Below, in pieces: positions 1 to 64,000 of a DNA stretch of 64,000 bases (position 1 is the first letter of the stretch; every line of letters starts with the position of its first letter). Both the position numbers and the translations under genes were made by a program. A model generated the notes under the pieces. That model had not been told where the DNA came from, did no database searches, and worked only from the letters and a program-made list of their open reading frames with translations. Location of the stretch: NCBI GenBank assembly GCA_018266055.1, contig JAFDYT010000008.1:28862-92861 (forward strand), given 5' to 3'. Origin of the DNA: Bacteroidota bacterium. GTDB taxonomy: Bacteria > Bacteroidota > Bacteroidia > Cytophagales > Cyclobacteriaceae.

Positions 1-75
1 CAGATTGTAAGCCAAAAAATTGCTACCGAAATTTTAGTTAAATTTAACGCCATTATGATGCCCGCTGATAAGTAA
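1..75 (+). CDS. 3' end of an unidentified upstream gene (partial)
   Basis: Frame 1 is open from the first base to a TAA at 73-75 and encodes 24 residues ending in FNAIMMPADK. It stops 4 bases before the ATG of the sensor gene at 80, a spacing that suggests one operon. The fragment is too short to assign to a family. It could be chance reading frame, but the tight junction and lack of stops favour a real gene end. Confidence 0.5.
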   Translation, partial: QIVSQKIATEILVKFNAIMMPADK

Positions 76-79
76 CCGG

Positions 80-2740
80 ATGAGAATACTCTCTTTACTA
101 TTTCTTGCCGTTTCGGTATTCCCTTCTTACTCTCAAATCCCTTTCTTTCAGTCGTATTCTTTGCTCAAAAAAAATGAGCAGATCAAAGTAAACGTTATTT
201 TTCAGGACCGTATCGGCTATGTATGGTTTGGAACAAATTCCGGACTTTTCAAATTTAATGGCGCTACATACAAGAATTTTACTGCTACCAATGGATTGCC
301 CGACAACGCAGTAACGGCGTTGGCCGAGGATTCCTTAGGACGCTTATGGATTGGTCATCAGACAGGGGTGATTTCGATTTTGGAAAAGGAAAATATTTCC
401 AAATTCAGCCCCGAAGAAGGTTCGGCGAAGGAGCCCATCTCGGATATAGTCTTTGATCATAAGGGAAGACTTTGGTTTTCGGCGGTTGACGAGGGACTTT
501 ACTATTACAGCAATAATCGTTTAAATCTTCTTGACGAAGTCGATGGTCTTCCGGACAAATTCATTTATGACCTGCAATTAGATTCCCTGGACAGAATTTG
601 GGCGGGTACCGACAGAGGGATTGCGATTTGTTCGATTAAAAAAGATCAGGTCGAAATCGAAGTGAAGAACAATAACTCGGGCCTTCCAGATAATATCATA
701 AGGAAGATCGTGTATGCCAATGGCAAAATGTGGCTTGGCTCTGAAGATCGGGGTTTACTCTCCACAGATTTAAAAGCAATAAATTTTACAAAAGAGGTAA
801 GCAACTGGACTGCCGGAGCAATCACAGACCTGGCTATGATTGGTGATGAAGCGGTGATCGCGCTCGAACAAACTGGTCTCTTGTTTCTGAATGTAAATAC
901 CGGAAAAGCAAGGAGCTACAACGCCTCCGATGACAAAGGCTTTTCGAAAATTAATTGCCTCTTGCCCGATCGGGAAGGTAACATCTGGTTAGGTGGCGCC
1001 GAAATGGTAAGGCGATTGCCCGCTTTTTCGCTTGACCATTATGATAAGAGCGATGTTCACGTAGATAAAAATGTGTCGTCAATTTGTGTCGATAAGAAAG
1101 AGAGGATTTGGTACTCAATAAATGGGAAACTTTTTTACAAGACTACAAATGCCGAAGCGGAAGAAATTGAAGCCTCATTTCTCCCAGATAGCCGTTGGAA
1201 GAATTCTTTTGTGAGTTGTACGTATGTGGACTCGCTCGGATTCGTGTGGGTTGGATTTCTCGGCCAGGGTGTAGCAAGAATAAACCCTGAAACACGTGAA
1301 GTGCTTTTTCTTGAGTCACTCAAAAACACAACAGTGCTTTCCATTAGTGGCGATCAAAGGTTGGTGTGGGTAGCGTCTCTCTCCGGCGCAATACAGATTC
1401 CGCTGAAGTCAAATGGAGCTGCCATAAAAAAATTTGATAAAAGTACTGGGCTCTCGTCAGACTACATTTATCAGGTTTTTATTGATCGGAAAAAAAGAGT
1501 TTGGTTTGGCACAGACGGAAAGGGAGTGGACATGATGGATGCCTCAGGGTTTCATCATTATGAAGAAGGACTTAATTCGAAAGTTGTTTTCGGGTTCGCC
1601 CAAGACGGGATGCAACGTATTTGGGTTAACACACAAGGCGATGGGCTCTATCAACTTGACGGCTCTAAATTCGTGGCACTCGCAACGAAGACTAAATCGA
1701 TACGAAGTACGGATATTAATTGTCTTGCCACTGATAGAAATGGAAATCTGGTAATGCTTCACGAATTGGGATTGGATGTGTATGATGTGCAAAAGAACAA
1801 AGTGTTTCGGATGGGAGAGGAGATTGGCTTGCGCGATTTTTCTCCAAACCTCAATGCGGTGGCACGTGACTTTCTTGGCACGCTCTACTTTGGTACAAGC
1901 CGTGGAATAGTTAGCTATTCGCCGCGCACCTTGCCGGAGCGCGCAACGGCGGAACCTCGCATTGAGAATTTGAAAGTATCGGGTAGAACCATTTTTCCCT
2001 CTGCCAGGGAAACATTTCGATACAATCAAAATGAAATCACGATCAACTATGTTGGGATATGGTATCAAAACGCCGATAACCTGCACTATCAATACCAGTT
2101 GGAAGGATTTGATAAATCCTGGATTGAAAGCAGAGACCATGCGGCTATTTACTCCGATCTTCCACCCGGCGAGTACACCTTTCGACTTCGCGTATCAGAC
2201 TCCGATTATTTTTCTTCTGAAGAAGCGAAAGTAACGTTCGAGATTAAGCCACCCTTTTGGCGAACCAATTTATTTTACATTCTTAGTGTAGTAGCGGTGG
2301 GCGTTTCTGGTTTTTTGATTGTAAAGTTTCGGGAGCGCAAGCTGGTTGAAGAAAAGCGAGTATTAGAAGAAAAAATTCACGAGCGGACTTTTGAAATTCA
2401 AAAACAGAAAGAAGAAATTCAAGCGCAGGCTGAGGAGATCATAGGTATCAATGAGAACCTTGAAATGCTTGTGAGGGCCCGAACCGCCGAACTTGAAAAG
2501 AAAAACAAAGCACTTGAAGAGTATGCGTTCATTACTGCGCATGAACTACGAGCGCCGCTGGCCAGCATTCTAGGTCTGGTAAACATTTTATCGAAAGTGA
2601 AACTCGAAGAACAGGATAAGGTAATTCTTGATCACCTTAAGGAATCCAGTGAGCGCCTGGAGTCTATTGTGCGCACCATTACAGAAGCAATTGAAAGAGG
2701 CGACACGCCCACCTTTGGCGATCATACCAGCGAAGATTAG
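80..2740 (+). CDS. Two-component propeller sensor protein ending after the HisKA domain (no ATPase domain)
   Basis: The 886-residue protein has a signal peptide (1-19), a long periplasmic region of two-component propeller blades with repeated W-F-G-T and I-W-x-G motifs (about 20-620), a Y_Y_Y domain (about 625-720), one membrane helix (about 728-748), a glutamate-rich coiled coil (750-815) and a HisKA dimerisation domain with H-box HELRAPL near residue 821. The stop comes only about 65 residues after this histidine. There is no HATPase_c domain: no N, G1 or G2 box follows in this frame, and none was recognised before the next gene. In known propeller sensors an ATP-binding domain follows, often with receiver and AraC domains. 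As it stands the protein could accept phosphate or dimerise with another kinase but could not phosphorylate itself alone. A frameshift is possible, but no ATPase-like sequence was seen downstream. Confidence 0.85.
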   Translation: MRILSLLFLAVSVFPSYSQIPFFQSYSLLKKNEQIKVNVIFQDRIGYVWFGTNSGLFKFNGATYKNFTATNGLPDNAVTALAEDSLGRLWIGHQTGVISILEKENISKFSPEEGSAKEPISDIVFDHKGRLWFSAVDEGLYYYSNNRLNLLDEVDGLPDKFIYDLQLDSLDRIWAGTDRGIAICSIKKDQVEIEVKNNNSGLPDNIIRKIVYANGKMWLGSEDRGLLSTDLKAINFTKEVSNWTAGAITDLAMIGDEAVIALEQTGLLFLNVNTGKARSYNASDDKGFSKINCLLPDREGNIWLGGAEMVRRLPAFSLDHYDKSDVHVDKNVSSICVDKKERIWYSINGKLFYKTTNAEAEEIEASFLPDSRWKNSFVSCTYVDSLGFVWVGFLGQGVARINPETREVLFLESLKNTTVLSISGDQRLVWVASLSGAIQIPLKSNGAAIKKFDKSTGLSSDYIYQVFIDRKKRVWFGTDGKGVDMMDASGFHHYEEGLNSKVVFGFAQDGMQRIWVNTQGDGLYQLDGSKFVALATKTKSIRSTDINCLATDRNGNLVMLHELGLDVYDVQKNKVFRMGEEIGLRDFSPNLNAVARDFLGTLYFGTSRGIVSYSPRTLPERATAEPRIENLKVSGRTIFPSARETFRYNQNEITINYVGIWYQNADNLHYQYQLEGFDKSWIESRDHAAIYSDLPPGEYTFRLRVSDSDYFSSEEAKVTFEIKPPFWRTNLFYILSVVAVGVSGFLIVKFRERKLVEEKRVLEEKIHERTFEIQKQKEEIQAQAEEIIGINENLEMLVRARTAELEKKNKALEEYAFITAHELRAPLASILGLVNILSKVKLEEQDKVILDHLKESSERLESIVRTITEAIERGDTPTFGDHTSED

Positions 2741-2832
2741 CCTTTGGAATCAATTGTGTTTCGCACAGATTATTCCATTCAAATAGAAAATTTCTACTTC
2801 GGATAAAAGTTTATAAACTGATGATCGATTGG

Positions 2833-2840
2833 TATTTTTG
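2833..2840 (+). promoter_or_regulatory. Candidate -7 element TATTTTTG upstream of the OMP gene
   Basis: TATTTTTG matches the Bacteroidota -7 consensus TAnnTTTG and lies 20 bases before the ATG at 2861. No clear -33 TTTG is visible at the usual 19-21 base spacing, so this rests on the -7 match alone. Confidence 0.35.
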
Positions 2841-2860
2841 ACGATCCGGTTTACCCGAGC

Positions 2861-4708
2861 ATGAAACTCATTAAACTTTTTCTGACAAATCAAATTTGCT
2901 ATGGAGGGCTAGTACTTCTGGTGATGGTATCGGCGAATGTCTTTGGTCAGAAAGTCGAGACAGTTCATCGGCCAAAATGGGTGCAGCGTGTCAAAACCAG
3001 CAAGAATTTCAATAAGGTACTGAAGATGGTTTCGCAAACTCCTCCCAAGGATGAAACGATTAACGAGAAGAGCGAAACACCTTATCTGAATTACAATGGA
3101 AAGATCGTACGAAAAATTATTGTGCGCCCTATTGGATTCGAAAAATCAGTGATTGACACTACGCGCAACCTCGCTAACTACATTACCAGAACGGCCGACC
3201 GCCTACACTATAATACTCGGGAGTTTGTAATACGCAACAATCTTTTCATCAAAGAGGGAAAACCTCTCAATCCTTATCGGGTAGCTGATAATGAGCGCAC
3301 GCTGCGGAATCTTAATTACATGAAAGATGCTCGGATTTATGTGAAGCCCATTGCCAATAATCCTGACTCGGTGGATTTGCTCGTGGTCACGCGCGACGTG
3401 TTTAGTCTTGGCGGCTCGCTTTCTCCCACCATTCCTTCCAAAGTGGAAGGAAGTATTCAGGATATTAACGTGGGTGGCCGAGGGCAGACTTTTCAGTATG
3501 GACAGCTGTTTGATACGAACCGTAAACCGAAAACAGGATATAAGCTATTTTACCAGGTCAACAACATCAAAGGAAGTTTTGTCGATGCCTCTGCTGGCTA
3601 CACCAATCTCAATGACGGCGTAAGCATTGGAAACGAAAACGAAAGCTCGCTTTACTTTCGGTTGAACCGAACTCTCTATCAACCTTTCGCCCGCTATGCC
3701 GGTGGCGCCGAGGTTAGCTTAAATACGTCGCACAATGTGTACAACAAACCGGATAGCCTTTTCGCACAATATAAATATGTGATCCAGGATTACTGGCTCG
3801 GGTATTCGTTTGGACATAAACGATTGCCCAACGATTTACATGAAAACCGTAACCGTACGTTTGTGGCCGTGCGCGCCTTTGATCAATATTTTCTAAGTAA
3901 AAAAAATACTACACTCACCGAGCCTGATCGCTTTGTGTATAGGAATCGGGAAGCCATGCTCGCTCAACTCACTTTTTTTCGCCAGGATTTTTACAAAACG
4001 CAATACGTCATTGGCTTTGGTCGCACGGAAGATATTCCTTATGGCTATAGACTTTCCTTCACTGCAGGATGGGAGCGTGAACTAGATCTCAAACGACCTT
4101 ACATGGCTAGCGAACTTTATTATAACATGGTGTTGCCCAGTGGCAGTATTTACACCTATACGCTGAAACTGGCCACGTACATGAATAACAAGCAGCCTCA
4201 AGACGAATACTTTTCATTTGATTTCTCGCGCTACAGTAAAGTCTACCTGATGGGGAAAATGAAAATACGTCATCAGTTCGGCATGGGGTACGCAGCACTC
4301 GGTAATCCTACAATCAAACGAGGAATCGATGTGCGCGACGTAAATGGAATTTTAGGTTTTTTGCCTGACAGTCTCGTGGGGTATCATCGACTTACTATGA
4401 CACAAGAAGCTACGGTGTTCACGCCGTGGAAAGTGATTGGATTTCGGTTGGCGCCGGTAACGCGTATCGATCTGGCCTTCATCGACCGATACCCGGGACT
4501 TCTTCGTTCGCGTAATTTTTATTCAGGCTTTTCGGCCGGCTTTCGCGCCAGAAATGAAAACCTCGTGTTCAATACCATAGAAGCCAGACTGTTTTATTAT
4601 CCCTCTGTGGTGGAAAAAATCGAGCACCTGCGCTTTACTGTGGCGGTCAATTTCAGAATCAAATACCCAACCAATTTGGTTAATAAGCCGGCTACCGTAT
4701 TTCCTTGA
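2861..4708 (+). CDS. BamA/TamA-like outer-membrane protein with POTRA-like region
   Basis: The 615-residue protein has a hydrophobic export signal ending near residue 29 (VFGQ). A region at about 80-185 follows the POTRA pattern: LFIKEGKPLNPYRV, then a helix with ERTLRNLNYMKDA, then a strand ending SVDLLVVTRD. The rest is rich in alternating aromatic/polar strands typical of a beta barrel (for example FRLNRTLY, YFSFDFSRYSKVYL, LFYYPSVV) and ends in strand-like sequence. Proteins of this kind insert into the outer membrane. The single POTRA-like unit and modest length differ from BamA itself, which has five POTRA domains and about 800 residues. The substrate is unknown. It appears to be transcribed alone. 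Confidence 0.7.
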   Translation: MKLIKLFLTNQICYGGLVLLVMVSANVFGQKVETVHRPKWVQRVKTSKNFNKVLKMVSQTPPKDETINEKSETPYLNYNGKIVRKIIVRPIGFEKSVIDTTRNLANYITRTADRLHYNTREFVIRNNLFIKEGKPLNPYRVADNERTLRNLNYMKDARIYVKPIANNPDSVDLLVVTRDVFSLGGSLSPTIPSKVEGSIQDINVGGRGQTFQYGQLFDTNRKPKTGYKLFYQVNNIKGSFVDASAGYTNLNDGVSIGNENESSLYFRLNRTLYQPFARYAGGAEVSLNTSHNVYNKPDSLFAQYKYVIQDYWLGYSFGHKRLPNDLHENRNRTFVAVRAFDQYFLSKKNTTLTEPDRFVYRNREAMLAQLTFFRQDFYKTQYVIGFGRTEDIPYGYRLSFTAGWERELDLKRPYMASELYYNMVLPSGSIYTYTLKLATYMNNKQPQDEYFSFDFSRYSKVYLMGKMKIRHQFGMGYAALGNPTIKRGIDVRDVNGILGFLPDSLVGYHRLTMTQEATVFTPWKVIGFRLAPVTRIDLAFIDRYPGLLRSRNFYSGFSAGFRARNENLVFNTIEARLFYYPSVVEKIEHLRFTVAVNFRIKYPTNLVNKPATVFP

Positions 4709-4784
4709 ACTGACAGGAACATCAATAAAGTAAGTGACGGTATTGCGGGATTAAATATTTATATTAGAAGTTAAAATCACACCT

Positions 4785-5804
4785 ATGAATTCGAATAAAA
4801 TACAGGGTAACTTTCTTTTGATTATTCTATTCGCTTCGCTCGCGTCAGTCTCATTTGGACAAAGTTGTACTACGGGAAAACTCGATCAGCGGGTTGCTGA
4901 TTTTTTAAAGAAATATGGATCAGGTCAAACCATGGCTCAATTAAAAGCAGCCACTCCGCAACAACTTAAAAGCGATGTAACCTATAGCTTCAACAAACTG
5001 CCAGAGGATAGTGTAAAGCGAATCACCATTACGAAAGATAAAATCAAAGTGAATGTGGTGAAAGCCAGTAGTAAATCTAAGCTCGCCGTGATTGTCAATT
5101 TTCATACGGGCGGATATATAAAACCCTTGCTGCCTTCGATGGAGTATGAGGCCATGCGGTTAGCCAGGAAGTTTAATGCCGTGGTGTTTGATGTTGACTA
5201 TCGAACAGCGCCTGAGTTTAAATTCCCTACCGCTTCAACCGACGCATACAATGCTTACCTCTGGGTACAACAACACGCTGCTGAGCACGGTGGCGATCCT
5301 GCAAAAATAATTTTAGCAGGAACCGGAGAAGGCGCTACGCTGGCTACTTTGGTTGCACACAGAGCCAAACGCGAAGCTAAATTGGCTGGCCTCAAATGTG
5401 TGATCATGATTTGCCCGCCGGTAGATAATCCAATCATCAGCTATTATGCCTCGTACGATGACAATGCAAGTGGCTACGGGCTAACCAAAGAAGAAATGAT
5501 TTTCTCGGCGCAATCCTATCTTGAAAAAAGCCAATGGTTCATGACTAACCCTGAAACATGGCCGATTTATGAAAAGGACTTTGCCGGACTGCCTCCAAGT
5601 GTCATTATCACCGCCGAGTTTGATGTGCTGCGTGACGAAGGCATTGCCTATGGAAAGAAATTAGAGAAGGCCGGCAATGATGTTTCTATTTTCTGCTACC
5701 CGCATCAGGTACATAATTTCGTTGGCCTTCCGGCCGATGCGGCGGAGATGAAGCAACTAAATGCTACGCTCACCGAGGCAGTAACTAAAGCACTGGCCAA
5801 GTAA
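4785..5804 (+). CDS. Secreted alpha/beta hydrolase of the HSL/esterase type lacking the nucleophile serine
   Basis: The 339-residue protein has a signal peptide (about 1-26, ending SFGQ). The fold resembles the hormone-sensitive lipase / acetyl-hydrolase family: HTGGY (about 105) stands at the oxyanion-hole HGGG position, followed by VDYRTAPEFKFP, a family hallmark. The acid D is in EFDVLRDEG (about 278) and the histidine in HQVHNFVG (about 309). The nucleophile elbow, normally GDSAGG, reads GTGEGA near residue 176, so glycine occupies the serine position. Codons there are acc gga gaa ggc, with no ambiguity. Either the enzyme is catalytically dead and binds a ligand, or it uses another nucleophile. 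The first glycine of HGGG is also replaced by threonine. The GNAT gene follows after 18 bases and may be co-transcribed. Confidence 0.8.
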   Translation: MNSNKIQGNFLLIILFASLASVSFGQSCTTGKLDQRVADFLKKYGSGQTMAQLKAATPQQLKSDVTYSFNKLPEDSVKRITITKDKIKVNVVKASSKSKLAVIVNFHTGGYIKPLLPSMEYEAMRLARKFNAVVFDVDYRTAPEFKFPTASTDAYNAYLWVQQHAAEHGGDPAKIILAGTGEGATLATLVAHRAKREAKLAGLKCVIMICPPVDNPIISYYASYDDNASGYGLTKEEMIFSAQSYLEKSQWFMTNPETWPIYEKDFAGLPPSVIITAEFDVLRDEGIAYGKKLEKAGNDVSIFCYPHQVHNFVGLPADAAEMKQLNATLTEAVTKALAK

Positions 5805-5822
5805 ATTGCTCGTTATAATCGG

Positions 5823-6350
5823 ATGGAAGAGGTGACCATACGAAAGGCCACACCGGCTGACCTTGAGTTGGTGTACACACTTTGCCGTCGATCGTATGCT
5901 GAGAATTTTGCAACCCATTGGCAACCCACTGGCCTCGAATGGTACTTTGAGAAAGTCTATAGTTTGAAGGGTATTGAAAGTGAACTCATCTCACCCGACA
6001 TTAATTATTTTGTGGCTTTCAGTGATTCTCAACCAGTGGGCTATATAAAACTTAACTTAGCGTCTGCTTTGAAAGAGATTTCTGCCGCCGAAGCGGCAGA
6101 AATTGAGAAGATCTATTTTCTTCCTTCTTATCAGGGAAAGGGCTTGGGCACAAAACTTATTTCACTAGCGCTGGACACGGCTCGTGCCCGCAATAAAAAA
6201 TGGATCTGGCTGGGGGTACTTACCAGCAATGAAAAAGCAAGAGTCTTTTATACAAACTTGGGTTTCAAGGTGCAAGATAAAATCACGTTGCCATTTTCCT
6301 TGTTGAAGGAGGAGCATCGTGATATGTGGCGAATGACGTTGCAACTTTAA
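5823..6350 (+). CDS. GNAT family N-acetyltransferase
   Basis: The 175-residue cytoplasmic protein has the GNAT core: an N-terminal strand VTIRKATPADLELV, the acetyl-CoA binding loop YQGKGLGTKLI (Q/R-x-x-G-x-G/A form) near residue 100, and the C-terminal WLGVLTSNEKARVFYTNLGF motif. It transfers an acetyl group from acetyl-CoA to an amine, but the substrate cannot be read from sequence. It sits 18 bases after the hydrolase gene on the same strand and faces the convergent sensor kinase gene at 6503. Confidence 0.85.
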   Translation: MEEVTIRKATPADLELVYTLCRRSYAENFATHWQPTGLEWYFEKVYSLKGIESELISPDINYFVAFSDSQPVGYIKLNLASALKEISAAEAAEIEKIYFLPSYQGKGLGTKLISLALDTARARNKKWIWLGVLTSNEKARVFYTNLGFKVQDKITLPFSLLKEEHRDMWRMTLQL

Positions 6351-6502
6351 GTGCTTTACTTTGCCTCGCCTTTGCACTTTGGCAACGAAATTCCTAGCTC
6401 AGCGCCTGATCAACTACGATCTTTAGCTTTGACAGCTAGGTCGGAAATCACAAGGAGGCGTAGCCTGGCTGAAGGGGTTTGTATAGGTGAAAACGAGTGA
6501 CG

Positions 6503-9500
6503 CTATCTAACCTTGCTCTTGGGCAGCGAAACAATAAACTCAGTGCCTACATTTGGTATGCTTCTCACGGTAATTTTTCCGTTGTGCCGTTGAATGATCG
6601 TGTGACAGATAAAAAGCCCAAGGCCAGTACCGGCGCCAACTTCTTTGGTTGTATAGAATGGCTCAAAAAGATGTTTCTGGGCCTCAGGAGTAATACCGAT
6701 GCCATTGTCTTTTACTTTTAAAATCACTTCGTCGACTGATTCACTGGTTTCAATACTGATCAATTTCTCCTCTTTGTTTTTTACCGCATAAATAGCGTTG
6801 TCAATAAGGTTAACGAACACCTGGCTGAGTTGTGCAGAATTAGCCTTTATCGAAGAGGTAGGTACGATATTTTTGGTGAGTTGAATGCCCATGTCGCTTA
6901 TTTTCTTATTTATAAGTACCAAGGCAATATCTATGCATTCTTTAAGTTCAACATTTGAATCTTGTTCTACTGATTCAACCGGGCTTGAAAATGTTCTTAG
7001 CCCCTTGATGATACTAGAAACTCTGACCACACCGTTGGTAATACTGCTCATAATCTCATCGCTTTCTTTTTTCCTTTCCTCAAGCTCACCGTCGGTCATT
7101 CCTTTTCCATTCGTTACGATTTCGTTTTGGATTTCTTTTAACGCTTGCACACCGCCCGAAATAAAATTGATAGGGTTGTTGATCTCGTGGGCAATTCCAG
7201 CGGTAAGCTGACCCAACGACGCCATTTTCTCTGCGGCTACCAGTTGTTGTTGAGTAAGTTTGAGATGTTCGTTTGTGGCCAGCAACTCATCGTTATTTTG
7301 TCGCAACTCTTCCTGACTTGCTTCCAGGCTTTTGTTAGACTCACTCAGTTCGTGTGTTTTTTCTTTGACGATTCTCTCCAATTCCGCTTTCTTTTGATAA
7401 AGTGAATAGGTACGCCACCGAACAATGCCGATCACAAAAAGGATAAAGCCAGTTGAGTATAGAGCATAAGCCCACCATGTTCTAAACCACGGCGGTTGGA
7501 TGGTAAATGTATAGCTGGCAATAGAGCTTTCTTTGCCGTAAATATTTTTTGCCTTTACCTGAAATGTATATGTTCCCTCGCTGAGCCTCGAGTAGCTTTT
7601 TTGTGTGGTGGCGCTCCAGGCAGACCACTCTTTGTCTTCGCCTTCGAGCTTTACAGCGAAAATTGTTTTAGGCTCGCCATCAAAAAATGGCGCCGCATAA
7701 TCAAATGATATCGTGTTTTTGTCGAAGGGGAGAGAGGCATGCTGCGTAGCGGTTTCTGCGGCTGTTTGGCCGCCCCACAGCAAGGTGTCTGTCGTTGAAA
7801 TTACCTGACGAATCAGGCATTGGAAGTCAAGGTCATAATTTCGGGTATCCTTACGTTGGTCATAGCGAATAAGGCCTTCAGTACCCGATAACCACAACAC
7901 ATCGTCTTCCAGGTTTAGCTCAGAGTAATATCCGAATTCAGGAAATCGCTTGAACGGTCTGTTCTCGTACACCGTGTCTCCTTTTGAGTTGACATATATT
8001 TTTACAATGTCATTTTTTTCGGAGGGGAATAACGGTAAAACATAAACGGATCCATCCTTTGATTGGTAGAGGCCCTGAATATTTCGTTGTCCATCGGAAA
8101 AGGTTTTTCCTAGCCCAGTATAGGGCTCAAATCGCTTGCTCGTGCTGTTATACCAGGAAAGACCTTTTTTAGAACAGACAATTATCTTGCCGCTAAGAGA
8201 AGCCAGTGTGGTGCAATATTCCGGTAGCCCGTCAGCCGATGTAAACCGCGTCATCGATTTTACACTCAGGTCATTTACGTTTAAAAAATCAACACGAGCT
8301 GCTGCACCAAAATTGTTATCCTCCAGTAGCCACAGAGATCCATCGGTGTTTTCAATAATCTGGCGATAATTTCCTTTTGACAAGTCGATTATCTTTTCTC
8401 TCACAAAGCGATTATTTTCATAACGCATGGCTAGCAAGGTATCGCGCATAGAAACATACAGTCGCCGTGGGTTGATTTTAGATTGTGCAATTGATGTTAT
8501 CTCAAGACCACTAAAAGCAGCCCTCATGGTGGTACCATTTACTTCAAAAAGGTGGTGAAATTCATCGGTGACGGCAAGGAGCTTCTCTTTGTCATCAATT
8601 TTGAAGTTTATCATTTGAGACACTCTATGCACGTCTGGCATGAGCTTCACAGCCTGGTTTTTGCTGTCGATGTAAAAAAGATTATTGTCTGTTCCCACAA
8701 ATCTTTTTCCCTGACTGCGAATGGAAGAAACTACACTGCCCACAAGCCCATTGCTTTTATTCCACTGGCTCATGTCCAATCCTGACTCGGTCTTGCTTAG
8801 CCTTCCTTGCAGGCCGTAATATCCCAGCCAGATATTTGATGTTCTGTCTTTGGCTACGGAAACCACACGTTGACCTTGAAAGAACGAACTGTCGTTATAC
8901 TTAGCGGCGATTTTACCCTCCGAATCTATAAGTAGAGCTCCATGAGCGAGGGTTCCTACAATAAAATAATCTTTATTGAACGGTGATGAATCAAAAAAGG
9001 CATCACCAACAAGATAGTTTTGCTCTTTCAGAATAAATGGTGTTGGTGGAGTTTTAGGATCGTAAAAGTACCTAATCATTTTTCCATCCCGACCTGTAGC
9101 CAAAAGTCGCTCATTCGTTTTAAACTCAATTGAGGAGGTCACTTGCCAGCTTACCTTATCGCCAAAGGGCGCCATGACCAATTCGCCATTTACAATCTTT
9201 TGTAGCCCAACGAGTCTTTGGCTTATGAAAAACTCATCATTGATCACGAAGCCATTGAAGAATAAGCCATTCGTTTGGGGAAGGTAAGTTTTGATGTGTT
9301 GAGTACCTTTTTCATACTCATAGATTGCCTCAATCGTGCAGAAGTAAATGTATTTGGAGGTAATATAAATGTGCCTTACGGCTCCCAACTTTGCAGAGTC
9401 GCCAAGTAAATTACTTAAACGTTTAAATGAGTACTTTCCTTTTTTGTCGATAGACACCATTCCAAATTCGCCACCTCCTCCCACATACGCCACTCCATCT

Positions 9501-9745
9501 TTATCTACCGCGAGACTTGCAGCCTGACAATTTGCAACAGGGACGAACTTTGTGCCGTCATACTGCGCCAACAGGAGCTCAGCAGCGACGTATAAGCTTC
9601 CGTTGGGTTGCTCGGCTATTGCCCAGGTGGACAAAGCCTCTTTGATTTTCATGTCATAGTGAGTGCTCAAAGGAAGTCCACGTTCTGACTGGGCGGCACT
9701 AATTATGTAAAAACAAATTAGGAGAACGGTCAGGGAACATTTCAT
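6503..9745 (-). CDS. Propeller / Y_Y_Y membrane sensor histidine kinase
   Basis: The 1080-residue protein has a signal peptide (1-18), a periplasmic beta-propeller region (about 20-650), a Y_Y_Y domain (about 660-740), one membrane helix (about 748-770, WWAYALYSTGFILFVIGIV), a coiled coil, and a complete kinase core. The H-box is AGIAHEINNP with histidine near 853. The N box is NLIDNAIYAV, G1 is KDNGIGI, the F box is LFEPFYTTKEVG and G2 is GTGLGL. This is a full orthodox kinase, unlike the shortened sensor at 80. No receiver or DNA-binding domain is fused and no response regulator is adjacent, so its partner is unknown. The gene is divergent from exbD at 9898. Confidence 0.93.
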   Translation of the reverse strand: MKCSLTVLLICFYIISAAQSERGLPLSTHYDMKIKEALSTWAIAEQPNGSLYVAAELLLAQYDGTKFVPVANCQAASLAVDKDGVAYVGGGGEFGMVSIDKKGKYSFKRLSNLLGDSAKLGAVRHIYITSKYIYFCTIEAIYEYEKGTQHIKTYLPQTNGLFFNGFVINDEFFISQRLVGLQKIVNGELVMAPFGDKVSWQVTSSIEFKTNERLLATGRDGKMIRYFYDPKTPPTPFILKEQNYLVGDAFFDSSPFNKDYFIVGTLAHGALLIDSEGKIAAKYNDSSFFQGQRVVSVAKDRTSNIWLGYYGLQGRLSKTESGLDMSQWNKSNGLVGSVVSSIRSQGKRFVGTDNNLFYIDSKNQAVKLMPDVHRVSQMINFKIDDKEKLLAVTDEFHHLFEVNGTTMRAAFSGLEITSIAQSKINPRRLYVSMRDTLLAMRYENNRFVREKIIDLSKGNYRQIIENTDGSLWLLEDNNFGAAARVDFLNVNDLSVKSMTRFTSADGLPEYCTTLASLSGKIIVCSKKGLSWYNSTSKRFEPYTGLGKTFSDGQRNIQGLYQSKDGSVYVLPLFPSEKNDIVKIYVNSKGDTVYENRPFKRFPEFGYYSELNLEDDVLWLSGTEGLIRYDQRKDTRNYDLDFQCLIRQVISTTDTLLWGGQTAAETATQHASLPFDKNTISFDYAAPFFDGEPKTIFAVKLEGEDKEWSAWSATTQKSYSRLSEGTYTFQVKAKNIYGKESSIASYTFTIQPPWFRTWWAYALYSTGFILFVIGIVRWRTYSLYQKKAELERIVKEKTHELSESNKSLEASQEELRQNNDELLATNEHLKLTQQQLVAAEKMASLGQLTAGIAHEINNPINFISGGVQALKEIQNEIVTNGKGMTDGELEERKKESDEIMSSITNGVVRVSSIIKGLRTFSSPVESVEQDSNVELKECIDIALVLINKKISDMGIQLTKNIVPTSSIKANSAQLSQVFVNLIDNAIYAVKNKEEKLISIETSESVDEVILKVKDNGIGITPEAQKHLFEPFYTTKEVGAGTGLGLFICHTIIQRHNGKITVRSIPNVGTEFIVSLPKSKVR

Positions 9746-9897
9746 ACTTTATGAGTTAGGTGGTATTGCAAATTAGTCAACACAAGAGTAATACCCTTCA
9801 GTGGATTAGAAATATTTTTACTGGTTGACCCCGTACTTTACTTATCTGTGACTAAATCAACCGCAACGCATTATGGAGCTAATTAAACACCTTTCCT

Positions 9898-10404
9898 ATG
9901 GCAGAAGTAAACCAATCCCCCGACAAGCGAATATCAAATCGTGTGCGTAGCAAAAAGCATTCTACCCGAATCGACATGACACCCATGGTAGATCTTGCCT
10001 TTCTACTTCTTACTTTTTTCATTCTTACCACCTCCTTACAAAAAGCAAAGGTACTTGAGCTGACCATGCCCGAAGAGCCAGCCAACCCTGTTCAGCAACC
10101 TCCGATTAATGAAAAGCATGTGCTCACGCTGATTCTGGATGCCAATAACAAGATTTATTGGCGGCATGGTATCTCCAAGCCAAAGCTCGAGGTTGTCAAA
10201 GCATCGCACGAGGAAGTGGGCAAGCTCCTCACCAGGATGAACAAAGAGATTGATAAAATGCTGGTGTTGGTGAAAGCCACTGGTCGATCGAAATACCAGA
10301 ACCTTGTAGATGTGATGGATGGAATAGAGATTGCTAAGGTGGAGCGCTATTGCATCGTAGATATTACCAAGGAAGACGAGGCGTTGTTGAAAGAAAATCA
10401 ATAA
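9898..10404 (+). CDS. exbD: ExbD/TolR-family biopolymer transport protein, orphan
   Basis: The 168-residue protein has a short cytoplasmic N terminus, one membrane helix (about 27-45, VDLAFLLLTFFILTTSL) preceded by the family signature IDMTPMVDLAFLLL with the conserved aspartate, and a periplasmic domain. ExbD works with ExbB (and usually TonB) to harness the proton gradient for outer-membrane transport. Here no exbB or tonB is adjacent, so it must use partners encoded elsewhere. Its last 7 bases overlap the 3' end of the convergent hydrogenase protease gene. Confidence 0.9.
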   Translation: MAEVNQSPDKRISNRVRSKKHSTRIDMTPMVDLAFLLLTFFILTTSLQKAKVLELTMPEEPANPVQQPPINEKHVLTLILDANNKIYWRHGISKPKLEVVKASHEEVGKLLTRMNKEIDKMLVLVKATGRSKYQNLVDVMDGIEIAKVERYCIVDITKEDEALLKENQ

Positions 10405-10907
10405 GCCTGAGGCGTGGCCATTTCAGATTCATGATACTGAACCAATTGATTGGCCATTTCAAAAACCAGGCGACGGAGCTCAGGCATTGCTTTTTCTACT
10501 TCTTCCGTTAACCCAACGTGAAGGCTGGCGATATCGGCCACGGATACAACAAACAAATAAATCTTAGGTAGTTTGCCCATGAACGACAGGCTTTCTACAA
10601 GATCTTTAAGCCCGATTTCGTGCGTGCTCATGGCTTTTGGAAAGTCCTTGGCGAATTTGGGTTCGATTAGTCGGATCGTTCCGGGAGGGTTTTTATCCAG
10701 CGTAGCGTCGATCATGATCACCGACGGATACGACTCAAGGTAGTTCATTAAAAGAAAGCCTGCCGTGCCGCCATCGAGCAGGTCGACGGCGGCAGGCAGG
10801 TCTTCTCTGCTTTTTTCAAGGCGCTGAACGAAGTGAACGCCAACGCCTTCATCGCACATCAGGTAATTGCCCAAGCCGAGAATCAATACTTTGTTTTTCG
10901 TTTCCAT
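10398..10907 (-). CDS. hyaD: Hydrogenase maturation endopeptidase (HyaD/HybD type)
   Basis: The 169-residue cytoplasmic protease removes the C-terminal peptide of the large subunit after nickel insertion. The start ILGLGNYLMCDEGVGVHFVQ matches the family and carries the first metal-ligand acid (DEG). IDATLDKNPPG and THEIGLKDL supply the second acid and the histidine expected to contact nickel. It is the last gene of the leftward hya operon, 23 bases after hyaC, and its substrate is most likely the adjacent HyaB, which has the matching cleavable tail. Its 3' end overlaps exbD by 7 bases. Confidence 0.95.
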   Translation of the reverse strand: METKNKVLILGLGNYLMCDEGVGVHFVQRLEKSREDLPAAVDLLDGGTAGFLLMNYLESYPSVIMIDATLDKNPPGTIRLIEPKFAKDFPKAMSTHEIGLKDLVESLSFMGKLPKIYLFVVSVADIASLHVGLTEEVEKAMPELRRLVFEMANQLVQYHESEMATPQAY

Positions 10908-10930
10908 GTGAATTAATTCCCGGTAGGTTA

Positions 10931-11653
10931 TTACTTTTTATCTTCTTCTTGCGATTTTTTGAATTTCTCTTCTTCAATAAATTTCCATCCGCCTGCCATC
11001 GACGACATTTCTCCTTCGCCTTCGACATAATCATGATAGAAAACGAGGTACACGTGCACCACAGCAAACAAGATGAAGAACCACATCGCCCAGTGATGAA
11101 CTTCGCGCATCAGGAAGTCGCCACCGAACAGCGTGGGCACCCAGCTGAACAAATTAGGAAACCACCAGTTGCTGGTTGCCGCATACAACCCGAAGCCGGT
11201 GAGGCACTGTAAGGCAAATGCAAGGAAGGTGAGGAAGTAAATGAATCCCGCCAGACGATTGTGCCCGATGGAATGATGATTCACTTTCGCCGTCATGAAG
11301 ATGTCAGTTTTCAATACAGCCCACATGTCCTTAAAATATTTCTTGTTGGTCGGAATGAAGTTTTTCCAGTCGGCATATTTGTTTCCCACAAAGCCCCAGT
11401 AGATGCGGATGGCAAAGTTGAAGAAGAAAATATAGGCCGCCGTGAAATGCAGGAAGCGCACCGTACCAAACCAGAAGAACGAGCTCGCTTCTTTGCCGGA
11501 AAGAATTGCCGGCGGATCGCCAATGATGAAGCCGGTGCCGATCAGCACCAGAATACATAGCGCGTTAAGCCAGTGATACACGCGCACCGGAAGTTCCCAC
11601 ACAAATACTCTGCGGAGCAGATGTGCTTTTGAATGAATGGATGAGGCATTCAT
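10931..11653 (-). CDS. hyaC: [NiFe]-hydrogenase b-type cytochrome subunit
   Basis: The 240-residue integral membrane protein has about four helices and the haem-ligand histidines expected of the HyaC/cytochrome b561 family: VYHWLN near the first helix, RFLHFTAAYIF in the second, and HHWAMWFFILFAVVHVYLVF near the end. It anchors the hydrogenase and passes electrons from the small subunit to quinone. The C-terminal EGEMSSMAGGWKF resembles the equivalent tail in E. coli HyaC. It begins 10 bases after the hyaB stop and is co-transcribed with it. Confidence 0.96.
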   Translation of the reverse strand: MNASSIHSKAHLLRRVFVWELPVRVYHWLNALCILVLIGTGFIIGDPPAILSGKEASSFFWFGTVRFLHFTAAYIFFFNFAIRIYWGFVGNKYADWKNFIPTNKKYFKDMWAVLKTDIFMTAKVNHHSIGHNRLAGFIYFLTFLAFALQCLTGFGLYAATSNWWFPNLFSWVPTLFGGDFLMREVHHWAMWFFILFAVVHVYLVFYHDYVEGEGEMSSMAGGWKFIEEEKFKKSQEEDKK

Positions 11654-11663
11654 GGTGTTGCGG

Positions 11664-13382
11664 TTAAAGTACTTTTACCTGACTTACGTTTTTACCTTCT
11701 TCGTCGTAGAGGTGCACAGCGCAGGCGAGGCACGGATCGAACGAGTGGATGGTGCGCAATATTTCTACCGGCTTGCTGCTGTCGGCAATTGGCGTATCCT
11801 TCAAGGCTGCTTCGTAGGCTGATGATTGCCCTTTCGGATCGCGAGGCGAAGCATTCCATGTCGATGGAACTACCAATTGGTAATTGGCGATCTTCTGGTC
11901 TTCAATCACAATCCAATGGGCGAGGGCGCCGCGTGGTGCTTCAGTATGTCCAACTCCTTGGGCATGTTTCGGCCAGGTTTCAGGATTGAACTTTTCAGTA
12001 TTGGCCATGCGAGTGTCACCATTTTTAATGTTGGTGAGGAGTTGATCGTAGAACTCAAGGCTCCATTGTGCAACAAGAATAGATTCCAATCCGCGGGCTG
12101 CTGTTCTTCCCAAGGTAGAGAAGAGTGCCGTAGCCGGAATGTTCAGTTTTTTCAACACACTTTCTACTACTTCTTTGAAATCAGGGCGACCACTGGCGTA
12201 GCCCACCAGCACACGTGCCAGCGGACCTACTTCCATGGCGTGTCCTTTCCAACGAGGTGTTTTCAGGTAACTGTATTTTTCTTCAATGTTCAGTTGATCG
12301 AACGGAGGTTTAGGTCCGGTGTATTTCAATTTGGTTTCACCTTTCCAGGGATGCAATCCTGCTTCGTCGCCACCGGCATATTCATACCAGCTGTGTTTGA
12401 TGAACTCCTGAACTTCGCTGTCTTCGCGCAGATTTACTTCGTGAATATGACTAAGGTCTTTATTCAGAATAGCCCCGGCTGGGAATTTGTAATTCATCAC
12501 ATCGGCATACGAACTTGTGGAGAGATCGCCGTACACAAGATAATTTCCTAGTCCGCCGCCAATTGCACCCCAGTCGAGGTAATAAGGTGCGATAGCCAGC
12601 AGGTCAGGAATGTACACTTGCTCAACAAATTCTTTGGCTTGCTTTAACAGTTGGCCAACATACGCCAGGCGCTCGGCATTGATACCGCTGGCATCGTCAA
12701 GGCTAATGGAGCAGGCCATGCCACCGACGAGATAATTCGGGTGCGGATTTTTTCCACCAAAGATGGCGTGGATCTTCACAATTTCTTTTTGCCATTCCAG
12801 TGCTTCGAGATAGTGCGCTACGCCAATCAGGTTTACTTCGGGCGGAAGCTTGTAGGCAGAGTGGCCCCAGTATCCGTTGGCGAAAATTCCCAGTTGTCCG
12901 CTTTCCACAAACTTGGTCAGCCGTTTTTGTAGGTCTGAGAAATAGCCGGGCGAACTCTTTGGCCAATTGGAAATGCTTTGCGCGATCTGCGAAGTAAGCT
13001 TCGGATCGGCCTTCAATGCGCTGACAATATCCACCCAGTCGAGGGCGTGAAGATGATAGAAGTGAACGACATGGTCGTGCAGGTTTTGGGTGCAGAACAT
13101 CAGGTTGCGAACCAACTCGGCATTGTGCGGCACCGTGATGTCGAGTGCGTCTTCTACCGACCGTATCGAGGCCAGCGAGTGCACGGTAGTGCATACACCG
13201 CATACCCGACCTACAAAAGCCCATGCTTCGCGCGGGTCACGGCCTTTGACTATTTCTTCCAGCAGGCGCACCATGGTGCCTGAACTGTATGCTTCGCTGA
13301 TTTTGCCATCTTTTATTTCTGCTTCAATCCGTAAGTGCCCTTCAATGCGGGTGATCGGATCAACTACGATTCGTTGTGCCAT
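11664..13382 (-). CDS. hyaB: [NiFe]-hydrogenase large (catalytic) subunit
   Basis: The 572-residue catalytic subunit holds the NiFe(CN)2CO centre. The two nickel-binding motifs are present: RVCGVCTTVHSLAS (about 60-73) and the C-terminal DPCLACAVH. After that histidine comes a 15-residue tail, LYDEEGKNVSQVKVL, which HyaD should remove. The tail closely matches my recollection of E. coli HyaB. The N terminus VDPITRIEGHLRIE is also typical of group 1 enzymes. It lies between hyaA (2 bases upstream) and hyaC. With HyaA it oxidises H2 at the periplasmic side of the membrane. Confidence 0.98.
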   Translation of the reverse strand: MAQRIVVDPITRIEGHLRIEAEIKDGKISEAYSSGTMVRLLEEIVKGRDPREAWAFVGRVCGVCTTVHSLASIRSVEDALDITVPHNAELVRNLMFCTQNLHDHVVHFYHLHALDWVDIVSALKADPKLTSQIAQSISNWPKSSPGYFSDLQKRLTKFVESGQLGIFANGYWGHSAYKLPPEVNLIGVAHYLEALEWQKEIVKIHAIFGGKNPHPNYLVGGMACSISLDDASGINAERLAYVGQLLKQAKEFVEQVYIPDLLAIAPYYLDWGAIGGGLGNYLVYGDLSTSSYADVMNYKFPAGAILNKDLSHIHEVNLREDSEVQEFIKHSWYEYAGGDEAGLHPWKGETKLKYTGPKPPFDQLNIEEKYSYLKTPRWKGHAMEVGPLARVLVGYASGRPDFKEVVESVLKKLNIPATALFSTLGRTAARGLESILVAQWSLEFYDQLLTNIKNGDTRMANTEKFNPETWPKHAQGVGHTEAPRGALAHWIVIEDQKIANYQLVVPSTWNASPRDPKGQSSAYEAALKDTPIADSSKPVEILRTIHSFDPCLACAVHLYDEEGKNVSQVKVL

Positions 13383-13384
13383 GG

Positions 13385-14515
13385 TTAGTTGTTTTCAAGT
13401 TCTTGTTCTGATTGTTTTCCTTCTTCGATGAGAGACTCCACAATTTTGTGTTTTCTCAGGTTGGTAGCCACGGCATGAGCGGCCAGGCCAGCGGCGGTAA
13501 CACCAAGGGCAACCATCCCTACTTTGTCGGCGGTCGATTCAATGCCGAAGCCGCTGACGTTAGGCATGCGTTCGTAGATTGGTCCGTTGTCCCAGAATTT
13601 CTCTTCGCTGCATCCGAAGCAACCGTGACCGGATTGGATCGGGTAGCTCGTGCCGTTGTTCCATTTCATGATACCGCACGCATTGTATGTGCTCGGACCT
13701 TTACATCCCACTTTATAAAGACAATAGCCGCGTTTTGCGTTTTCATCGTCGAAGGTTTCTACAAACAAACCTGCATCGTAATACGGTCTGCGGTAGCAAC
13801 TGTCGTGCACGCGTTTTGAATAGAATGCTTTTGGCCGACCGATGCCATCCAGTTCAGGAATTGCCCCGAAGGTTAAAATATGCACCAGCACACCAGCCAT
13901 TACTTCGCCGATAGGAGGGCAGCCTGGCACTTTGATGATCGGCTTGCCTTTAATGATTTTGTGAATCGGAGTGGCTTGTGTAGGATTTGGTTTGGCCGAT
14001 TGTACACAGCCGTTGCTGGCGCAACTTCCCCAACAAATTACTGCCTTTGCACCTTCGGCAGCTTCTTTCAATATATCCAATGAAGTCTTTCCTCCAATCA
14101 TGCAATAAACCCCGTCGGCACCGTAGGGCACCGAACCTTCCACGCAAAGCACATATTCACCGTGGTGTTCTTTCATGGTTCTTTGCATCGCCTCCTCGGC
14201 TTGAGCGCCCGAGGCAGCCATCAACGTTTCAGAATAGTCGAGCGAAAGCTTATCGAGAATGATATCCGCTACAATAGGATGGGAAGAGCGGATGAACGAT
14301 TCGCTGCAACACGTACACTCTTGAAAGTGAAGCCAGATTACCGGAAGCCTGGATTTTGTTTCCAGTGCTTTAGCAACCTGAGCGGCGCCGGAGCTTTGCA
14401 ACCCCAGATAAGCCGCCATCATCGTACAAAACTTCATGAAATCCCTTCTCGAATAGCCTCGTTCCTGAAGCTCTTCGAAGTAGGTAGTCTTCTTGGTTTG
14501 GGGTTCAGTAATCAT
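13385..14515 (-). CDS. hyaA: [NiFe]-hydrogenase small subunit, oxygen-tolerant (group 1d) type
   Basis: The 376-residue electron-transfer subunit has a twin-arginine signal (SRRDFMKF, 22-29), through which the folded HyaAB dimer should be exported. The proximal cluster motif is ECTCC with cysteines at 67, 69 and 70, and GSCASNGCVQ near 165-172 supplies one normal and one extra cysteine. Standard enzymes have glycine at both extra positions (CTGC and a G-G pair). The six-cysteine pattern is the known mark of the [4Fe-3S] cluster of oxygen-tolerant hydrogenases such as E. coli Hyd-1. Distal and medial cluster ligands (HDSC, GYCLYKVGCKG, CFGCSE) are in place. A C-terminal membrane anchor lies near 340-360. 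It is the first gene of hyaABCD. Confidence 0.98.
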   Translation of the reverse strand: MITEPQTKKTTYFEELQERGYSRRDFMKFCTMMAAYLGLQSSGAAQVAKALETKSRLPVIWLHFQECTCCSESFIRSSHPIVADIILDKLSLDYSETLMAASGAQAEEAMQRTMKEHHGEYVLCVEGSVPYGADGVYCMIGGKTSLDILKEAAEGAKAVICWGSCASNGCVQSAKPNPTQATPIHKIIKGKPIIKVPGCPPIGEVMAGVLVHILTFGAIPELDGIGRPKAFYSKRVHDSCYRRPYYDAGLFVETFDDENAKRGYCLYKVGCKGPSTYNACGIMKWNNGTSYPIQSGHGCFGCSEEKFWDNGPIYERMPNVSGFGIESTADKVGMVALGVTAAGLAAHAVATNLRKHKIVESLIEEGKQSEQELENN

Positions 14516-14612
14516 GTGCTTTGGTGTTTTATTGATGTAGATTAAGGAATTAAGACTGAAATGTTTTTAGCTGATGTCCTATGCAAACTCCCCACTATCC
14601 CTAACTTTTCTT

Positions 14613-14626
14613 ATGACTTATTTCAT
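14613..14626. promoter_or_regulatory. Candidate Crp/Fnr-type box in the hya-hyp divergent region
   Basis: ATGACTTATTTCAT has the TGA-N6-TCA core of Crp/Fnr sites, with symmetric A and T flanks. It lies between hyaA (start 14515, leftward) and the small membrane gene (start 14701, rightward). Its centre is 59.5 bp from the end of the -7-like element at 14672-14679. It matches the box before ccoNO at 12 of 14 positions on the + strand. Toward hyaA no good -7 element is visible; the nearest candidate, GGAGTTTG read leftward at 14591-14584, matches only the TTTG half, at class II-like spacing. Confidence 0.55.
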
Positions 14627-14671
14627 TCTGAACTATGATTTTCATCAGAGAAAAAATCTTTAGGCAGGGAA

Positions 14672-14679
14672 TATATTTG
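14672..14679 (+). promoter_or_regulatory. -7 element TATATTTG of the hyp operon promoter
   Basis: TATATTTG fits the Bacteroidota TAnnTTTG consensus exactly and ends 21 bases before the ATG at 14701. No strong -33 TTTG is seen, which would fit a promoter that depends on an activator bound at the box centred near 14619.5. Confidence 0.5.
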
Positions 14680-14700
14680 ATCACCTTAAATAAAATATTT

Positions 14701-14910
14701 ATGAAAAAACTACTCGCCCTTTTCGTAGCCTTGGCATCGGTATCGACCGTATGGGCTCATCCCGGCCATGGTAATGGTAATCCTCTCAGTCCCGGACATT
14801 ATGTGACAAGTCCGGAGCACGCGCTGCCCCTGGCACTGACCATTGCAGCAGGAATAGTCCTGGCGAATTGGCTTGTAGCAAAACACCTTCGTAAATCCCA
14901 AAAAAATTAG
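14701..14910 (+). CDS. Small His-rich exported membrane protein at the head of the hyp operon
   Basis: The 69-residue protein has a signal peptide (1-19, ending STVWA). The mature protein begins HPGHGNGNPLSPGHY, four histidines counting the one in SPEHALP, followed by one membrane helix (about 42-60, LALTIAAGIVLANWLVAKHL) and a basic tail. ATG 14701 is chosen over an upstream in-frame ATG at 14635 because it gives a normal signal peptide and lies just after the -7 element. It ends 2 bases before hypA, so it is almost certainly co-transcribed with the nickel-insertion genes. No family was recognised. The exposed histidines and context suggest a periplasmic metal (nickel) role. The HPGHG start recalls HupE-type proteins, but the multi-helix HupE body is absent. 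Confidence 0.8.
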   Translation: MKKLLALFVALASVSTVWAHPGHGNGNPLSPGHYVTSPEHALPLALTIAAGIVLANWLVAKHLRKSQKN

Positions 14911-14912
14911 TC

Positions 14913-15254
14913 ATGCACGAGTTGTCAATCGTAATGGGCATTGTGGATATCGCCAGCGAAGAGGCGAAGCGACACCATGCTCATAAAATTGACAGCATCG
15001 AATTGGAAATTGGAACTATGGCAGGTGTAGAGTTGGACGCCCTTGATTTTGCCTGGGATGTCGGCGTGAAAGACACGCTGCTGGAACACAGCCAACGAAA
15101 AATAGAAACGGTAGAAGCCATGGCCCGCTGTACCAATTGCGACACGGTGTTCAAAGTTACCGAGCCGTATGCGCCTTGTCCCATGTGTGACAACCTGCTG
15201 CTGGAATATTTGTCTGGCAAAGAACTACGAGTAAAGTCATTAACTATCTCATAA
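14913..15254 (+). CDS. hypA: Hydrogenase nickel incorporation protein HypA
   Basis: The 113-residue metallochaperone delivers nickel to the large subunit together with HypB. The N-terminal MHELS supplies the nickel-binding His2 and Glu3. A zinc site is formed by CTNC (about 73-76) and CPMC (about 90-93). Length is normal for the family. Second gene of the rightward operon, 14 bases before hypB. Confidence 0.97.
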   Translation: MHELSIVMGIVDIASEEAKRHHAHKIDSIELEIGTMAGVELDALDFAWDVGVKDTLLEHSQRKIETVEAMARCTNCDTVFKVTEPYAPCPMCDNLLLEYLSGKELRVKSLTIS

Positions 15255-15268
15255 CAAAATTTTAAGCC

Positions 15269-16081
15269 ATGTGTGCTACGTGCGGATGTGATCACGATGC
15301 GAATGTCACGATCACCAAAACAGGAGAGACTCAATACAAACCGGTAAAGCCGGCAAACCTCCTTCAGATACCATCGCCTTCGCATCATCATCTTCCGGTG
15401 TCGAAGGAGATTCAATTGGAGCGCGACATCTTGCACAAGAATAATCTGCGCGCCAAACACAACCGCGAACATTTCCGCAGCAAACATATTTTCTCTGTGA
15501 ATCTGGTGAGTTCGCCGGGATCAGGAAAAACCTCGTTGCTTGAGCGCACGCTGCGCGACTTGAAAAACGAAATGCAGTTTTACGTGATCGAAGGCGACCA
15601 GCAAACCATGAACGACGCCAACCGCATTGCTGCAACCGGTGTAACGGCTGTGCAGATCAACACGGGCAAAGGCTGCCACCTCGATGCTGACATGGTGCAC
15701 CGCGCCATTCACCAACTGGAGCCTGCCGAAAACTCGGTGGTATTTATTGAAAACGTGGGCAACCTGGTTTGCCCCGCCATGTTCGACCTTGGCGAGAACG
15801 ACCGTGTCGCCGTCATCAGCGTCACCGAAGGAGACGACAAGCCTATCAAATATCCGGACATGTTCGCTTCCGCGGAATTGTGCATCATCAACAAGATTGA
15901 CTTACTTCCGTATGTTAACTTCAATGTTGAAAAGGCAAAAGAATATGCCCTCCGCGTAAACCCGAATTTGAAATTCCTTGAACTCTCTGTGACCTCAGGC
16001 GAGGGAATGTTTTACTGGTATCGCTGGCTCAAGGCCAAAGCCTTTTTCTGTTTCTCCACGCAACTTCAGAAAGCCGGTTAA
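15269..16081 (+). CDS. hypB: Hydrogenase nickel-insertion GTPase HypB
   Basis: The 270-residue SIMIBI-class GTPase powers nickel delivery. The N terminus MCATCGCD is the high-affinity nickel site (CxxCGC form), and a short histidine cluster SHHHLP near 38 may add metal storage. The P loop is SSPGSGKTS (about 83-91). EGDQQT and NKIDLLPY provide the remaining GTPase motifs. The C terminus SVTSGEGMFYWYRWL is standard. Four bases separate it from hypF. Confidence 0.97.
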   Translation: MCATCGCDHDANVTITKTGETQYKPVKPANLLQIPSPSHHHLPVSKEIQLERDILHKNNLRAKHNREHFRSKHIFSVNLVSSPGSGKTSLLERTLRDLKNEMQFYVIEGDQQTMNDANRIAATGVTAVQINTGKGCHLDADMVHRAIHQLEPAENSVVFIENVGNLVCPAMFDLGENDRVAVISVTEGDDKPIKYPDMFASAELCIINKIDLLPYVNFNVEKAKEYALRVNPNLKFLELSVTSGEGMFYWYRWLKAKAFFCFSTQLQKAG

Positions 16082-16084
16082 GCC

Positions 16085-18382
16085 ATGCCTGGTTACCGAT
16101 TACATATCGAAGGCCAGGTACAGGGCGTAGGCTTTCGACCGTATGTATTCAGGATGGCAAATCGATTAGGACTCACCGGTTGGGTCAACAATGGCAACGA
16201 CGGCGTGCACATTCAAATCGGTGGACCAGAAGATTCGTGCCGTGTATTCATCGAAGAAATTACAATGCGTCCGCCGCATCTTGCGCGCGTAGTGCGCCAG
16301 CAGGTGGAGCTCACCGAACGACCTCAACTTACTTCCTTCAGCATAGTTGAAAGCAACAATACCGCCGAGGTAAACCTGTTGCTCACGCCCGACCTGGGTT
16401 TGTGTGACGAATGCAGAAACGAAATAAAAAATCACGCTGACCGCCGCCGCGATTACGCTTTTACTACGTGCATTCATTGCGGGCCGCGCTATTCTATTGT
16501 CGACGCACTTCCGTACGATCGGGTCAGCACCTCTATGAGCGATTTTGAAATGTGCCCGGCATGCGAGCGCGAATACCATAACCCCGAAAACAGAAGACAT
16601 TATTCGCAAACTAATTCATGCCCGCAGTGCGGTGTGGCTCTGTCGCTCTGCGACAAGCAAGGGTTTGTAATCGCCACGTCGATGGATGTAATTCTCGATA
16701 GGATGGAAGAAGCTTTCCTCGACGGAAAGATCATTGCCGTTAAGGGAATTGGCGGATATATCCTCATGGCCGACGCAACTAATCCGCTGGCCGTGCAGCG
16801 TCTCCGCGACCGTAAGCGCCGGCCTTCTAAACCCTTCGCCTTGCTCTATCCCTCAGTGGAGAGCGTAGAACAAGACACGTGTCTCTCGTCGTTTGAAAAG
16901 AAAGAACTTCAGTCGATTGTCAGTCCGATAGTGCTGTTGATATTAAAAGAAAAAAATCAAAGTAAGCTCGCACTTGAACAAATTTCACCAGGGCTTTCTA
17001 AAGTAGGAGTGATGCTCCCCTACACGCCATTGTTTGAATTGATTGCCGCTCGCTGGGGAAAACCAATTGTGGCCACCAGCGGTAATATCAGCGGCTCCCC
17101 AATTTTCTATGATGACGACCAGGCGCTTAGAAATCTTGGCGGAATTGCCGATCTTTTTCTGACGAACAATCGCAAAATCGTTCACCCGCAAGACGACAGT
17201 GTCGTACAATTTGCCGGCCGGCAACGCATTGTGTTGCGACGTTCGCGCGGATTAGCTCCAACTTATTTGCCTAATCCATTTTCAAATAACAGCGAAACAA
17301 TTTTTGCAGCAGGCAGCGATTTGAAAAGTGCGTTCGCCTTTTTGACCAAAGGAAATTTATACGTCAGCCAGTTTCTTGGCGACCTTGAAAATTTTGAAAC
17401 ACAGGAATCATACCGCCACCTTTTACAGTATTATTTGAATTTATTTCAGGTGCAGCCTGATACCGTTTTGGTTGACGCGCATCCTGGATATTTTTCATCG
17501 CAGTCCGCAAGGGAATTAGCTGTGACGTGGCAGGCCAACGTAATTGAAGTGCAGCATCATCAGGCGCATTTTTGTGCGGTGCTGGCAGAAAACAATTTGC
17601 TCAACGCAGGCGACACCACGTTGGGCGTCATCTGGGACGGCACCGGCTGGGGCGACGACGCACAGATATGGGGTGGAGAGTTTTTCACTTATAGTGACAA
17701 CCAAATCCGGCGCGTGGCTCATCTGGATTATGTCGATCACCTGCTAGGTGACAAAACTTCGCGCGAGCCGAGATTAAGCGCACTTTCGTTGTGCGCCAGT
17801 ATTGATGGTGCCGAGGAGTTGCTGGTTAAAAAATTCAATTCCGCAGAGTGGAAAGTGTATCGCAACATGCTTCACCATCCTGATAATTTGAAAACATCAA
17901 GTATGGGCCGCCTCTTCGATGGCGTTGCTTCGTTGCTAGGCCTTTGCGACAAGTCGAGTTACGAAGGCGAAGCCGCACTGCTGCTTGAAGCCTGCGCTAT
18001 GAAAGCAGAGAGCTGTGATAGCTATCGATCAATGCCGTTTTCGCTAACCATCTATCTCAAAAACTTGATTGAGGAAATAAAGCGCGGCGTGCCGAAGGAA
18101 CAATTGGCGTATCGCTTTCATCATACTCTTGTTGATTGGATTGAAGAAGTAGCGCTTCAACAGAACATGACGCGCATCGCCTTCAGTGGCGGTGTTTTTC
18201 AAAACGCTTTGTTGAATAAATTAATCGTGGAAAAACTGGGTGAGCGTTTTCAACTTTATTTCCATCGTCAGCTTTCCAGCAACGACGAATGTATTGGCTT
18301 TGGCCAACTGGCATATTATCACATGCTGGCTGCTGGAGCAGATCGTGTACCGGAAGAAAATTTTATCACCGCTAACCGTTAA
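16085..18382 (+). CDS. hypF: Carbamoyltransferase HypF
   Basis: The 765-residue protein makes the carbamoyl/cyano group for the iron ligands from carbamoyl phosphate and ATP, passing it to HypE. Domains in order are an acylphosphatase domain (1-90) with GQVQGVGFRPYVF, a zinc region with CDEC, CIHC, CPAC and CPQC pairs (about 108-185), a YrdC-like domain (about 200-380) with the KxR-type segment RKRRPSKPFALLY, and a Kae1-like domain (about 390-760) with HHQAHF and FSGGVFQN. Length is normal. It lies 4 bases after hypB and 4 bases before hypC. Confidence 0.97.
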   Translation: MPGYRLHIEGQVQGVGFRPYVFRMANRLGLTGWVNNGNDGVHIQIGGPEDSCRVFIEEITMRPPHLARVVRQQVELTERPQLTSFSIVESNNTAEVNLLLTPDLGLCDECRNEIKNHADRRRDYAFTTCIHCGPRYSIVDALPYDRVSTSMSDFEMCPACEREYHNPENRRHYSQTNSCPQCGVALSLCDKQGFVIATSMDVILDRMEEAFLDGKIIAVKGIGGYILMADATNPLAVQRLRDRKRRPSKPFALLYPSVESVEQDTCLSSFEKKELQSIVSPIVLLILKEKNQSKLALEQISPGLSKVGVMLPYTPLFELIAARWGKPIVATSGNISGSPIFYDDDQALRNLGGIADLFLTNNRKIVHPQDDSVVQFAGRQRIVLRRSRGLAPTYLPNPFSNNSETIFAAGSDLKSAFAFLTKGNLYVSQFLGDLENFETQESYRHLLQYYLNLFQVQPDTVLVDAHPGYFSSQSARELAVTWQANVIEVQHHQAHFCAVLAENNLLNAGDTTLGVIWDGTGWGDDAQIWGGEFFTYSDNQIRRVAHLDYVDHLLGDKTSREPRLSALSLCASIDGAEELLVKKFNSAEWKVYRNMLHHPDNLKTSSMGRLFDGVASLLGLCDKSSYEGEAALLLEACAMKAESCDSYRSMPFSLTIYLKNLIEEIKRGVPKEQLAYRFHHTLVDWIEEVALQQNMTRIAFSGGVFQNALLNKLIVEKLGERFQLYFHRQLSSNDECIGFGQLAYYHMLAAGADRVPEENFITANR

Positions 18383-18386
18383 GTGT

Positions 18387-18647
18387 ATGTGTCTCTCCAT
18401 TCCCGGAAAACTTACCGCCATTACTTCACAACTCGATGATACTTTTCGCATCGGCAAAGTTTCCTTTGGCGGAATTCTTCGCGACGTAAACTTGTCGATG
18501 GTGCCAACCGCCGCGGTTGGCGACTATGTGCTCGTGCATGTGGGCGTGGCGATCGGGATCATTGATGAAGCCGAAGCTCACAAAACGATGGAGTATCTTT
18601 TGAAAGTAGAAAACCTGGACGAAGAACTAAACTCACAAGACTCATGA
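18387..18647 (+). CDS. hypC: Hydrogenase assembly chaperone HypC
   Basis: The 86-residue chaperone carries the iron ligand precursor with HypD and binds the immature large subunit. The start ATG 18387 is fixed by the invariant N terminus MCLSIPGK, whose cysteine 2 (after Met removal) is functional. The open frame extends 49 codons upstream inside hypF, but that extension is not protein-like. The last four bases overlap the hypD start (ATGA at 18644), indicating translational coupling. Confidence 0.97.
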
Positions 18648-19747
18648 AGTTCATCACCGAATTCCGCGATGCGGCCCTGGTAAAAAATTACCTCGACCAG
18701 CTCACTGAGATTACGACGCGCCCATGGACAATCATGGAGATTTGCGGCGGGCAAACGCACAGTCTTGTGAAGAATGGCATCCTCGAAATGCTTCCGAAAA
18801 AAATTACGATGGTGCATGGGCCAGGTTGCCCGGTGTGCGTCACGCCTATTGGGATTATTGATGAAGCCGTCCACCTCGTAAAAGATGAAAATGTAATTCT
18901 CTGCTCGTTTGGCGATATGCTTCGCGTGCCGGGTTCTGATAAAAACTTACTGGAAGCAAAAGCCAACGGCGGCGACGTCCGCATTGTGTACTCGCCGCTC
19001 GAAGCCGTGTCGATTGCTCAGAAAAACCCACATCGTCAGGTTGTGTTTTTTGCAGTTGGTTTTGAAACAACAGCTCCCGCCAACGCGCTGTCGGTAGTGC
19101 AAGCCGATAAACTGGGATTAAAAAACTACAGCATCCTCGCTTCGCACGTGCTGGTTCCTCCGGCGATGGAAGCGATACTCGCCGACCCTGAAACGCGCAT
19201 CGACGCTTTTCTCGCGGCAGGTCACGTTTGCACGATCATGGGCATGGAAGAATATTATCCGGTAGCTGAAAAATTTCATACGCCTATCGTGGTCACGGGC
19301 TTTGAGCCTGTGGATTTGCTTCAGGGGATTTTGATGGCTGTGCGTCAACTGGAAAGTGGAATCGCGAAAGTAGAAAACCAATATGCGCGTGTGGTGCTGC
19401 GCGAAGGCAATGTGCTGGCGCAACAAACAATCCACGAAGTATTCGACGTGGCCGACCGCAAATGGCGTGGCATTGGCACGATTCCGATGAGCGGATACGA
19501 AGTGAAAGAGAGTTACAAAGATTTTAACGCGCGGCGTAAATTCAACCTTGACTTTCAAGCCACAAAGGAAAACCCCGAATGCATCTCTGGCGATATTATG
19601 AAAGGCTTGAAGAAGCCGATTCAATGCCCTATGTTCGGAACCAAATGCAAACCTGAGCACCCACTCGGTGCGCCGATGGTGAGCAGTGAAGGGGCGTGCG
19701 CTGCGTACTATCAATATGCGGAAAACAAAAACCTGGCGGAGGTTTAA
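18644..19747 (+). CDS. hypD: Hydrogenase iron-centre assembly protein HypD
   Basis: The 367-residue [4Fe-4S] protein is the scaffold on which Fe(CN)2CO is built with HypC. The motif [15 protein letters not shown] near residue 25 and [10 protein letters not shown] near 55 carry the conserved cysteines. The four C-terminal cluster cysteines fall in [16 protein letters not shown] and EGACAAYY. Its ATG overlaps the hypC stop by four bases. Confidence 0.97.
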
Positions 19748-19759
19748 AAAAATACGTTT

Positions 19760-20833
19760 ATGGTGATGAGCGAAAAAGAGAATCAGAAAATATCAGTGCA
19801 GTTGAGTTGCCCGATGCCCAAACTTGATTTTGATGTGATCACCATGGGCCATGGCAGCGGCGGGTTGCTCACGCATCGCCTGCTGAACTCTGGCGTTTTT
19901 TCTTTGCTTAAAAATGAGCACCTCGACCAGCAGCACGACGGAGCTTCGCTGAATCTTACCGGCCGTACTGCCTTTACTACCGACAGCTACGTAATAGCAC
20001 CCATTTTTTTCCCCGGCGGGAATATAGGGGAGTTGGCGATTAATGGTTCAGTGAATGATCTCGCCATGTGTGGCGCCATTCCAAAATATTTGTCGCTGAG
20101 TTTTATTCTCGAAGAAGGCCTTCGCATGGAGGACTTCTGGGAGATACTTGTCGCTATAAAAGCCGCCAGTGATAAAGCGGGTGTGAAAATCGTAACCGGC
20201 GACACCAAAGTGGTCGAGAAAGGAAAAGGCGATCAGATCTTTATTAACACGAGTGGCATCGGCGAGATTCACCCGAAGGCTAACATTCATTTCAGCAACA
20301 TTAAACCGGGCGATAAAATTATAATCAGCGGCCAGATGGCTACGCACGGCATCGCTATTTTGTCGCAGCGCAATGGACTTGAGTTTGAAACGACCATTCA
20401 AAGTGATACAGCGGCATTGAATCATGCAGTGAAACAGATTCTCGATGCCGAAGGCGATGCTGTTCATTTTCTTCGCGACCCCACGCGCGGCGGAGTAGCC
20501 ACCGTACTGAATGAAATAGCGGAGCAAACTCACCTTGGCGTAGAACTTCAACATCAGCATTTCCCCGTAGACGAGCAGGTGCTTGGTGCTTGTGAGATGC
20601 TCGGCCTCGACCCGCTTTACGTTGCCAACGAGGGAATCTTTATCGCCATAGTCGATGCGAAAAAGGCCGACAGCATACTTTCAATAATACGTCGGACAGA
20701 AGTGGGTGAAAATGCTGCGATAATCGGGTCTATTGTTGCCGACCATCCACGCCAGGTGATTTCCTCCAGCCCGGCCGGCGGACGACGTGTGGTGAGTTAC
20801 CTTGTCGGCGAGCAGCTTCCTCGCATCTGCTGA
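19760..20833 (+). CDS. hypE: Hydrogenase maturation protein HypE
   Basis: The 357-residue PurM/AIR-synthase-like ATPase dehydrates the S-carbamoyl group to a cyano ligand. It ends exactly in PRIC, the invariant C-terminal cysteine-containing tail that carries thiocyanate. GHGSGG near residue 31 and FTTDSYVIAPIFFPGG are family motifs. ATG 19760 or 19766 could be the start (MVMSEKEN). It is the last hyp gene, which makes the set hypABFCDE complete. Confidence 0.97.
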   Translation: MVMSEKENQKISVQLSCPMPKLDFDVITMGHGSGGLLTHRLLNSGVFSLLKNEHLDQQHDGASLNLTGRTAFTTDSYVIAPIFFPGGNIGELAINGSVNDLAMCGAIPKYLSLSFILEEGLRMEDFWEILVAIKAASDKAGVKIVTGDTKVVEKGKGDQIFINTSGIGEIHPKANIHFSNIKPGDKIIISGQMATHGIAILSQRNGLEFETTIQSDTAALNHAVKQILDAEGDAVHFLRDPTRGGVATVLNEIAEQTHLGVELQHQHFPVDEQVLGACEMLGLDPLYVANEGIFIAIVDAKKADSILSIIRRTEVGENAAIIGSIVADHPRQVISSSPAGGRRVVSYLVGEQLPRIC

Positions 20834-20881
20834 AAAACCGGTCATCTCTTTTCGTTTGGTGTAGTTCGCATTTGTGCCGAT

Positions 20882-20901
20882 GTTTGCTAATCATCAGCAA
20901 A
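20882..20901. repeat. Perfect inverted repeat between hypE and the lipoprotein gene
   Basis: GTTTGCT and AGCAAAC form a perfect 7-bp stem around a 6-base spacer, ending 7 bases before the ATG at 20909. There is no following T run, so it is not a classic terminator. It could be an operator or an RNA hairpin that separates the lipoprotein gene from the hyp transcript. Confidence 0.4.
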
Positions 20902-20908
20902 CCCGACC

Positions 20909-22636
20909 ATGATACGATCACACTCATTTTTTAACTGGCTCATATTCCTTTCGCTAATTCTTACCGCCTGTACTGAAAAGGAAAAGCCGACAGTGCAAAT
21001 TACTATCGATCGAATCGCATTGATGCCTGATCAGCCTCAGCCGTTCAAGATGATCGACTGGCGTGAAAAGGCGCAAAGCTTTGACCGCTATGTGTTTGAC
21101 ACAACACTTACCGGAGAATACAGACCGTTTCTATGGACCGATGATTCAAAAAGAAATTTTAAACAGAATACGGTGGGAATGTTCACGACCATTGGCGATG
21201 TGCGACAAGGGCCTAAGGGCAATAAAGAATTTCACGAAGCGCTTTGCGCGATGGGCGCAGTGCTTGGCGCAGGTCTGACGGGCATCGACAAAACCAATCA
21301 GAACGGGCGCAACTATGTGAAGATGGTGCAGAATTATTTCAACGCCGACAACGGTTGGAATATCATGATGGACAATACCAATCCTGCGGTAGCAAAACTC
21401 GGTGGCGGCTATGGCCGTGATTGGTGGTACGATGTGTTTCCCAACGTTTTGTTTTATGGACTCTGCGAATTGTACCCCAACGTGCCGCGGGCCGATAGCC
21501 TACAGCATATTATCGCCGAGCAATTCTTTAAAGCCGACTCGGTGCTTAAAGGCAACTACAATTATTCGTATTTTGATTACAGCAAGATGACCGGCAAGGT
21601 AAACAACATTCCGCACCAGCAGGATGCAGCCGCGGGCCATGCGTATGTGTTGCTGTGCGCCTACGAGAAATTTCACGACGAACGCTACTTGCACGGAGCC
21701 ATGTCGGCAATGGATGCTTTTGCTAATCAGAAAGAGAGTCGGTTTTATGAAGTGCTCATGCCGTTTGGTGCGCTTGTAGCAGCGCGCCTGAATGCAGAGT
21801 ATGGCACGCATTACGACGTAAAGAAAATTCTCTACTGGACCTTTGAGGGATGCAAAGCAAGCGATGGCCGGACAGGCTGGGGCGTCATTGCCGAGCGGTG
21901 GGGCGACTACGATGTACACGGCTTGCAAGGAAGCATTACTGATGGAGGTGGCTATGCCTTCCTGATGAATTCATTTGACCTGGCCTGGCCGCTCGTGCCG
22001 ATGGTTCGCTACGATAGCCGTTATGCAACAACCATTGGCAAGTGGATGCTCAACGTGACCAACGCCGCGCGACTTTGTTATCCTTATGAAATCGACGATC
22101 AGCATCAATGGCTGCCGGAAAAAAAAGATATCACCAAAAATGTGATTGCGTACGAAGGCCTTCGCAAGGAGGATTATGTGTACAAGAAGCCCGCACTGAA
22201 AGGCGTAAGCCCTGTAGCCCTTGGCGATGGACCGCAATGGGTGAAAGGCCAGCCGGAGATTTCGATGTTCAGCTTATATAGTTCGGCACAGGTGGGAATT
22301 TTTGGCGCACTGGTGAAGAGGACCAACGTCGAAAAGATCCTTCAGATCAATTGCAACGCTACCGACTTTTACGCAAAGAAGTCCTTTCCCACATTCTTGT
22401 ATTACAATTCATATGGGGAAACAAAAGAAGTTTGTTATCAGCATGAATCATCTTCCCGTGTCCACTTGTATGACGCACTGCGGCATGAACTCGTTGCCAC
22501 GAATGTAAATGAGCAGGGCTGCTTTTCAATTCCTCCCAAATCAGCGGCGTTAATTGTGGTGTTACCTGCAGGAAGCCGCATTCAAAAGAAAGACAAGGTT
22601 TATGTGGTGAGTGATACGGTGATCGCTTACGAGTAA
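20909..22636 (+). CDS. Large lipoprotein of unknown function, probable helical-toroid fold
   Basis: The 575-residue protein has a lipobox LTAC with the modified cysteine near residue 21. I do not recognise the family. The middle shows repeated amphipathic helices with aromatic/histidine motifs (QDAAAGHAYVLLCAYEKFHD, GYAFLMNSFDLAW, MLNVTNAARLCYPYEID) like six-hairpin glycosidase-type proteins. The last 130 residues look beta-rich. A sugar-binding or sugar-cleaving role is an inference only. It follows hypE by 75 bases on the same strand but has no evident link to hydrogen metabolism. It ends 5 bases before the convergent safE-like gene. Confidence 0.65.
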   Translation: MIRSHSFFNWLIFLSLILTACTEKEKPTVQITIDRIALMPDQPQPFKMIDWREKAQSFDRYVFDTTLTGEYRPFLWTDDSKRNFKQNTVGMFTTIGDVRQGPKGNKEFHEALCAMGAVLGAGLTGIDKTNQNGRNYVKMVQNYFNADNGWNIMMDNTNPAVAKLGGGYGRDWWYDVFPNVLFYGLCELYPNVPRADSLQHIIAEQFFKADSVLKGNYNYSYFDYSKMTGKVNNIPHQQDAAAGHAYVLLCAYEKFHDERYLHGAMSAMDAFANQKESRFYEVLMPFGALVAARLNAEYGTHYDVKKILYWTFEGCKASDGRTGWGVIAERWGDYDVHGLQGSITDGGGYAFLMNSFDLAWPLVPMVRYDSRYATTIGKWMLNVTNAARLCYPYEIDDQHQWLPEKKDITKNVIAYEGLRKEDYVYKKPALKGVSPVALGDGPQWVKGQPEISMFSLYSSAQVGIFGALVKRTNVEKILQINCNATDFYAKKSFPTFLYYNSYGETKEVCYQHESSSRVHLYDALRHELVATNVNEQGCFSIPPKSAALIVVLPAGSRIQKKDKVYVVSDTVIAYE

Positions 22637-22641
22637 GTCGC

Positions 22642-23319
22642 TTACTTACAGATTACGCCTGAATTGGATGTTACCATTTGATCGCTGTGATGCGGATGAA
22701 CATACCACACGCGGAACAGCAATAGGCAACCAATGGCGATCATGGCTATTTTTGAAAACCTGCCCAGCGAAAAAGGATTCTTTAAGAATGCAATATTGAG
22801 TAATCGCGTAAAGCCAACCATAACCGGCCAAGTGCCCAGACCAAAAAAGATCATGAATAGAAATCCTTCGGAAGCCGAAGGTAAAATCAAACAGGCCGAC
22901 AGAGCCAGGTAGGTGAGCCCGCAGGGAAGAAGTCCATTGATCATCCCAAGCGTGAATGTGGTGAAAGAGGATTTCTGTTGAAGCACTTTGCCGAATATCT
23001 TCTTTAGGTAGGACGTGAATTTGACAACCCACGCTCCGAGATATGGAACTTGTGTGCCGAACAATCCGGCCCCGATTAAAAGAAAGGCAACTCCCAAAAC
23101 AATGGAGATCGTCTGCTGATACGGAGCGAGATGAAGGGCAGAGCCAAACGTAGCAGCCAGCGCGCCAAGCAGCGCATAGATTAGTATGCGTCCGCTGTTA
23201 TAAAGTATTCCGGAAAGGAGAAAGGGTTTTTTGTTAGTTACGGCCACGGCCAATGGGCTGCACATTCCTGCGCAATGCAGGCTTCCTGCCAATCCCATTA
23301 TCAGAGCCGTATAAAACAT
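22642..23319 (-). CDS. TauE/SafE-like (UreH/DsbD-type) membrane protein at the end of the cco operon
   Basis: The 225-residue protein has about six membrane helices. ATG 23319 is chosen over an upstream in-frame start at 23370 because it overlaps the ccoH stop by one base (TGATG) and gives the family start LIMGLAGSLHCAGMCSPLAV. The HCAGMC motif is common in this family and could bind a metal or form a redox pair. Members are often found with cbb3 genes in Bacteroidota. The name sulfite exporter is inherited and probably misleading; a role in copper or redox handling during oxidase assembly is an inference from position. Confidence 0.85.
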   Translation of the reverse strand: MFYTALIMGLAGSLHCAGMCSPLAVAVTNKKPFLLSGILYNSGRILIYALLGALAATFGSALHLAPYQQTISIVLGVAFLLIGAGLFGTQVPYLGAWVVKFTSYLKKIFGKVLQQKSSFTTFTLGMINGLLPCGLTYLALSACLILPSASEGFLFMIFFGLGTWPVMVGFTRLLNIAFLKNPFSLGRFSKIAMIAIGCLLLFRVWYVHPHHSDQMVTSNSGVICK

Positions 23320-23744
23320 CAGAGTACAATTTGCTTCTCGATGAAGTATTCTTTGTTGTTGGCAGTCCACGACAGTGAAGCGCGATACAAGCCGGGTTCC
23401 CAGTTTCCTAGATTAAATTCCTGCGTAGCCTGATCAGGCTGTAAGGAAAACTCACGATCCAGTTTGATATTTGAAGGGCGCTGAATTTTTAGCGTTCCTT
23501 TCTGCGCAGCATCGTCATTAGTAAAAGAAACTTTGATGCTTCCATTGGTTACTTCAATCGCAGGCTGATGAGCCAGGTGATTGGCGTTGTTCATCTTGTC
23601 AAGCTTCTGCTGGTATTGAAGTTCGTCCTGATAATACTCTTTGGACACAAGATTGACGTCTTGCCGAACGCAAACAGTTACCAGCGTGCCGATGAAGGCG
23701 GCGAAGAAGATAAATGCTACTACAATCCATTTCCCGAAATTCAT
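23319..23744 (-). CDS. ccoH: cbb3 oxidase assembly protein CcoH (FixH)
   Basis: The 141-residue protein has one N-terminal membrane helix (WIVVAFIFFAAFIGTLVTVCV) and a periplasmic domain, with the FixH hallmark SKEYYQDELQYQQKLDK just after the helix. It is needed for stable assembly of cbb3 oxidase. Its start overlaps the ccoG stop by 3 bases and its stop overlaps the next start by one base, so the three genes are translationally coupled. Confidence 0.93.
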   Translation of the reverse strand: MNFGKWIVVAFIFFAAFIGTLVTVCVRQDVNLVSKEYYQDELQYQQKLDKMNNANHLAHQPAIEVTNGSIKVSFTNDDAAQKGTLKIQRPSNIKLDREFSLQPDQATQEFNLGNWEPGLYRASLSWTANNKEYFIEKQIVL

Positions 23745-25183
23745 ATGCGTTTTTTTAAGGGTCCTATAAATTTAACTTTATTCGTGATGATTTTCTTACC
23801 GTTTTCATATACACCCAACTGCACGATAGTTTTTGTGGAGGTGATTAATTCAGGCGGAAGTTTGATCATGTAAAGACCTTTTAGGATACCTTCCTTCGGA
23901 ACGACAATCTCCGGACCGCCCACGCGCATGAAGGTGGCTCCGGCTGGTGATTCGATCTTTAGCTCCAGCGGCACATCCTTGAAGGTCTTGTTGATGAACT
24001 CAATGTTGTAAAGGTTGGTAATCTGCCCGTCGTCGGTTTTGGAATACAGGGTGCCGGGTGCTTTCAGGGCCGTCATTTCGATATCGGCGCGGGTAAAGAT
24101 GAAGAAACTTAAAAGGCTGAGCAGCGCGATCAATACCACCGAATATCCGGCTACGCGAGGCGTGAACAATTTTACTTTACCGTCTTTGATGGAATTGTAA
24201 GACGCATAGCGGATCAGTCCTTTTGGCTTGTTGATCTTCACCATGACGTCGTCGCAGGCGTCTATGCAGGCGGTGCAATTCACACACTCTAACTGCGTAC
24301 CGTTGCGGATGTCAATACCGGTAGGGCAGACGTGCACACAAAGTTTGCAGTCGATGCAGTCGCCATGTTTTTCTTGCTGTGGCTGTGATTTTTTCAGTTT
24401 CGACCGTGGTTCCCCGCGCAGCCAATCGTAGGCAACCAGAATAGAATCTTTTACAAGCAATACACTTTGTAGTCTTCCATACGGACAAACTACAGTACAC
24501 GCTTGTTCGCGGAAGCGCGCATAAACTCCATAAAAAATTACGGAGAAGGCTGTGAGCCCCAAGAAACCTGCGATGTGCTCGGTCGGCGACTGTGTGATGA
24601 TTTTTTCTACTTCGTCAATCCCGATCAAATAGGCCATCACCGTGTGTGCAATCGATACCGAGATGAGGATGAAGAGGAAATGCTTGAAAATATTTCGTGC
24701 CGCTTTGTTGAATGTCATAGGCGCGGCCTTCAGTTTGCGTGCATTGTTGGCATCGCCTTCGAGCCAATATTCAATCTTGCGGAAGACCATTTCCATGAAC
24801 AGTGTTTGCGGGCAGGCCCATCCGCACCAGATGCGCCCGAAGGCCACGGTGAAGAGAATGACAAACACAAAGAAGGTGATGGCCGAAAGCGCGAGCAGGA
24901 AAAAATCCTGTGGCCAGAATACCTGACCAAACAGGATAAATTTTCTTTCGAAGATATTAAAAAGGATGAACGGGTGGCCGTTCATCCTTATAAAAGGTCC
25001 AGTGAAAAGTAAAGCGAGAAACAGAATGCTTAGCGCGACACGCCAGCGATGATGCACCCCGGTTGGCTTCTTGGGATAGAGCCAAACTCTTTTCCCCTCA
25101 GCATCAACGGTGGAAATGGTATTGCGAAACTCATCGTCAAATTGATATAATGTTTCGTCATGGTTTACTTCTGCTTCTTTCAT
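23741..25183 (-). CDS. ccoG: cbb3 oxidase accessory iron-sulfur protein CcoG (FixG/RdxA)
   Basis: The 480-residue protein has several membrane helices and two ferredoxin-like [4Fe-4S] motifs, CIDCKLCVHVCPTGID and CVNCTACIDACDD (about 278-315). WCGWACPQTLFMEMVFRKIE is a strong family marker. The C-terminal domain is immunoglobulin-like (FixG_C). CcoG has been reported to reduce copper for the oxidase CuB site. ATG 25183 is preferred to an in-frame GTG at 25198. It lies between ccoP and ccoH. Confidence 0.95.
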   Translation of the reverse strand: MKEAEVNHDETLYQFDDEFRNTISTVDAEGKRVWLYPKKPTGVHHRWRVALSILFLALLFTGPFIRMNGHPFILFNIFERKFILFGQVFWPQDFFLLALSAITFFVFVILFTVAFGRIWCGWACPQTLFMEMVFRKIEYWLEGDANNARKLKAAPMTFNKAARNIFKHFLFILISVSIAHTVMAYLIGIDEVEKIITQSPTEHIAGFLGLTAFSVIFYGVYARFREQACTVVCPYGRLQSVLLVKDSILVAYDWLRGEPRSKLKKSQPQQEKHGDCIDCKLCVHVCPTGIDIRNGTQLECVNCTACIDACDDVMVKINKPKGLIRYASYNSIKDGKVKLFTPRVAGYSVVLIALLSLLSFFIFTRADIEMTALKAPGTLYSKTDDGQITNLYNIEFINKTFKDVPLELKIESPAGATFMRVGGPEIVVPKEGILKGLYMIKLPPELITSTKTIVQLGVYENGKKIITNKVKFIGPLKKRI

Positions 25184-25219
25184 CACTTTCACTTTCACAT
25201 TATTAACTACTACTAATTC

Positions 25220-26143
25220 TTACAATGAGGACTGTGTTTTTACAGAGTCGGCTTTGGCAGGCTCTGCTGCTTTTACTTCTGGTTTATACAAATCGCCTTC
25301 TGGTTTTTTGCCGTTGGCTGGCTTTGAACCTTGTAGTGTAAGCACATAGCTCGCCACATTGCGAATGGCCTCAGGGCTCATCACGGCTCCCCAGGCTACC
25401 ATGTTGGTGCCAGGCACACCGTTGGTCACTACGTGAAAGAGGTTCTTGATGTCTCCACCATGTTTCCAGTATTCGTCGGTCAGGTTAGGGCCGATGTCGC
25501 CACCACCATCTTTGCGATGACATGACGCGCAGGTGTTCAGGAAGGTCGTCTTTCCATTGGCAAGATCGGCAGCATCTGTAGTTACGGTCACTGTAGCTTC
25601 GTCAATCTTAGGGCCAGGGTTGGCAGCTTTGATTTTTTGAAGCTCAGCATTGGCGGCTGCCACTTCACTGTCGTATTCGCTTTTTGAAAGCGGGAACGAA
25701 TTGAATACGTGGTAGGCCAGCAGGTAAAGGATACCCCACACGATAGCGCCATAGAACAACGCTTTCCACCACGGTGGCAAGTGGTTGTCAAGTTCTTTGA
25801 TACCATCATAGTTGTGATCTAACACCAGTGTGGCTTCTTTTTCTTCGGGAACAAATCCGTTGATGCTGGTCCAGAACTTGCTCCACATCGAAGGCTCCGG
25901 TTTGTAAGCAATGCCCAGTTTCTCAGCGCGATCTCTGGCTGCGCTGTCAGCGAGTGCGCGGATCACAGTTAAAAGGTAGATCAGCACGATCAGCACCAAA
26001 ATGGATACCACAAAGATGAATCCGACAACTAGGTAAAACTTGGTCATCTGATCATCTCCGGCAGCAGGTGCCGCGGCTGTTTGTGCCTGGCTGGCCAGCG
26101 AGGCGCCAAGCATGGACAGGAATAGAAATAATATGCGTTTCAT
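25220..26143 (-). CDS. ccoP: cbb3 oxidase subunit III CcoP, mono-haem form
   Basis: The 307-residue protein has a signal-like N terminus and a helix (about 30-60), then the CcoP segment LPPWWKALFYGAIVWGILYL (about 125-145) as second helix, then one cytochrome c domain with CASCH near residue 206 and a methionine ligand region. Proteobacterial CcoP has two CxxCH sites; only one is present here, as in many Bacteroidota. It shuttles electrons to the catalytic subunit. The start overlaps the ccoQ stop by four bases. Confidence 0.95.
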   Translation of the reverse strand: MKRILFLFLSMLGASLASQAQTAAAPAAGDDQMTKFYLVVGFIFVVSILVLIVLIYLLTVIRALADSAARDRAEKLGIAYKPEPSMWSKFWTSINGFVPEEKEATLVLDHNYDGIKELDNHLPPWWKALFYGAIVWGILYLLAYHVFNSFPLSKSEYDSEVAAANAELQKIKAANPGPKIDEATVTVTTDAADLANGKTTFLNTCASCHRKDGGGDIGPNLTDEYWKHGGDIKNLFHVVTNGVPGTNMVAWGAVMSPEAIRNVASYVLTLQGSKPANGKKPEGDLYKPEVKAAEPAKADSVKTQSSL

Positions 26144-26337
26144 AAAGAGGTTGAATTAGAAGGTTGAATTGAATTACTGCCATCGTCTAATGGCTTTTCG
26201 CTCATTTCGTGAATGAAGCCGCGGTCAACCGTTACGGTGTACCACAAAAGGATCAGAAAGAAAAGGAAGAAGATGACAAACGAGATGACAGGCCAAATCT
26301 GAACGTTGTCGATGCTTTGCAATATTTCTTTGTACAT
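26140..26337 (-). CDS. ccoQ: cbb3 oxidase subunit CcoQ-like small membrane protein
   Basis: The 65-residue protein starts at ATG 26337 (MYKEILQSIDNVQIWP). The longer open frame upstream runs into the ccoNO 3' end and lacks protein character. One membrane helix (about 15-38, VISFVIFFLFFLILLWYTV) and a charged tail fit CcoQ, which stabilises the complex. It lies between ccoNO and ccoP, overlapping the latter by four bases. Confidence 0.88.
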   Translation of the reverse strand: MYKEILQSIDNVQIWPVISFVIFFLFFLILLWYTVTVDRGFIHEMSEKPLDDGSNSIQPSNSTSL

Positions 26338-26356
26338 AACTTTTCTTTTTGAAGTG

Positions 26357-28495
26357 TTACTTGGTGGCTTCGGCTGTTTTCTCAGCTTTGATGTCTCTAC
26401 CCAGACGTTGCAGGTAAGCAATCAATGCTACGATTTCAGTTTCAGGAGCAACTTCATATCCGTCTTTCTTGAGGCTTTCAGCTACTTTGGCCGCTTGTGC
26501 CTGCAAGTCGTTGTTGGCAGTAGCTTCGTAACCTTCTTCGTACGGTACACCTATGGTGCGCAACGCTTTGATCTTCGAGGCTGTGGTTGACAGGTCAACA
26601 GTTTGATCAAACAACCATGGATAAGCTGGCATGATGGAGCCGTTGGATACCTCCGAAGGAGCAAGCATATGGCGGTAGTGCCAGCTATCGGCATATTTTC
26701 CACCTACACGGTGCAGGTCCGGACCGGTGCGTTTTGATCCCCACAAGAACGGGTGATCATACACGTATTCACCAGCTTTTGAATATTCGCCGTCTTTAGG
26801 ATCGTAGCGTTGTACTTCACTGCGGAACGGACGGATCATCTGGCTATGGCAGTTTACACAACCTTCGCGAATGTAAATATCACGACCCTGCAACTCAAGC
26901 GGAGTATATGGCTTCACCGAAGTGATGGTAGGTACATTCGATTTTATGAGGAAGGTAGGTACCATTTCTATAATACCGCCAATCAGGATTGCTACTAGGG
27001 CAAGCACTGTGAAAAGAATTGGTTTGCTTTCCAGTGCATGATGCCAGTAACCATCCGTATTAGCCGCTTTAGTCATCGGTGCAACTTCAGCTTCTTCGTT
27101 GGCAATAAACTTGCCTGAGTAGGCAGTTTTCAATAGGTTATAAATCATCACCAGCGTTCCTGAGAAATAAAGCAGACCGCCAAAAGCGCGTAGCATGTGC
27201 ATGGGCAATATCTTGGTCGTTGTTTCAAGGAAGTTGGCGTATGTGAGGAAACCATCGGCGTTGAATTCTTTCCACATCAGGGATTGTACCACACCGGAAG
27301 TGTACATTGGCAGTGCATAGAAGATGATACCGAGTGTGCCCAGCCAGAAGTGGAGGTTCGCCAGTTTGGTAGAAAACAATTTCGTACCCCACATTTTTGG
27401 AACAACCCAATAGAGCATACCAAAAATCAGGAACCCGTTCCAGCCTAAACCGCCTACGTGTACGTGGGCTACGATCCAGTCGGTAAAGTGGGCAATCGCG
27501 TTTACGTTTTTCAGGGAAAGAAGCGGACCTTCCAATGTTGCCATACCGTAGGCGGTAACGGCTACCACGAAGAATTTCAATACAGGTTCTTCACGCACTT
27601 TATCCCAGGCACCTCTCAGGGTAAGAAGGCCGTTGAGCATACCTCCCCAGCTTGGGGCAATTAACATGATAGAGAACACAACACCCAGGGATTGTGCCCA
27701 ATCAGGCAGCGCAGAATATAACAAATGGTGAGGACCTGCCCAGATATACAAGAAGATCAATGACCAGAAGTGGATAATCGAAAGACGATACGAGTACACC
27801 GGACGGTTCGCTGCCTTTGGCAGGAAGTAATACATCAACCCCAGGTAGGGTGTAGTGAGGAAGAATGCTACTGCATTGTGGCCATACCACCATTGCACCA
27901 GCGCGTCTTGCACACCGGCAAATGCAGAATAGCTTTTGAACAGACTGGCGGGCATTTCAAACGAGTTGAAAATGTGCAACACAGCAACGGTTACGATGGT
28001 GGCAATGTAAAACCAGATGGCTACGTAAAGATGTTTTTCACGGCGCACGAGAATTGTGCCGATCATATTCCATGAAAATACTACCCAAACCACGGCAATG
28101 GCAATGTCAATCGGCCATTCCAATTCAGCATACTCCTTGGCAGTAGTGAGGCCTAAGGGCAAAGTGATGGCTGCGGCTAAAATGATCAGTTGCCAACCCC
28201 AGAAGTGAATCCAACTGAGTTTGTCGCTAAACATGCGTGTTTTGAGCAACCGCTGCAGCGAATAGTACACACCACCAAACATCGCATTGCCCACAAAGGC
28301 AAAGATGATAGCGTTAGTGTGCAACGGCCTGATCCGCCCGAAACTCGTGTACTGCAGATCAAAGTTGAAAATAGGGTAGAATAGCTGGGTCGCCGCCAGC
28401 AGCCCTACCAGCATGCCAACCACGCCAAAAATGACGGTGGCAATCAGAAAGGCCTTTACGACTTTATTGTCGTAATGAATTTTTTCTAGTTCCAT
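26357..28495 (-). CDS. ccoNO: Fused cbb3 oxidase subunits I and II (CcoN-CcoO)
   Basis: The 712-residue protein starts at ATG 28495 (MELEKIHYDN). The first 490 residues are the 12-helix haem-copper core, with RPLHTNAIIFAF (low-spin haem), WYGHNAVAFF and AGPHHLLYSALPDW (CuB/high-spin haem region) and IVAHVHVGGLGWNG. After a linker, a helix anchors a CcoO-type cytochrome c domain with REGCVNCHSQMIRPF near residue 547. Separate ccoN and ccoO are usual in Proteobacteria; the fusion is common in Bacteroidota. It reduces O2 to water with high affinity and pumps protons. First gene of the leftward operon. Confidence 0.97.
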   Translation of the reverse strand: MELEKIHYDNKVVKAFLIATVIFGVVGMLVGLLAATQLFYPIFNFDLQYTSFGRIRPLHTNAIIFAFVGNAMFGGVYYSLQRLLKTRMFSDKLSWIHFWGWQLIILAAAITLPLGLTTAKEYAELEWPIDIAIAVVWVVFSWNMIGTILVRREKHLYVAIWFYIATIVTVAVLHIFNSFEMPASLFKSYSAFAGVQDALVQWWYGHNAVAFFLTTPYLGLMYYFLPKAANRPVYSYRLSIIHFWSLIFLYIWAGPHHLLYSALPDWAQSLGVVFSIMLIAPSWGGMLNGLLTLRGAWDKVREEPVLKFFVVAVTAYGMATLEGPLLSLKNVNAIAHFTDWIVAHVHVGGLGWNGFLIFGMLYWVVPKMWGTKLFSTKLANLHFWLGTLGIIFYALPMYTSGVVQSLMWKEFNADGFLTYANFLETTTKILPMHMLRAFGGLLYFSGTLVMIYNLLKTAYSGKFIANEEAEVAPMTKAANTDGYWHHALESKPILFTVLALVAILIGGIIEMVPTFLIKSNVPTITSVKPYTPLELQGRDIYIREGCVNCHSQMIRPFRSEVQRYDPKDGEYSKAGEYVYDHPFLWGSKRTGPDLHRVGGKYADSWHYRHMLAPSEVSNGSIMPAYPWLFDQTVDLSTTASKIKALRTIGVPYEEGYEATANNDLQAQAAKVAESLKKDGYEVAPETEIVALIAYLQRLGRDIKAEKTAEATK

Positions 28496-28522
28496 GGGTA
28501 GTATAGGGTTAAAATGATGGCT

Positions 28523-28551
28523 TAAAAATAGAAGTGAGGCCAATGGCTCAA
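28523..28551 (-). promoter_or_regulatory. Candidate ccoNO promoter
   Basis: Read leftward, TTG (28551-28549) is followed after 18 bases by TATTTTTA (28530-28523), a 7-of-8 match to TAnnTTTG. The expected start of transcription near 28518 leaves a leader of about 23 bases before ATG 28495. Confidence 0.4.
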
Positions 28552-28574
28552 CCTGACGGAATGCAGGGATTTTG

Positions 28575-28588
28575 ATGATTTATGTCAT
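28575..28588. promoter_or_regulatory. Candidate Crp/Fnr-type box upstream of ccoNO
   Basis: ATGATTTATGTCAT (leftward ATGACATAAATCAT) has the TGA-N6-TCA core with symmetric flanks. Its centre is 58.5 bp upstream of the end of the -7-like element, about position -63 to -64, the class I position for Fnr-type activators. It shares 12 of 14 positions with the box in the hya-hyp region. Confidence 0.55.
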
Positions 28589-28640
28589 AGAATCGAATCA
28601 TTGGCAAAGATTGGTCTATGTATTGAGGAAGATAGCAACT

Positions 28641-28685
28641 TTTGTTGAATCTTAAAAACCATTTGAATTGAATGGGTTCAACAAA
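28641..28685. repeat. Inverted repeat downstream of the truncated haemoglobin gene
   Basis: TTTGTTGAA and TTCAACAAA form a perfect 9-bp stem; inside it ACCATT and AATGGGT can extend the pairing. A second hairpin (ATCGTT, 6-base loop, AACGAT) lies nearer the haemoglobin stop, near 28719-28736. Neither has a T run on the leftward strand, so termination of the usp-cco transcript here is only a suggestion. Confidence 0.35.
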
Positions 28686-28736
28686 AAAACAGCCTTTTTA
28701 CTCGTTTGAAGAGGGATTAATCGTTCGTTAAAACGA

Positions 28737-29096
28737 TCAACGTCTTGCTGCCAGTCCCAATTTATGCTGCCATACACCAGCAATTCCTTGCGCACGGCCT
28801 TTGGCTTCATTGGCATTGAAGCCTGCAAAATTCTCATCTACAGTTTGTGTAAACAACTCAAGCCAGCGCTCGAAATGAGAAGCGTCAATTTTTAATTTAA
28901 TGTGAGGAGCAAAGGGCGCACCCTGATAGCTTTGATCACCAAGCAATACGGTCGCCCAGAAATTATAAATGAGTGGGGTGTGATGTTCCCAATCGACGTG
29001 CTCGAAAATCGGCGCAAGCAGCGCATCGGCTTTTACTTTAGTGTAGAAGAGATCGACCAACTTCACTACATCCTCCCGTCGTGTAATATCTTCCAT
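28737..29096 (-). CDS. Group III truncated haemoglobin
   Basis: The 119-residue globin has the group III pattern: DVVKLVDLFYTKVKADALLAPIF, FWATVLLG and a proximal-histidine region FAPHIKLKIDASHFERWLELF. It should bind O2 or NO in the cytoplasm. Its ATG abuts the ccoS stop with no gap and it closes the usp-ccoI-ccoS operon, which places it under the same control as oxidase assembly. Protection of cbb3 from NO, or oxygen delivery or sensing, would fit, but this is inference from position. Confidence 0.9.
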   Translation of the reverse strand: MEDITRREDVVKLVDLFYTKVKADALLAPIFEHVDWEHHTPLIYNFWATVLLGDQSYQGAPFAPHIKLKIDASHFERWLELFTQTVDENFAGFNANEAKGRAQGIAGVWQHKLGLAARR

Positions 29097-29291
29097 TTAG
29101 TTATGTTGTTCTGCTTTCTTGTCGGCGGCAGCCTTCTGTATTTCTTCCTTGCTTTTGTCTTCGAATAGCATGCGCACCGAGGGTCCGTAGGTATCATCAT
29201 ACTGTCCGGACTTCACATTCCAGATGAAGAATACCAGAAAAATCACAGCCATGGTGATAGAAATGAAAATAAGAACGATGATGATTTCCAT
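29097..29291 (-). CDS. ccoS: cbb3 oxidase maturation protein CcoS
   Basis: The 64-residue protein has one N-terminal membrane helix (about 2-25) followed by WNVKSGQYDDTYGPSVRMLFED, the family signature. CcoS is needed to insert haem and copper cofactors into the oxidase. It lies 2 bases after ccoI and abuts the haemoglobin gene. Confidence 0.93.
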   Translation of the reverse strand: MEIIIVLIFISITMAVIFLVFFIWNVKSGQYDDTYGPSVRMLFEDKSKEEIQKAAADKKAEQHN

Positions 29292-29293
29292 GG

Positions 29294-31696
29294 TTAAGGT
29301 TTTGATTTTGTGACACCCCGGGCTGCCCAGTTGACGGCCAGAGTACTAAAGCCTACCACGCTGATGCTGCTGATGGGCATAAGAATAGCCGCCAGCAAAG
29401 GCGACAAATGTCCGCTCACCGCAAAGCCCAGCGTGATGATGTTATAAAAGAAAGAGATACCAAAAGCCATTTTTAAAATCGTGATCGACTTGCGGCTGAG
29501 TTTCAAAAAGCGGTCGAGGTATTTGAGTTCATTACCCTGCAAGATGCCGTCGCTGGCAGGGGTAAATACCCCGGTGTCGTCGGTGACGGCAATGCCAACA
29601 TCGCTTTGCTTCAGCGCGCCGGAGTCATTGAGTCCGTCGCCTACCATCATGACATGATAGCCGTTGTGTTGCAGGTTAGATACGAAGTGAAGTTTTTCGA
29701 GTGGCGATTGATTGAAGTGCATTCCGGCATTGGCTGGGAATACAGATTTCATTCGCTCTTCTTCCTGTGCGGTATCTCCTGACAACAGATATACCGGCCA
29801 TTTGATATTGATACGATCCAGCAAATTTTTCAGTCCCTGGCGCACGGAGGTTTCGAGGGCAAAGTAGCCGCGCACTTCTCCATCCACCGACACAAAAACT
29901 TTCGACTTCACTTCTTTGTGTTGATCTTCAATACCTACCAGCGCCGCCGATCCCACTTTGATATCGTGGTCTTCGATGGTTGCCTGAATTCCCTTTGAAG
30001 GGATTTCACTGAAATTGCTGATTGGCGAACTGGTGCGGTGCGCAATGGATTTTGAAATAGCCCGGCTCAGCGGATGAGTAGAAGAGGAGGTCATTGCTTT
30101 CACCCAACCTAATTCTTCTTCCGAAAGGATGCCGACAAAGCGCGCTTCGGATGTGCCATGCGTTACGGTTCCAGTCTTGTCGAATACTACGGCGTCAATG
30201 GCGGCAAGGCGTTCAATGACATCGGCATTCTTTAAATAAAACCCGTTGCGGCCAAATACACGCAGCATATTGCCAAAGGTAAACGGTGCCGCGAGCGCCA
30301 GTGCACATGGGCAAGCTACCATCAATACAGAAGTAAACACGAGCCACATTTGTTGCGGTGCAGCGATGTACCAGTAGATGGCGGTGATGATTGCCACGCC
30401 CATCACGATCCACGAGAAGCGTTGAGCAGCGCGGTCAATGATTTTTTTATAATGGCTTTCTTCTTTCTTTTGGAAAGCGTCGTTGTTCCAAAGGCTGGTC
30501 AGGTGGCTTTGCGATATTTTTTTCTCCACTACAAACTCCACCGGCTGGCCAATCAGTCGCCCGCCACCGTAGATGAAGTCTCCCGCTTTCACAAATACCG
30601 GTTTTGATTCGCCGGTCACAAAGCTGTAATCAATATAAGCCTCGGCACTGAGCACGTGGCTGTCGGCCGGAATAATCTCCATGTTGCGAACGCGAATGAT
30701 ATCACCTTTCTCAAGCGTATGCACTACCACGGGCCTCCAGTCGGCGTTTACTTTTTTATTCACCGCCAGCGGAAAGTACGACTTGTAATCGCGGTCGAAG
30801 GCGAGGCTGTCGTACGTTTTGCTTTGGAACCAGCGGCCAATGAGTAGAAAGAATACCAGCCCGGCGAGCGAGTCAAGATATCCCGGCCCGTAATGTGTGA
30901 TGATGTCAAAACCGCTCCGGAGGAACAAGGCCGCAAGTCCCACGGCAATGGGCACGTCAATGTTGATCTGTTTTTGTTTAAAACTCTTCCACGCCGATGT
31001 AAAATATTCCTGGCCACTGTAAAACACAACAGGCACGGAGAGGAAGAGATTCAGAAAGGAAAACACCAGCCGCAGTTGGCGGTCGGCATCGTCAAGGCCA
31101 AGGTATTCGGGAAAGCTGAGCAGCATGATATTGCCGAAGCAAAATCCGGCCACGGCCAATTTGGTCACCAATGCTTTGTTCATCGGCGACACATTCTTTT
31201 GTTCCTCCAGGCTGATGGAAGGAGAGTAGCCAAGCGCGGCAAGAAGGCGCGCTACACCTGCAAGCGAAATTTTTGTGGGGTTGAAATCAACGACAATTTG
31301 CTTTCGACTGAAGTTGACTTCGGCGCGGATGATGCCGGGATTAAGTCGCTTCAGGTTTTCCAACAACCAGATGCACGAGATGCAATGGATGGTAGGAATA
31401 AAGAACTGCACCTTGCAAAATGTTTCCGAGGAAAAGGCAAGCACTTTTTTGATGACTTCGGGCTCATCGAGGAAGGCGTAGCTTTCTTCGCGCACGTGGC
31501 GTAAGGAAACTCCTGCACTTTGGTCCATCGAATAGTATTCGCACAGATTGTTTTCATTGAGAATCTCAAACACCGTGCGGCAGCCGTGGCAGCAAAAGGT
31601 TTTGTCTTGTTCGGTAATGATTTCGTCGTTGCAGGGTTGCCCGCAGTGAAAACAGACCGTCTTCGTCTTTACCTCAAAAGGCTCAGTTAACTCCAT
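29294..31696 (-). CDS. ccoI: Copper-transporting P1B-type ATPase CcoI (FixI)
   Basis: The 800-residue protein exports copper for assembly of the oxidase CuB site. It has an N-terminal cysteine-rich metal-binding part (CFHCGQPC, FCCHGC) and an HMA-like domain with HCISC (about 105). Eight helices are predicted, with the ion-path motif CPCALALAAP near 465. Phosphorylation motif DKTGTVTHG lies near 505, and the hinge GDGLNDSGALKQSDVG near 710. The FixI-type N terminus separates it from CopA efflux pumps. It follows usp by 25 bases and precedes ccoS by 2. Confidence 0.95.
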   Translation of the reverse strand: MELTEPFEVKTKTVCFHCGQPCNDEIITEQDKTFCCHGCRTVFEILNENNLCEYYSMDQSAGVSLRHVREESYAFLDEPEVIKKVLAFSSETFCKVQFFIPTIHCISCIWLLENLKRLNPGIIRAEVNFSRKQIVVDFNPTKISLAGVARLLAALGYSPSISLEEQKNVSPMNKALVTKLAVAGFCFGNIMLLSFPEYLGLDDADRQLRLVFSFLNLFLSVPVVFYSGQEYFTSAWKSFKQKQINIDVPIAVGLAALFLRSGFDIITHYGPGYLDSLAGLVFFLLIGRWFQSKTYDSLAFDRDYKSYFPLAVNKKVNADWRPVVVHTLEKGDIIRVRNMEIIPADSHVLSAEAYIDYSFVTGESKPVFVKAGDFIYGGGRLIGQPVEFVVEKKISQSHLTSLWNNDAFQKKEESHYKKIIDRAAQRFSWIVMGVAIITAIYWYIAAPQQMWLVFTSVLMVACPCALALAAPFTFGNMLRVFGRNGFYLKNADVIERLAAIDAVVFDKTGTVTHGTSEARFVGILSEEELGWVKAMTSSSTHPLSRAISKSIAHRTSSPISNFSEIPSKGIQATIEDHDIKVGSAALVGIEDQHKEVKSKVFVSVDGEVRGYFALETSVRQGLKNLLDRINIKWPVYLLSGDTAQEEERMKSVFPANAGMHFNQSPLEKLHFVSNLQHNGYHVMMVGDGLNDSGALKQSDVGIAVTDDTGVFTPASDGILQGNELKYLDRFLKLSRKSITILKMAFGISFFYNIITLGFAVSGHLSPLLAAILMPISSISVVGFSTLAVNWAARGVTKSKP

Positions 31697-31721
31697 CGTA
31701 AATCAGCAGTTGTTAAAATTA

Positions 31722-32552
31722 TCACTTCGACTTGAAAGTCCAAATAGGGCATTCAATGTGGTTCACCACGTCTTCGGCTATGCTTCCGCTCATCAGGTGT
31801 GAAATACCCGTGCGACCGTGTGTGCCCATCGCCACCATGTCGGCATCTACTTCTTTGGCAAAATTGATCAATCCTGACTCCTGATCCTGGTCGTTGTAAA
31901 TATTTACCGTACAGTCTTTAATCATGTAGCGTTTTACAAAGGCATTGAGCTTGGGTCGGATATCAATATCGCGGCGGAAATTGGCCGGCGTGTTGATAAA
32001 CACGATATGTAAAGTCGCATCGAAAAATTTTTGAAGCGCTTTTATTTTACTTACCAACCCCTCTTCCTCTCTGTCAAGCGCGTTGGGGAAAACGATATTT
32101 TTGATGGCGCCGCGCAAATTTTTCTTGATGGCAATAACAGGAATAGGCGAGGAGCGCACGATCTTTTCTGTGTTCGATCCGATCACCAGCTCTTTGATGC
32201 CGGAAGCTCCTTTCGTACCCATGACGATCAGGTCGGCCTCTTTCTCTTCAGCAAACGTGTTGATCGAGAGCGCCGTCGTTCCGTAGGCTACATGCCAGGA
32301 AATTTTGACGCCTTCTTTATTGTGCTTGGCGATTAGTTTTTCGAAACTTTTGGCTGCGTTTTCCTCAACATCTTTCAGATAGGCTTCTTCAAACGACAGC
32401 GCGGGCATGAGCATGGTGTCATACATGGCCGACAACTCTACAACATGAAGTAAAATAACTTCACCTCTGCTCTGTTCGGCAACGTCAATGGCAAATTTGA
32501 ATGCCTGTGTTGCTGTTTCAGAGAAATCGAATGGTACTACTATCTTTTTCAT
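31722..32552 (-). CDS. Tandem universal stress protein
   Basis: The 276-residue cytoplasmic protein has two UspA folds (about 1-145 and 150-276). The first starts KKIVVPFDFSETATQAFKFA and ends with the nucleotide-binding loop MGTKGASGIKELVIGSNTE (G-x2-G-x9-G-S/T type). The second ends MGTHGRTGISHLMSGSIAE. Both loops look intact, so ATP binding is likely. It heads the operon usp-ccoI-ccoS-haemoglobin and has two Crp/Fnr-type boxes upstream. Similar Usp proteins in other bacteria are induced at low oxygen. Confidence 0.92.
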   Translation of the reverse strand: MKKIVVPFDFSETATQAFKFAIDVAEQSRGEVILLHVVELSAMYDTMLMPALSFEEAYLKDVEENAAKSFEKLIAKHNKEGVKISWHVAYGTTALSINTFAEEKEADLIVMGTKGASGIKELVIGSNTEKIVRSSPIPVIAIKKNLRGAIKNIVFPNALDREEEGLVSKIKALQKFFDATLHIVFINTPANFRRDIDIRPKLNAFVKRYMIKDCTVNIYNDQDQESGLINFAKEVDADMVAMGTHGRTGISHLMSGSIAEDVVNHIECPIWTFKSK

Positions 32553-32571
32553 AACGGATTAGTTAGTAAAC

Positions 32572-32579
32572 CAAAATTA
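32572..32579 (-). promoter_or_regulatory. -7 element TAATTTTG of the usp-ccoI-ccoS promoter
   Basis: Read leftward, TAATTTTG matches TAnnTTTG exactly and ends 19 bases before ATG 32552. The lack of a clear -33 fits activation from the boxes upstream. Confidence 0.5.
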
Positions 32580-32601
32580 GACGGGACGACATAGCCCCTG
32601 C

Positions 32602-32615
32602 ATGACGACTGTCAC
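32602..32615. promoter_or_regulatory. Promoter-proximal Crp/Fnr-type box of usp
   Basis: ATGACGACTGTCAC holds TGAC-N4-GTCA, a perfect 4-base dyad with the TGA-N6-TCA core. Its centre is 36.5 bp from the end of the -7 element, placing it near -41.5, the class II position for Crp/Fnr activators. Confidence 0.55.
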
Positions 32616-32623
32616 GGGCAGGG

Positions 32624-32637
32624 GTGACTTTTATCAC
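32624..32637. promoter_or_regulatory. Promoter-distal Crp/Fnr-type box of usp
   Basis: GTGACTTTTATCAC has the same core and flanks. Its centre is 22 bp (two DNA turns) above the proximal box and 58.5 bp from the end of the -7 element, the same distance as at ccoNO. Confidence 0.55.
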
Positions 32638-32663
32638 GACTTAAGGTACGAAAAAAGACCCAA

Positions 32664-33917
32664 TCAATGGGCGATGTCCTTGACAAGCACTTGCAATGCC
32701 GAGCGCGACGATTGTTCCAGGATCACACCGTGCATGTTGCGGTATTCGTGAAAGGTTTTCTGGTCGTAGTTTTTTACGGTAATCAGCAGCAGGTTGGTGT
32801 TGTAAAATACTTCGAAATGCTTGCTGAGTATGCCAATCAGTTTGAACACGCGATGTTCAATGTAATCGACACAAAAAGAAAAAGAGATGGCTGAGTTTTG
32901 CATCACGTTGATGCGCATGCCTGCCTCACTTATGGCGTGAAAGATGATGCCGAGTTGTTCTTCATTAATAAAGGTATAGTCCGTCACTTTACACGAGATC
33001 AGGCATTGATTCTCTTTGTGCACAATCAATGGCGGCAAGTTGTTGACATGGCAATCGTGAATCACGGTACCAGGTAAGCTCGGATCGACAAAGCTTTTCA
33101 CCACCAGCGGAATGTTGTGGGTGGCAAGTGGTTTCACCGTTTTCGGGTGGATTACCGATGCGCCGTAGTACGTCATCTCGGCGGTTTCTTTGTAAGGGAG
33201 TTCTTCAAATACTACTGCGGAGGCGATTCGCTTGGGGTCGGCATTCATCAGGCCGGGCACGTCTTTCCAGATCGTGACCGATTCCGCGCCAAGCGAGCAA
33301 CCGAAAATAGCAGCGCTAAAATCAGAGCCTTCGCGACCGAGCGAAACGGTATTGTTCTTTTCATCAGAACCAATGAATCCCTGAGCAATGATGATTTTAC
33401 TTTTCAAAATGGCTTGCAAAGGTTTCATCGCCACTTCGGTTTCCTTCCATCGAATCTGACCTTCACGAAAGGTGCTGTCGGTTTTGATGAACTGCCGCGA
33501 GTCGATCCACTCATTTGTTGTTCCCTGCTGCTGTAAGAAACGGTGGATGATTACCGAAGAAATAATTTCACCGTAGCCAATCACCTGGTCGTAGATAAAG
33601 TCATAGTCGCCTTTGGCGTTAGCGGCTACGGCCAATTCATTCAATAATTCTTTTACGCGTTGTGATACGGATTGCGTGTCGGGAAATAACCCGGCAATGA
33701 TTTCGGCGTGATACTTTTCGATCGTGTTGAGCTCCTTTTCAAAACTGTTCCCTTCTTGTGCAAGGGCAATGATCCGCTCGAGTTGGTCGGTGGTGCTGCC
33801 CATGGCCGAGACCACTACGAGTAGATTTTCTTTTCCCTGCGATTGGATCACGGCGGCTGCATTTTTAATGGCTGCCACACTTTTGATCGACGCTCCGCCA
33901 AATTTAAATACCCTCAT
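32664..33917 (-). CDS. lysC: Aspartate kinase (monofunctional)
   Basis: The 417-residue enzyme phosphorylates aspartate, the first step toward lysine, threonine and methionine. KFGGAS at residues 5-10 is the substrate/ATP motif, and SLGREGSDFSAAIFG and YGASVIHPKT are kinase-domain signatures. An ACT-type regulatory region (about 300-417, CLISCKVTDYTFI and RINVMQNSAISFSF) suggests feedback inhibition. No homoserine dehydrogenase domain is fused. Its promoter would lie in the short gap divergent from fbp. Confidence 0.93.
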   Translation of the reverse strand: MRVFKFGGASIKSVAAIKNAAAVIQSQGKENLLVVVSAMGSTTDQLERIIALAQEGNSFEKELNTIEKYHAEIIAGLFPDTQSVSQRVKELLNELAVAANAKGDYDFIYDQVIGYGEIISSVIIHRFLQQQGTTNEWIDSRQFIKTDSTFREGQIRWKETEVAMKPLQAILKSKIIIAQGFIGSDEKNNTVSLGREGSDFSAAIFGCSLGAESVTIWKDVPGLMNADPKRIASAVVFEELPYKETAEMTYYGASVIHPKTVKPLATHNIPLVVKSFVDPSLPGTVIHDCHVNNLPPLIVHKENQCLISCKVTDYTFINEEQLGIIFHAISEAGMRINVMQNSAISFSFCVDYIEHRVFKLIGILSKHFEVFYNTNLLLITVKNYDQKTFHEYRNMHGVILEQSSRSALQVLVKDIAH

Positions 33918-33932
33918 TTTTTAGCTTTTTAA

Positions 33933-33962
33933 TTGATTTCAAACGATTGCGGAGTATCTTTG
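33933..33962 (+). promoter_or_regulatory. fbp promoter
   Basis: TTG at 33933-33935 and TATCTTTG at 33955-33962 are separated by 19 bases, a good fit to the Bacteroidota -33/-7 arrangement. The GTG start of fbp is 60 bases downstream. Confidence 0.5.
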
Positions 33963-34021
33963 CCCTGCCGATCAGAAACCGGCTTGCAATTTAAAACAAC
34001 AATCCTAACTAATTACATTTT

Positions 34022-35005
34022 GTGGAAACCTCACGCATTGCTTTGCCCATCGGAACAGCCCTCGACCGGTTTATCAAAAACAATCAGGACCAGTTTCAAT
34101 ATACCAGCGGTGAACTTTCACAATTGCTGCGCGACATCGCGCTGGCGTCGAAAGTGGTGAATCGCGAGATCAACAAAGCCGGGCTTATTGATATCATGGG
34201 AGCGATGGGCTCGCAAAACTCGGGCGGCGAGCAGCAGCAAAAACTTGACGTGCTGGCCAACATCCGTTTCACACGGGCGCTTTCCAAAGGCGGTGAAGTG
34301 TGTGCCCTGATCTCGGAAGAAACGGAATCGTATGTGGATCTCAACAACCACGGCAAATATGTGATCGCGATCGATCCGCTTGACGGCTCTTCTAACATTG
34401 ATGTGAATGTTTCTATCGGTACTATCTTTTCAATTTATCGACGCAAATCCCCCATAGGTCAGGCCATCACCGACCGCGATATTCTGCAAAAAGGAGAGGA
34501 GCAGGTGGCGGCAGGATATATTCTTTACGGATCATCCACCATGTTGGTCTATACCACGGGGCACGGAGTCAATGGATTTACGCTCGAACCTTCGCTTGGC
34601 GAATACGTCCTTTCACATCCCGACATGAAAATTCCCGTGGACGGGAAAATCTATTCCATCAACGAAGGCTCGTCGAATTCTTTTTCCACTTCCGTGAAGG
34701 CATATCTGCAATTTTGTAAAGACAACGGCCACACGGCACGCTACATTGGCTCGCTTGTCGCCGACTTTCACCGTAACTTATTAAAAGGAGGAATCTATCT
34801 TTATCCGGCTACGGCCAAAGACCCGAACGGGAAACTGAGGCTCATGTACGAGTGCAATGCACTGGCATTTATTGCCGAGCAGGCCGGAGGCAAAGGCACG
34901 GATGGAAAGGAAAGAATTTTGAAAATACAACCCACCAGTCTGCACCAGCGAACTCCATTTTATGTGGGATCGGCCAATATGGTGGAGAAAGCAGAGAGCT
35001 GCTGA
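34022..35005 (+). CDS. fbp: Fructose-1,6-bisphosphatase, class I
   Basis: The 327-residue gluconeogenic enzyme hydrolyses fructose-1,6-bisphosphate with magnesium. Metal-binding motifs are present: SEETES (about 99) and [18 protein letters not shown] (about 117). [22 protein letters not shown] and [15 protein letters not shown] are class I signatures. The start is GTG 34022; no in-frame ATG lies near. The stop abuts that of the convergent DUF5606 gene with no gap. Confidence 0.96.
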
Positions 35006-35419
35006 TTACTCAGCCTTTTTCTCAGCGGTTAATACTTCGGGAGCTTCTTTGCAAAGGATGGCGTACCACTTCACCAGCTTCTTGATGTCGGAGACATACA
35101 CGCGCTGTTCGTCAAACTCTGGCAACACCGATTTCATAAATGCGCGGAGTTCGTTGGGTTCCGATTCGCCATCGATGCCAGGATCGGCGCCAAACTGAGC
35201 GTGTATTTTTCGCAGCACGTCTTCGAGCGGCACGGTGCCTTCTTTCGTGGTGGTGTAGATGCTGATCTCGTTTAGCACCGACACACGATGCGTGGCTCCG
35301 GCTACAATTTTTGTTTTGGCAGCATCCATGGATTCAAGGATGACACCCATTTTGCCCGGCTTTAGGATTTTGAACAACCCGCCTTTTCCACTGATCGAAG
35401 CGATTTCTGAAAACTCCAT
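35006..35419 (-). CDS. DUF5606 family protein, Bacteroidota-specific
   Basis: The 137-residue soluble protein is a conserved family of unknown role in this phylum. The first 60 residues, with ISGKGGLFKILKPGKMGVILESMD, look like a small SH3- or KOW-like barrel; the second half is helical. There is no signal peptide or catalytic motif. It precedes engB on the same strand and abuts fbp tail to tail. Confidence 0.8.
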   Translation of the reverse strand: MEFSEIASISGKGGLFKILKPGKMGVILESMDAAKTKIVAGATHRVSVLNEISIYTTTKEGTVPLEDVLRKIHAQFGADPGIDGESEPNELRAFMKSVLPEFDEQRVYVSDIKKLVKWYAILCKEAPEVLTAEKKAE

Positions 35420-35452
35420 GTGATATTTTTTGAGGCCGCAATATTAAACATT

Positions 35453-36052
35453 TCAATCTTCTGGCGTCAAGGCTTCTGAAATAAATTCAAGCAATGGATT
35501 GCGACCTGTTTTTTTCTCCGCCGACGTGACGAATATAGGAGGCAGTTCGTCCCATGTTTCAAGCAACTTACTTTCAATCGCCTTTCTGGACTTGGCTAGC
35601 TCCTGTTGCTTGAGCTTGTCGCATTTGGTGAGCGCAATGGCCATCGGCAATTGATTCGTGCCCATCCACTGAATAAAGTCAAAGTCTATTGCCTGCGGCT
35701 TTAGTCGCGAGTCCAGCAGCACAAACGTGCAATAGAGATTTTCGCGGTTCTTCAGGTACTGTTCGATCATCTTTCCCCATTCAAAGCGCGCCGAGCGGCT
35801 CACAGAGGCGTAACCATAGCCCGGCAAATCCACCAGATACCAGGCATTGTTGACTTCAAAGTGATTGATGGTCTGGGTTTTTCCAGGCGTAGAGGAAGTC
35901 TTAGCCAGGTTTCGGCGCTCCATCAGCAGATTAATTAGCGAAGACTTACCCACGTTGGAGCGGCCAATGAAGGCAAACTCTGGTTTCCTGGGAGGCGGGC
36001 ATTTTTGCCAGTCGGTAGAGCTAATGAGGAACTCGGCAGAGGTAATCTTCAT
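35453..36052 (-). CDS. engB: Ribosome biogenesis GTPase EngB (YihA/YsxC)
   Basis: The 199-residue GTPase acts in large-subunit ribosome assembly. P loop GRSNVGKSS (about 29-37), switch region TSSTPGKTQTINHFE, G3 DLPGYGYA, G4 TKCDK and G5 SAEKKTG are all present. Length is normal. Confidence 0.96.
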   Translation of the reverse strand: MKITSAEFLISSTDWQKCPPPRKPEFAFIGRSNVGKSSLINLLMERRNLAKTSSTPGKTQTINHFEVNNAWYLVDLPGYGYASVSRSARFEWGKMIEQYLKNRENLYCTFVLLDSRLKPQAIDFDFIQWMGTNQLPMAIALTKCDKLKQQELAKSRKAIESKLLETWDELPPIFVTSAEKKTGRNPLLEFISEALTPED

Positions 36053-36107
36053 GAGTTAAAGTATTGATTGAATGGCAAATTACTAAAGATGTAAGAAATG
36101 GGTGCTT

Positions 36108-36115
36108 TATGTTTG
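36108..36115 (+). promoter_or_regulatory. Possible -7 element TATGTTTG upstream of the OmpA gene
   Basis: An exact TAnnTTTG match 64 bases before ATG 36180. No -33 partner is evident. Confidence 0.3.
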
Positions 36116-36179
36116 AAATTAGCCTATTTACACTTACTAAGTTTTTACTTATCTTGCCTTTCTTTGACGAACCCTGTCG

Positions 36180-38270
36180 ATGAAACTATTTTTTAATATG
36201 TACATGCACCTTAGGGCGATTGCATTTTTTGCTCTTTTTGTAGTGGTTGCCAGCCCTGGTAAGGCCCAGGAGCAGAATAAAGACCTCTCGCGTCAGTTCA
36301 TGGAAATGGCCGAATTAACGATGGCCGACACCAAAGCTATGGACGACGCCCGTGAACATTATATCAACGCATCCAACTTTGATACTACAAACATTAAGGC
36401 AGCGTATGAAGCGGGCCACTATCATCTGATGACCATCCACCGCGATTGGGCGGTGAAGTATTTTCTCCGGATTTACCGTCAAGATCCCAATTACAGATTT
36501 GACCTCGAGTATTGGATTGGCAATAGTTATCAATATGGCTTGCAGTTTGATAAAGCCATTGACTATTACAATCGCTACCGCGACCGCGTAAACAAGAAAC
36601 CTAACTATGCCGGCAAAGATAAAGTCGACATCAAAGAAGTGGATCGTCGCATTCAGGAGTGCAACAACGGAAAGGAGTTTGTAGCCAATCCAAAGCCCTA
36701 TTCTATCATCAATATCGGACGTGAGATTAATTCAGAATTTGAAGATTATGCGCCGGTATTCAATGGCGATGAAACCGAAATTATTTTTACCACGCGCCGA
36801 AGAGATGGCAATACCAACGAAAACGTGGCAGACGATAACAAACCGTACGAAGACGTTTTTGTGGCCGACAAATCGGGTGGCACATGGAAAAGAGCAAAGA
36901 ACATTGGTTCGCCGATCAACGGTAAATTTGGTGATTCAAACCTGACGCTTTCTCCTGACGGAAATACGTTGTTCATCTATCGCGACGATGGCAACGGCGA
37001 CATTTTTGAAAGTGTAAAAGGCAGCGATGGCAAGTGGAGCGAACCTAAAGCCCTTCCTGGAATTATCAACTCTTCGTATCGCGAGTCGTCGGTGTCCATC
37101 ACGCCCGATGGCAACACCTTGTATTTCGCCAGTGAGCGCCCGGGTGGTTTTGGTGAATCGGATTTGTACATGTGTATAAAGGACAGCAAAGGCGAATGGA
37201 GCCGTGTGAAAAATCTTGGCCCTACGATTAATACGGCCTATGATGAAGATGGCCCGTACATTGCCTACGATGCAAAAACATTATACTTCAGTTCTAAAGG
37301 CCACAAGGGGATGGGCGGCTTTGATATCTTCAAGAGCACATTGACCGACGCGACCAAGAATGAGTGGACCGAACCTGAAAACATGGGCTACCCAATCAAC
37401 ACGCCCGACAATGACATTTATTTCACGAGCTCTAAAGATGGCAAGCGCTGGTATTACTCCAGCGTGAGAGACGACGGCATGGGCTATGACGATATTTATG
37501 AAATTACCCCCAGCCCTGAAAACAAGAAGGCGCCTGAAGTAGCCAAAAACGAACCCAAGAAAGAAGAGCCCAAAAAAGAAGAACCGAAGAAGGAAGAGCC
37601 TAAGGTTGAGGTAGTAAAAGAAGAGCCGAAGAAAACCATCGAGCCGTTAAAATACATCATCACGGTAGTGGATGCGGCTACTCAAGCGCCGCTTGATGCC
37701 AAAGTGAGAATGGCCGGTTTGAAAGACAATGTGATCGTAGGCGCAGTCGATCGGGGTCAGGGTGTGACGGAGTTTACAATTACCGCCACCGCCGCCAAAG
37801 ACTATAAGATATCTGTGGAGCGCGAAGGTTATATCTTCCAAACCATCAACGAGAAAATTCAAGGTACTTCGGCAACAGCCAAGCCAATTTCCAAAACGAT
37901 TCAAATGCGTAAGCTGGTAGTTGGTGCTGTTTCAATTTTAAGAAACATCTATTTCGATTTTGGAAAGTCAACCTTCCGTACAGAAAGTTATGGAGAGCTC
38001 AACAAGCTTGAGACTATGATGAAACAAAACCAGAATCTTCAGGTGGAGATTTCAGGTCACACCGATTTTGTTGGTACCGCCGCTTTTAATAAAATGTTAT
38101 CGCAGCTTAGAGCCAATGCAGTGAAGAGCTTTTTGGTTTCTAAAGGAATTGATACCCGGAGGATCAAAGCCGTTGGCTATGGCGAAGAACGGCCTTTGGC
38201 CAGCAACGACGATGAACTGGAAGGTCGCTCGCTAAACCGTCGCGTCGAATTCCGGGTGTTGGGAAATTAA
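36180..38270 (+). CDS. PorE-like protein: TPR, PD40 repeats, CarboxypepD-like and OmpA domains
   Basis: The 696-residue envelope protein has a signal peptide (about 1-29, ending GKAQ), TPR-like helices (30-165), PD40/WD40-like repeats (about 190-440) with recurring SPDGNTLF / TPDGNTLYFASERPGGFGESDLY motifs, a charged E-P-K linker, a carboxypeptidase-regulatory-like domain (about 490-575) and a C-terminal OmpA peptidoglycan-binding domain (about 585-696) with SGHTDFVG and LSQLRANAVKSFL. This order is that of PorE, a type IX secretion component, but PorE is described as a lipoprotein and no lipobox cysteine is seen here. The nearby porT makes a secretion role attractive. Paralogues with other roles are common. 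Confidence 0.85.
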   Translation: MKLFFNMYMHLRAIAFFALFVVVASPGKAQEQNKDLSRQFMEMAELTMADTKAMDDAREHYINASNFDTTNIKAAYEAGHYHLMTIHRDWAVKYFLRIYRQDPNYRFDLEYWIGNSYQYGLQFDKAIDYYNRYRDRVNKKPNYAGKDKVDIKEVDRRIQECNNGKEFVANPKPYSIINIGREINSEFEDYAPVFNGDETEIIFTTRRRDGNTNENVADDNKPYEDVFVADKSGGTWKRAKNIGSPINGKFGDSNLTLSPDGNTLFIYRDDGNGDIFESVKGSDGKWSEPKALPGIINSSYRESSVSITPDGNTLYFASERPGGFGESDLYMCIKDSKGEWSRVKNLGPTINTAYDEDGPYIAYDAKTLYFSSKGHKGMGGFDIFKSTLTDATKNEWTEPENMGYPINTPDNDIYFTSSKDGKRWYYSSVRDDGMGYDDIYEITPSPENKKAPEVAKNEPKKEEPKKEEPKKEEPKVEVVKEEPKKTIEPLKYIITVVDAATQAPLDAKVRMAGLKDNVIVGAVDRGQGVTEFTITATAAKDYKISVEREGYIFQTINEKIQGTSATAKPISKTIQMRKLVVGAVSILRNIYFDFGKSTFRTESYGELNKLETMMKQNQNLQVEISGHTDFVGTAAFNKMLSQLRANAVKSFLVSKGIDTRRIKAVGYGEERPLASNDDELEGRSLNRRVEFRVLGN
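37550..37630 (+). repeat. Coding tandem repeat, K-K-E-E-P linker
   Basis: The codons for EPKKEEPKKEEPKKEEP form a short in-frame repeat between the PD40 and carboxypeptidase-regulatory-like domains. It makes a charged, extended linker and could vary in copy number between strains. Confidence 0.7.
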
Positions 38271-38309
38271 CCTCTCAAAGTTTCTTCGTCCCGTTGTGCG
38301 CGGCTGTAT

Positions 38310-38317
38310 TATCTTTG
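38310..38317 (+). promoter_or_regulatory. -7 element TATCTTTG upstream of ubiE
   Basis: An exact TAnnTTTG match 13 bases before the TTG start at 38331, implying a very short leader. No clear -33 element. Confidence 0.4.
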
Positions 38318-38330
38318 TAAAAAAACCGAA

Positions 38331-39053
38331 TTGACTGTAGTACCTTATAAAAATGACGAGGCTTCCAAAAAAGTGCAGGTAGCCCGCATGTTCGATGCCA
38401 TCAGTGGCAAATACGATTTTCTTAATCACTTTCTTAGTCTGGGCATTGATATCGGATGGAGAAAAAAAGCCATCGCATTGCTGGCCGAAAGCAAACCAAA
38501 ATTGATATTGGATGTAGCCACCGGCACCGGCGACTTTGCGATTCAGGCATTGACTTTAAAACCTGAAAAAATTATAGGCGTCGATATTTCGGAAGGCATG
38601 CTCGAGGTAGGTCGGAAGAAAATGACAGACCGCGGATATTCGCAGCAGATTGATATGGTCACAGGCGATTCAGAAAATCTGCCTTTCGAAGAAAATAAAT
38701 TCGATGCGGTGATCGTTGCCTTTGGAGTGCGGAATTTCGAAAATCTGGAAAAGGGCCTGGCGGAAATCAAGCGTGTGCTGAAGCCCGGCGGCAAAGCAGT
38801 GATTCTTGAATTTTCAAAACCGCGCCGTTTTCCGATGAAGCAGCTTTATTCATTTTATTTCAAATACATTTTACCGAAAATCGGGCGACTATTCTCGCGC
38901 GATGCATCGGCATACACGTACCTGCCCGAATCGGTGCAGGCTTTTCCTGATGGAGAAGATTTTCTTTCGATACTCAATCAACTCGGATATAATAACTCAA
39001 CATGCCGGCCACTCACGTTTGGGATAAGCTCGTTGTACTCCGCCACAAAATAG
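38331..39053 (+). CDS. ubiE: Demethylmenaquinone methyltransferase UbiE/MenG
   Basis: The 240-residue SAM-dependent methyltransferase makes menaquinone from demethylmenaquinone. [20 protein letters not shown], the SAM loop [13 protein letters not shown] (about 63-75) and [17 protein letters not shown] are diagnostic. The start is TTG 38331: the N terminus TVVPYKND matches relatives and no in-frame ATG exists before residue 20. The 3' end overlaps porT by 52 bases in another frame. This is the quinone the hydrogenase and oxidase chain would need. Confidence 0.95.
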
Positions 39054-39742
39054 CACTGGCATGCCTTGTGTTAGCCATGCTTCCCCTGGCGGGAAAAGCT
39101 CAGCTATTCCGCTGGGCGCGACAACACAATCCTAATTACGACGAGCGAAAATTCACGTACGGCTTTAGCATAGGTCTTCATACCTCAGCCTATCAGGTGA
39201 AGTATTCGAATAAATTCGTGACCAAGCCGTACGACACCGTGCACTCGGTTCAACCCGTCTTTTCACCAGGATTTTCATTAGGCTTTCTTGTCAATTATAA
39301 AATCGGCGAGTTCCTCGATTTGCGGGTAATGCCCAAGGCCGGTTTCTATGCGCATAAACTGTATTACTATTTTACCAATGCACCTACACAGTCGCAGCTG
39401 GTAGAAACGACGCTCGTAGAGTTTCCGATTTTATTAAAATACAAGTCCATGCGCCGGGGCAACGTGCGCATGTATATGGTTGGAGGGATCACGCCAGCCT
39501 TCGAGGCATCTGGTAAAAATGATATCGGCAATTCAACCGCAGGTATTTCTATTCAAAAGCACAACATAAGCCTCGACGCGGGAATAGGATTCGATTTTTA
39601 TTTTCCGCTGTTCAAGCTTTCGCAAGAGCTTCGGTTTTCGCGTGGAGTATCCAACATGCTAGGTTCCACACACACGATCTATCAGGATCCGATCAGCCGG
39701 TTGAACACCAACACGATTTCATACTACTTCATTTTTCAATAA
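39002..39742 (+). CDS. porT: PorT-family type IX secretion protein
   Basis: The 246-residue outer-membrane protein has a signal peptide after a short basic lead (ending GKAQ, about 34) and a beta-barrel body ([54 protein letters not shown]). PorT/SprT is required for type IX secretion. The ubiE-porT order recurs in Bacteroidota and supports the call. ATG 39002 lies 52 bases inside ubiE; no better start is seen. Confidence 0.88.
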
Positions 39743-39756
39743 CTCTTTTCTGTACG

Positions 39757-40518
39757 ATGGATAAGCGAATTGCTTTTATCACCGGTGCAACTTCGGGCAT
39801 TGGTCTGGCTACCGCACACTTGCTGGCAGCTAATAATTTTAATCTGATCCTTTGTGGACGAAGAGCCGACCGGCTTGAGTCGATAAAGAAGGAATTGTCG
39901 TCAACGACGAAGGTAATTACATTGAATTTTGATGTTCGTAATAAGCAGGAAGTGATAAGCGCCATTGCTTCGCTACCTGTCGAGTGGAAAAAGATCGATG
40001 TGCTGATCAACAATGCCGGCAATGCGCACGGACTTTCTCCCATTCAACAAGGCGATGCAGCCGATTGGGACGCCATGATGGACATTAATGTAAAAGGACT
40101 GCTCTATGTTTCGAAAGAAATTGTGCCTGGCATGGTAGAGCGTAAATCGGGACACATTATCAATATTGGATCAATCGCCGGCAAAGAAGTGTACGCCAAT
40201 GGCAACGTGTATTGTGCCAGCAAATATGCTGTGGATGCAATTACTCAGGGAATGCGCATCGACCTGAACCCTTACGGGATTAAGGTGACAGGAATTCATC
40301 CAGGCATGGTGGAGACCGAATTTTCGCTTGTGCGATTTAAAGGCGATGCTGAACGAGCTAAAAATGTTTACAAGGGGGTGAATCCTTTGAAACCAGAAGA
40401 CATCGCCGATATAATTTTGTTTACTGTCACGCGGCCAGCGCACGTGGTGCTTGCAGATATGATTGTGTTTCCTACGGCACAAGCTTCGGCCACTACCGTA
40501 AAGAGGGATCCGGCTTGA
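39757..40518 (+). CDS. Short-chain dehydrogenase/reductase (YdfG-like)
   Basis: The 253-residue NAD(P)-dependent oxidoreductase has the cofactor motif TGATSGIG (8-15), with CGRR after the second strand suggesting NADP, then NNAGNAHG, the catalytic serine in IGSIAG and YCASK (Tyr and Lys). YVGVNPLKPEDIADIILF-type sequence near the end, and the whole pattern, resemble YdfG 3-hydroxy acid / serine dehydrogenases. Substrate not determined. It starts 14 bases after porT. Confidence 0.92.
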   Translation: MDKRIAFITGATSGIGLATAHLLAANNFNLILCGRRADRLESIKKELSSTTKVITLNFDVRNKQEVISAIASLPVEWKKIDVLINNAGNAHGLSPIQQGDAADWDAMMDINVKGLLYVSKEIVPGMVERKSGHIINIGSIAGKEVYANGNVYCASKYAVDAITQGMRIDLNPYGIKVTGIHPGMVETEFSLVRFKGDAERAKNVYKGVNPLKPEDIADIILFTVTRPAHVVLADMIVFPTAQASATTVKRDPA

Positions 40519-40577
40519 TGACGTTGTGTTGATAAAACTTTTCTGACACACCGATCATCTCAATAGGAAAATCAAGT

Positions 40578-41036
40578 ATGAGAAAAATTATTACGCTTAT
40601 CGTATTCAGTTTGTCAGGCACTGTACTTTTTGCTCAGGAAAGCGCACAAGATGTAATGGAAAAGCGCGCGCGTGAAATGTACCGGGTTATCCAACTCAAC
40701 GACCGCGAGCAATGGACCAAGTTTATCAAAGAAAACTATTCCCAGTCGTTGATTGATAAACCTATGCGGAAGAAAGTGGTGAATCAGGATGACGGGGATA
40801 CACAATCGGAAACGAAAACAACCGTTGGCAATCTGGAAGACAAAGTAACTATGTTTCAAAACCTGCATCGTGATTTTGCTGGCAGCCAGATCAGCTCAAT
40901 TAAGAAAGTGAATCAATCCCTTGAAATGAACCTGTCTGGTGGAGGAGCAGAAGGAACTTTCAAGCTTAAGTTCAGCGACACCAAACCCTATCTTATCGAA
41001 GGCCTAGGCATTGAACTTAGGGGAGGCCCGCGGTAA
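40578..41036 (+). CDS. Small secreted protein of unknown function
   Basis: The 152-residue protein has a clear signal peptide (about 1-20, ending VLFAQ). The mature part is charged and mixed helix/strand (EMYRVIQLNDREQWTKFIKENYS, then beta-like GAEGTFKLKFSDTKPYLIEGLGIEL), somewhat like an NTF2-like fold. That is a guess from pattern only. No motif or family was recognised. It is convergent with the outer-membrane gene at 41045. Confidence 0.65.
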   Translation: MRKIITLIVFSLSGTVLFAQESAQDVMEKRAREMYRVIQLNDREQWTKFIKENYSQSLIDKPMRKKVVNQDDGDTQSETKTTVGNLEDKVTMFQNLHRDFAGSQISSIKKVNQSLEMNLSGGGAEGTFKLKFSDTKPYLIEGLGIELRGGPR

Positions 41037-41044
41037 GATTTTTC

Positions 41045-42391
41045 TTAGAATGAGTGCGCCAGATTGAAGAAGAACTGCTGATCTTCTTTTGATACTGCGT
41101 AGTCGAATCGCAATACCGTACTTTCATTCCATGTAATGCGTAAGCCCATGCCTTCAGAGTGACGGAGGTTGCTGAAATTAAGGGAAGAGAACTCGTCCCA
41201 CACTCCACCAAAATCATAAAACGGAACGGCACTGAACTCAAGATGCTGCTTGGCCCAACGCGCCTGTGCGAAGCGCCAGCGCAACTCAAAATTATTGAAG
41301 TTCATCACTCGTCCTAGAAAACGGCTTTGCTTGTATCCGCGCAGTGTCGTTGGGCCACCTAGTCCTTCAATGCTTCCTTCCGAACTCCACTGGTCCTGAT
41401 ATTCAAAGAAAGGTGCGTCGAGTGCGGTATATCCCGCCGCCAGGCGTCCAGCGAAAATCAACCGCTTGATGCTATTGGGGAATAATTTCTTGTAGTAGTT
41501 AACGTGCGCGAAAGTTTTATTGAAATCAAAGGCCGATCCAAGTGATTTCAGTGAAAGCTCGTTCGTGACTTCAGCAAAAATTCCCTGACTTGGGTCTGGC
41601 TCAAGATCGCGGGTGTCGTAGATCAGGCCGAGCTGCGCGATAGTAACTGTATATTTCCCTAGCCCAAGAACTTTGCCTGCGTTGAAATCATTAAGAAACA
41701 AGGAGTTCCCACCAAACGGTGTCATGTTTACTCCTGCAATTTCGTATCCAACCAACGCACGAAGTCTCCCTTCATGAAAGGAATGCTCCATACTGATGTT
41801 AAGTACAGATTCCTTTTTGTTGTACGTGTTATAAAACTGATTAGCGCCCTGAAGGAAATTGTTTTCATAGTCTGAGTAAGTAGCGTTGGTAACCAGATTA
41901 CCGTTCCCATCAACATATTGCAAGGGAGCAAGACTTTGCGTTGAAGAGATACCGAAGTAGAGCAGGTTAGGGTTAACCTCATAGCCACCTTCGGCGCGCA
42001 AACGCCATTTGGTATTGAAAATGTAAGGCACATCGAGACGCAGGAAAAACTCGCGCTGTTCCTTGGTGGTATTAAAAACAACGAAATCAAGCTTGGCCCG
42101 GTAGGCGGTGTATGCGAAGAAAGGATCATTTCGCTTTCCATTAAAGAAGATTGATCCTTCACCGCCATAACCAAATCCGTTGATAGGATCGGAGCTTAAG
42201 TCAGGAGCGCCGGTGATATAAGCACCTTCTTTTTTATCTTTCAAATCTTCATCGGACAATCTTTTTTCATCAGCAATAGCAAAGGGCAACTTCGTTGTGT
42301 CTTTCTGCTGAGCTGCCGACTGATAGGAAATAATTAATATGAAAAGGCCAAGTAAAACTGAATTGAAGAGGAGCGATTGTTTCATTTTCAT
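41045..42391 (-). CDS. Omp85-type outer-membrane barrel without POTRA domains
   Basis: The 448-residue protein has a signal peptide (about 1-28, ending SAAQQ) and then goes straight into a beta barrel. The C-terminal half carries the Omp85 signature GGPTTLRGYKQSRFLGR (about 345-362) and ends in the strand QQFFFNLAHSF with terminal phenylalanine. BamA and TamA have POTRA domains before the barrel; only about 60 residues precede the first strand here. Function unknown; such barrels may act as pores or phospholipase-type domains without the enzyme part. Divergent from the NrtR-like regulator. Confidence 0.8.
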   Translation of the reverse strand: MKMKQSLLFNSVLLGLFILIISYQSAAQQKDTTKLPFAIADEKRLSDEDLKDKKEGAYITGAPDLSSDPINGFGYGGEGSIFFNGKRNDPFFAYTAYRAKLDFVVFNTTKEQREFFLRLDVPYIFNTKWRLRAEGGYEVNPNLLYFGISSTQSLAPLQYVDGNGNLVTNATYSDYENNFLQGANQFYNTYNKKESVLNISMEHSFHEGRLRALVGYEIAGVNMTPFGGNSLFLNDFNAGKVLGLGKYTVTIAQLGLIYDTRDLEPDPSQGIFAEVTNELSLKSLGSAFDFNKTFAHVNYYKKLFPNSIKRLIFAGRLAAGYTALDAPFFEYQDQWSSEGSIEGLGGPTTLRGYKQSRFLGRVMNFNNFELRWRFAQARWAKQHLEFSAVPFYDFGGVWDEFSSLNFSNLRHSEGMGLRITWNESTVLRFDYAVSKEDQQFFFNLAHSF

Positions 42392-42563
42392 GTATTGGAC
42401 ACAGTTTATTTATTGACAGCTTTGACAAGCGGGTATGCCGAATTATTCCCATTGCAAGTAATAAAATAATCCCAGAAATAACAGGACACATTATACAGAG
42501 GTCAGCTTCAGTATGCCTTCAATCGTGTGAAAGACAGCGGAGAAAAGTCGACTCACCCTCTTT

Positions 42564-42571
42564 TATCTTTG
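42564..42571 (+). promoter_or_regulatory. -7 element TATCTTTG upstream of the NrtR-like regulator
   Basis: An exact TAnnTTTG match 26 bases before ATG 42598, in the 206-bp divergent region shared with the outer-membrane gene. No clear operator dyad was found, though GGACACA occurs twice in the region (about 42397 and 42484). Confidence 0.4.
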
Positions 42572-42597
42572 GAGGCCAAATTATTTATATTAGCGGC

Positions 42598-43374
42598 ATG
42601 AGCAAAGTATTACCCAAGCAACTGAGCATTAAGGAATTTTACGAAAAAGGCGACCTATTTTTTGTCCCTCATATTTCAATCGACTGTGTCATTTTTGGTT
42701 TTCATACCGGCCAGCTCAAAGTCCTCCTTTTAAAGCTGAAGGACATGAAGGAGTGGGGATTAGCTGGTGGTTTTGTATTTTATGATGAACCCATTGAAGC
42801 GGCGGCTAAACGTATCGTATTTGAGCGCACTGGTCTTACAGATATTTACCTGACACAGTTTTACACGTTTGGCGACCCTTCACGCCAACGTGGTAAAGGA
42901 AAACTCAAGATACCACAAGGCACCAAAAGGGATTCATGGATTAATCAACGGTTTATTACCATTGGCCACTGGGCACTGGTTGAGTATTCAAAAGTAGTAC
43001 CTATTCCGGACCAATTTTCTTCCGCCTGCGAGTGGGTTGATGTGCGCAAAGTACCGCTATTAATGCTTGACCATAACACGATACTTGAAAAAGCGCTGCA
43101 ATCGTTGCGTATAAGCCTGAACGATTACCCCATAGGCAAGGACTTGCTTCCTGCCAAGTTCACTATGCCCGAATTACAACGCCTGTATGAAACTGTGCTC
43201 GATAAGAAGCTCGACCGCCGTAATTTTCACAAACGAATGCTATCACTTGGTATTCTCAAAAAACTGAAGGAAAAGAAGAAAGGCGGTGCCCACAAGGCTC
43301 CTCATCTTTACAGTTTTGAACGAAGGGCTTATCAAAAGGCATTAAATCATGGATTGAAACTTGGAACTAGCTAG
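42598..43374 (+). CDS. NrtR-like regulator: Nudix-fold domain with degenerate box plus winged helix
   Basis: The 258-residue cytoplasmic protein has a Nudix fold (about 20-150) and a C-terminal NrtR-type winged helix (about 185-250, MPELQRLYETVLDKKLDRRNF). The Nudix box should read G-x5-E-x7-R-E-U-x-E-E-x-G-U. Here it is GFVFYDE, seven residues, then RIVFERTGL, so only one of the three catalytic glutamates of the REUXEE block remains. That loss is typical of members that sense a ligand (ADP-ribose, sugars) and no longer hydrolyse it. The targets are unknown; the divergent outer-membrane gene and the kinase gene downstream are candidates. Confidence 0.87.
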   Translation: MSKVLPKQLSIKEFYEKGDLFFVPHISIDCVIFGFHTGQLKVLLLKLKDMKEWGLAGGFVFYDEPIEAAAKRIVFERTGLTDIYLTQFYTFGDPSRQRGKGKLKIPQGTKRDSWINQRFITIGHWALVEYSKVVPIPDQFSSACEWVDVRKVPLLMLDHNTILEKALQSLRISLNDYPIGKDLLPAKFTMPELQRLYETVLDKKLDRRNFHKRMLSLGILKKLKEKKKGGAHKAPHLYSFERRAYQKALNHGLKLGTS

Positions 43375-43521
43375 CCCTATCCCTGCTGTTGAGTAAATTA
43401 GCGTAGTCGGCTTATCCTGATATTTGTCATTATACGGAGGGTATTTTTTCATTTTTTTGAGATTTCTTAATTCCCTAAATTCGGAAGTGGCAATTCAGCC
43501 TGATTTTTTGAATTACGAAAA

Positions 43522-46500
43522 ATGGAGAAGGGAAGAAGGCTTATTGGGATATTAAAAGCATGCGCCTATCTTATGATAAGCATGGTGACCTTTGGAGCAT
43601 TCTCCATCATGCTGACTTGGGCTTTCTGGCCTCAGATCATCGTTAATCGGATCTTGCCCGATATTCTCGTAAACCCTTTTACAGCAATTTGTTTCCTGCT
43701 TACTACGCTTACTCTTTTTCTGTTGCTTTCAAGCCGCGCCTCAAGCATTGCGACCAGAATAGGTGTTATTTCTGCTTCGGTTGTGGTGGCTGTGTCGTTG
43801 ATTCGAATTATTGACCATTTGTTTGGGTTGAATCTAAATCTCGATCTGATTCTTTTCCCCACTCATGTGCGGGTGTATGAGGATGGAATCTTAATCAGTC
43901 GCATGGCGCCCATGGCAGCGTTCAATTTTATATTTTCGATCGCCACGATTCTCCTTTTTCGATGGCCGATAAGGAAATGGTCACCACAAAATTATTCGCC
44001 AGTGCTGATCATTTTAATACCAAGTATATCTTTCATGAATAGGCTATATAAGGTGTCAGAATTAGGTTTTTTTCCAATGTCACTTTTTACAGCCACTTGT
44101 TTTATTATGCTGGGATGCGCGTTGCTAATGGTGAAGCCCAATCGTGGTCTTCTGCGTCAGTTGATCCGGCCGTATGCCGGAAGCAGGGCGGGGATTATCT
44201 TACTCCCGCTATCTATAATAATTCCGATTGTAGTTGGATATCTCAGAATCTGGACCGTCTGGAGGAACTCTGTTACTCCAGAGTTGGGCGCCGTAATTAT
44301 TGTACTTGCTATAGCTGTAGTTTTTTTAATAGCCGTGTGGCGAGTTGTGATTTCTCTTAACAAGCGAGATATAAAGCAAAAGCGAAGTGACGAGATGCTT
44401 TTATGGATGAATTCAAGATTAGTTAATGCGAACAAAGAGCTGGCTGATCTTAATAGTCAACTTCAGCTTACCAATAAAGATCTGACTTCGAAGAATGAAG
44501 AGCTCAATCTTTTGAATGACCAACTAAGTGTGGCTACCGAAACAATTGCGAAGCAAAAGGATGAGCGACTGAACCGTGTATTAGATTCGAGCAATGATGT
44601 GATCTGGTCTTTTGACCTGACCGGCAATAATGACAATTATATCAGCCGATCCGCAGAACGGATTTACGGCGAGTCGATGGAGAGCTTGCTGAAGCGCCCC
44701 AAATTCTATAGTGAAAATATTCATCCCGATGATGTTTTACTAAAAGATGCCAGCCAACGTAGATTGGAACTCATTGGCGTAACGGAATGTACCTACCGAA
44801 TTAAATTGGCCAACGGTAACCGATGGATTCATGACCGGTTAAAGTTAATTTATGATGAGAAGGGGTCTCCGATTCGTTTGGAAGGAATAGCAACGGATGT
44901 AACAGATATAAAAAATGCGGGACTTGAACTGGAAACAGAGAAAAAATTATTGCGCTCTATTATAGACAATATTCCGGATGCCATCTTTGTAAAAGACATT
45001 CATCTTCGAAGTGTCATTGCCAATAATTCTGCGCAGGACTTGCTTGGCGTAACGAGTGAGAAAGATATTCTTGAGAAAAATTCGGTCGACCATTTTGGTC
45101 AGGATGGCCTTCATTGGATTGAGGAAGAACATGCGGTATTTCAAACCGGAACGCCAATAGCTAACCGTGAGCGAGCGATCTCCATAAATCACAATCCTGT
45201 TATTCTTTCTACTTCTATTATCCCGTTGAAAAATGATACAGGTAAAGTAGTGAGTATCGTTGAAATTAGCCGCGACATCACAGGTTTACTTCATCAGGAA
45301 AAGGTATTGAACGAATACCGAAAGAACCTGGAAATACTTTTTACAAATACCACCGACCATTTCTTGCTTTCTGATGCTTCCTGGAATGTGGTTCTTTTCA
45401 ATAAAACTTTTGAAAATTTTATTGATCGTGTGGCAGGAATTAAGGCGAAAGAAGGGATGCACTTTCTTGAAATTGTTGCACCTCATCGCAGAGCTATAGC
45501 CAAAGAACTTTTCGAGCGTGCCCTTCGCGGCGAGTCTATCACGGTGGAGGCCGAATTTGAGTCTTCCGAAGGAAAAATTTTTCAATTGCTTCGCTATGAG
45601 CCGGTGATCACACAAGGAAAGGTCACCCATGTAAGCACCTCAGCCATTGATATCACTGATCGGATTATGAAAGAGGATCAACTTCGTAAATCGGAAGTGA
45701 ACATGCGGAGTGTCTTGAAGGTGTCGGAAGATGGCTTTGCTATAATTGATAAAGACTTGAATGTAGTAATGGTCAATGACAGCTATATCCGGATGATTAA
45801 GGAGGGCAATGGTAAAGAGCCAATAGTAGGTTTTCCTCTATGTGATTTTGTATCGGAAGATCAGTTTACTGCCTTGAAAAGGGTTATTGATCGGGTACGG
45901 CAAAATGAAACAGTGAAATACGAATTGATCGTCAACCCAGAGAAAAGCCCTCGCTGGTATAATGTAACAGTAGCACCCCTCAATACGTCTCAGAATGAAC
46001 TCCTGGGGTTCTGTATTTACCGTCATGACATCACACTATTTAAAGAATCTGAGCTTGCCATTCGCGCCAACGAAACCCGTTATCGCGCGCTTATTGAAAA
46101 CAGCCTGGAGGTTTCTTTGATCTCAGATTTTGACGGAAGGATATTATTCATTAGTGATAACCTTACTCACATTCTTGGCTACTCGTCTTTGCAAAGTTAT
46201 AGAGATTTATTCCATCCTGATGAATTACAAATCTCAAGAGACCGGCTTGCTTTTGTGAAGGCCAACCCAGGTAATCCGATAACCACTACCTTTCGGGTGA
46301 AGCACGCTGATGGAAGTTGGCGTTGGATGGAAGGAACATCAACTAATCTTTCCCACATTGAATCTATCCGTGGAATTGTATCAACCTACCGTGATATAAC
46401 TGCTCGCAAAAATATTGAAGAGCAATTGACTCGCAACCAGTTCTTTCTTGAAAAGGCCTCTGAGGCGGCCAATATTGGATACTGGACTTCAGAACCCGAC

Positions 46501-48723
46501 ATGGTATATGGTAAGCTCACTTGGTCGAAAGAGGTCTTTAATATTTTTCAAATGAAAGAAGATGAGTTTGATGGAAGGAATCAAACCTTTTTCTCACTCA
46601 TTCATCCGGATGATCGACAGAAAGTTGCGGAGTTGGCCCGCATTGCGATGGAGAAAGATCAGCTCTATAATATTGACCACCGGGTGATTTTGAAAAATGG
46701 AAAAATCCGATGGGTAAATGAACGAGCACAAATTTTGCGCAATGAGAAGAATGAAGTTGGCCTTATGGTGGGGATCGTGCAGGATATCAACGACCGTAAG
46801 ATTATAGAGGAGGTCTTGCGTGAATATAATGACCGTTATGAAATTCTGTCCAAAGCGACCAATGACGTGATCTGGGATTTTGATGTAGTGAATAACCAAA
46901 TGTCCTTTAATCACGGTATGAAATCCGTATTTGGCTACAATGACCTTGATATCACCAATGGCATTGCCTGGTGGGAAGGAAACATTCATGAGCATGATCG
47001 GCAACGGATCATAGACGCTATTGATAATGAGATTAAAAGGGGAAGTCGTACGTGGGAATTTTTCTATCGCTACCGTGATGCGGCAGGTGCATATAGACAT
47101 ATTCACGATCGTGGGTATATCGTGTACGACAGAGAAGGTCACGCCTTGCGGATGATTGGCACAATGCAGGACATCACCAACCAAACACTTTACCTTGAAG
47201 AAATAAAAAAACTTTCATTGGTGGCCAGCAAAACTGATAATTCGGTTGTGATTACAGATGCCCAATGGAAAATTGAATGGGTGAACGATGGGTTTGTCAG
47301 ACTGCATGGCTATAACTTAGACGAAATACGTTCTTTGAATCTTTTCAAATTCATGGAAGAGGCAAATCCGGATTCAAATATATTTTCACGGATGCTCGAC
47401 AGGCTTATTAGATTTGAATCCGCCGATGAGGAATTAATATTCCTGACAAAGTCGGGCGATAAATTTTGGGCCCGGCTATCGATTACGCCAGTATTGGATG
47501 ATAAAAAAGAACTTGAACATTATGTGGCCATCATTTCCGATATCACGAGTCAAAAAGAATACGAGAAAGGAATTACTGCCTTAGCTAATGAATTGGCGAG
47601 TCTGATTGAGAATGCCAACGTGCCCATCATGTCGATTGGTGTAGATCGCACCGTGCTAGATTGGAATAGAGTGAGTACAAACTTATTTGGTTATTCCCGT
47701 GAAGAAATCTTGGGCACTCGCCTCTTTGAAGAAATGCTGACGCGTAAGGACCAGAAGCGTTTTGATAAAATGATCGAACGAGTATTACAAGGAGAACCGG
47801 TCGGAAATTTTGAAATGCCGATTATCTCTCGAAACAAAAACCGTATCAACCTGCTGATGAGTGCATCGCCTGGGAAATTAGTTGACGAACGATTGGAGAG
47901 TGTGATCATCGTATCACAGGATATAACAGAATTAAATGAATACAAGCTCGGCCTTGAGAAAAAGGTAGAAGAGCGTACACGTGATCTGAACCTTGCGTTG
48001 CAGAAAGAAAAAGAACTGGTAGAAATGAAAAGCAGATTTGTGTCCATTGCCTCACACGAATTCCGCACCCCACTTACTTCCATTTCCATGGCGTCAGGAT
48101 TTATCCGTAAATACAAAAAAAGATTGGAGGCTGAAGAGATCGATAAGAAACTGGATAATATAGAAAAGCAAGTGCGGCACATGGCTTATTTGCTAGACGA
48201 TGTGCTGATGATTGGCAAGAGTGAAGCGGGTAAAATTCAGGTAAAGTGGTCGGAGCTTCCCATCAGGAATCTATTTGAAAACCTTGCCGTAGAGGTGATG
48301 AACAGCACACGCCGTACTCATCGGATAAACCTTAGCCTTGACGCTGAGCGAAAATCTTTTTATACGGACGAGGGACTGATGCGGAATATTGTGATCAATC
48401 TATTGAACAATGCCATTAAGTTTTCGCCCAACGCTAAAGAAATTGATTTTTCAGTGTCGTGTCAGGAGAATGAAATGGTGTTGATGGTTCGTGACTACGG
48501 TATTGGTATTCCTGAAGAAGATATGGGAAAACTATTCGAGGCATTTTACCGGGGCAAAAATGTTACCACAATCTCCGGGTCTGGTCTCGGACTATCTATC
48601 GTAAAGAAAGCTACTGAACTCCTAGGTGGTGAAGTAAAATTGAAAAGTAAAATCGGAATCGGTACCGAAATAACAATAACCCTTCCATTAAAAGATGAAA
48701 AAGAAAATACTACTGGTGGATGA
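43522..48723 (+). CDS. Membrane histidine kinase with nine PAS domains
   Basis: The 1733-residue kinase has about eight N-terminal helices (10-285, a MASE-like sensor unit), a coiled coil (290-350), then nine consecutive PAS/PAC domains by my count (about 350-1480), many closing with a D-I-T-x-x-K type end (GIATDVTDIK, VEISRDITGL, STYRDITARK, GIVQDINDRK). A HisKA domain follows with SHEFRTPL near 1512, then a HATPase with NLLNNAIKF, DYGIGIP and GSGLGLS (about 1620-1725). No receiver is fused; the next gene is a lone receiver overlapping by 29 bases. Such long PAS chains integrate several signals, possibly redox or ligands. Confidence 0.93.
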   Translation: MEKGRRLIGILKACAYLMISMVTFGAFSIMLTWAFWPQIIVNRILPDILVNPFTAICFLLTTLTLFLLLSSRASSIATRIGVISASVVVAVSLIRIIDHLFGLNLNLDLILFPTHVRVYEDGILISRMAPMAAFNFIFSIATILLFRWPIRKWSPQNYSPVLIILIPSISFMNRLYKVSELGFFPMSLFTATCFIMLGCALLMVKPNRGLLRQLIRPYAGSRAGIILLPLSIIIPIVVGYLRIWTVWRNSVTPELGAVIIVLAIAVVFLIAVWRVVISLNKRDIKQKRSDEMLLWMNSRLVNANKELADLNSQLQLTNKDLTSKNEELNLLNDQLSVATETIAKQKDERLNRVLDSSNDVIWSFDLTGNNDNYISRSAERIYGESMESLLKRPKFYSENIHPDDVLLKDASQRRLELIGVTECTYRIKLANGNRWIHDRLKLIYDEKGSPIRLEGIATDVTDIKNAGLELETEKKLLRSIIDNIPDAIFVKDIHLRSVIANNSAQDLLGVTSEKDILEKNSVDHFGQDGLHWIEEEHAVFQTGTPIANRERAISINHNPVILSTSIIPLKNDTGKVVSIVEISRDITGLLHQEKVLNEYRKNLEILFTNTTDHFLLSDASWNVVLFNKTFENFIDRVAGIKAKEGMHFLEIVAPHRRAIAKELFERALRGESITVEAEFESSEGKIFQLLRYEPVITQGKVTHVSTSAIDITDRIMKEDQLRKSEVNMRSVLKVSEDGFAIIDKDLNVVMVNDSYIRMIKEGNGKEPIVGFPLCDFVSEDQFTALKRVIDRVRQNETVKYELIVNPEKSPRWYNVTVAPLNTSQNELLGFCIYRHDITLFKESELAIRANETRYRALIENSLEVSLISDFDGRILFISDNLTHILGYSSLQSYRDLFHPDELQISRDRLAFVKANPGNPITTTFRVKHADGSWRWMEGTSTNLSHIESIRGIVSTYRDITARKNIEEQLTRNQFFLEKASEAANIGYWTSEPDMVYGKLTWSKEVFNIFQMKEDEFDGRNQTFFSLIHPDDRQKVAELARIAMEKDQLYNIDHRVILKNGKIRWVNERAQILRNEKNEVGLMVGIVQDINDRKIIEEVLREYNDRYEILSKATNDVIWDFDVVNNQMSFNHGMKSVFGYNDLDITNGIAWWEGNIHEHDRQRIIDAIDNEIKRGSRTWEFFYRYRDAAGAYRHIHDRGYIVYDREGHALRMIGTMQDITNQTLYLEEIKKLSLVASKTDNSVVITDAQWKIEWVNDGFVRLHGYNLDEIRSLNLFKFMEEANPDSNIFSRMLDRLIRFESADEELIFLTKSGDKFWARLSITPVLDDKKELEHYVAIISDITSQKEYEKGITALANELASLIENANVPIMSIGVDRTVLDWNRVSTNLFGYSREEILGTRLFEEMLTRKDQKRFDKMIERVLQGEPVGNFEMPIISRNKNRINLLMSASPGKLVDERLESVIIVSQDITELNEYKLGLEKKVEERTRDLNLALQKEKELVEMKSRFVSIASHEFRTPLTSISMASGFIRKYKKRLEAEEIDKKLDNIEKQVRHMAYLLDDVLMIGKSEAGKIQVKWSELPIRNLFENLAVEVMNSTRRTHRINLSLDAERKSFYTDEGLMRNIVINLLNNAIKFSPNAKEIDFSVSCQENEMVLMVRDYGIGIPEEDMGKLFEAFYRGKNVTTISGSGLGLSIVKKATELLGGEVKLKSKIGIGTEITITLPLKDEKENTTGG

Positions 48724-49057
48724 CACACCCGACATTGTGGAAAACATTCGAGAGTTTTTGCTAATGGAGGATTACCAAGTGCTCACAGCCCTCAACGGGG
48801 TGGAGGCTCTAGCTCATCTTGAGCGCGAAAGACCGGATTTGATTATTACCGATCTGGTCATGCCCGAGATGGACGGTTTTGAACTTATTCAGCAATTGCG
48901 GTCAAGTGAAAAGTACAAGCAAATCCCCATCCTTGTCTTTTCGGCGAAACCGATAGCCAATGAAAAACTGGATGAACTAGGTGCCAATAAATTTGTATTA
49001 AAGCCAAGCCCGCCGGAAGCACTTTTGATTGCCATCGACGGGTTAATTAAATTGTAA
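48695..49057 (+). CDS. Single-domain response regulator
   Basis: The 120-residue receiver has DD at 9-10, the phospho-acceptor in TDLVMPEMDG (about 53), a conserved serine in VFSAK and lysine in FVLKP. No output domain. It overlaps the nine-PAS kinase by 29 bases in another frame, so it is almost certainly the cognate receiver, either passing phosphate on or acting through protein contact. Confidence 0.92.
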   Translation: MKKKILLVDDTPDIVENIREFLLMEDYQVLTALNGVEALAHLERERPDLIITDLVMPEMDGFELIQQLRSSEKYKQIPILVFSAKPIANEKLDELGANKFVLKPSPPEALLIAIDGLIKL

Positions 49058-49082
49058 ACTAAAAACTTAAGCCTTTGCCGCC

Positions 49083-49781
49083 CTACAGGATATTAAGTTT
49101 GGCAAGAAAACTTTCCTTATAGGTCAGACTTACCGGAATAATCCGCTTGTCAATCTCAATGTTATTCATGTCTACATTGGTGACTTTGGTGAGATTCACT
49201 ACAAAGGATCGATGTACCCTGACAAATTTTTTCGGATCAAGCTTCTCTTCGAGCTTCTTTAATGTAGAATAAACAGTAAGCGTTTTTTCTTCTGTTTGAA
49301 TCTTGATATAATCACCGAAGGCTTCAATCCAGAGAATTGTTTCGGTATCTAGTTTTAATAGCAGAGAGTCGACTTTTACAAAGAGTGTATTCTGTTCTTC
49401 TTGTCTTTGGTATTTGTTTTTTTGTTTTGCGGCTACTCTATTCACGGCAGTCAAAAATCGTGCGTAGTCTTTAATTGGCTTTACAAGGTAATCGGCTACG
49501 GAATGATTAAAAGCGTCTACAGCATAACCTGTCTTTCCGCTGATAACAATGACTTCAGGTTTGTAAGTAAGAGTCCCCAGCATTTCCAAGCCAGTCATGC
49601 CTGGCATTTCAATGTCGAGAAACAAGAGATCGACTTCATTTTTTGCCAGCCAGGGAATAGCTTCCATAGGAGAGCCGAACTTTCCCATAACTTCTAACAT
49701 TCCGGTACGCTCGGCCAATCCTTCCACGAGCGATAGCGAAACGGCATCATCTTCAACAATGGCGCATGTAATTTTACTCAT
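49083..49781 (-). CDS. LytTR-family response regulator
   Basis: The 232-residue regulator has a receiver (1-120) with EDD at 9-11, LFLDIEMPGMTG (Asp about 55) and lysine in DYLVKPIKD. A LytTR DNA-binding domain (about 135-232) follows with WIEAFGDYIKIQTEEKTL and RVHRSFVVNLTKV. It overlaps the upstream kinase gene at 49774 by 8 bases, so the two form a coupled pair. Confidence 0.95.
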   Translation of the reverse strand: MSKITCAIVEDDAVSLSLVEGLAERTGMLEVMGKFGSPMEAIPWLAKNEVDLLFLDIEMPGMTGLEMLGTLTYKPEVIVISGKTGYAVDAFNHSVADYLVKPIKDYARFLTAVNRVAAKQKNKYQRQEEQNTLFVKVDSLLLKLDTETILWIEAFGDYIKIQTEEKTLTVYSTLKKLEEKLDPKKFVRVHRSFVVNLTKVTNVDMNNIEIDKRIIPVSLTYKESFLAKLNIL

Positions 49782-52332
49782 TCACTTGGGCAGTCTTCGG
49801 AATTGTAAAACTAAAGATACTTCCTTTTCCTAATTCTGAAACAACGGTGATTTTACTACCCCACATCTCCACCATAATTTTGCAGATGGAAAGCCCGAGT
49901 CCAATTCCACCTTTGGCGCGACTCAACCCTTCATGAGCCTGCCTGAATGGCTTGAAAATATGTTCGATCCTGTCTGAGGAAATACCGAGACCGGTATCCA
50001 CTATGCTAATGAGATATTCATTTTCATCAGCCTCTGCCCGGAGTGTTACCACTCCCTTTGCGGTGAACTTAAAGGCATTGCTTAGCAGATTGGTTATTAC
50101 CTGATAAAGGTGTTGAGGATCAATTAAGGTTAGGTCGCGTGGGTCTAAGTTATTTTGAAGCAGAAACCGCACCTTGACACCCACTTGTGTAATATCTTGC
50201 AAAGCCTTCTCATATGTTGTTTCGATGGCTTCGTGAAGGTTAACTCTTACCGGAAAAGCTTTTATTTCCCCGCTTTCAAAACTGGCAAAGTCCAGCAACG
50301 ACTCAATGATGTTGAGCATATCGCGCGATCTGCGCTTGATAATGTTGAGATACTCCAGCCGCTTTGATTCGGATAAATTCGGATTTTCAAGAATCTCTGC
50401 AAAGCCGAGAATTCCTTGCAAAGGCGTTCGGACTTCGTGCGAAAGGCTTCCTAAAAAAATGGTTTTAAGCCGGTTAGATTCTTCCGCTTCCTCTTTGGCT
50501 TTCTTTAATTCGGTCTGCGCATTCTTTACTTCGCTGATGTCGGTGCTGATGGAAAGCACTTCGCTTACCTTATCGTTGGTCACAATGGGTATCCACTTGG
50601 TCAGGTAATATTTGCCTAGCGACTCCTCTTCGGCGCTCAAAGGTTCTCCGGTTTGCGCCACTCTTTTTAAACAACGTTCGAAAACTTCGGCTTCTTCCTT
50701 GGGTAAATAGGGGATGATGTTTTTTCCAATCAAGTGACGTGCATCGGTGGAGCCAAATCTGTTTTTGTATATAACTGTTCCATCGTCTTTCAGCAGACAA
50801 AGAGTGTCTGGCGAATTTCGCATCACGAATTCAAGGAGATTTTTCTTTTGTTCGGCGTCTTCGCGCGCCGTGAAAAAATCGGTTTGGTCGTGAGCTAGGC
50901 CAATAACTATGGTTTCACCGGTTTCATTGGTAATCAATTTGTTTTGATATCGTAAGATGCGCACTCCTCCGCTGCTGTCCAATACCTTCATCCATCCGCT
51001 TACTTCTCCATTTTGTTCGATGTGTTCTTTATATTCCGCAAATAGATGTCTGGTGGCGGGATGCAGATAATCAGTTACTTTCTGACGGCACATTTCTTCT
51101 TTTGTTTTTCCAAAGAGTTTGGTGGTAGTCTGGTTGACATCTACAATTTCACCGTTTAGTCGGTGCACTGTAATTACCGCCAAACTATTTTCGAAAAGAT
51201 TGCGGTACAGTTTTTCACTTTCAGCCAGCTTGGCCGAGCTTACCCCTAGTTTTTCGGCTTGCTGTGTAATTTTCCTATTCACTTTTCGAGACCAAAATGA
51301 GATGATAGCAAACCCCACAGTAAGCAATACAAAGCCAAGCAGACCAACAAGCAGGTAATCGGATCGTTTTTTACTTTCAATGAGTTGTTCCTGAGAGGCA
51401 AGTTCATTGTATTTGGACTCGGCCAAACTCGATTCTGTTGCAAGTTCTTGCGTGTAAACCTTACCATTGAGATCGTAATCGTATTTTAAGTACCCTGCCG
51501 CCTTGCGGAAATCGCCTAGTTTAAAATACAGCTCATACAACTGATGATAGGCGATCATTTGCTGCTCAATATTTTTTCCTTGTTGTAGGTAGGCTAACCC
51601 TTTCAGTAAATACTTTTCGGAGGAGTCATATTGGCTATTGTACATGTACGCGAGGCCGAGGTCAGCAAAAATAATCCCCAGTGTATCTTTATTGATCGGT
51701 TGAAAAGAAAATGCCGTTTTCATACACGACACCATTTTTTCCGGCTGGTTAAGCGCCATGTATACGTACGACATCCTGTTCCAATTTTGTAAGAGCCCGG
51801 TTTGATAGCGGATTTTTGAAGAAAGTGCAATAGCCTTACGGAACATATTCATTGCTTCTTGCGGCGCATTTAATGTAAGTTTAATCTGAGCGAGATTACT
51901 GATGCTGTTGATTTGTGTTTTTGTGTCCCCGACAGAAGTTGCAATGGTTAATGCTTCGTTAAGAAATTTTTCACTTCGTGGATATAATTTTACTTTGAAG
52001 TAGTATTGGCCAATCAGTTGTTTTGTTTCTCCTTGAAGCCGTTCGTTTCTGGCGGCGTCGAAATGAGTGAGCGCTTGAAAGAGAAAATTTATTTCCTCGG
52101 GTTTTCTCCATTGACTGGCACAAAGATTAGCCAAAAACAAATTGACCAGGCCGCGGGTTATTTTATTTTCTTCCCCTTCGAGTAAGGCCCTAGCCGAGGC
52201 TTCTGCTTCCGCTACTTTTCCCTCCGTCATTAGTGTCTTAGCTTTCTTAAGATTGGCAGAGTAATGTTGTGCGTCTGCGTTATAAAAAACGAAGGCAACG
52301 AAAACGAATATTACAAAATGTAACTTAGTCAT
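49774..52332 (-). CDS. TPR-sensor histidine kinase with two PAS domains
   Basis: The 852-residue protein has a signal peptide (1-21), a periplasmic TPR region (about 25-320), one membrane helix (about 328-350), two PAS domains (about 375-490 and 500-610), HisKA with SLSHEVRTPLQG near 635, and HATPase with NLLSNAFKF, VDTGLGIS and GGIGLGLS (about 730-845). It lies between the Hpt-receiver gene and the LytTR gene on the same strand and probably feeds both. Confidence 0.93.
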   Translation of the reverse strand: MTKLHFVIFVFVAFVFYNADAQHYSANLKKAKTLMTEGKVAEAEASARALLEGEENKITRGLVNLFLANLCASQWRKPEEINFLFQALTHFDAARNERLQGETKQLIGQYYFKVKLYPRSEKFLNEALTIATSVGDTKTQINSISNLAQIKLTLNAPQEAMNMFRKAIALSSKIRYQTGLLQNWNRMSYVYMALNQPEKMVSCMKTAFSFQPINKDTLGIIFADLGLAYMYNSQYDSSEKYLLKGLAYLQQGKNIEQQMIAYHQLYELYFKLGDFRKAAGYLKYDYDLNGKVYTQELATESSLAESKYNELASQEQLIESKKRSDYLLVGLLGFVLLTVGFAIISFWSRKVNRKITQQAEKLGVSSAKLAESEKLYRNLFENSLAVITVHRLNGEIVDVNQTTTKLFGKTKEEMCRQKVTDYLHPATRHLFAEYKEHIEQNGEVSGWMKVLDSSGGVRILRYQNKLITNETGETIVIGLAHDQTDFFTAREDAEQKKNLLEFVMRNSPDTLCLLKDDGTVIYKNRFGSTDARHLIGKNIIPYLPKEEAEVFERCLKRVAQTGEPLSAEEESLGKYYLTKWIPIVTNDKVSEVLSISTDISEVKNAQTELKKAKEEAEESNRLKTIFLGSLSHEVRTPLQGILGFAEILENPNLSESKRLEYLNIIKRRSRDMLNIIESLLDFASFESGEIKAFPVRVNLHEAIETTYEKALQDITQVGVKVRFLLQNNLDPRDLTLIDPQHLYQVITNLLSNAFKFTAKGVVTLRAEADENEYLISIVDTGLGISSDRIEHIFKPFRQAHEGLSRAKGGIGLGLSICKIMVEMWGSKITVVSELGKGSIFSFTIPKTAQVNE

Positions 52333-52346
52333 GAAGGAGGAGCAGA

Positions 52347-53069
52347 TTAGCTAAGGAACTTGGTAAGGGTTTTTACAATCGCATTGCGATTTACCGGCTT
52401 GATTAAAAAATCATTGGCACCCGCATTTAATGAATTTTGTTTCTCATTCAACCGGGTAGAAGCTGACAGTGATACGATGGGACACGAAACATTCTGATTT
52501 CGAATTTCCCGAATTACTTCATATCCACTTAATACCGGCATATGTACGTCCATGAAAATAAGATCAGGTTTTCTCTCCATGGCGTATCGTATCGCTTCGT
52601 GGCCATCTTTGGCAATGATTACCGACGCTCCGGTTTCTTTAATAAACAACTCAAAGACCAGCGCATTTACTTCGTCATCTTCAGCCACAAGAATGCATTT
52701 TTCTTGAAAGATCAGGGGTTGACTGAGCCCTTTACTGGTTTTGTTTAGTTCACCAATTACAGAAGCGTTCAGCTGCTGAAAATAGTGGATACGTTCCTGA
52801 GGATTTAATGTCACGCCTGATTTAAGTTCATTCTCCCAAGTGTTTAACTCGTTCATGATTTCATCAAGGCCCAGGTATCCGTATCGGATTTTTACTTTAT
52901 GAATCAATCGTGCGGCGTCGTCCAGTTTGTTGTCTTTGATAAGTTCTTCGATGTGTTGCAGTATTGTTGGGGTTTCCCTTACGAAAATGGAAACTATTTC
53001 TTTCACCTTTTCGGTATTGTCTTCAAAGAGCGTGAGTAACCCTTTCAGGGTTGTTTCTGCATTAGTCAT
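52347..53069 (-). CDS. Hpt-receiver phosphorelay protein
   Basis: The 240-residue protein starts at ATG 53069; a longer frame begins with TTG. The N-terminal four-helix Hpt domain (about 1-95) has DDAARLIHKVKIRYGYLGL: the histidine and lysine of H-x-x-K are kept, but the usual G-S/A-S that follows is I-R-Y. A C-terminal receiver (about 118-240) has AEDDE, FMDVHMPVLSG and LIKPVN. The order Hpt then receiver, in line with a kinase and a LytTR regulator, points to a multistep phosphorelay. Confidence 0.87.
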   Translation of the reverse strand: MTNAETTLKGLLTLFEDNTEKVKEIVSIFVRETPTILQHIEELIKDNKLDDAARLIHKVKIRYGYLGLDEIMNELNTWENELKSGVTLNPQERIHYFQQLNASVIGELNKTSKGLSQPLIFQEKCILVAEDDEVNALVFELFIKETGASVIIAKDGHEAIRYAMERKPDLIFMDVHMPVLSGYEVIREIRNQNVSCPIVSLSASTRLNEKQNSLNAGANDFLIKPVNRNAIVKTLTKFLS

Positions 53070-53455
53070 AAAATTCCTAGTGGGCAACTGATTTAAAGGT
53101 CTTGTAATATTCTTTGAATTGGCGCAAAATTATTTATAAAGATGGGTAGCTAAAACTTTATTTTTTGCTGATTTCCAGCGGCTTTAGAAATTCAACAAGG
53201 TTTACCCGTCGGCGTCCAATGCTATTTCACCGACCATTAGGAGCAAACGACCTAATAGTTTCCTCACCGGATAGCTCAGTCTTTACCTTTGAACATCGAA
53301 ATCCTGCATAGTGAAAAAGAAGCCCGTTTTAGTGCCGTTTCGTTGGACAGCCCGCGACTTGAAAAGAATTATCATATTGGCAATCATTGTCTTCATTATC
53401 CTATGGCTGGCATCCCGCAAAGAAAAGCGCGGCAAGCAAGGTTGCATCAGGCTTT
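53070..53455. other. 386-bp gap between signalling genes
   Basis: AT-rich at its left end. It holds one -7-like element and a possible small membrane-protein frame (53311-53484, listed separately). No rRNA, tRNA or repeat was seen. Confidence 0.5.
53284..53291 (+). promoter_or_regulatory. -7-like element TACCTTTG before a small reading frame
   Basis: An exact TAnnTTTG match that ends 19 bases before the GTG of the small frame at 53311. No -33 partner. Confidence 0.3.
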
Positions 53456-53484
53456 TTAATCACTCAGGTTGTGTGCTTTGTTGA
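53311..53484 (+). CDS. Possible small single-helix membrane protein
   Basis: A 57-codon frame starting with GTG. It encodes a basic start, one strongly hydrophobic helix (about 19-34, RIIILAIIVFIILWLA) flanked by arginine and lysine, then a basic tail with cysteines. The topology is sensible and a -7-like element precedes it. Its last 29 bases overlap the convergent receiver gene. It is too short and divergent to assign; it could be chance. Confidence 0.35.
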   Translation: MKKKPVLVPFRWTARDLKRIIILAIIVFIILWLASRKEKRGKQGCIRLFNHSGCVLC

Positions 53485-53890
53485 TAAATTGTAGCACTTC
53501 CTTCGTCAATGGTTTGTATAAATATCCTTCTACTCGATATTCTTTTGAGCGTTGTTCATCTATTTCGCTTGAGGAACTGGTGAGAATGTAAATAGGGCAA
53601 GTTACAGGCGATTGCTGAATAGCGCTTAGGAAATCCCATCCTGTAAAAGCCGGCAAGTTGATATCCAGAAGAATAACTGCAGGCGAGGGTGTTGATTGAA
53701 ATCGCTCCAGCGCTTCTCTGGCAGACAGGAAGATAACCAGAGTGCAATTCGGTATAAAGATCTCAAACATCTTACGAATGGTGAAGATGTCCACCTCGTC
53801 GTCGTCGATAATCCAGACTTCCTTAGGCAAGGAAATATCAGGGTCGCCCAGGGACTCAGTGTGTGGGTTGGTGGCATGAAAAACTTTCAT
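53456..53890 (-). CDS. Single-domain response regulator
   Basis: The 144-residue protein starts at ATG 53890; the longer frame starts with TTG. Receiver features are IIDDDEVD, LLDINLPAFTGWDFL (phospho-acceptor Asp), serine/threonine in YILTSSSS and lysine in LYKPLT. About 20 residues precede the receiver. No output domain. Probably a partner for one of the kinases in this cluster. Confidence 0.88.
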   Translation of the reverse strand: MKVFHATNPHTESLGDPDISLPKEVWIIDDDEVDIFTIRKMFEIFIPNCTLVIFLSAREALERFQSTPSPAVILLDINLPAFTGWDFLSAIQQSPVTCPIYILTSSSSEIDEQRSKEYRVEGYLYKPLTKEVLQFINKAHNLSD

Positions 53891-54148
53891 TCGGTAGCGC
53901 TTATGCCGCAAAGTATGCTGATTTCGCAAACGATTTTGTGATTTTAGCCCACCGTTTAAAATAACTCGGTGAAATTATCTTTTCGAACGATATGAGAAAA
54001 CTAACCCTGTTCCGTGTAAAATTTATCGTGCAAATAGATTATCTCAACGGGCATTTAATCTAAGTCAGCTAATAATTCAAAATAGGAGAGTTTTCCTTCT
54101 AAAATTTGGACTTTGTTTAACCATTGTAAACCTCTGAATCCTATATCT

Positions 54149-56140
54149 ATGCTTCTCTGGCGCCTGGCGCAACGTGCTGTTGTTCTTCTCTTCTTAATTT
54201 CCCCCGTTCTTCATGCTCAAGACCTTGACTCGCTTTTGAAAGTAAGCGCTTTTTCTGCCGAAAGCGATCTGCAAAAGCATCTTAATCAAACCACCGGTGT
54301 GGGGGCGGGTAAGGCATTGGCTACCCGCGAGACGCCAGGAATTCTTAGTGTTATTTCGGCCGATGATATTCGTAAAATGGGGGCACGCGACATCGTAGAT
54401 ATTCTACGTACTGTGCCCGGTTTTGATATTGCCCAGGATCTTCAATTTGTAACGGGTATTTCCTTTCGGGGTAATTGGGCCAACGAGGGGAAAGTCTTAT
54501 TCCTGCTCGACGGTCAGCAACTAAATGAGTTGCTCTACCAGACGGTTCCTTTGTTGAATAATCTGCCGGTGGATGCCATCGAAAAAATTGAAATTATCCG
54601 CGGCCCTGGGTCCGCTGTCTATGGCGGTTCCGCAGAATATTCCGTAATCAGCATCATTACAAAACAGGCTTCTTCGACCAACGGCGTTACAGCCTATGGT
54701 ACGGCTGGTCTTCACGCCAACGCGATCGGGCGGACGAACGCTGGACTTTTTATGGCTCAACATGGCCGTGAGAGCGCCTGGGATCTGGGGTTCTTTCAGG
54801 GTAAGGGAATTGTAAGTGACCAAAAGAATTATGTCGATCTTATTCAAAACAACGACTCGGTAGCTTATCCTGTCTCAAACCTGGGCAACGTGACCAATGC
54901 CAATCCGGTGAACATCAACGGTGGTTTCCAATGGAAGGGCTTTCAAACCCGCGTCATGTACAACGGTTATAAAACCAACGATCCGGTTTTTTTCTCTAAG
55001 TACGATAACTACAGCGCCGACATTCGGTACACCGTAAAAATTAACGACAAACTTTCCTTTACACCACAATATACCTACATGAATCAGGTGCCGTGGGCGT
55101 ACGGAAACGTAAGCGACGGAAGTTATATTCTTAGATCACGCGCCACCCGAAATTTATTTAATCTAACAGGTAATTATAATCTTACGCGCAAAATCAATAT
55201 TGTAGCCGGTGCACTTTATTTCGCTGACAAAGCCAATGATCTGTTGCCTTCTAATCTTTATTTTGGAGGCCAGGATTTTAATCTATACAATCACGCTGTA
55301 TTTGCACAGGGTCTTTTTAAACACCGTATTGCAAACCTAACCGTAGGCGCCCGTTACGAAAAGAACAACCGTGCAGGAGATGCCTTTGTGCCGCGCTTTG
55401 CACTTACTAAAAAGATTGAAAACTTTCATTTCAAGATTTTATACAGCAACTCTTTCCGTTCGCCGGCTATCGAAAACCTGCATATCTCTTTTGGAAGCAA
55501 GGTAGTGCCTGAAAAAAGCAGCGTAGCCGAAATAGAGTTAGGCTATCAGTTTACACCGGAAATGCTCTTCTCGGTCAATGCGTTTGCGATCAACACCAAC
55601 AACGTGATCATATTCGAATTTATCACCAACGATCAGCAGGGATACCAGAATTTCAGCAAGTCGGGAAGCAGTGGAATCGAAGCGGTGTACAGTATCCGCA
55701 AGAAAAAATGGAATGCGCAAATCAATTATTCGTTTGCCAAAGCCAACAGTTCTTCTACGGTGTTAAACTATAAAGTACCACAAACAACGGCGCAGTTTGC
55801 CGGTATGCCATCGCACAAAGTCGTAGGTAACTTAACCTATTTGATTTCCAGTCGATGGTCGGTAAACACGACCTGGGTATACGCAAGCCGACGATTTGCT
55901 TACACCGCGAAAGACATCAATGATAATCCTACAGCCAGCCAGCTTGACCCGTACTTGCTGGTGAATAGCTTTTTTAGTTATGAGGCAGGTTCATTTACGA
56001 TTGGCGCAGGCGCCTACGATCTGTTGAATCAGAAACCGGCTATTCCTCAGGCGTACAACGGTAACTATGCGCCAATTCCCGGACGCAGTCGCGAATGGGT
56101 TTTAAAAATTTCATATCAATTGAACTTCAAAAAGAATTAA
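54149..56140 (+). CDS. TonB-dependent outer-membrane receptor
   Basis: The 663-residue receptor starts at ATG 54149; an in-frame TTG at 54113 would add 12 residues before the signal peptide. The signal ends near PVLHAQ. The plug domain (about 60-185) has TPGILSVISADDIRKMGARDIVDIL, FRGNWANEGKVLFLLDGQ and IEIIRGPGSAVYGGSAE. The rest is a 22-strand-type barrel ending WVLKISYQLNF. The N-terminal SusC-type carboxypeptidase-like domain is absent, which points to a siderophore, cobalamin or metal receptor. It leads an operon with a YfiR-like protein (7 bases on) and a Cache/GAF sensor. Confidence 0.95.
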   Translation: MLLWRLAQRAVVLLFLISPVLHAQDLDSLLKVSAFSAESDLQKHLNQTTGVGAGKALATRETPGILSVISADDIRKMGARDIVDILRTVPGFDIAQDLQFVTGISFRGNWANEGKVLFLLDGQQLNELLYQTVPLLNNLPVDAIEKIEIIRGPGSAVYGGSAEYSVISIITKQASSTNGVTAYGTAGLHANAIGRTNAGLFMAQHGRESAWDLGFFQGKGIVSDQKNYVDLIQNNDSVAYPVSNLGNVTNANPVNINGGFQWKGFQTRVMYNGYKTNDPVFFSKYDNYSADIRYTVKINDKLSFTPQYTYMNQVPWAYGNVSDGSYILRSRATRNLFNLTGNYNLTRKINIVAGALYFADKANDLLPSNLYFGGQDFNLYNHAVFAQGLFKHRIANLTVGARYEKNNRAGDAFVPRFALTKKIENFHFKILYSNSFRSPAIENLHISFGSKVVPEKSSVAEIELGYQFTPEMLFSVNAFAINTNNVIIFEFITNDQQGYQNFSKSGSSGIEAVYSIRKKKWNAQINYSFAKANSSSTVLNYKVPQTTAQFAGMPSHKVVGNLTYLISSRWSVNTTWVYASRRFAYTAKDINDNPTASQLDPYLLVNSFFSYEAGSFTIGAGAYDLLNQKPAIPQAYNGNYAPIPGRSREWVLKISYQLNFKKN

Positions 56141-56147
56141 TCCTGTC

Positions 56148-56663
56148 ATGAAAAAAGTGAAGTTTATTTTTAGTGTTCTCTTTATTGCCTTTGGAGCTTC
56201 GGCCAATGCGCAAACCACCAACCATCAGGTGTACGCCGTATTTGTAATGAGCATTGCCAAGTTTTCCGCCTGGCCGGCAACCGACAATAAAGAATTTACC
56301 ATTACGGTATTTGGCAAATCAAAAGTGTTTGACGAGTTGGGACGGGTTGCGGCCACGAAGCAGGTGCAAGGAAAGAAAGTAGAAGTTTTGCAGGAAGAAA
56401 ATGCTTCCCGCATCCAGCCATCGCAGATTATCTATGTGGCTGAGAATAAAAGCAGCCAGTTGAACGAAATCGTGCAGTTGTTTGCAGGCAAGCCTGTCAT
56501 GATTATTGCAGAGCGCGAAGGTCTGTTTCGGCGCGGCGCCGGATTTAGCTTTGTAGTGCTTGAAAACAACACGCTCCGGTTTGATATCAATAAGAAAGAC
56601 CTGGAAGCACGTCAGATCAAGATTTCGCAAAACCTGACGACGCTCGCCAACGAAATCATTTAA
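56148..56663 (+). CDS. YfiR/DUF4154-family periplasmic protein
   Basis: The 171-residue protein has a signal peptide (1-22, ending ANAQ) and the DUF4154 pattern: VYAVFVMSIAKFSAWP near the start, ITVFGKSKVFDEL, IIYVAENKS and VMIIAEREGLFRRGAGFSFV-type C-terminal half. In Pseudomonas YfiR inhibits a membrane diguanylate cyclase from the periplasm. Here the adjacent membrane protein has Cache, HAMP and GAF domains but no GGDEF. The disulfide cysteines known from Pseudomonas YfiR are missing; there is no cysteine in this protein. Confidence 0.88.
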   Translation: MKKVKFIFSVLFIAFGASANAQTTNHQVYAVFVMSIAKFSAWPATDNKEFTITVFGKSKVFDELGRVAATKQVQGKKVEVLQEENASRIQPSQIIYVAENKSSQLNEIVQLFAGKPVMIIAEREGLFRRGAGFSFVVLENNTLRFDINKKDLEARQIKISQNLTTLANEII

Positions 56664-56681
56664 TACTAACCTCTCTTGACC

Positions 56682-58655
56682 ATGAAGCTTACCTCATTCA
56701 GAAAAATGTCCGTAGCGCAGCAATTTTTGGTGGTGTCGATGAGCATTATCGCGTTGCTGGTCATTGGTATCACGGTGTATATGATCCGCAATTCATTGCA
56801 TTCTAAAAATGAAGAATTCAAGATCATGGCGGTGGGAAGAGCCGGTGGAGTGATCGAGAAAGTGGACCGTAACTTCTACGAACGATTTGGCGACGTACAA
56901 GCCTTTGCCTACAATAAGTTGGCCATGGGATGTATAGAAAAGAATGCATCTGACAATGACATTCAAGCTTTCATGAATACCATGGTGACGTATTACGTAC
57001 TCTATGATCTGATGATGATTTGCAATGAGCAAGGTGAGGTGATCGCGGTGAGTGCCGTGGATAAAAACGGAAAACCTGTGGATTCAAAATTCCTGATTGG
57101 CAAGAATTTTTCCACTAAAGAATGGTTCGCTGCCTGTATGACCGGCAAGGGGCCTGAAGGTGGCGCCTGGTATTCGGATTTCATGCAAAATGATGACGTG
57201 ACTAAAGTTTACGGTCGCACCGGATGGGGTATGGCGTTTGCCGCGCCGATACGCGATTCTACCGGGCGTGCGCGTGGTGTGTGGTATAATTTTGCCAACT
57301 GGGCAGAAGTTACGGGTGGCATTCGCAAAGAAACGGAAGACTTGCTAAAGAAGGCACATCCTGAAGCGTTTATCCTTGTCACCAACGCGGAGCACGAGGT
57401 GATCGATGGGGACGATGAACGAATGTTTCTGAAAGTAAAAGCGTCGGAAGCGCAGCTTGAGAGCGGCCCGTCCTTTCAATATGAAGGAAATAAGATATCG
57501 GGCGAAAATTATATTGCAGGCGAGATGAATGGAAACGGAGCCTATACCTACAAGGGCAAAAACTGGAAGGCGGTGACCTTTATACCGAAAGCCAGCTTTA
57601 CCTTGGCTTACCTGGCTGATAATCTTACTTATTTTCTTTTGGCCATGGTGGTGATTATAGCGCTGTCGGCTGTTATTCTTTACCGTATCTCTTCGGCGAT
57701 ATCCAGAAATATCACGGTGCTGAAGAAAGACATTGAGGCGCTGGCAAAGGGTGAGTTGCTGGATGTCGCCGATTCCAAAATGGAAAACGAAATCGGCGAA
57801 ATGACACGGGCTATCAAGACGCTTGCCAACGGCATGAAAGCTACCGCCCAGTTTGCCGGACATATTGGTACCGGCAATCTTGATACGCAGTATCAGGTGC
57901 TGAGCGACAAGGATAAGTTGGGGCAATCGCTCATGGCCATGCAGCAAAACTTACGGACGGTAAAAGAAGAGGAGCAAAAGCGCACCTGGGTTACCGAAGG
58001 TATGGCTAAGTTCGGTGAAATACTTCGTGCGCGTCTGGAATTTGCTCAATTGGCCGACAAGATTATGAGCGAATTAGTCAAATATATTCGTGCTAATCAG
58101 GGAAGCCTATTTCTGGTGAACGATGAAGACGAGAGCAATATACACCTTGACCTCGTGGCGAGCTATGCCTGGGAGCGTAAGAAATACCTGACCAAAAAAA
58201 TCGGAGTGGGTGAGGGCTTGATCGGACAATGCTATCTGGAGGGAGATCCTATTTACATGACTCAAATTCCGCAAGGCTACATCCGCATTACATCGGGCCT
58301 GGGCGAAGCCACTCCGGCATGTATTCTGATTTTACCGTTGAAACTAAACGATAAAATTTACGGTGTGATCGAGTTGGCCTCGTTCCGCGAGATCGAATCT
58401 TATCAGAAAGAGTTTCTCTACAAGCTGAGTGAAAATATTGCCTCTACATTGGCATCCGAAAAAATCAATGCGCGCACGCGCGTTTTGTTAGAGCAATCGC
58501 AGCAGCAAGCCGAAGAACTCAAGGCCCAGGAGGAAGAGATGCGCCAGAACATTGAGGAAATGAACGCCACTCAGGAAGAAATGAGCCGCAAAGAAAGAGA
58601 ATATCTGGAGCGCATCGAGCGACTGGAAAAAATGAATCAATCAGTGGAGGCTTAA
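56682..58655 (+). CDS. Cache-HAMP-GAF membrane sensor ending in a coiled coil, no enzymatic output
   Basis: The 657-residue protein starts at ATG 56682. Helix 1 (about 13-34), a large extracytoplasmic Cache-type domain (about 35-310), helix 2 (about 314-337), HAMP plus linker (338-430), a GAF domain (about 437-592, with NQGSLFLVNDED, GEGLIGQCYLEG and YGVIELASF) and a glutamate/glutamine-rich coiled coil to the end (QAEELKAQEEEMRQNIEEMN). No kinase, cyclase or methyl-accepting hairpin domain follows. It therefore signals through contact with another protein, or the coiled coil presents modification sites. Third gene of the TonB receptor operon. Confidence 0.88.
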   Translation: MKLTSFRKMSVAQQFLVVSMSIIALLVIGITVYMIRNSLHSKNEEFKIMAVGRAGGVIEKVDRNFYERFGDVQAFAYNKLAMGCIEKNASDNDIQAFMNTMVTYYVLYDLMMICNEQGEVIAVSAVDKNGKPVDSKFLIGKNFSTKEWFAACMTGKGPEGGAWYSDFMQNDDVTKVYGRTGWGMAFAAPIRDSTGRARGVWYNFANWAEVTGGIRKETEDLLKKAHPEAFILVTNAEHEVIDGDDERMFLKVKASEAQLESGPSFQYEGNKISGENYIAGEMNGNGAYTYKGKNWKAVTFIPKASFTLAYLADNLTYFLLAMVVIIALSAVILYRISSAISRNITVLKKDIEALAKGELLDVADSKMENEIGEMTRAIKTLANGMKATAQFAGHIGTGNLDTQYQVLSDKDKLGQSLMAMQQNLRTVKEEEQKRTWVTEGMAKFGEILRARLEFAQLADKIMSELVKYIRANQGSLFLVNDEDESNIHLDLVASYAWERKKYLTKKIGVGEGLIGQCYLEGDPIYMTQIPQGYIRITSGLGEATPACILILPLKLNDKIYGVIELASFREIESYQKEFLYKLSENIASTLASEKINARTRVLLEQSQQQAEELKAQEEEMRQNIEEMNATQEEMSRKEREYLERIERLEKMNQSVEA

Positions 58656-58680
58656 CAGAAGCATGTCATTCGTTAACATT

Positions 58681-58718
58681 AATCAATTATTATCAACAAT
58701 AAGGTTAAAAAATTGATT
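58681..58718. repeat. Inverted repeat downstream of the Cache-GAF gene
   Basis: AATCAATT and AATTGATT form a perfect 8-bp dyad around a 22-base spacer, 26 bases after the stop. It may be part of a transcript end, or a relative of the AATCA/TGATT dyads of the array. Confidence 0.5.
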
Positions 58719-58773
58719 CATGTCATTATAAATACCCTTTAATCTATTGTCGTTAAGTCTTAGCAAGTCTTGC

Positions 58774-59022
58774 CAAGGCTAAATCAGGTTTGATTTGATC
58801 AAAACAGAGTCAGTTTAAACGAAATCACTTTTGATTACATCGAAACAGCTTCTGGTTAAACGTAATCACTTTTGATTACATCGAAACAACTTCTGGTTAA
58901 ACGTAATCACTTTTGATTACATTGATGCAGAACTTGGTTAAACGAAATCACTTTTGATTAGAACGTGGCAAAACCGTGTCAAGGCTAAATCAGGTTTGAT
59001 TTGATCAAAGCAGAGTCAGTTT
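58774..59022. repeat. Six-copy tandem array of 41-bp units, each with an AATCA-N5-TGATT dyad
   Basis: Four near-identical 41-bp units fill 58816-58979 exactly (4 x 41), with unit starts at 58816, 58857, 58898 and 58939. They are flanked by two 43-bp outer copies, 58774-58816 and 58980-59022, that differ from each other at one base. Each unit carries a 16-bp dyad. Outer copies read AAATCAGGTTTGATTT, inner copies (T/A)AATCACTTTTGATTA. Dyad starts are 58781, 58822, 58863, 58904, 58945 and 58987, so spacing is 41, 41, 41, 41 and 42. Outer copies also hold the perfect palindrome TTTGATCAAA. The right parts of inner and outer units (AAACAG...GTT) are recognisably related. Confidence 0.92.
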
Positions 59023-59201
59023 GCCATAATCGTAGCGTTTAGATCATAATTGCTGGCCGTAAGGCTTAATAACTTGTCTATTACTTGAATAAAAGGCTTT
59101 TGATCAAACTGTCTTGATCTTTACTATTACCTGTTGTAAAAGGTTGAAAAAAATGGCTTAAAGCACTATTTTACCTGCACTAAAACGATCAAAAACTTCT
59201 T

Positions 59202-59723
59202 ATGCGATTGCTAATACTTCTCCCTATTGCCCTGGCCATCATTTCGTGTGCAACAAAACAGCAAAAGGAAGAACAATCTAAAGTGACTATGGATACCGTA
59301 TCAAAGGCACCGTCCATTCACGACACTGTAAATATGTTGCGTCCGATAGCAAAAGATCGATTGGTTTCCGTGGCAGAGGGTGATACCAACGTGATTGAGT
59401 TTCGTGATAAGTGCGTCGTTTTTGCAAATTATTCTGATCAGGAACTGGAAGAGATGCAGAAGAGCAGGAGCGAAGAGGCATGGGAAGGCTTTATTGATGA
59501 TTATTCATACTATGGCAATGAGGCTTCCCTGTTTCTTTACGAGCGAACCATTGTGGAAAGGGCTTCGGAGAAAAAGTATTTACGATTTATTTTTACCAAC
59601 GGCAGCGAGATCACCATAGACCGACGCAAATCGGTGGAGACGATCTTCTTTTTCAATCCGGATAAAGGAGTGAAGGAATGCGGGTTTTCAAGCTTTAGAA
59701 AAGAAGAATACAGAGGCTATTAA
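59202..59723 (+). CDS. Small lipoprotein of unknown function
   Basis: The 173-residue protein has a lipobox IISC with cysteine at residue 16 and then a charged linker. The rest is mixed helix/strand with many acidic and basic residues (YLRFIFTNGSEITIDRRKS). No family recognised. It lies directly to the right of the 41-bp array, so the array may be its control region. Confidence 0.65.
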   Translation: MRLLILLPIALAIISCATKQQKEEQSKVTMDTVSKAPSIHDTVNMLRPIAKDRLVSVAEGDTNVIEFRDKCVVFANYSDQELEEMQKSRSEEAWEGFIDDYSYYGNEASLFLYERTIVERASEKKYLRFIFTNGSEITIDRRKSVETIFFFNPDKGVKECGFSSFRKEEYRGY

Positions 59724-59760
59724 TTCTAGAGTACCATTAGAAACAAAACTTAATTGCACT

Positions 59761-60342
59761 ATGAATCCTAAAGTAGATTTCTTTTTTAACAAGGCCGACA
59801 CCTGGAAGGAAGAATTCAAACGACTACGCACCATCGCGTTGGATTGCGGCCTGACGGAAGAATTAAAGTGGGGGCAACCTTGCTACCTGATGAACGGCCG
59901 GAACATCGTGCTCATCCACGGATTTAAAGAGTATTGTGCCTTCTTATTTTTCAAAGGAGCGTTACTAAAAGACCCGAAAAAGATTTTGATTCAGCAGACG
60001 GAGAATGTGCAGGCCGCGCGTCAGATCAGGTTTACCAGTGTAGCCGAAATTGACAAATTGAAAAAAGCACTTCGCGGGTACATTATCCAGGCAATGGAAG
60101 TGGAAGAAGCAGGGTTGAAAGTGAATCTTAAAAAGAGCGAGGAATTTAAAGTGGCTGAAGAATTTCAAAAGAAGCTGGACAAGATGCCTGCGCTGAAGAA
60201 AGCCTTTCAGGCGCTAACTCCGGGGCGCCAGCGCGGTTACTTGTTGTTCTTCTCTGCCGCCAAGCAATCCAAGACCAGAGCCGAACGCGTAGAAAAGTAC
60301 ATCCCCAAGATATTGGCAGGGAAGGGGTTGAATGATGAGTGA
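59761..60342 (+). CDS. YdeI/DUF1801-family protein
   Basis: The 193-residue soluble protein has a DUF1801-like domain (about 10-115, with LTEELKWGQPCYLMNGRNIVLIHGFKEY) and a C-terminal YdeI-type OmdA domain (about 135-190, LKKAFQALTPGRQRGYLLFFSAAKQ). The fold resembles frataxin-like iron chaperones; the physiological role is unsettled. Its 3' end overlaps the longest frame of the next gene, but that gene more likely starts at 60425. Confidence 0.87.
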   Translation: MNPKVDFFFNKADTWKEEFKRLRTIALDCGLTEELKWGQPCYLMNGRNIVLIHGFKEYCAFLFFKGALLKDPKKILIQQTENVQAARQIRFTSVAEIDKLKKALRGYIIQAMEVEEAGLKVNLKKSEEFKVAEEFQKKLDKMPALKKAFQALTPGRQRGYLLFFSAAKQSKTRAERVEKYIPKILAGKGLNDE

Positions 60343-60424
60343 GTTAATTCCTGGCGTTTCCTCGCGGCTCAAAAAATTAACAAGCCTCAATTTTCCTGCT
60401 AAGACCAAATTGCTATACTTGTGG

Positions 60425-62929
60425 ATGAAATTATTTTGGTCACTTTGCATTCTTTTGATCTTAAGTTTTACCGCCGGGGCTCAACGGGTGCCAATCAGGA
60501 AAACTCCGGTGTGGGTAAAACCAGTAACATTTTCGAAGGAAGTCACGGACACCACCAACACCAGTGGAGGATATTTTGATCTGCTGGTGGATGCACAGAG
60601 TAATTTGCTCACGAAAGAATCCTACCGCCATTACGCACAAAAGATCCTTACTGAAAAAGGGCTTGAAAACAATTCATCCATTTCACAGACATACGATCCG
60701 GCCTACGAAACGCTGACGTTTCATACGATATTGATTCACCGCGGAAATCAGACCATGGACAAGCTTAAGGATGGAAAATTTGAGGTGTTGCGGCGGGAAG
60801 AGAACATGGAACGACTGATGTATGACGGAAGCCTTACGGCGGTCTTCAACCTGCTCGATCTTCGCGTTGGCGACGTCATTGAATATTCTTTTTCGGTCAA
60901 GGGATGGAATCCCGTGTTTGGCGATAAGTTCACCGGTTCATTTTACCTTAATTATAGTGTGCCAGTGGGTGTTAACTACCATCGGCTGATTGCCAGAGAA
61001 AGTAATCCTCTGACAATTTCTTACCTCAATCAAGTTCCGTCTCCCACCGTGGTGGTGGCGGGCGATACAAAGGAATACGTGTGGCGCGTGGAAAATACAC
61101 CGCCCTTGCATTACGAAGACGGAACTCCCGATTGGCATGAGCCCTATAATCGTATCGATGTCAGTAATTTTAAATCGTGGGGCGAAGTAGTGGATTGGGC
61201 CACTGCGCTGTACGATCCGTCTTTTGTTTCGAACACCTCGCTTGATGCAAAGATTGAACAGTTTAAGAAAGAGAAGAATGAAGACGAACGAGTGAATCAA
61301 TGCATCCGCTTTGTGCAAGACGAGATCCGCTACCTCGCGTTTTCAGATGGTATTCATGGATTTCGTCCCAACGAAGCATACAAGGTATTCGACCGGCGCT
61401 ACGGGGATTGCAAGGATAAATCCATCCTGCTTTGTTACATACTCAAACGACTAGGTGTAGAAAGCTACCCGGCACTGGTTCACACCAGCCGAGGGCTTGC
61501 CTTACCTAAAGTTTCTGCTTCGCCCTACCGGTTTGATCATTGCATCGCTACGTTTATCCATAAGGATAGCACCTACTGGGTAGACCCGACGATTAGTTTG
61601 CAACGCGGGGCACTGAAGGAGCGCTACACACCAAACTATAAGAACGCTTTGGTGATTAAAAAAGCGAATGCTGGTCTTACGGCAATTCCGGATTATGACG
61701 GTGTGTCGAGTATTGATGTAGCTGAGGTATTTGATGTCGGCGTGGTGGGCACGTCGGCTACGCTTTCGGTAAGGACAACATACCGTGGCGACGAGGCGAA
61801 TTCCATGCGCGATCAGTTTAAGGGCGGAAGTATGGAAACGATCACCAAGAACTATCTTAATTTTTATGCTTCCGATTATCCTGAAATAAAATCGCTCAAG
61901 CAGATTAAAACGGAAGACGATGAAAAGGAAAATGTGTTTATAACTCTCGAAGAATATTCGATTGACCCTTTCTGGAAATATGATTCAACCAACAATAAAT
62001 ACACTGTACAGACTTATCCCCGCAATCTCACATCTTATCTGGTAAAGCCAACGACAAAGATTCGGTCGATGCCGTTTCGTTTGACATACCCGCAGAATAT
62101 TACGCATCGCATAAAACTTAACATGCCCGAGAAATGGAGCGTTGAGGAAGGAGGAAAAACAATTGAATCAAAGGGATTGATTTTTAATCGCACATATTCA
62201 TTGAGTGACAATGATAAAACGATTAACCTGAATTACTCCTTTCGCACTAAAAAGGAGTTCCTTGAACCTAATGAAATCAAAGAGCACACTCAGAAAATTG
62301 ATGAGATTTACAATCAACTTACTTTTGATATATCCTATTCCAAAGGGCTATCACGCACCGATACTTCGGTAAACAAAGCGTACGTGGTCATCGGCCTCAT
62401 CGCGGTTGGGCTTTGTGTATTAGGCCTGCGCAAGTTGAACGAATACGATCCGGAACCTAAACCTGCTGAGGTTCAGTACGACCAGATCGGCGGATGGCTT
62501 ATTGTGGTGGCACTGATATTATTTTTTAATCCGATCCGTATGGCGATTGATTTTTCGAACGGGTCTTACTTCCAACATTTTCAGTGGCGGATTTTGACCG
62601 ATCAGTCCTATGGCTCTTACAATCCCAAACTCGGCATGTATGTGATGGTCGAGTTTGTAGTAAATATCATGCTGCTCTGCTATTCTGTTTTTCTATGCAG
62701 TATATTCATTACACGCAGATCCAGCTTCCCCACGTTCATGGTTATCTATCTGCTCGCAAACCTATCCATCCGGTTTTTGGATGTTGTCGTCGCTTCTTCG
62801 ATGGGATTGCTTGAGATGAACTCGAAAACTAGCAGTATGGTGCTTGGTTCTCTGATGTCGGCAGTAATCTGGGTGCCTTACTTCCTGAAGTCCGAACGCG
62901 TGAAAGGCACATTTATAAACCGGTATTGA
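60425..62929 (+). CDS. DUF3857-transglutaminase protein with C-terminal DUF2569-like membrane domain
   Basis: The 834-residue protein starts at ATG 60425, which gives a standard signal peptide (MKLFWSLCILLILSFTAGAQ); the frame opens 93 bases upstream. It has a DUF3857 domain (about 45-220), then a transglutaminase-like core (about 260-370) with RYGDCKDKSILLCYI (catalytic Cys), FDHCIATF (His) and YWVDPT (Asp). A beta-rich DUF3858-like part follows (about 430-620). The last 190 residues hold a linker and several helices with GGWLIVVALILFFNPIRMAID, a DUF2569 start. A soluble secreted protease-like part tethered to the membrane is implied; the substrate is unknown. Confidence 0.88.
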   Translation: MKLFWSLCILLILSFTAGAQRVPIRKTPVWVKPVTFSKEVTDTTNTSGGYFDLLVDAQSNLLTKESYRHYAQKILTEKGLENNSSISQTYDPAYETLTFHTILIHRGNQTMDKLKDGKFEVLRREENMERLMYDGSLTAVFNLLDLRVGDVIEYSFSVKGWNPVFGDKFTGSFYLNYSVPVGVNYHRLIARESNPLTISYLNQVPSPTVVVAGDTKEYVWRVENTPPLHYEDGTPDWHEPYNRIDVSNFKSWGEVVDWATALYDPSFVSNTSLDAKIEQFKKEKNEDERVNQCIRFVQDEIRYLAFSDGIHGFRPNEAYKVFDRRYGDCKDKSILLCYILKRLGVESYPALVHTSRGLALPKVSASPYRFDHCIATFIHKDSTYWVDPTISLQRGALKERYTPNYKNALVIKKANAGLTAIPDYDGVSSIDVAEVFDVGVVGTSATLSVRTTYRGDEANSMRDQFKGGSMETITKNYLNFYASDYPEIKSLKQIKTEDDEKENVFITLEEYSIDPFWKYDSTNNKYTVQTYPRNLTSYLVKPTTKIRSMPFRLTYPQNITHRIKLNMPEKWSVEEGGKTIESKGLIFNRTYSLSDNDKTINLNYSFRTKKEFLEPNEIKEHTQKIDEIYNQLTFDISYSKGLSRTDTSVNKAYVVIGLIAVGLCVLGLRKLNEYDPEPKPAEVQYDQIGGWLIVVALILFFNPIRMAIDFSNGSYFQHFQWRILTDQSYGSYNPKLGMYVMVEFVVNIMLLCYSVFLCSIFITRRSSFPTFMVIYLLANLSIRFLDVVVASSMGLLEMNSKTSSMVLGSLMSAVIWVPYFLKSERVKGTFINRY

Positions 62930-63480
62930 TTACCTGATCGCAGACTTGAATGGTGGTGGCAGGTAAATCACTTCCGGATACAGTATAGTCAACTTATTGT
63001 TTCTCAACGCGATCTGCGTCTTAAGTATCGGCGTTCCCGGTGTAGCAATGGAAACATACCGAACCAAAAAGTAATCATCCCGAAGGATGTTTCGAACATA
63101 GTGAAGCGGTGGATGATTTCAAAGTGTTTTGACGAACGAATCGTCATGCAAGTGAATGGGCGAGGAGTGCGAATACGATCAAAAAATCAATCATCAGCTT
63201 ACGGTTAAGGCGGTTCCCTAATCGGGTTGATTTTGAAATTGGTACTATACTAATGGGAACAGGCTTTATTCTATGGAATGATACTCGAAACCAAAGGGAC
63301 CGTTGAACTATTCTCGAATACTACGGGAGAGGCGTCCATCGACAGCGAATTAAGAGCCTCGAACGAAAGTTACTTGACGTCGCACCCGACATGCATCAGC
63401 TTATCTTAAATCAATGCGAATAAAGTCCGCAGCGATTTCGACTACATCTTAACATCTTTTTTTGTTCAAATGGGGTCAAG
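62930..63480. other. 551-bp region without an intact gene; decayed leftward frames
   Basis: Two leftward open stretches lack a proper start and lie in different frames. 62930-63118 (62 codons) ends LTILYPEVIYLPPPFKSAIR; it directly abuts the stop of the transglutaminase gene. 63144-63320 (58 codons) includes LMIDFLIVFALLAHSLA. Both have protein-like composition, which suggests remnants of a broken gene, but no family was recognised. Confidence 0.4.
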
Positions 63481-64000
63481 CTATCTTACGATCAATGTGT
63501 GTACATATTTCAGATTGGCGGTCCAATCTGTAATGTGGGATTGTGGCGATGGTGTTAGATTCGAATCGGTATCCAGAGCCTGATTAAATGTAATGTAGAG
63601 ATCTCTTCCTTCCTTTGGGTTGTACCTAAATCTGAAATTCGACAATAGATTTTTATCAAGCGTCGTAAATTGAGCGTAGACAGCGAGGGAGAATTTCGTG
63701 TCCAGCATAAGTAGTGTCTTTACCCTGATGAGGTGACTATATTTACCTACTTCTTCACTTCCCACTACAATATGGTCAAGCTGGTACCCTGCTTCAAACT
63801 CGATATGTCGCGAGACATTCCATATTGGTTGTACGGTGAGCGACGTGCGCTTACCGTCGTAAAAAGTACCGCCTCTCACTTCGGCAGCCAGGTAAAAAGG
63901 TTTGATCGACGGCGTTGAAATATTTAAGGCCGCTTCATGGAAGGGGTAACTACCAGCGCCAACCCTCAGGTCGTTCAAGAACATTAGGGAGTCAGCGACA
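63481..64000 (-). CDS. C-terminal part of a DUF5916-like outer-membrane barrel protein (partial)
   Basis: The frame is open from the right edge to a stop at 63481-63483, with 172 codons visible. The 5' end lies outside the window; an internal ATG at 63984 is not taken as the start. The sequence alternates strand-like segments (FYLAAEVRGGTFYDGKRTSLTVQP, HIEFEAGYQLDHI, FSLAVYAQFTTLDKNLLSNFRFRYNP). The motif FRFRYNPKEGRDLYITFNQ is characteristic of the end of DUF5916 barrel proteins. The role in this family is unclear, often with a carbohydrate-binding domain at the N terminus. Confidence 0.6.
   Translation of the reverse strand, partial: VADSLMFLNDLRVGAGSYPFHEAALNISTPSIKPFYLAAEVRGGTFYDGKRTSLTVQPIWNVSRHIEFEAGYQLDHIVVGSEEVGKYSHLIRVKTLLMLDTKFSLAVYAQFTTLDKNLLSNFRFRYNPKEGRDLYITFNQALDTDSNLTPSPQSHITDWTANLKYVHTLIVR

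Follow-up and report, generated by a model that had tools for sequence, protein, structure and literature searches.

The question raised by this locus is what unites three transcription units in a genome of the Cyclobacteriaceae (Bacteroidota): one for hydrogenase maturation (hyp), one for a cbb3 oxidase (ccoNO), and one joining a usp gene to a CcoI-like ATPase gene. We analyzed a stretch of 64,000 nucleotides carrying all three (hereafter, the window), for which a preliminary description had proposed that a Crp/Fnr-type box at constant spacing links the three promoters. Our analysis indicates that these promoters likely form one module, in which a FixL-like kinase would respond to low oxygen and act through a receiver-Crp protein on the cbb3 oxidase, its assembly and hydrogenase maturation. 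The features are collected in Table 1; the large subunit and cytochrome b genes come after that of the [NiFe] hydrogenase small subunit.

Table 1. Promoter elements and genes of the window, and the candidate regulator gene
Feature	Sequence	Position	Strand	Remarks
hyp distal box	ATGACTTATTTCAT	14613..14626	+	one change from RTGAY-N4-RTCAY; centre about -64.5; 58 bp from its TGA to the TA of TATATTTG
hyp proximal box	ATGATTTTCATCAG	14635..14648	+	centre about -42.5
hyp -7 element	TATATTTG	14672..14679	+	predicted start 14684
ccoN distal box	ATGACATAAATCAT	28575..28588	-	centre -63.5; 57 bp from TATTTTTA
ccoN proximal half-site	CTGCATTCCGTCAG	28553..28566	-	TCA half alone kept
ccoN -7 element	TATTTTTA	28523..28530	-	predicted start 28518
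usp distal box	GTGATAAAAGTCAC	32624..32637	-	centre -63.5
usp proximal box	GTGACAGTCGTCAT	32602..32615	-	centre -41.5
usp -7 element	TAATTTTG	32572..32579	-	predicted start 32567
[NiFe] hydrogenase small subunit gene		13385..14515	-	divergent; intergenic region common with hyp
69-aa leader ORF, then hypA, hypB, hypF, hypD, hypE		14701..20833	+	
fused ccoNO (cbb3 oxidase subunits I/II)		26357..28495	-	then ccoP, ccoG
usp		31722-32552	-	in unit 29294..32552
heavy-metal P-type ATPase gene		29294-31696	-	CcoI-like by position; in unit 29294..32552 with usp
receiver-Crp fusion gene		contig 6:85317-86375		candidate activator; adjoins PAS histidine kinase gene

The preliminary description listed four boxes, one of them with a changed base (at hyp), and gave distances from box centre to the end of the -7 element of 59.5 (hyp), 58.5 (ccoNO) and 58.5 (usp). 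All four boxes were recovered at the same coordinates and strands, and the distances were reproduced. A pair had been recognized at usp only, with the second hyp box and the ccoN half-site overlooked: all three promoters have two sites 22 bp apart, the second at ccoN being a half-site. The inverted repeat TGA-N6-TCA of Crp/Fnr-type operators is present throughout, with the exception of the ccoN proximal site. The hyp spacing of 58/36 is one base above the usual 57/35 and, together with the changed base in the hyp distal box, counts against the module as proposed. To assign box centres and predicted starts, the TA of each -7 element was set at -12, since TAnnTTTG occupies -12 to -5 in another species (PMC9723704); with this borrowed placement, the 57 and 35 bp registers correspond to centres at -63.5 and -41.5. 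The latter is the class II Crp/Fnr position, and -63.5 falls among the class I positions (near -61.5/-63.5).

The box motif by itself is weak evidence. In the window it gives 3 exact matches against 0.97 expected and 22 one-mismatch matches against 22 expected, and the whole genome has 55 sites where the reversed pattern has 39; we therefore dropped the motif alone as proof and used the registers as evidence instead. The composite of TGAN6TCA, a second TCA at +22 and TAnnTTT at 57-58 is strong evidence: this pattern, fixed only after relatives had been inspected, occurs exactly three times in the window, at the three promoters, and among 300 dinucleotide-preserving shuffles of the window it was absent from 299 and found once in the other. 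The earlier observation is confirmed and was, if anything, too modest. Across the whole genome, the tandem pattern gave 12 strand matches against 5 for the control (usp being counted on both strands), which is weak alone, the distal pattern 5 against 2, and the proximal pattern 13 against 3. Three distal matches lie outside the window promoters, two of them (C8:48847 and C14:210539) crossing open frames 100 aa or more in length and one (C17:40049) not. The few composite matches in this genome and the barely enriched box count against the proposed explanation.

To assess conservation, 170 loci were gathered by protein homology only and searched for the box TGAY-N4-RTCA and the -7 element TAnnTTTR. 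The distance from the box start to this element was exactly 57 bp in 64 cases and exactly 35 bp in 44, compared with a mean of 0.7 and a maximum of 3 boxes at other distances (outside 34-36 and 56-58). In these homology-fetched loci the two registers thus stand about 60- to 90-fold above background. A second TGAN6TCA followed at +22 in 93 cases, compared with a mean of 0.67 at other spacings. In 118 genomes of the family, the 57 register had 487 matches versus 54 for the reversed pattern and the 35 register 724 versus 57, with an excess over the reversed pattern in 104/118 and 109/118 genomes, respectively. That the shared spacing arose by chance among AT-rich promoters, the three operons not being co-regulated, would accord with the near-chance frequency of the box alone in the window, but it is contradicted by the 299 empty shuffles and by these registers, and is almost certainly wrong.

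The layout of paired sites at an exact promoter distance is common to many relatives. Among usp loci, the full 57+35 layout was found in 13/30 (our own included) and the 22-bp pair in 19/30. Phylum-wide, 40/77 ccoN loci had a strict register match anywhere within up to 5 kb upstream, whereas four alternative spacing pairs averaged 0.25. When ccoN promoters were cut at about 500 bp, genomes with a Cys-type regulator alone (see below) seemed poor in matches (10/37, excluding G093, whose locus begins inside the gene). Of the 27 matchless loci, 20 were refetched with 5 kb (the other seven stayed at about 500 bp): a register match appeared in 19/20, and in 18/20 the tandem of the 57 register was present about 3.4 kb upstream.

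The hyp locus required longer sequences. Of 24 hypB loci with 1.5 kb upstream, strict-box or tandem register matches were confined to our own and L141, and L150 had a loose one; the first impression of a non-conserved hyp box was dropped after 14 longer loci had been examined. At least one TGAN6TCA box is present in the divergent hyd/hyp intergenic region of the window and of all seven relatives so arranged, the -7 element being read more loosely in the latter. A longer locus of other layout (L386) has, upstream of hypA, a strict box placed in the 35 register, and six of the 14 longer loci (L383, L388-L391, L393) had no box satisfying the criteria applied, a point against the proposed explanation. 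The conservation check did not go against the earlier claim, the boxes being kept in many relatives, nor did the genome-wide comparison, whose controls were other spacings and reversed patterns in place of shuffled promoters, and in which the excess is small in this genome alone. Transcription starts were approached indirectly, by way of the TAnnTTTG placement published for another species. The kept boxes and base-exact registers support the claim that one Crp/Fnr-type activator probably serves hyp, ccoNO and usp-ccoI.

Alignment of 71 promoters by their 57 register showed the proximal TCA conserved at 97/94/99%. Like other Bacteroidota sigma-A promoters these have the TAnnTTTG -7 element, and no conserved -33 element was found in them, as expected if an activator takes its place. 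Alternatively, the boxes could be repressor or dual sites, with the -41.5 box over the -35 region blocking transcription under one condition; the proximal box does extend over the place expected for a -33 element, which shows no conserved TTG, and a box upstream of the kinase gene, 28-41 bp before its start codon, is placed better for repression. Class II/I Crp/Fnr activation needs precise placement, whereas a repressor does not, and the base-exact centre at -41.5, with the second site at a constant two turns, argues for activation. In addition, oxygen limitation raises the expression of cbb3 genes in Flavobacterium psychrophilum (PMC9723704), and a repressor or dual role appears quite improbable.

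The promoter anatomy and its conservation are established by the sequences; binding, activation and signal are inferred as follows. The two Crp/Fnr-type boxes (TGAY-N4-RTCA), 22 bp or about two helical turns apart ahead of the sigma-A -7 element, would let two activator dimers bind the helix from one side. The dimer at -41.5 would be a class II activator in contact with RNA polymerase, and that at -63.5, on the stronger and more conserved site, would aid recruitment. The adjacent PAS histidine kinase, with a PAS domain like the FixL heme domain, would directly phosphorylate the receiver-Crp, so that low oxygen would jointly turn on hydrogenase maturation, the cbb3 oxidase and its copper/haem assembly. 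The reader of this operator in many relatives would be an FNR-like protein that has four cysteines and an almost identical recognition helix.

Two types of Crp/Fnr protein are encoded beside cco/usp genes, with a near-identical recognition helix and different sensors. The first (Cys-type) is a stand-alone, FNR-like protein with four cysteines invariant at four alignment columns in 30/30 relatives. The second, the only type found in this genome, is a receiver-Crp fusion adjoining a histidine kinase; the fusion of this genome has V, Y, F and I at the four cysteine columns. No Cys-type homologue was found in this genome, where the best match of a Cys-type query was the receiver-Crp itself (34%). 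An oxygen- or redox-responsive activator had been suggested; its Crp/Fnr type is supported, and the protein here is probably this fusion beside the FixL-like kinase, on another contig, rather than an Fe-S FNR, low oxygen being the presumed activating condition.

Several features of the fusion are consistent with this role. The kinase gene lies immediately upstream in 29/30 cases; the phospho-acceptor Asp, the Thr and Lys, and the recognition Glu/Arg are invariant in 30/30 fusions, and the kinase H-box in 29/29. The output region consists of cNMP_binding plus HTH_Crp_2, and the LuxR-type HTH of FixJ is absent. The best PDB match of the kinase PAS domain is FixL (2e-17), with the proximal His and the Arg of FixL aligned without a gap, and low oxygen is proposed as the signal because of this resemblance. 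The FixL-like segment, a motif that other PAS families may share, is kept in 19/29 kinases beside the fusion; its lack in 10/29 counts against the proposed explanation.

The module could be real and read here by another Crp-family protein, likeliest the one at contig 6:23763-23924 (helix GLRVETVIR), which keeps the recognition Glu and Arg, a point against the receiver-Crp reading, and has boxes upstream of and within its long reading frame (C6:24581, C6:24426). However, the loci gathered with ccoN, usp and hypB contain 19 Crp-like ORFs (12 with cysteines, 2 complete fusions and 5 cut by the locus end), all nearest to the receiver-Crp among the five Crp proteins of this genome, and none to the contig 6:23763 protein or the other three. 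The competing receiver-Crp gene, for which linkage to ccoN was counted, lies within 15 kb of it in 17/49 genomes compared, a count from hand-transcribed coordinates that omits 8/57 genomes with the fusion because they had no full-length ccoN row. This alternative reader is unlikely.

Known systems offer parallels to the receiver-Crp module. In Proteobacteria, FNR/FixK-type proteins activate cbb3 oxidase genes from class II sites with a low-oxygen logic, and the TGA-N6-TCA core, the -41.5 centre and the cbb3 target are alike here. In contrast, a second site is here fixed at -63.5, 22 bp away, the -7 element is that of Bacteroidota, and the outer bases differ from the TTGAT..ATCAA of FNR sites. 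The rhizobial FixL-FixJ-FixK cascade, which controls cbb3 oxidase, appears similar in its heme-PAS-like histidine kinase, receiver protein, Crp-family activator and target; here receiver and Crp output reside in one protein, so that the module would lack the FixJ-to-fixK transcription step. When aligned with E. coli FNR (C29, C122, CxxC), the four-cysteine relatives match the N-terminal CxxC and the C122 equivalent and keep the helix Glu and Arg, but their fourth invariant cysteine is placed elsewhere than C29; the receiver-Crp lacks all four.

The near-identical helices with differing sensors suggest that one operator is read by exchangeable oxygen sensors. It is modestly probable that the operator grammar (-63.5/-41.5) is kept phylum-wide as the sensor is exchanged among four-cysteine FNR, FixL-like kinase with receiver-Crp, and a cysteine-poor stand-alone Crp, which would likewise use nearly the same recognition helix on the same sites. 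The motif was named nowhere for Bacteroidota in a literature search covering titles and abstract openings and few subscription journals. An exact promoter rule for apparent low-oxygen control in a large phylum would predict regulon members and base-level starts in many genomes, and a natural series in which the sensor seemingly changed and the DNA site did not would bear on how networks survive regulator replacement.

Among the 118 genomes, 43 have only the fusion, 49 only the Cys-type, 14 both and 12 neither (Fisher p 1e-9, kinship ignored), from class lists transcribed by hand with cut-offs of about 1e-60 (fusion, a class that takes in paralogues near 40-50% identity) and 1e-48 (Cys-type). 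A paired exclusion test on a tree of 30 genomes was powerless (p 0.5), and mutual exclusion was therefore dropped as proof of regulator replacement. Some proteins scoring near or below the Cys-type cut-off lack the FNR cysteines and are stand-alone Crp proteins. Two further points count against the proposed explanation: G003, G006 and G056 have 9 to 14 register matches, yet neither regulator above the cut-offs, and, unlike in close relatives, the fusion gene of this genome lies on a contig apart from its putative targets.

Re-reading of the window sequence recovered the four Crp/Fnr-type boxes of the preliminary description with coordinates, strands and distances unchanged. The pair at usp had been recorded there, but the second site at hyp and at ccoN was overlooked; at all three promoters, a second site lies 22 bp past the first. 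The box motif by itself is weak evidence, since the exact form has 3 matches against 0.97 expected in the 64-kb window, the one-mismatch form has 22 against 22, and genome-wide (4.79 Mb) there are 55 sites, where the reversed pattern has 39. Within the window, only these three promoters carry the composite of TGAN6TCA, a TCA at +22 and TAnnTTT at 57-58 bp. This composite was absent from 299 of 300 dinucleotide shuffles of the window and occurred once in the remaining one, a figure that is not independent because the composite was defined after the relatives had been seen; the register counts in relatives' loci come closer to an independent test.

For these counts, 170 loci (1.26 Mb) were retrieved with CcoNO, Usp or HypB as similarity queries and without use of the motif. 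They contain 658 strand-oriented TGAY-N4-RTCA boxes (649 once identical stretches were removed, with the counts below unchanged). Measured from TGA to the TA of TAnnTTTR, the spacing was 57 bp in 64 cases and 35 bp in 44, in loci that are related to each other rather than independent and that include the window's own. Other distances between 13 and 140 bp had a mean of 0.7 and a maximum of 3, except the neighbours 58 (6 cases) and 36 (4 cases). In 93 cases a second TGAN6TCA stood at +22, compared with a mean of 0.67 and a maximum of 5 at other spacings. A scan of 118 family genomes, including the own, gave 487 matches to the 57 pattern (54 to its reverse) and 724 to the 35 pattern (57 to its reverse). 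Matches outnumbered the control in 104 genomes for the 57 pattern and 109 for the 35 pattern, and were fewer in 6 and 2, respectively. The reversed pattern is a different sequence and provides no control for spacing; the other distances in the 170 loci do. The proposal that hyp, ccoNO and usp-ccoI share a box at fixed spacing is borne out.

Features in the window and on contig 6; starts are predicted from the -7 placement in PMC9723704
Feature	Position	Description
hyp second box	14635-14648	ATGATTTTCATCAG; 22 bp after distal box
hyp predicted start	14684	58/36 register
69-aa ORF, first of hyp operon	14701-14907	no family match
575-aa ORF after hypE	20909-22636	no NCBIfam or Pfam match
ccoN predicted start	28518	
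ccoN second site, half-site	28566-28553	CTGCATTCCGTCAG; 22 bp after distal box
Small bacterial globin-like gene	28737-29096	PF01152; between ccoI-like ATPase and ccoNO
usp predicted start	32567	
usp second site		the second usp box already recorded; 22 bp after distal box
Further 22-bp tandem	43418-43451	CTGATATTTGTCAT with TCA at +22
Receiver-Crp fusion gene	contig 6:85317-86375	
Boxes at a Crp-family gene, L085	contig 6:24397-24594	

In a Flavobacterium psychrophilum start-site study, TAnnTTTG lies at -12 to -5 (PMC9723704), a placement that puts box centres at -41.5 (35 register) and -63.5 (57 register). We aligned 71 promoters chosen for TGAN6TCA at 57 bp; the proximal TCA was not a selection criterion and was conserved at 97, 94 and 99%. 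The distal box tended to a TGA[CT]nAAAATCA-like sequence, and no conserved sequence was seen at the expected -33 position of these promoters. Class II activation is well established for Crp/Fnr proteins, and by this precedent the proximal dimer would serve as a class II activator.

Among 80 ccoN loci fetched from named records, 77 had at least 1.5 kb upstream and were counted; 40 of the 77 had a strict register match in up to 5 kb upstream, compared with a mean of 0.25 for four other spacing pairs. Matches occurred in records labelled Cyclobacteriaceae, Pedobacter, Mucilaginibacter, Chitinophaga, Dyadobacter, Flavobacterium and others, and none in the ccoN loci labelled Ignavibacteria-like, Melioribacteraceae, Verrucomicrobia, Limisphaerales, Calditrichota or Neomarinimicrobiota. 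Eight Flavobacteriales ccoN loci (L191, L219, L224-L226, L232, L235, L237) had the 35 register but no strict 57. Of 30 usp loci (own included; two do not start at the gene), 13 had both registers and 19 the pair. At least one TGAN6TCA box lies between the divergent hyd/hyp genes in the window and in 7/7 relatives of the same layout. Genomes G017, G056, G054, G092 and G117 have this box in the 35 register relative to a degenerate TAnnTT, and G017 has it at 57 as well; in G065 the registers match the hydrogenase side rather than hyp, and in G006 the box is in register with neither side. Seven further hyp loci gave one strict box in the 35 register (L386); the remaining six lacked a qualifying box.

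The regulator gene had been placed outside the window, and none of the genome's Crp-family genes lies within it. Five proteins of the genome pass the Pfam cut-off for Crp; a sixth, weak match appeared ArsR-like by eye. A profile of the five found 19 Crp-like ORFs in ccoN, usp or hypB loci (12 stand-alone with several cysteines, two complete receiver-Crp fusions and five cut off at the locus end), and the contig 6 receiver-Crp fusion was the nearest of the five to all 19, the other four to none. Four cysteines are invariant in the thirty stand-alone relatives (Cys-type) with returned loci; the fusion has a cysteine at none of these columns. Compared with E. coli FNR, three of the cysteines align and one is displaced. 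The recognition helix is nearly identical between the two types, with Glu and Arg in 30/30 of each. A Cys-type query of the own genome returned nothing better than the fusion itself (34%). The Cys-type gene adjoins usp in a congener (L105). Of 49 genomes compared, 17 carry the fusion gene no more than 15 kb from ccoN; in the own genome the fusion gene and ccoN are on separate contigs. Linkage, helix similarity and the failure to find an alternative point to the fusion as the probable regulator, and the earlier reading of the shared boxes as sites of one oxygen- or redox-responsive activator was judged sound.

A 416-aa PAS histidine kinase gene lies directly 5' of the fusion gene, an arrangement that 29 of 30 loci share. 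The receiver residues show no variation (30/30), nor does the kinase H-box (29/29). Searched against PDB at 1e-5, the PAS stretch matched 14 sequences, which were FixL (best 2e-17), the multi-sensor kinase 10jx, and DosP or its heme domain. The proximal, heme-binding His of FixL and an Arg (Ala in 1y28) align gap-free with the kinase PAS, and both are kept in 19 of 29 kinases. The other ten (L266, L269-L277), from more distant relatives and also beside a receiver-Crp, lack the FixL-like segment; in eight of them the aligned position is taken by a receiver-like ILLTGQ stretch. The resemblance to FixL is suggestive only, PDB being heavy in heme PAS domains.

With presence cut-offs of about 1e-60 (fusion) and 1e-48 (Cys-type), 43 of the 118 genomes have the fusion only, 49 the Cys-type only, 14 both and 12 neither. 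This mutual exclusion is clade-structured; the starred branches of a 30-genome tree imply three or more changes, and a pairwise test on that tree has no power. Counting a strict box with pair or register and a looser -7 within about 500 bp of ccoN, matches were found in 31/34 fusion-only, 9/14 both, 10/37 Cys-type-only and 4/4 neither genomes. When Cys-type-only loci were refetched with 5 kb, 19/20 had a strict register match and 18/20 the tandem, some 3.4 kb upstream at what looks like the start of the operon. G003, G006 and G056 have 9, 11 and 14 register matches, yet neither regulator above the cut-offs. G090, also among the twelve, encodes a stand-alone Crp that lacks the FNR cysteines (helix GTAKETVIR). 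In all, such proteins, with helix GTAKET(V/L)IR, were seen at L475-L478 and L480 (G090, G009, G016 twice, G025), and may be a third sensor type. The wider interest lies in this pattern, a single exact operator layout with apparently exchangeable sensors.

Elsewhere in the own genome, genes preceded by matches outside open frames of at least 100 aa encode glycogen phosphorylase, pyruvate phosphate dikinase, a YiaA/B protein, an OmpA-like protein and, in the 35 register, a PAS protein; several more are unknowns. Before the polyphosphate kinase 2 gene, a tandem overlaps short open frames. Some of these candidates are chance matches, because the proximal pattern has 13 matches against 3 in the control. 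A box between the kinase gene beside the fusion and a divergent usp gene has no clear -7 element in register. The further window tandem, about 100 bp 5' of a gene for a 1733-aa multi-PAS histidine kinase, likewise showed none in register. Two boxes at L085, one upstream of and one inside the long reading frame of another Crp-family gene, suggest a cascade or autoregulation. ORFs similar to the 69-aa hyp leader precede hypA in several relatives.
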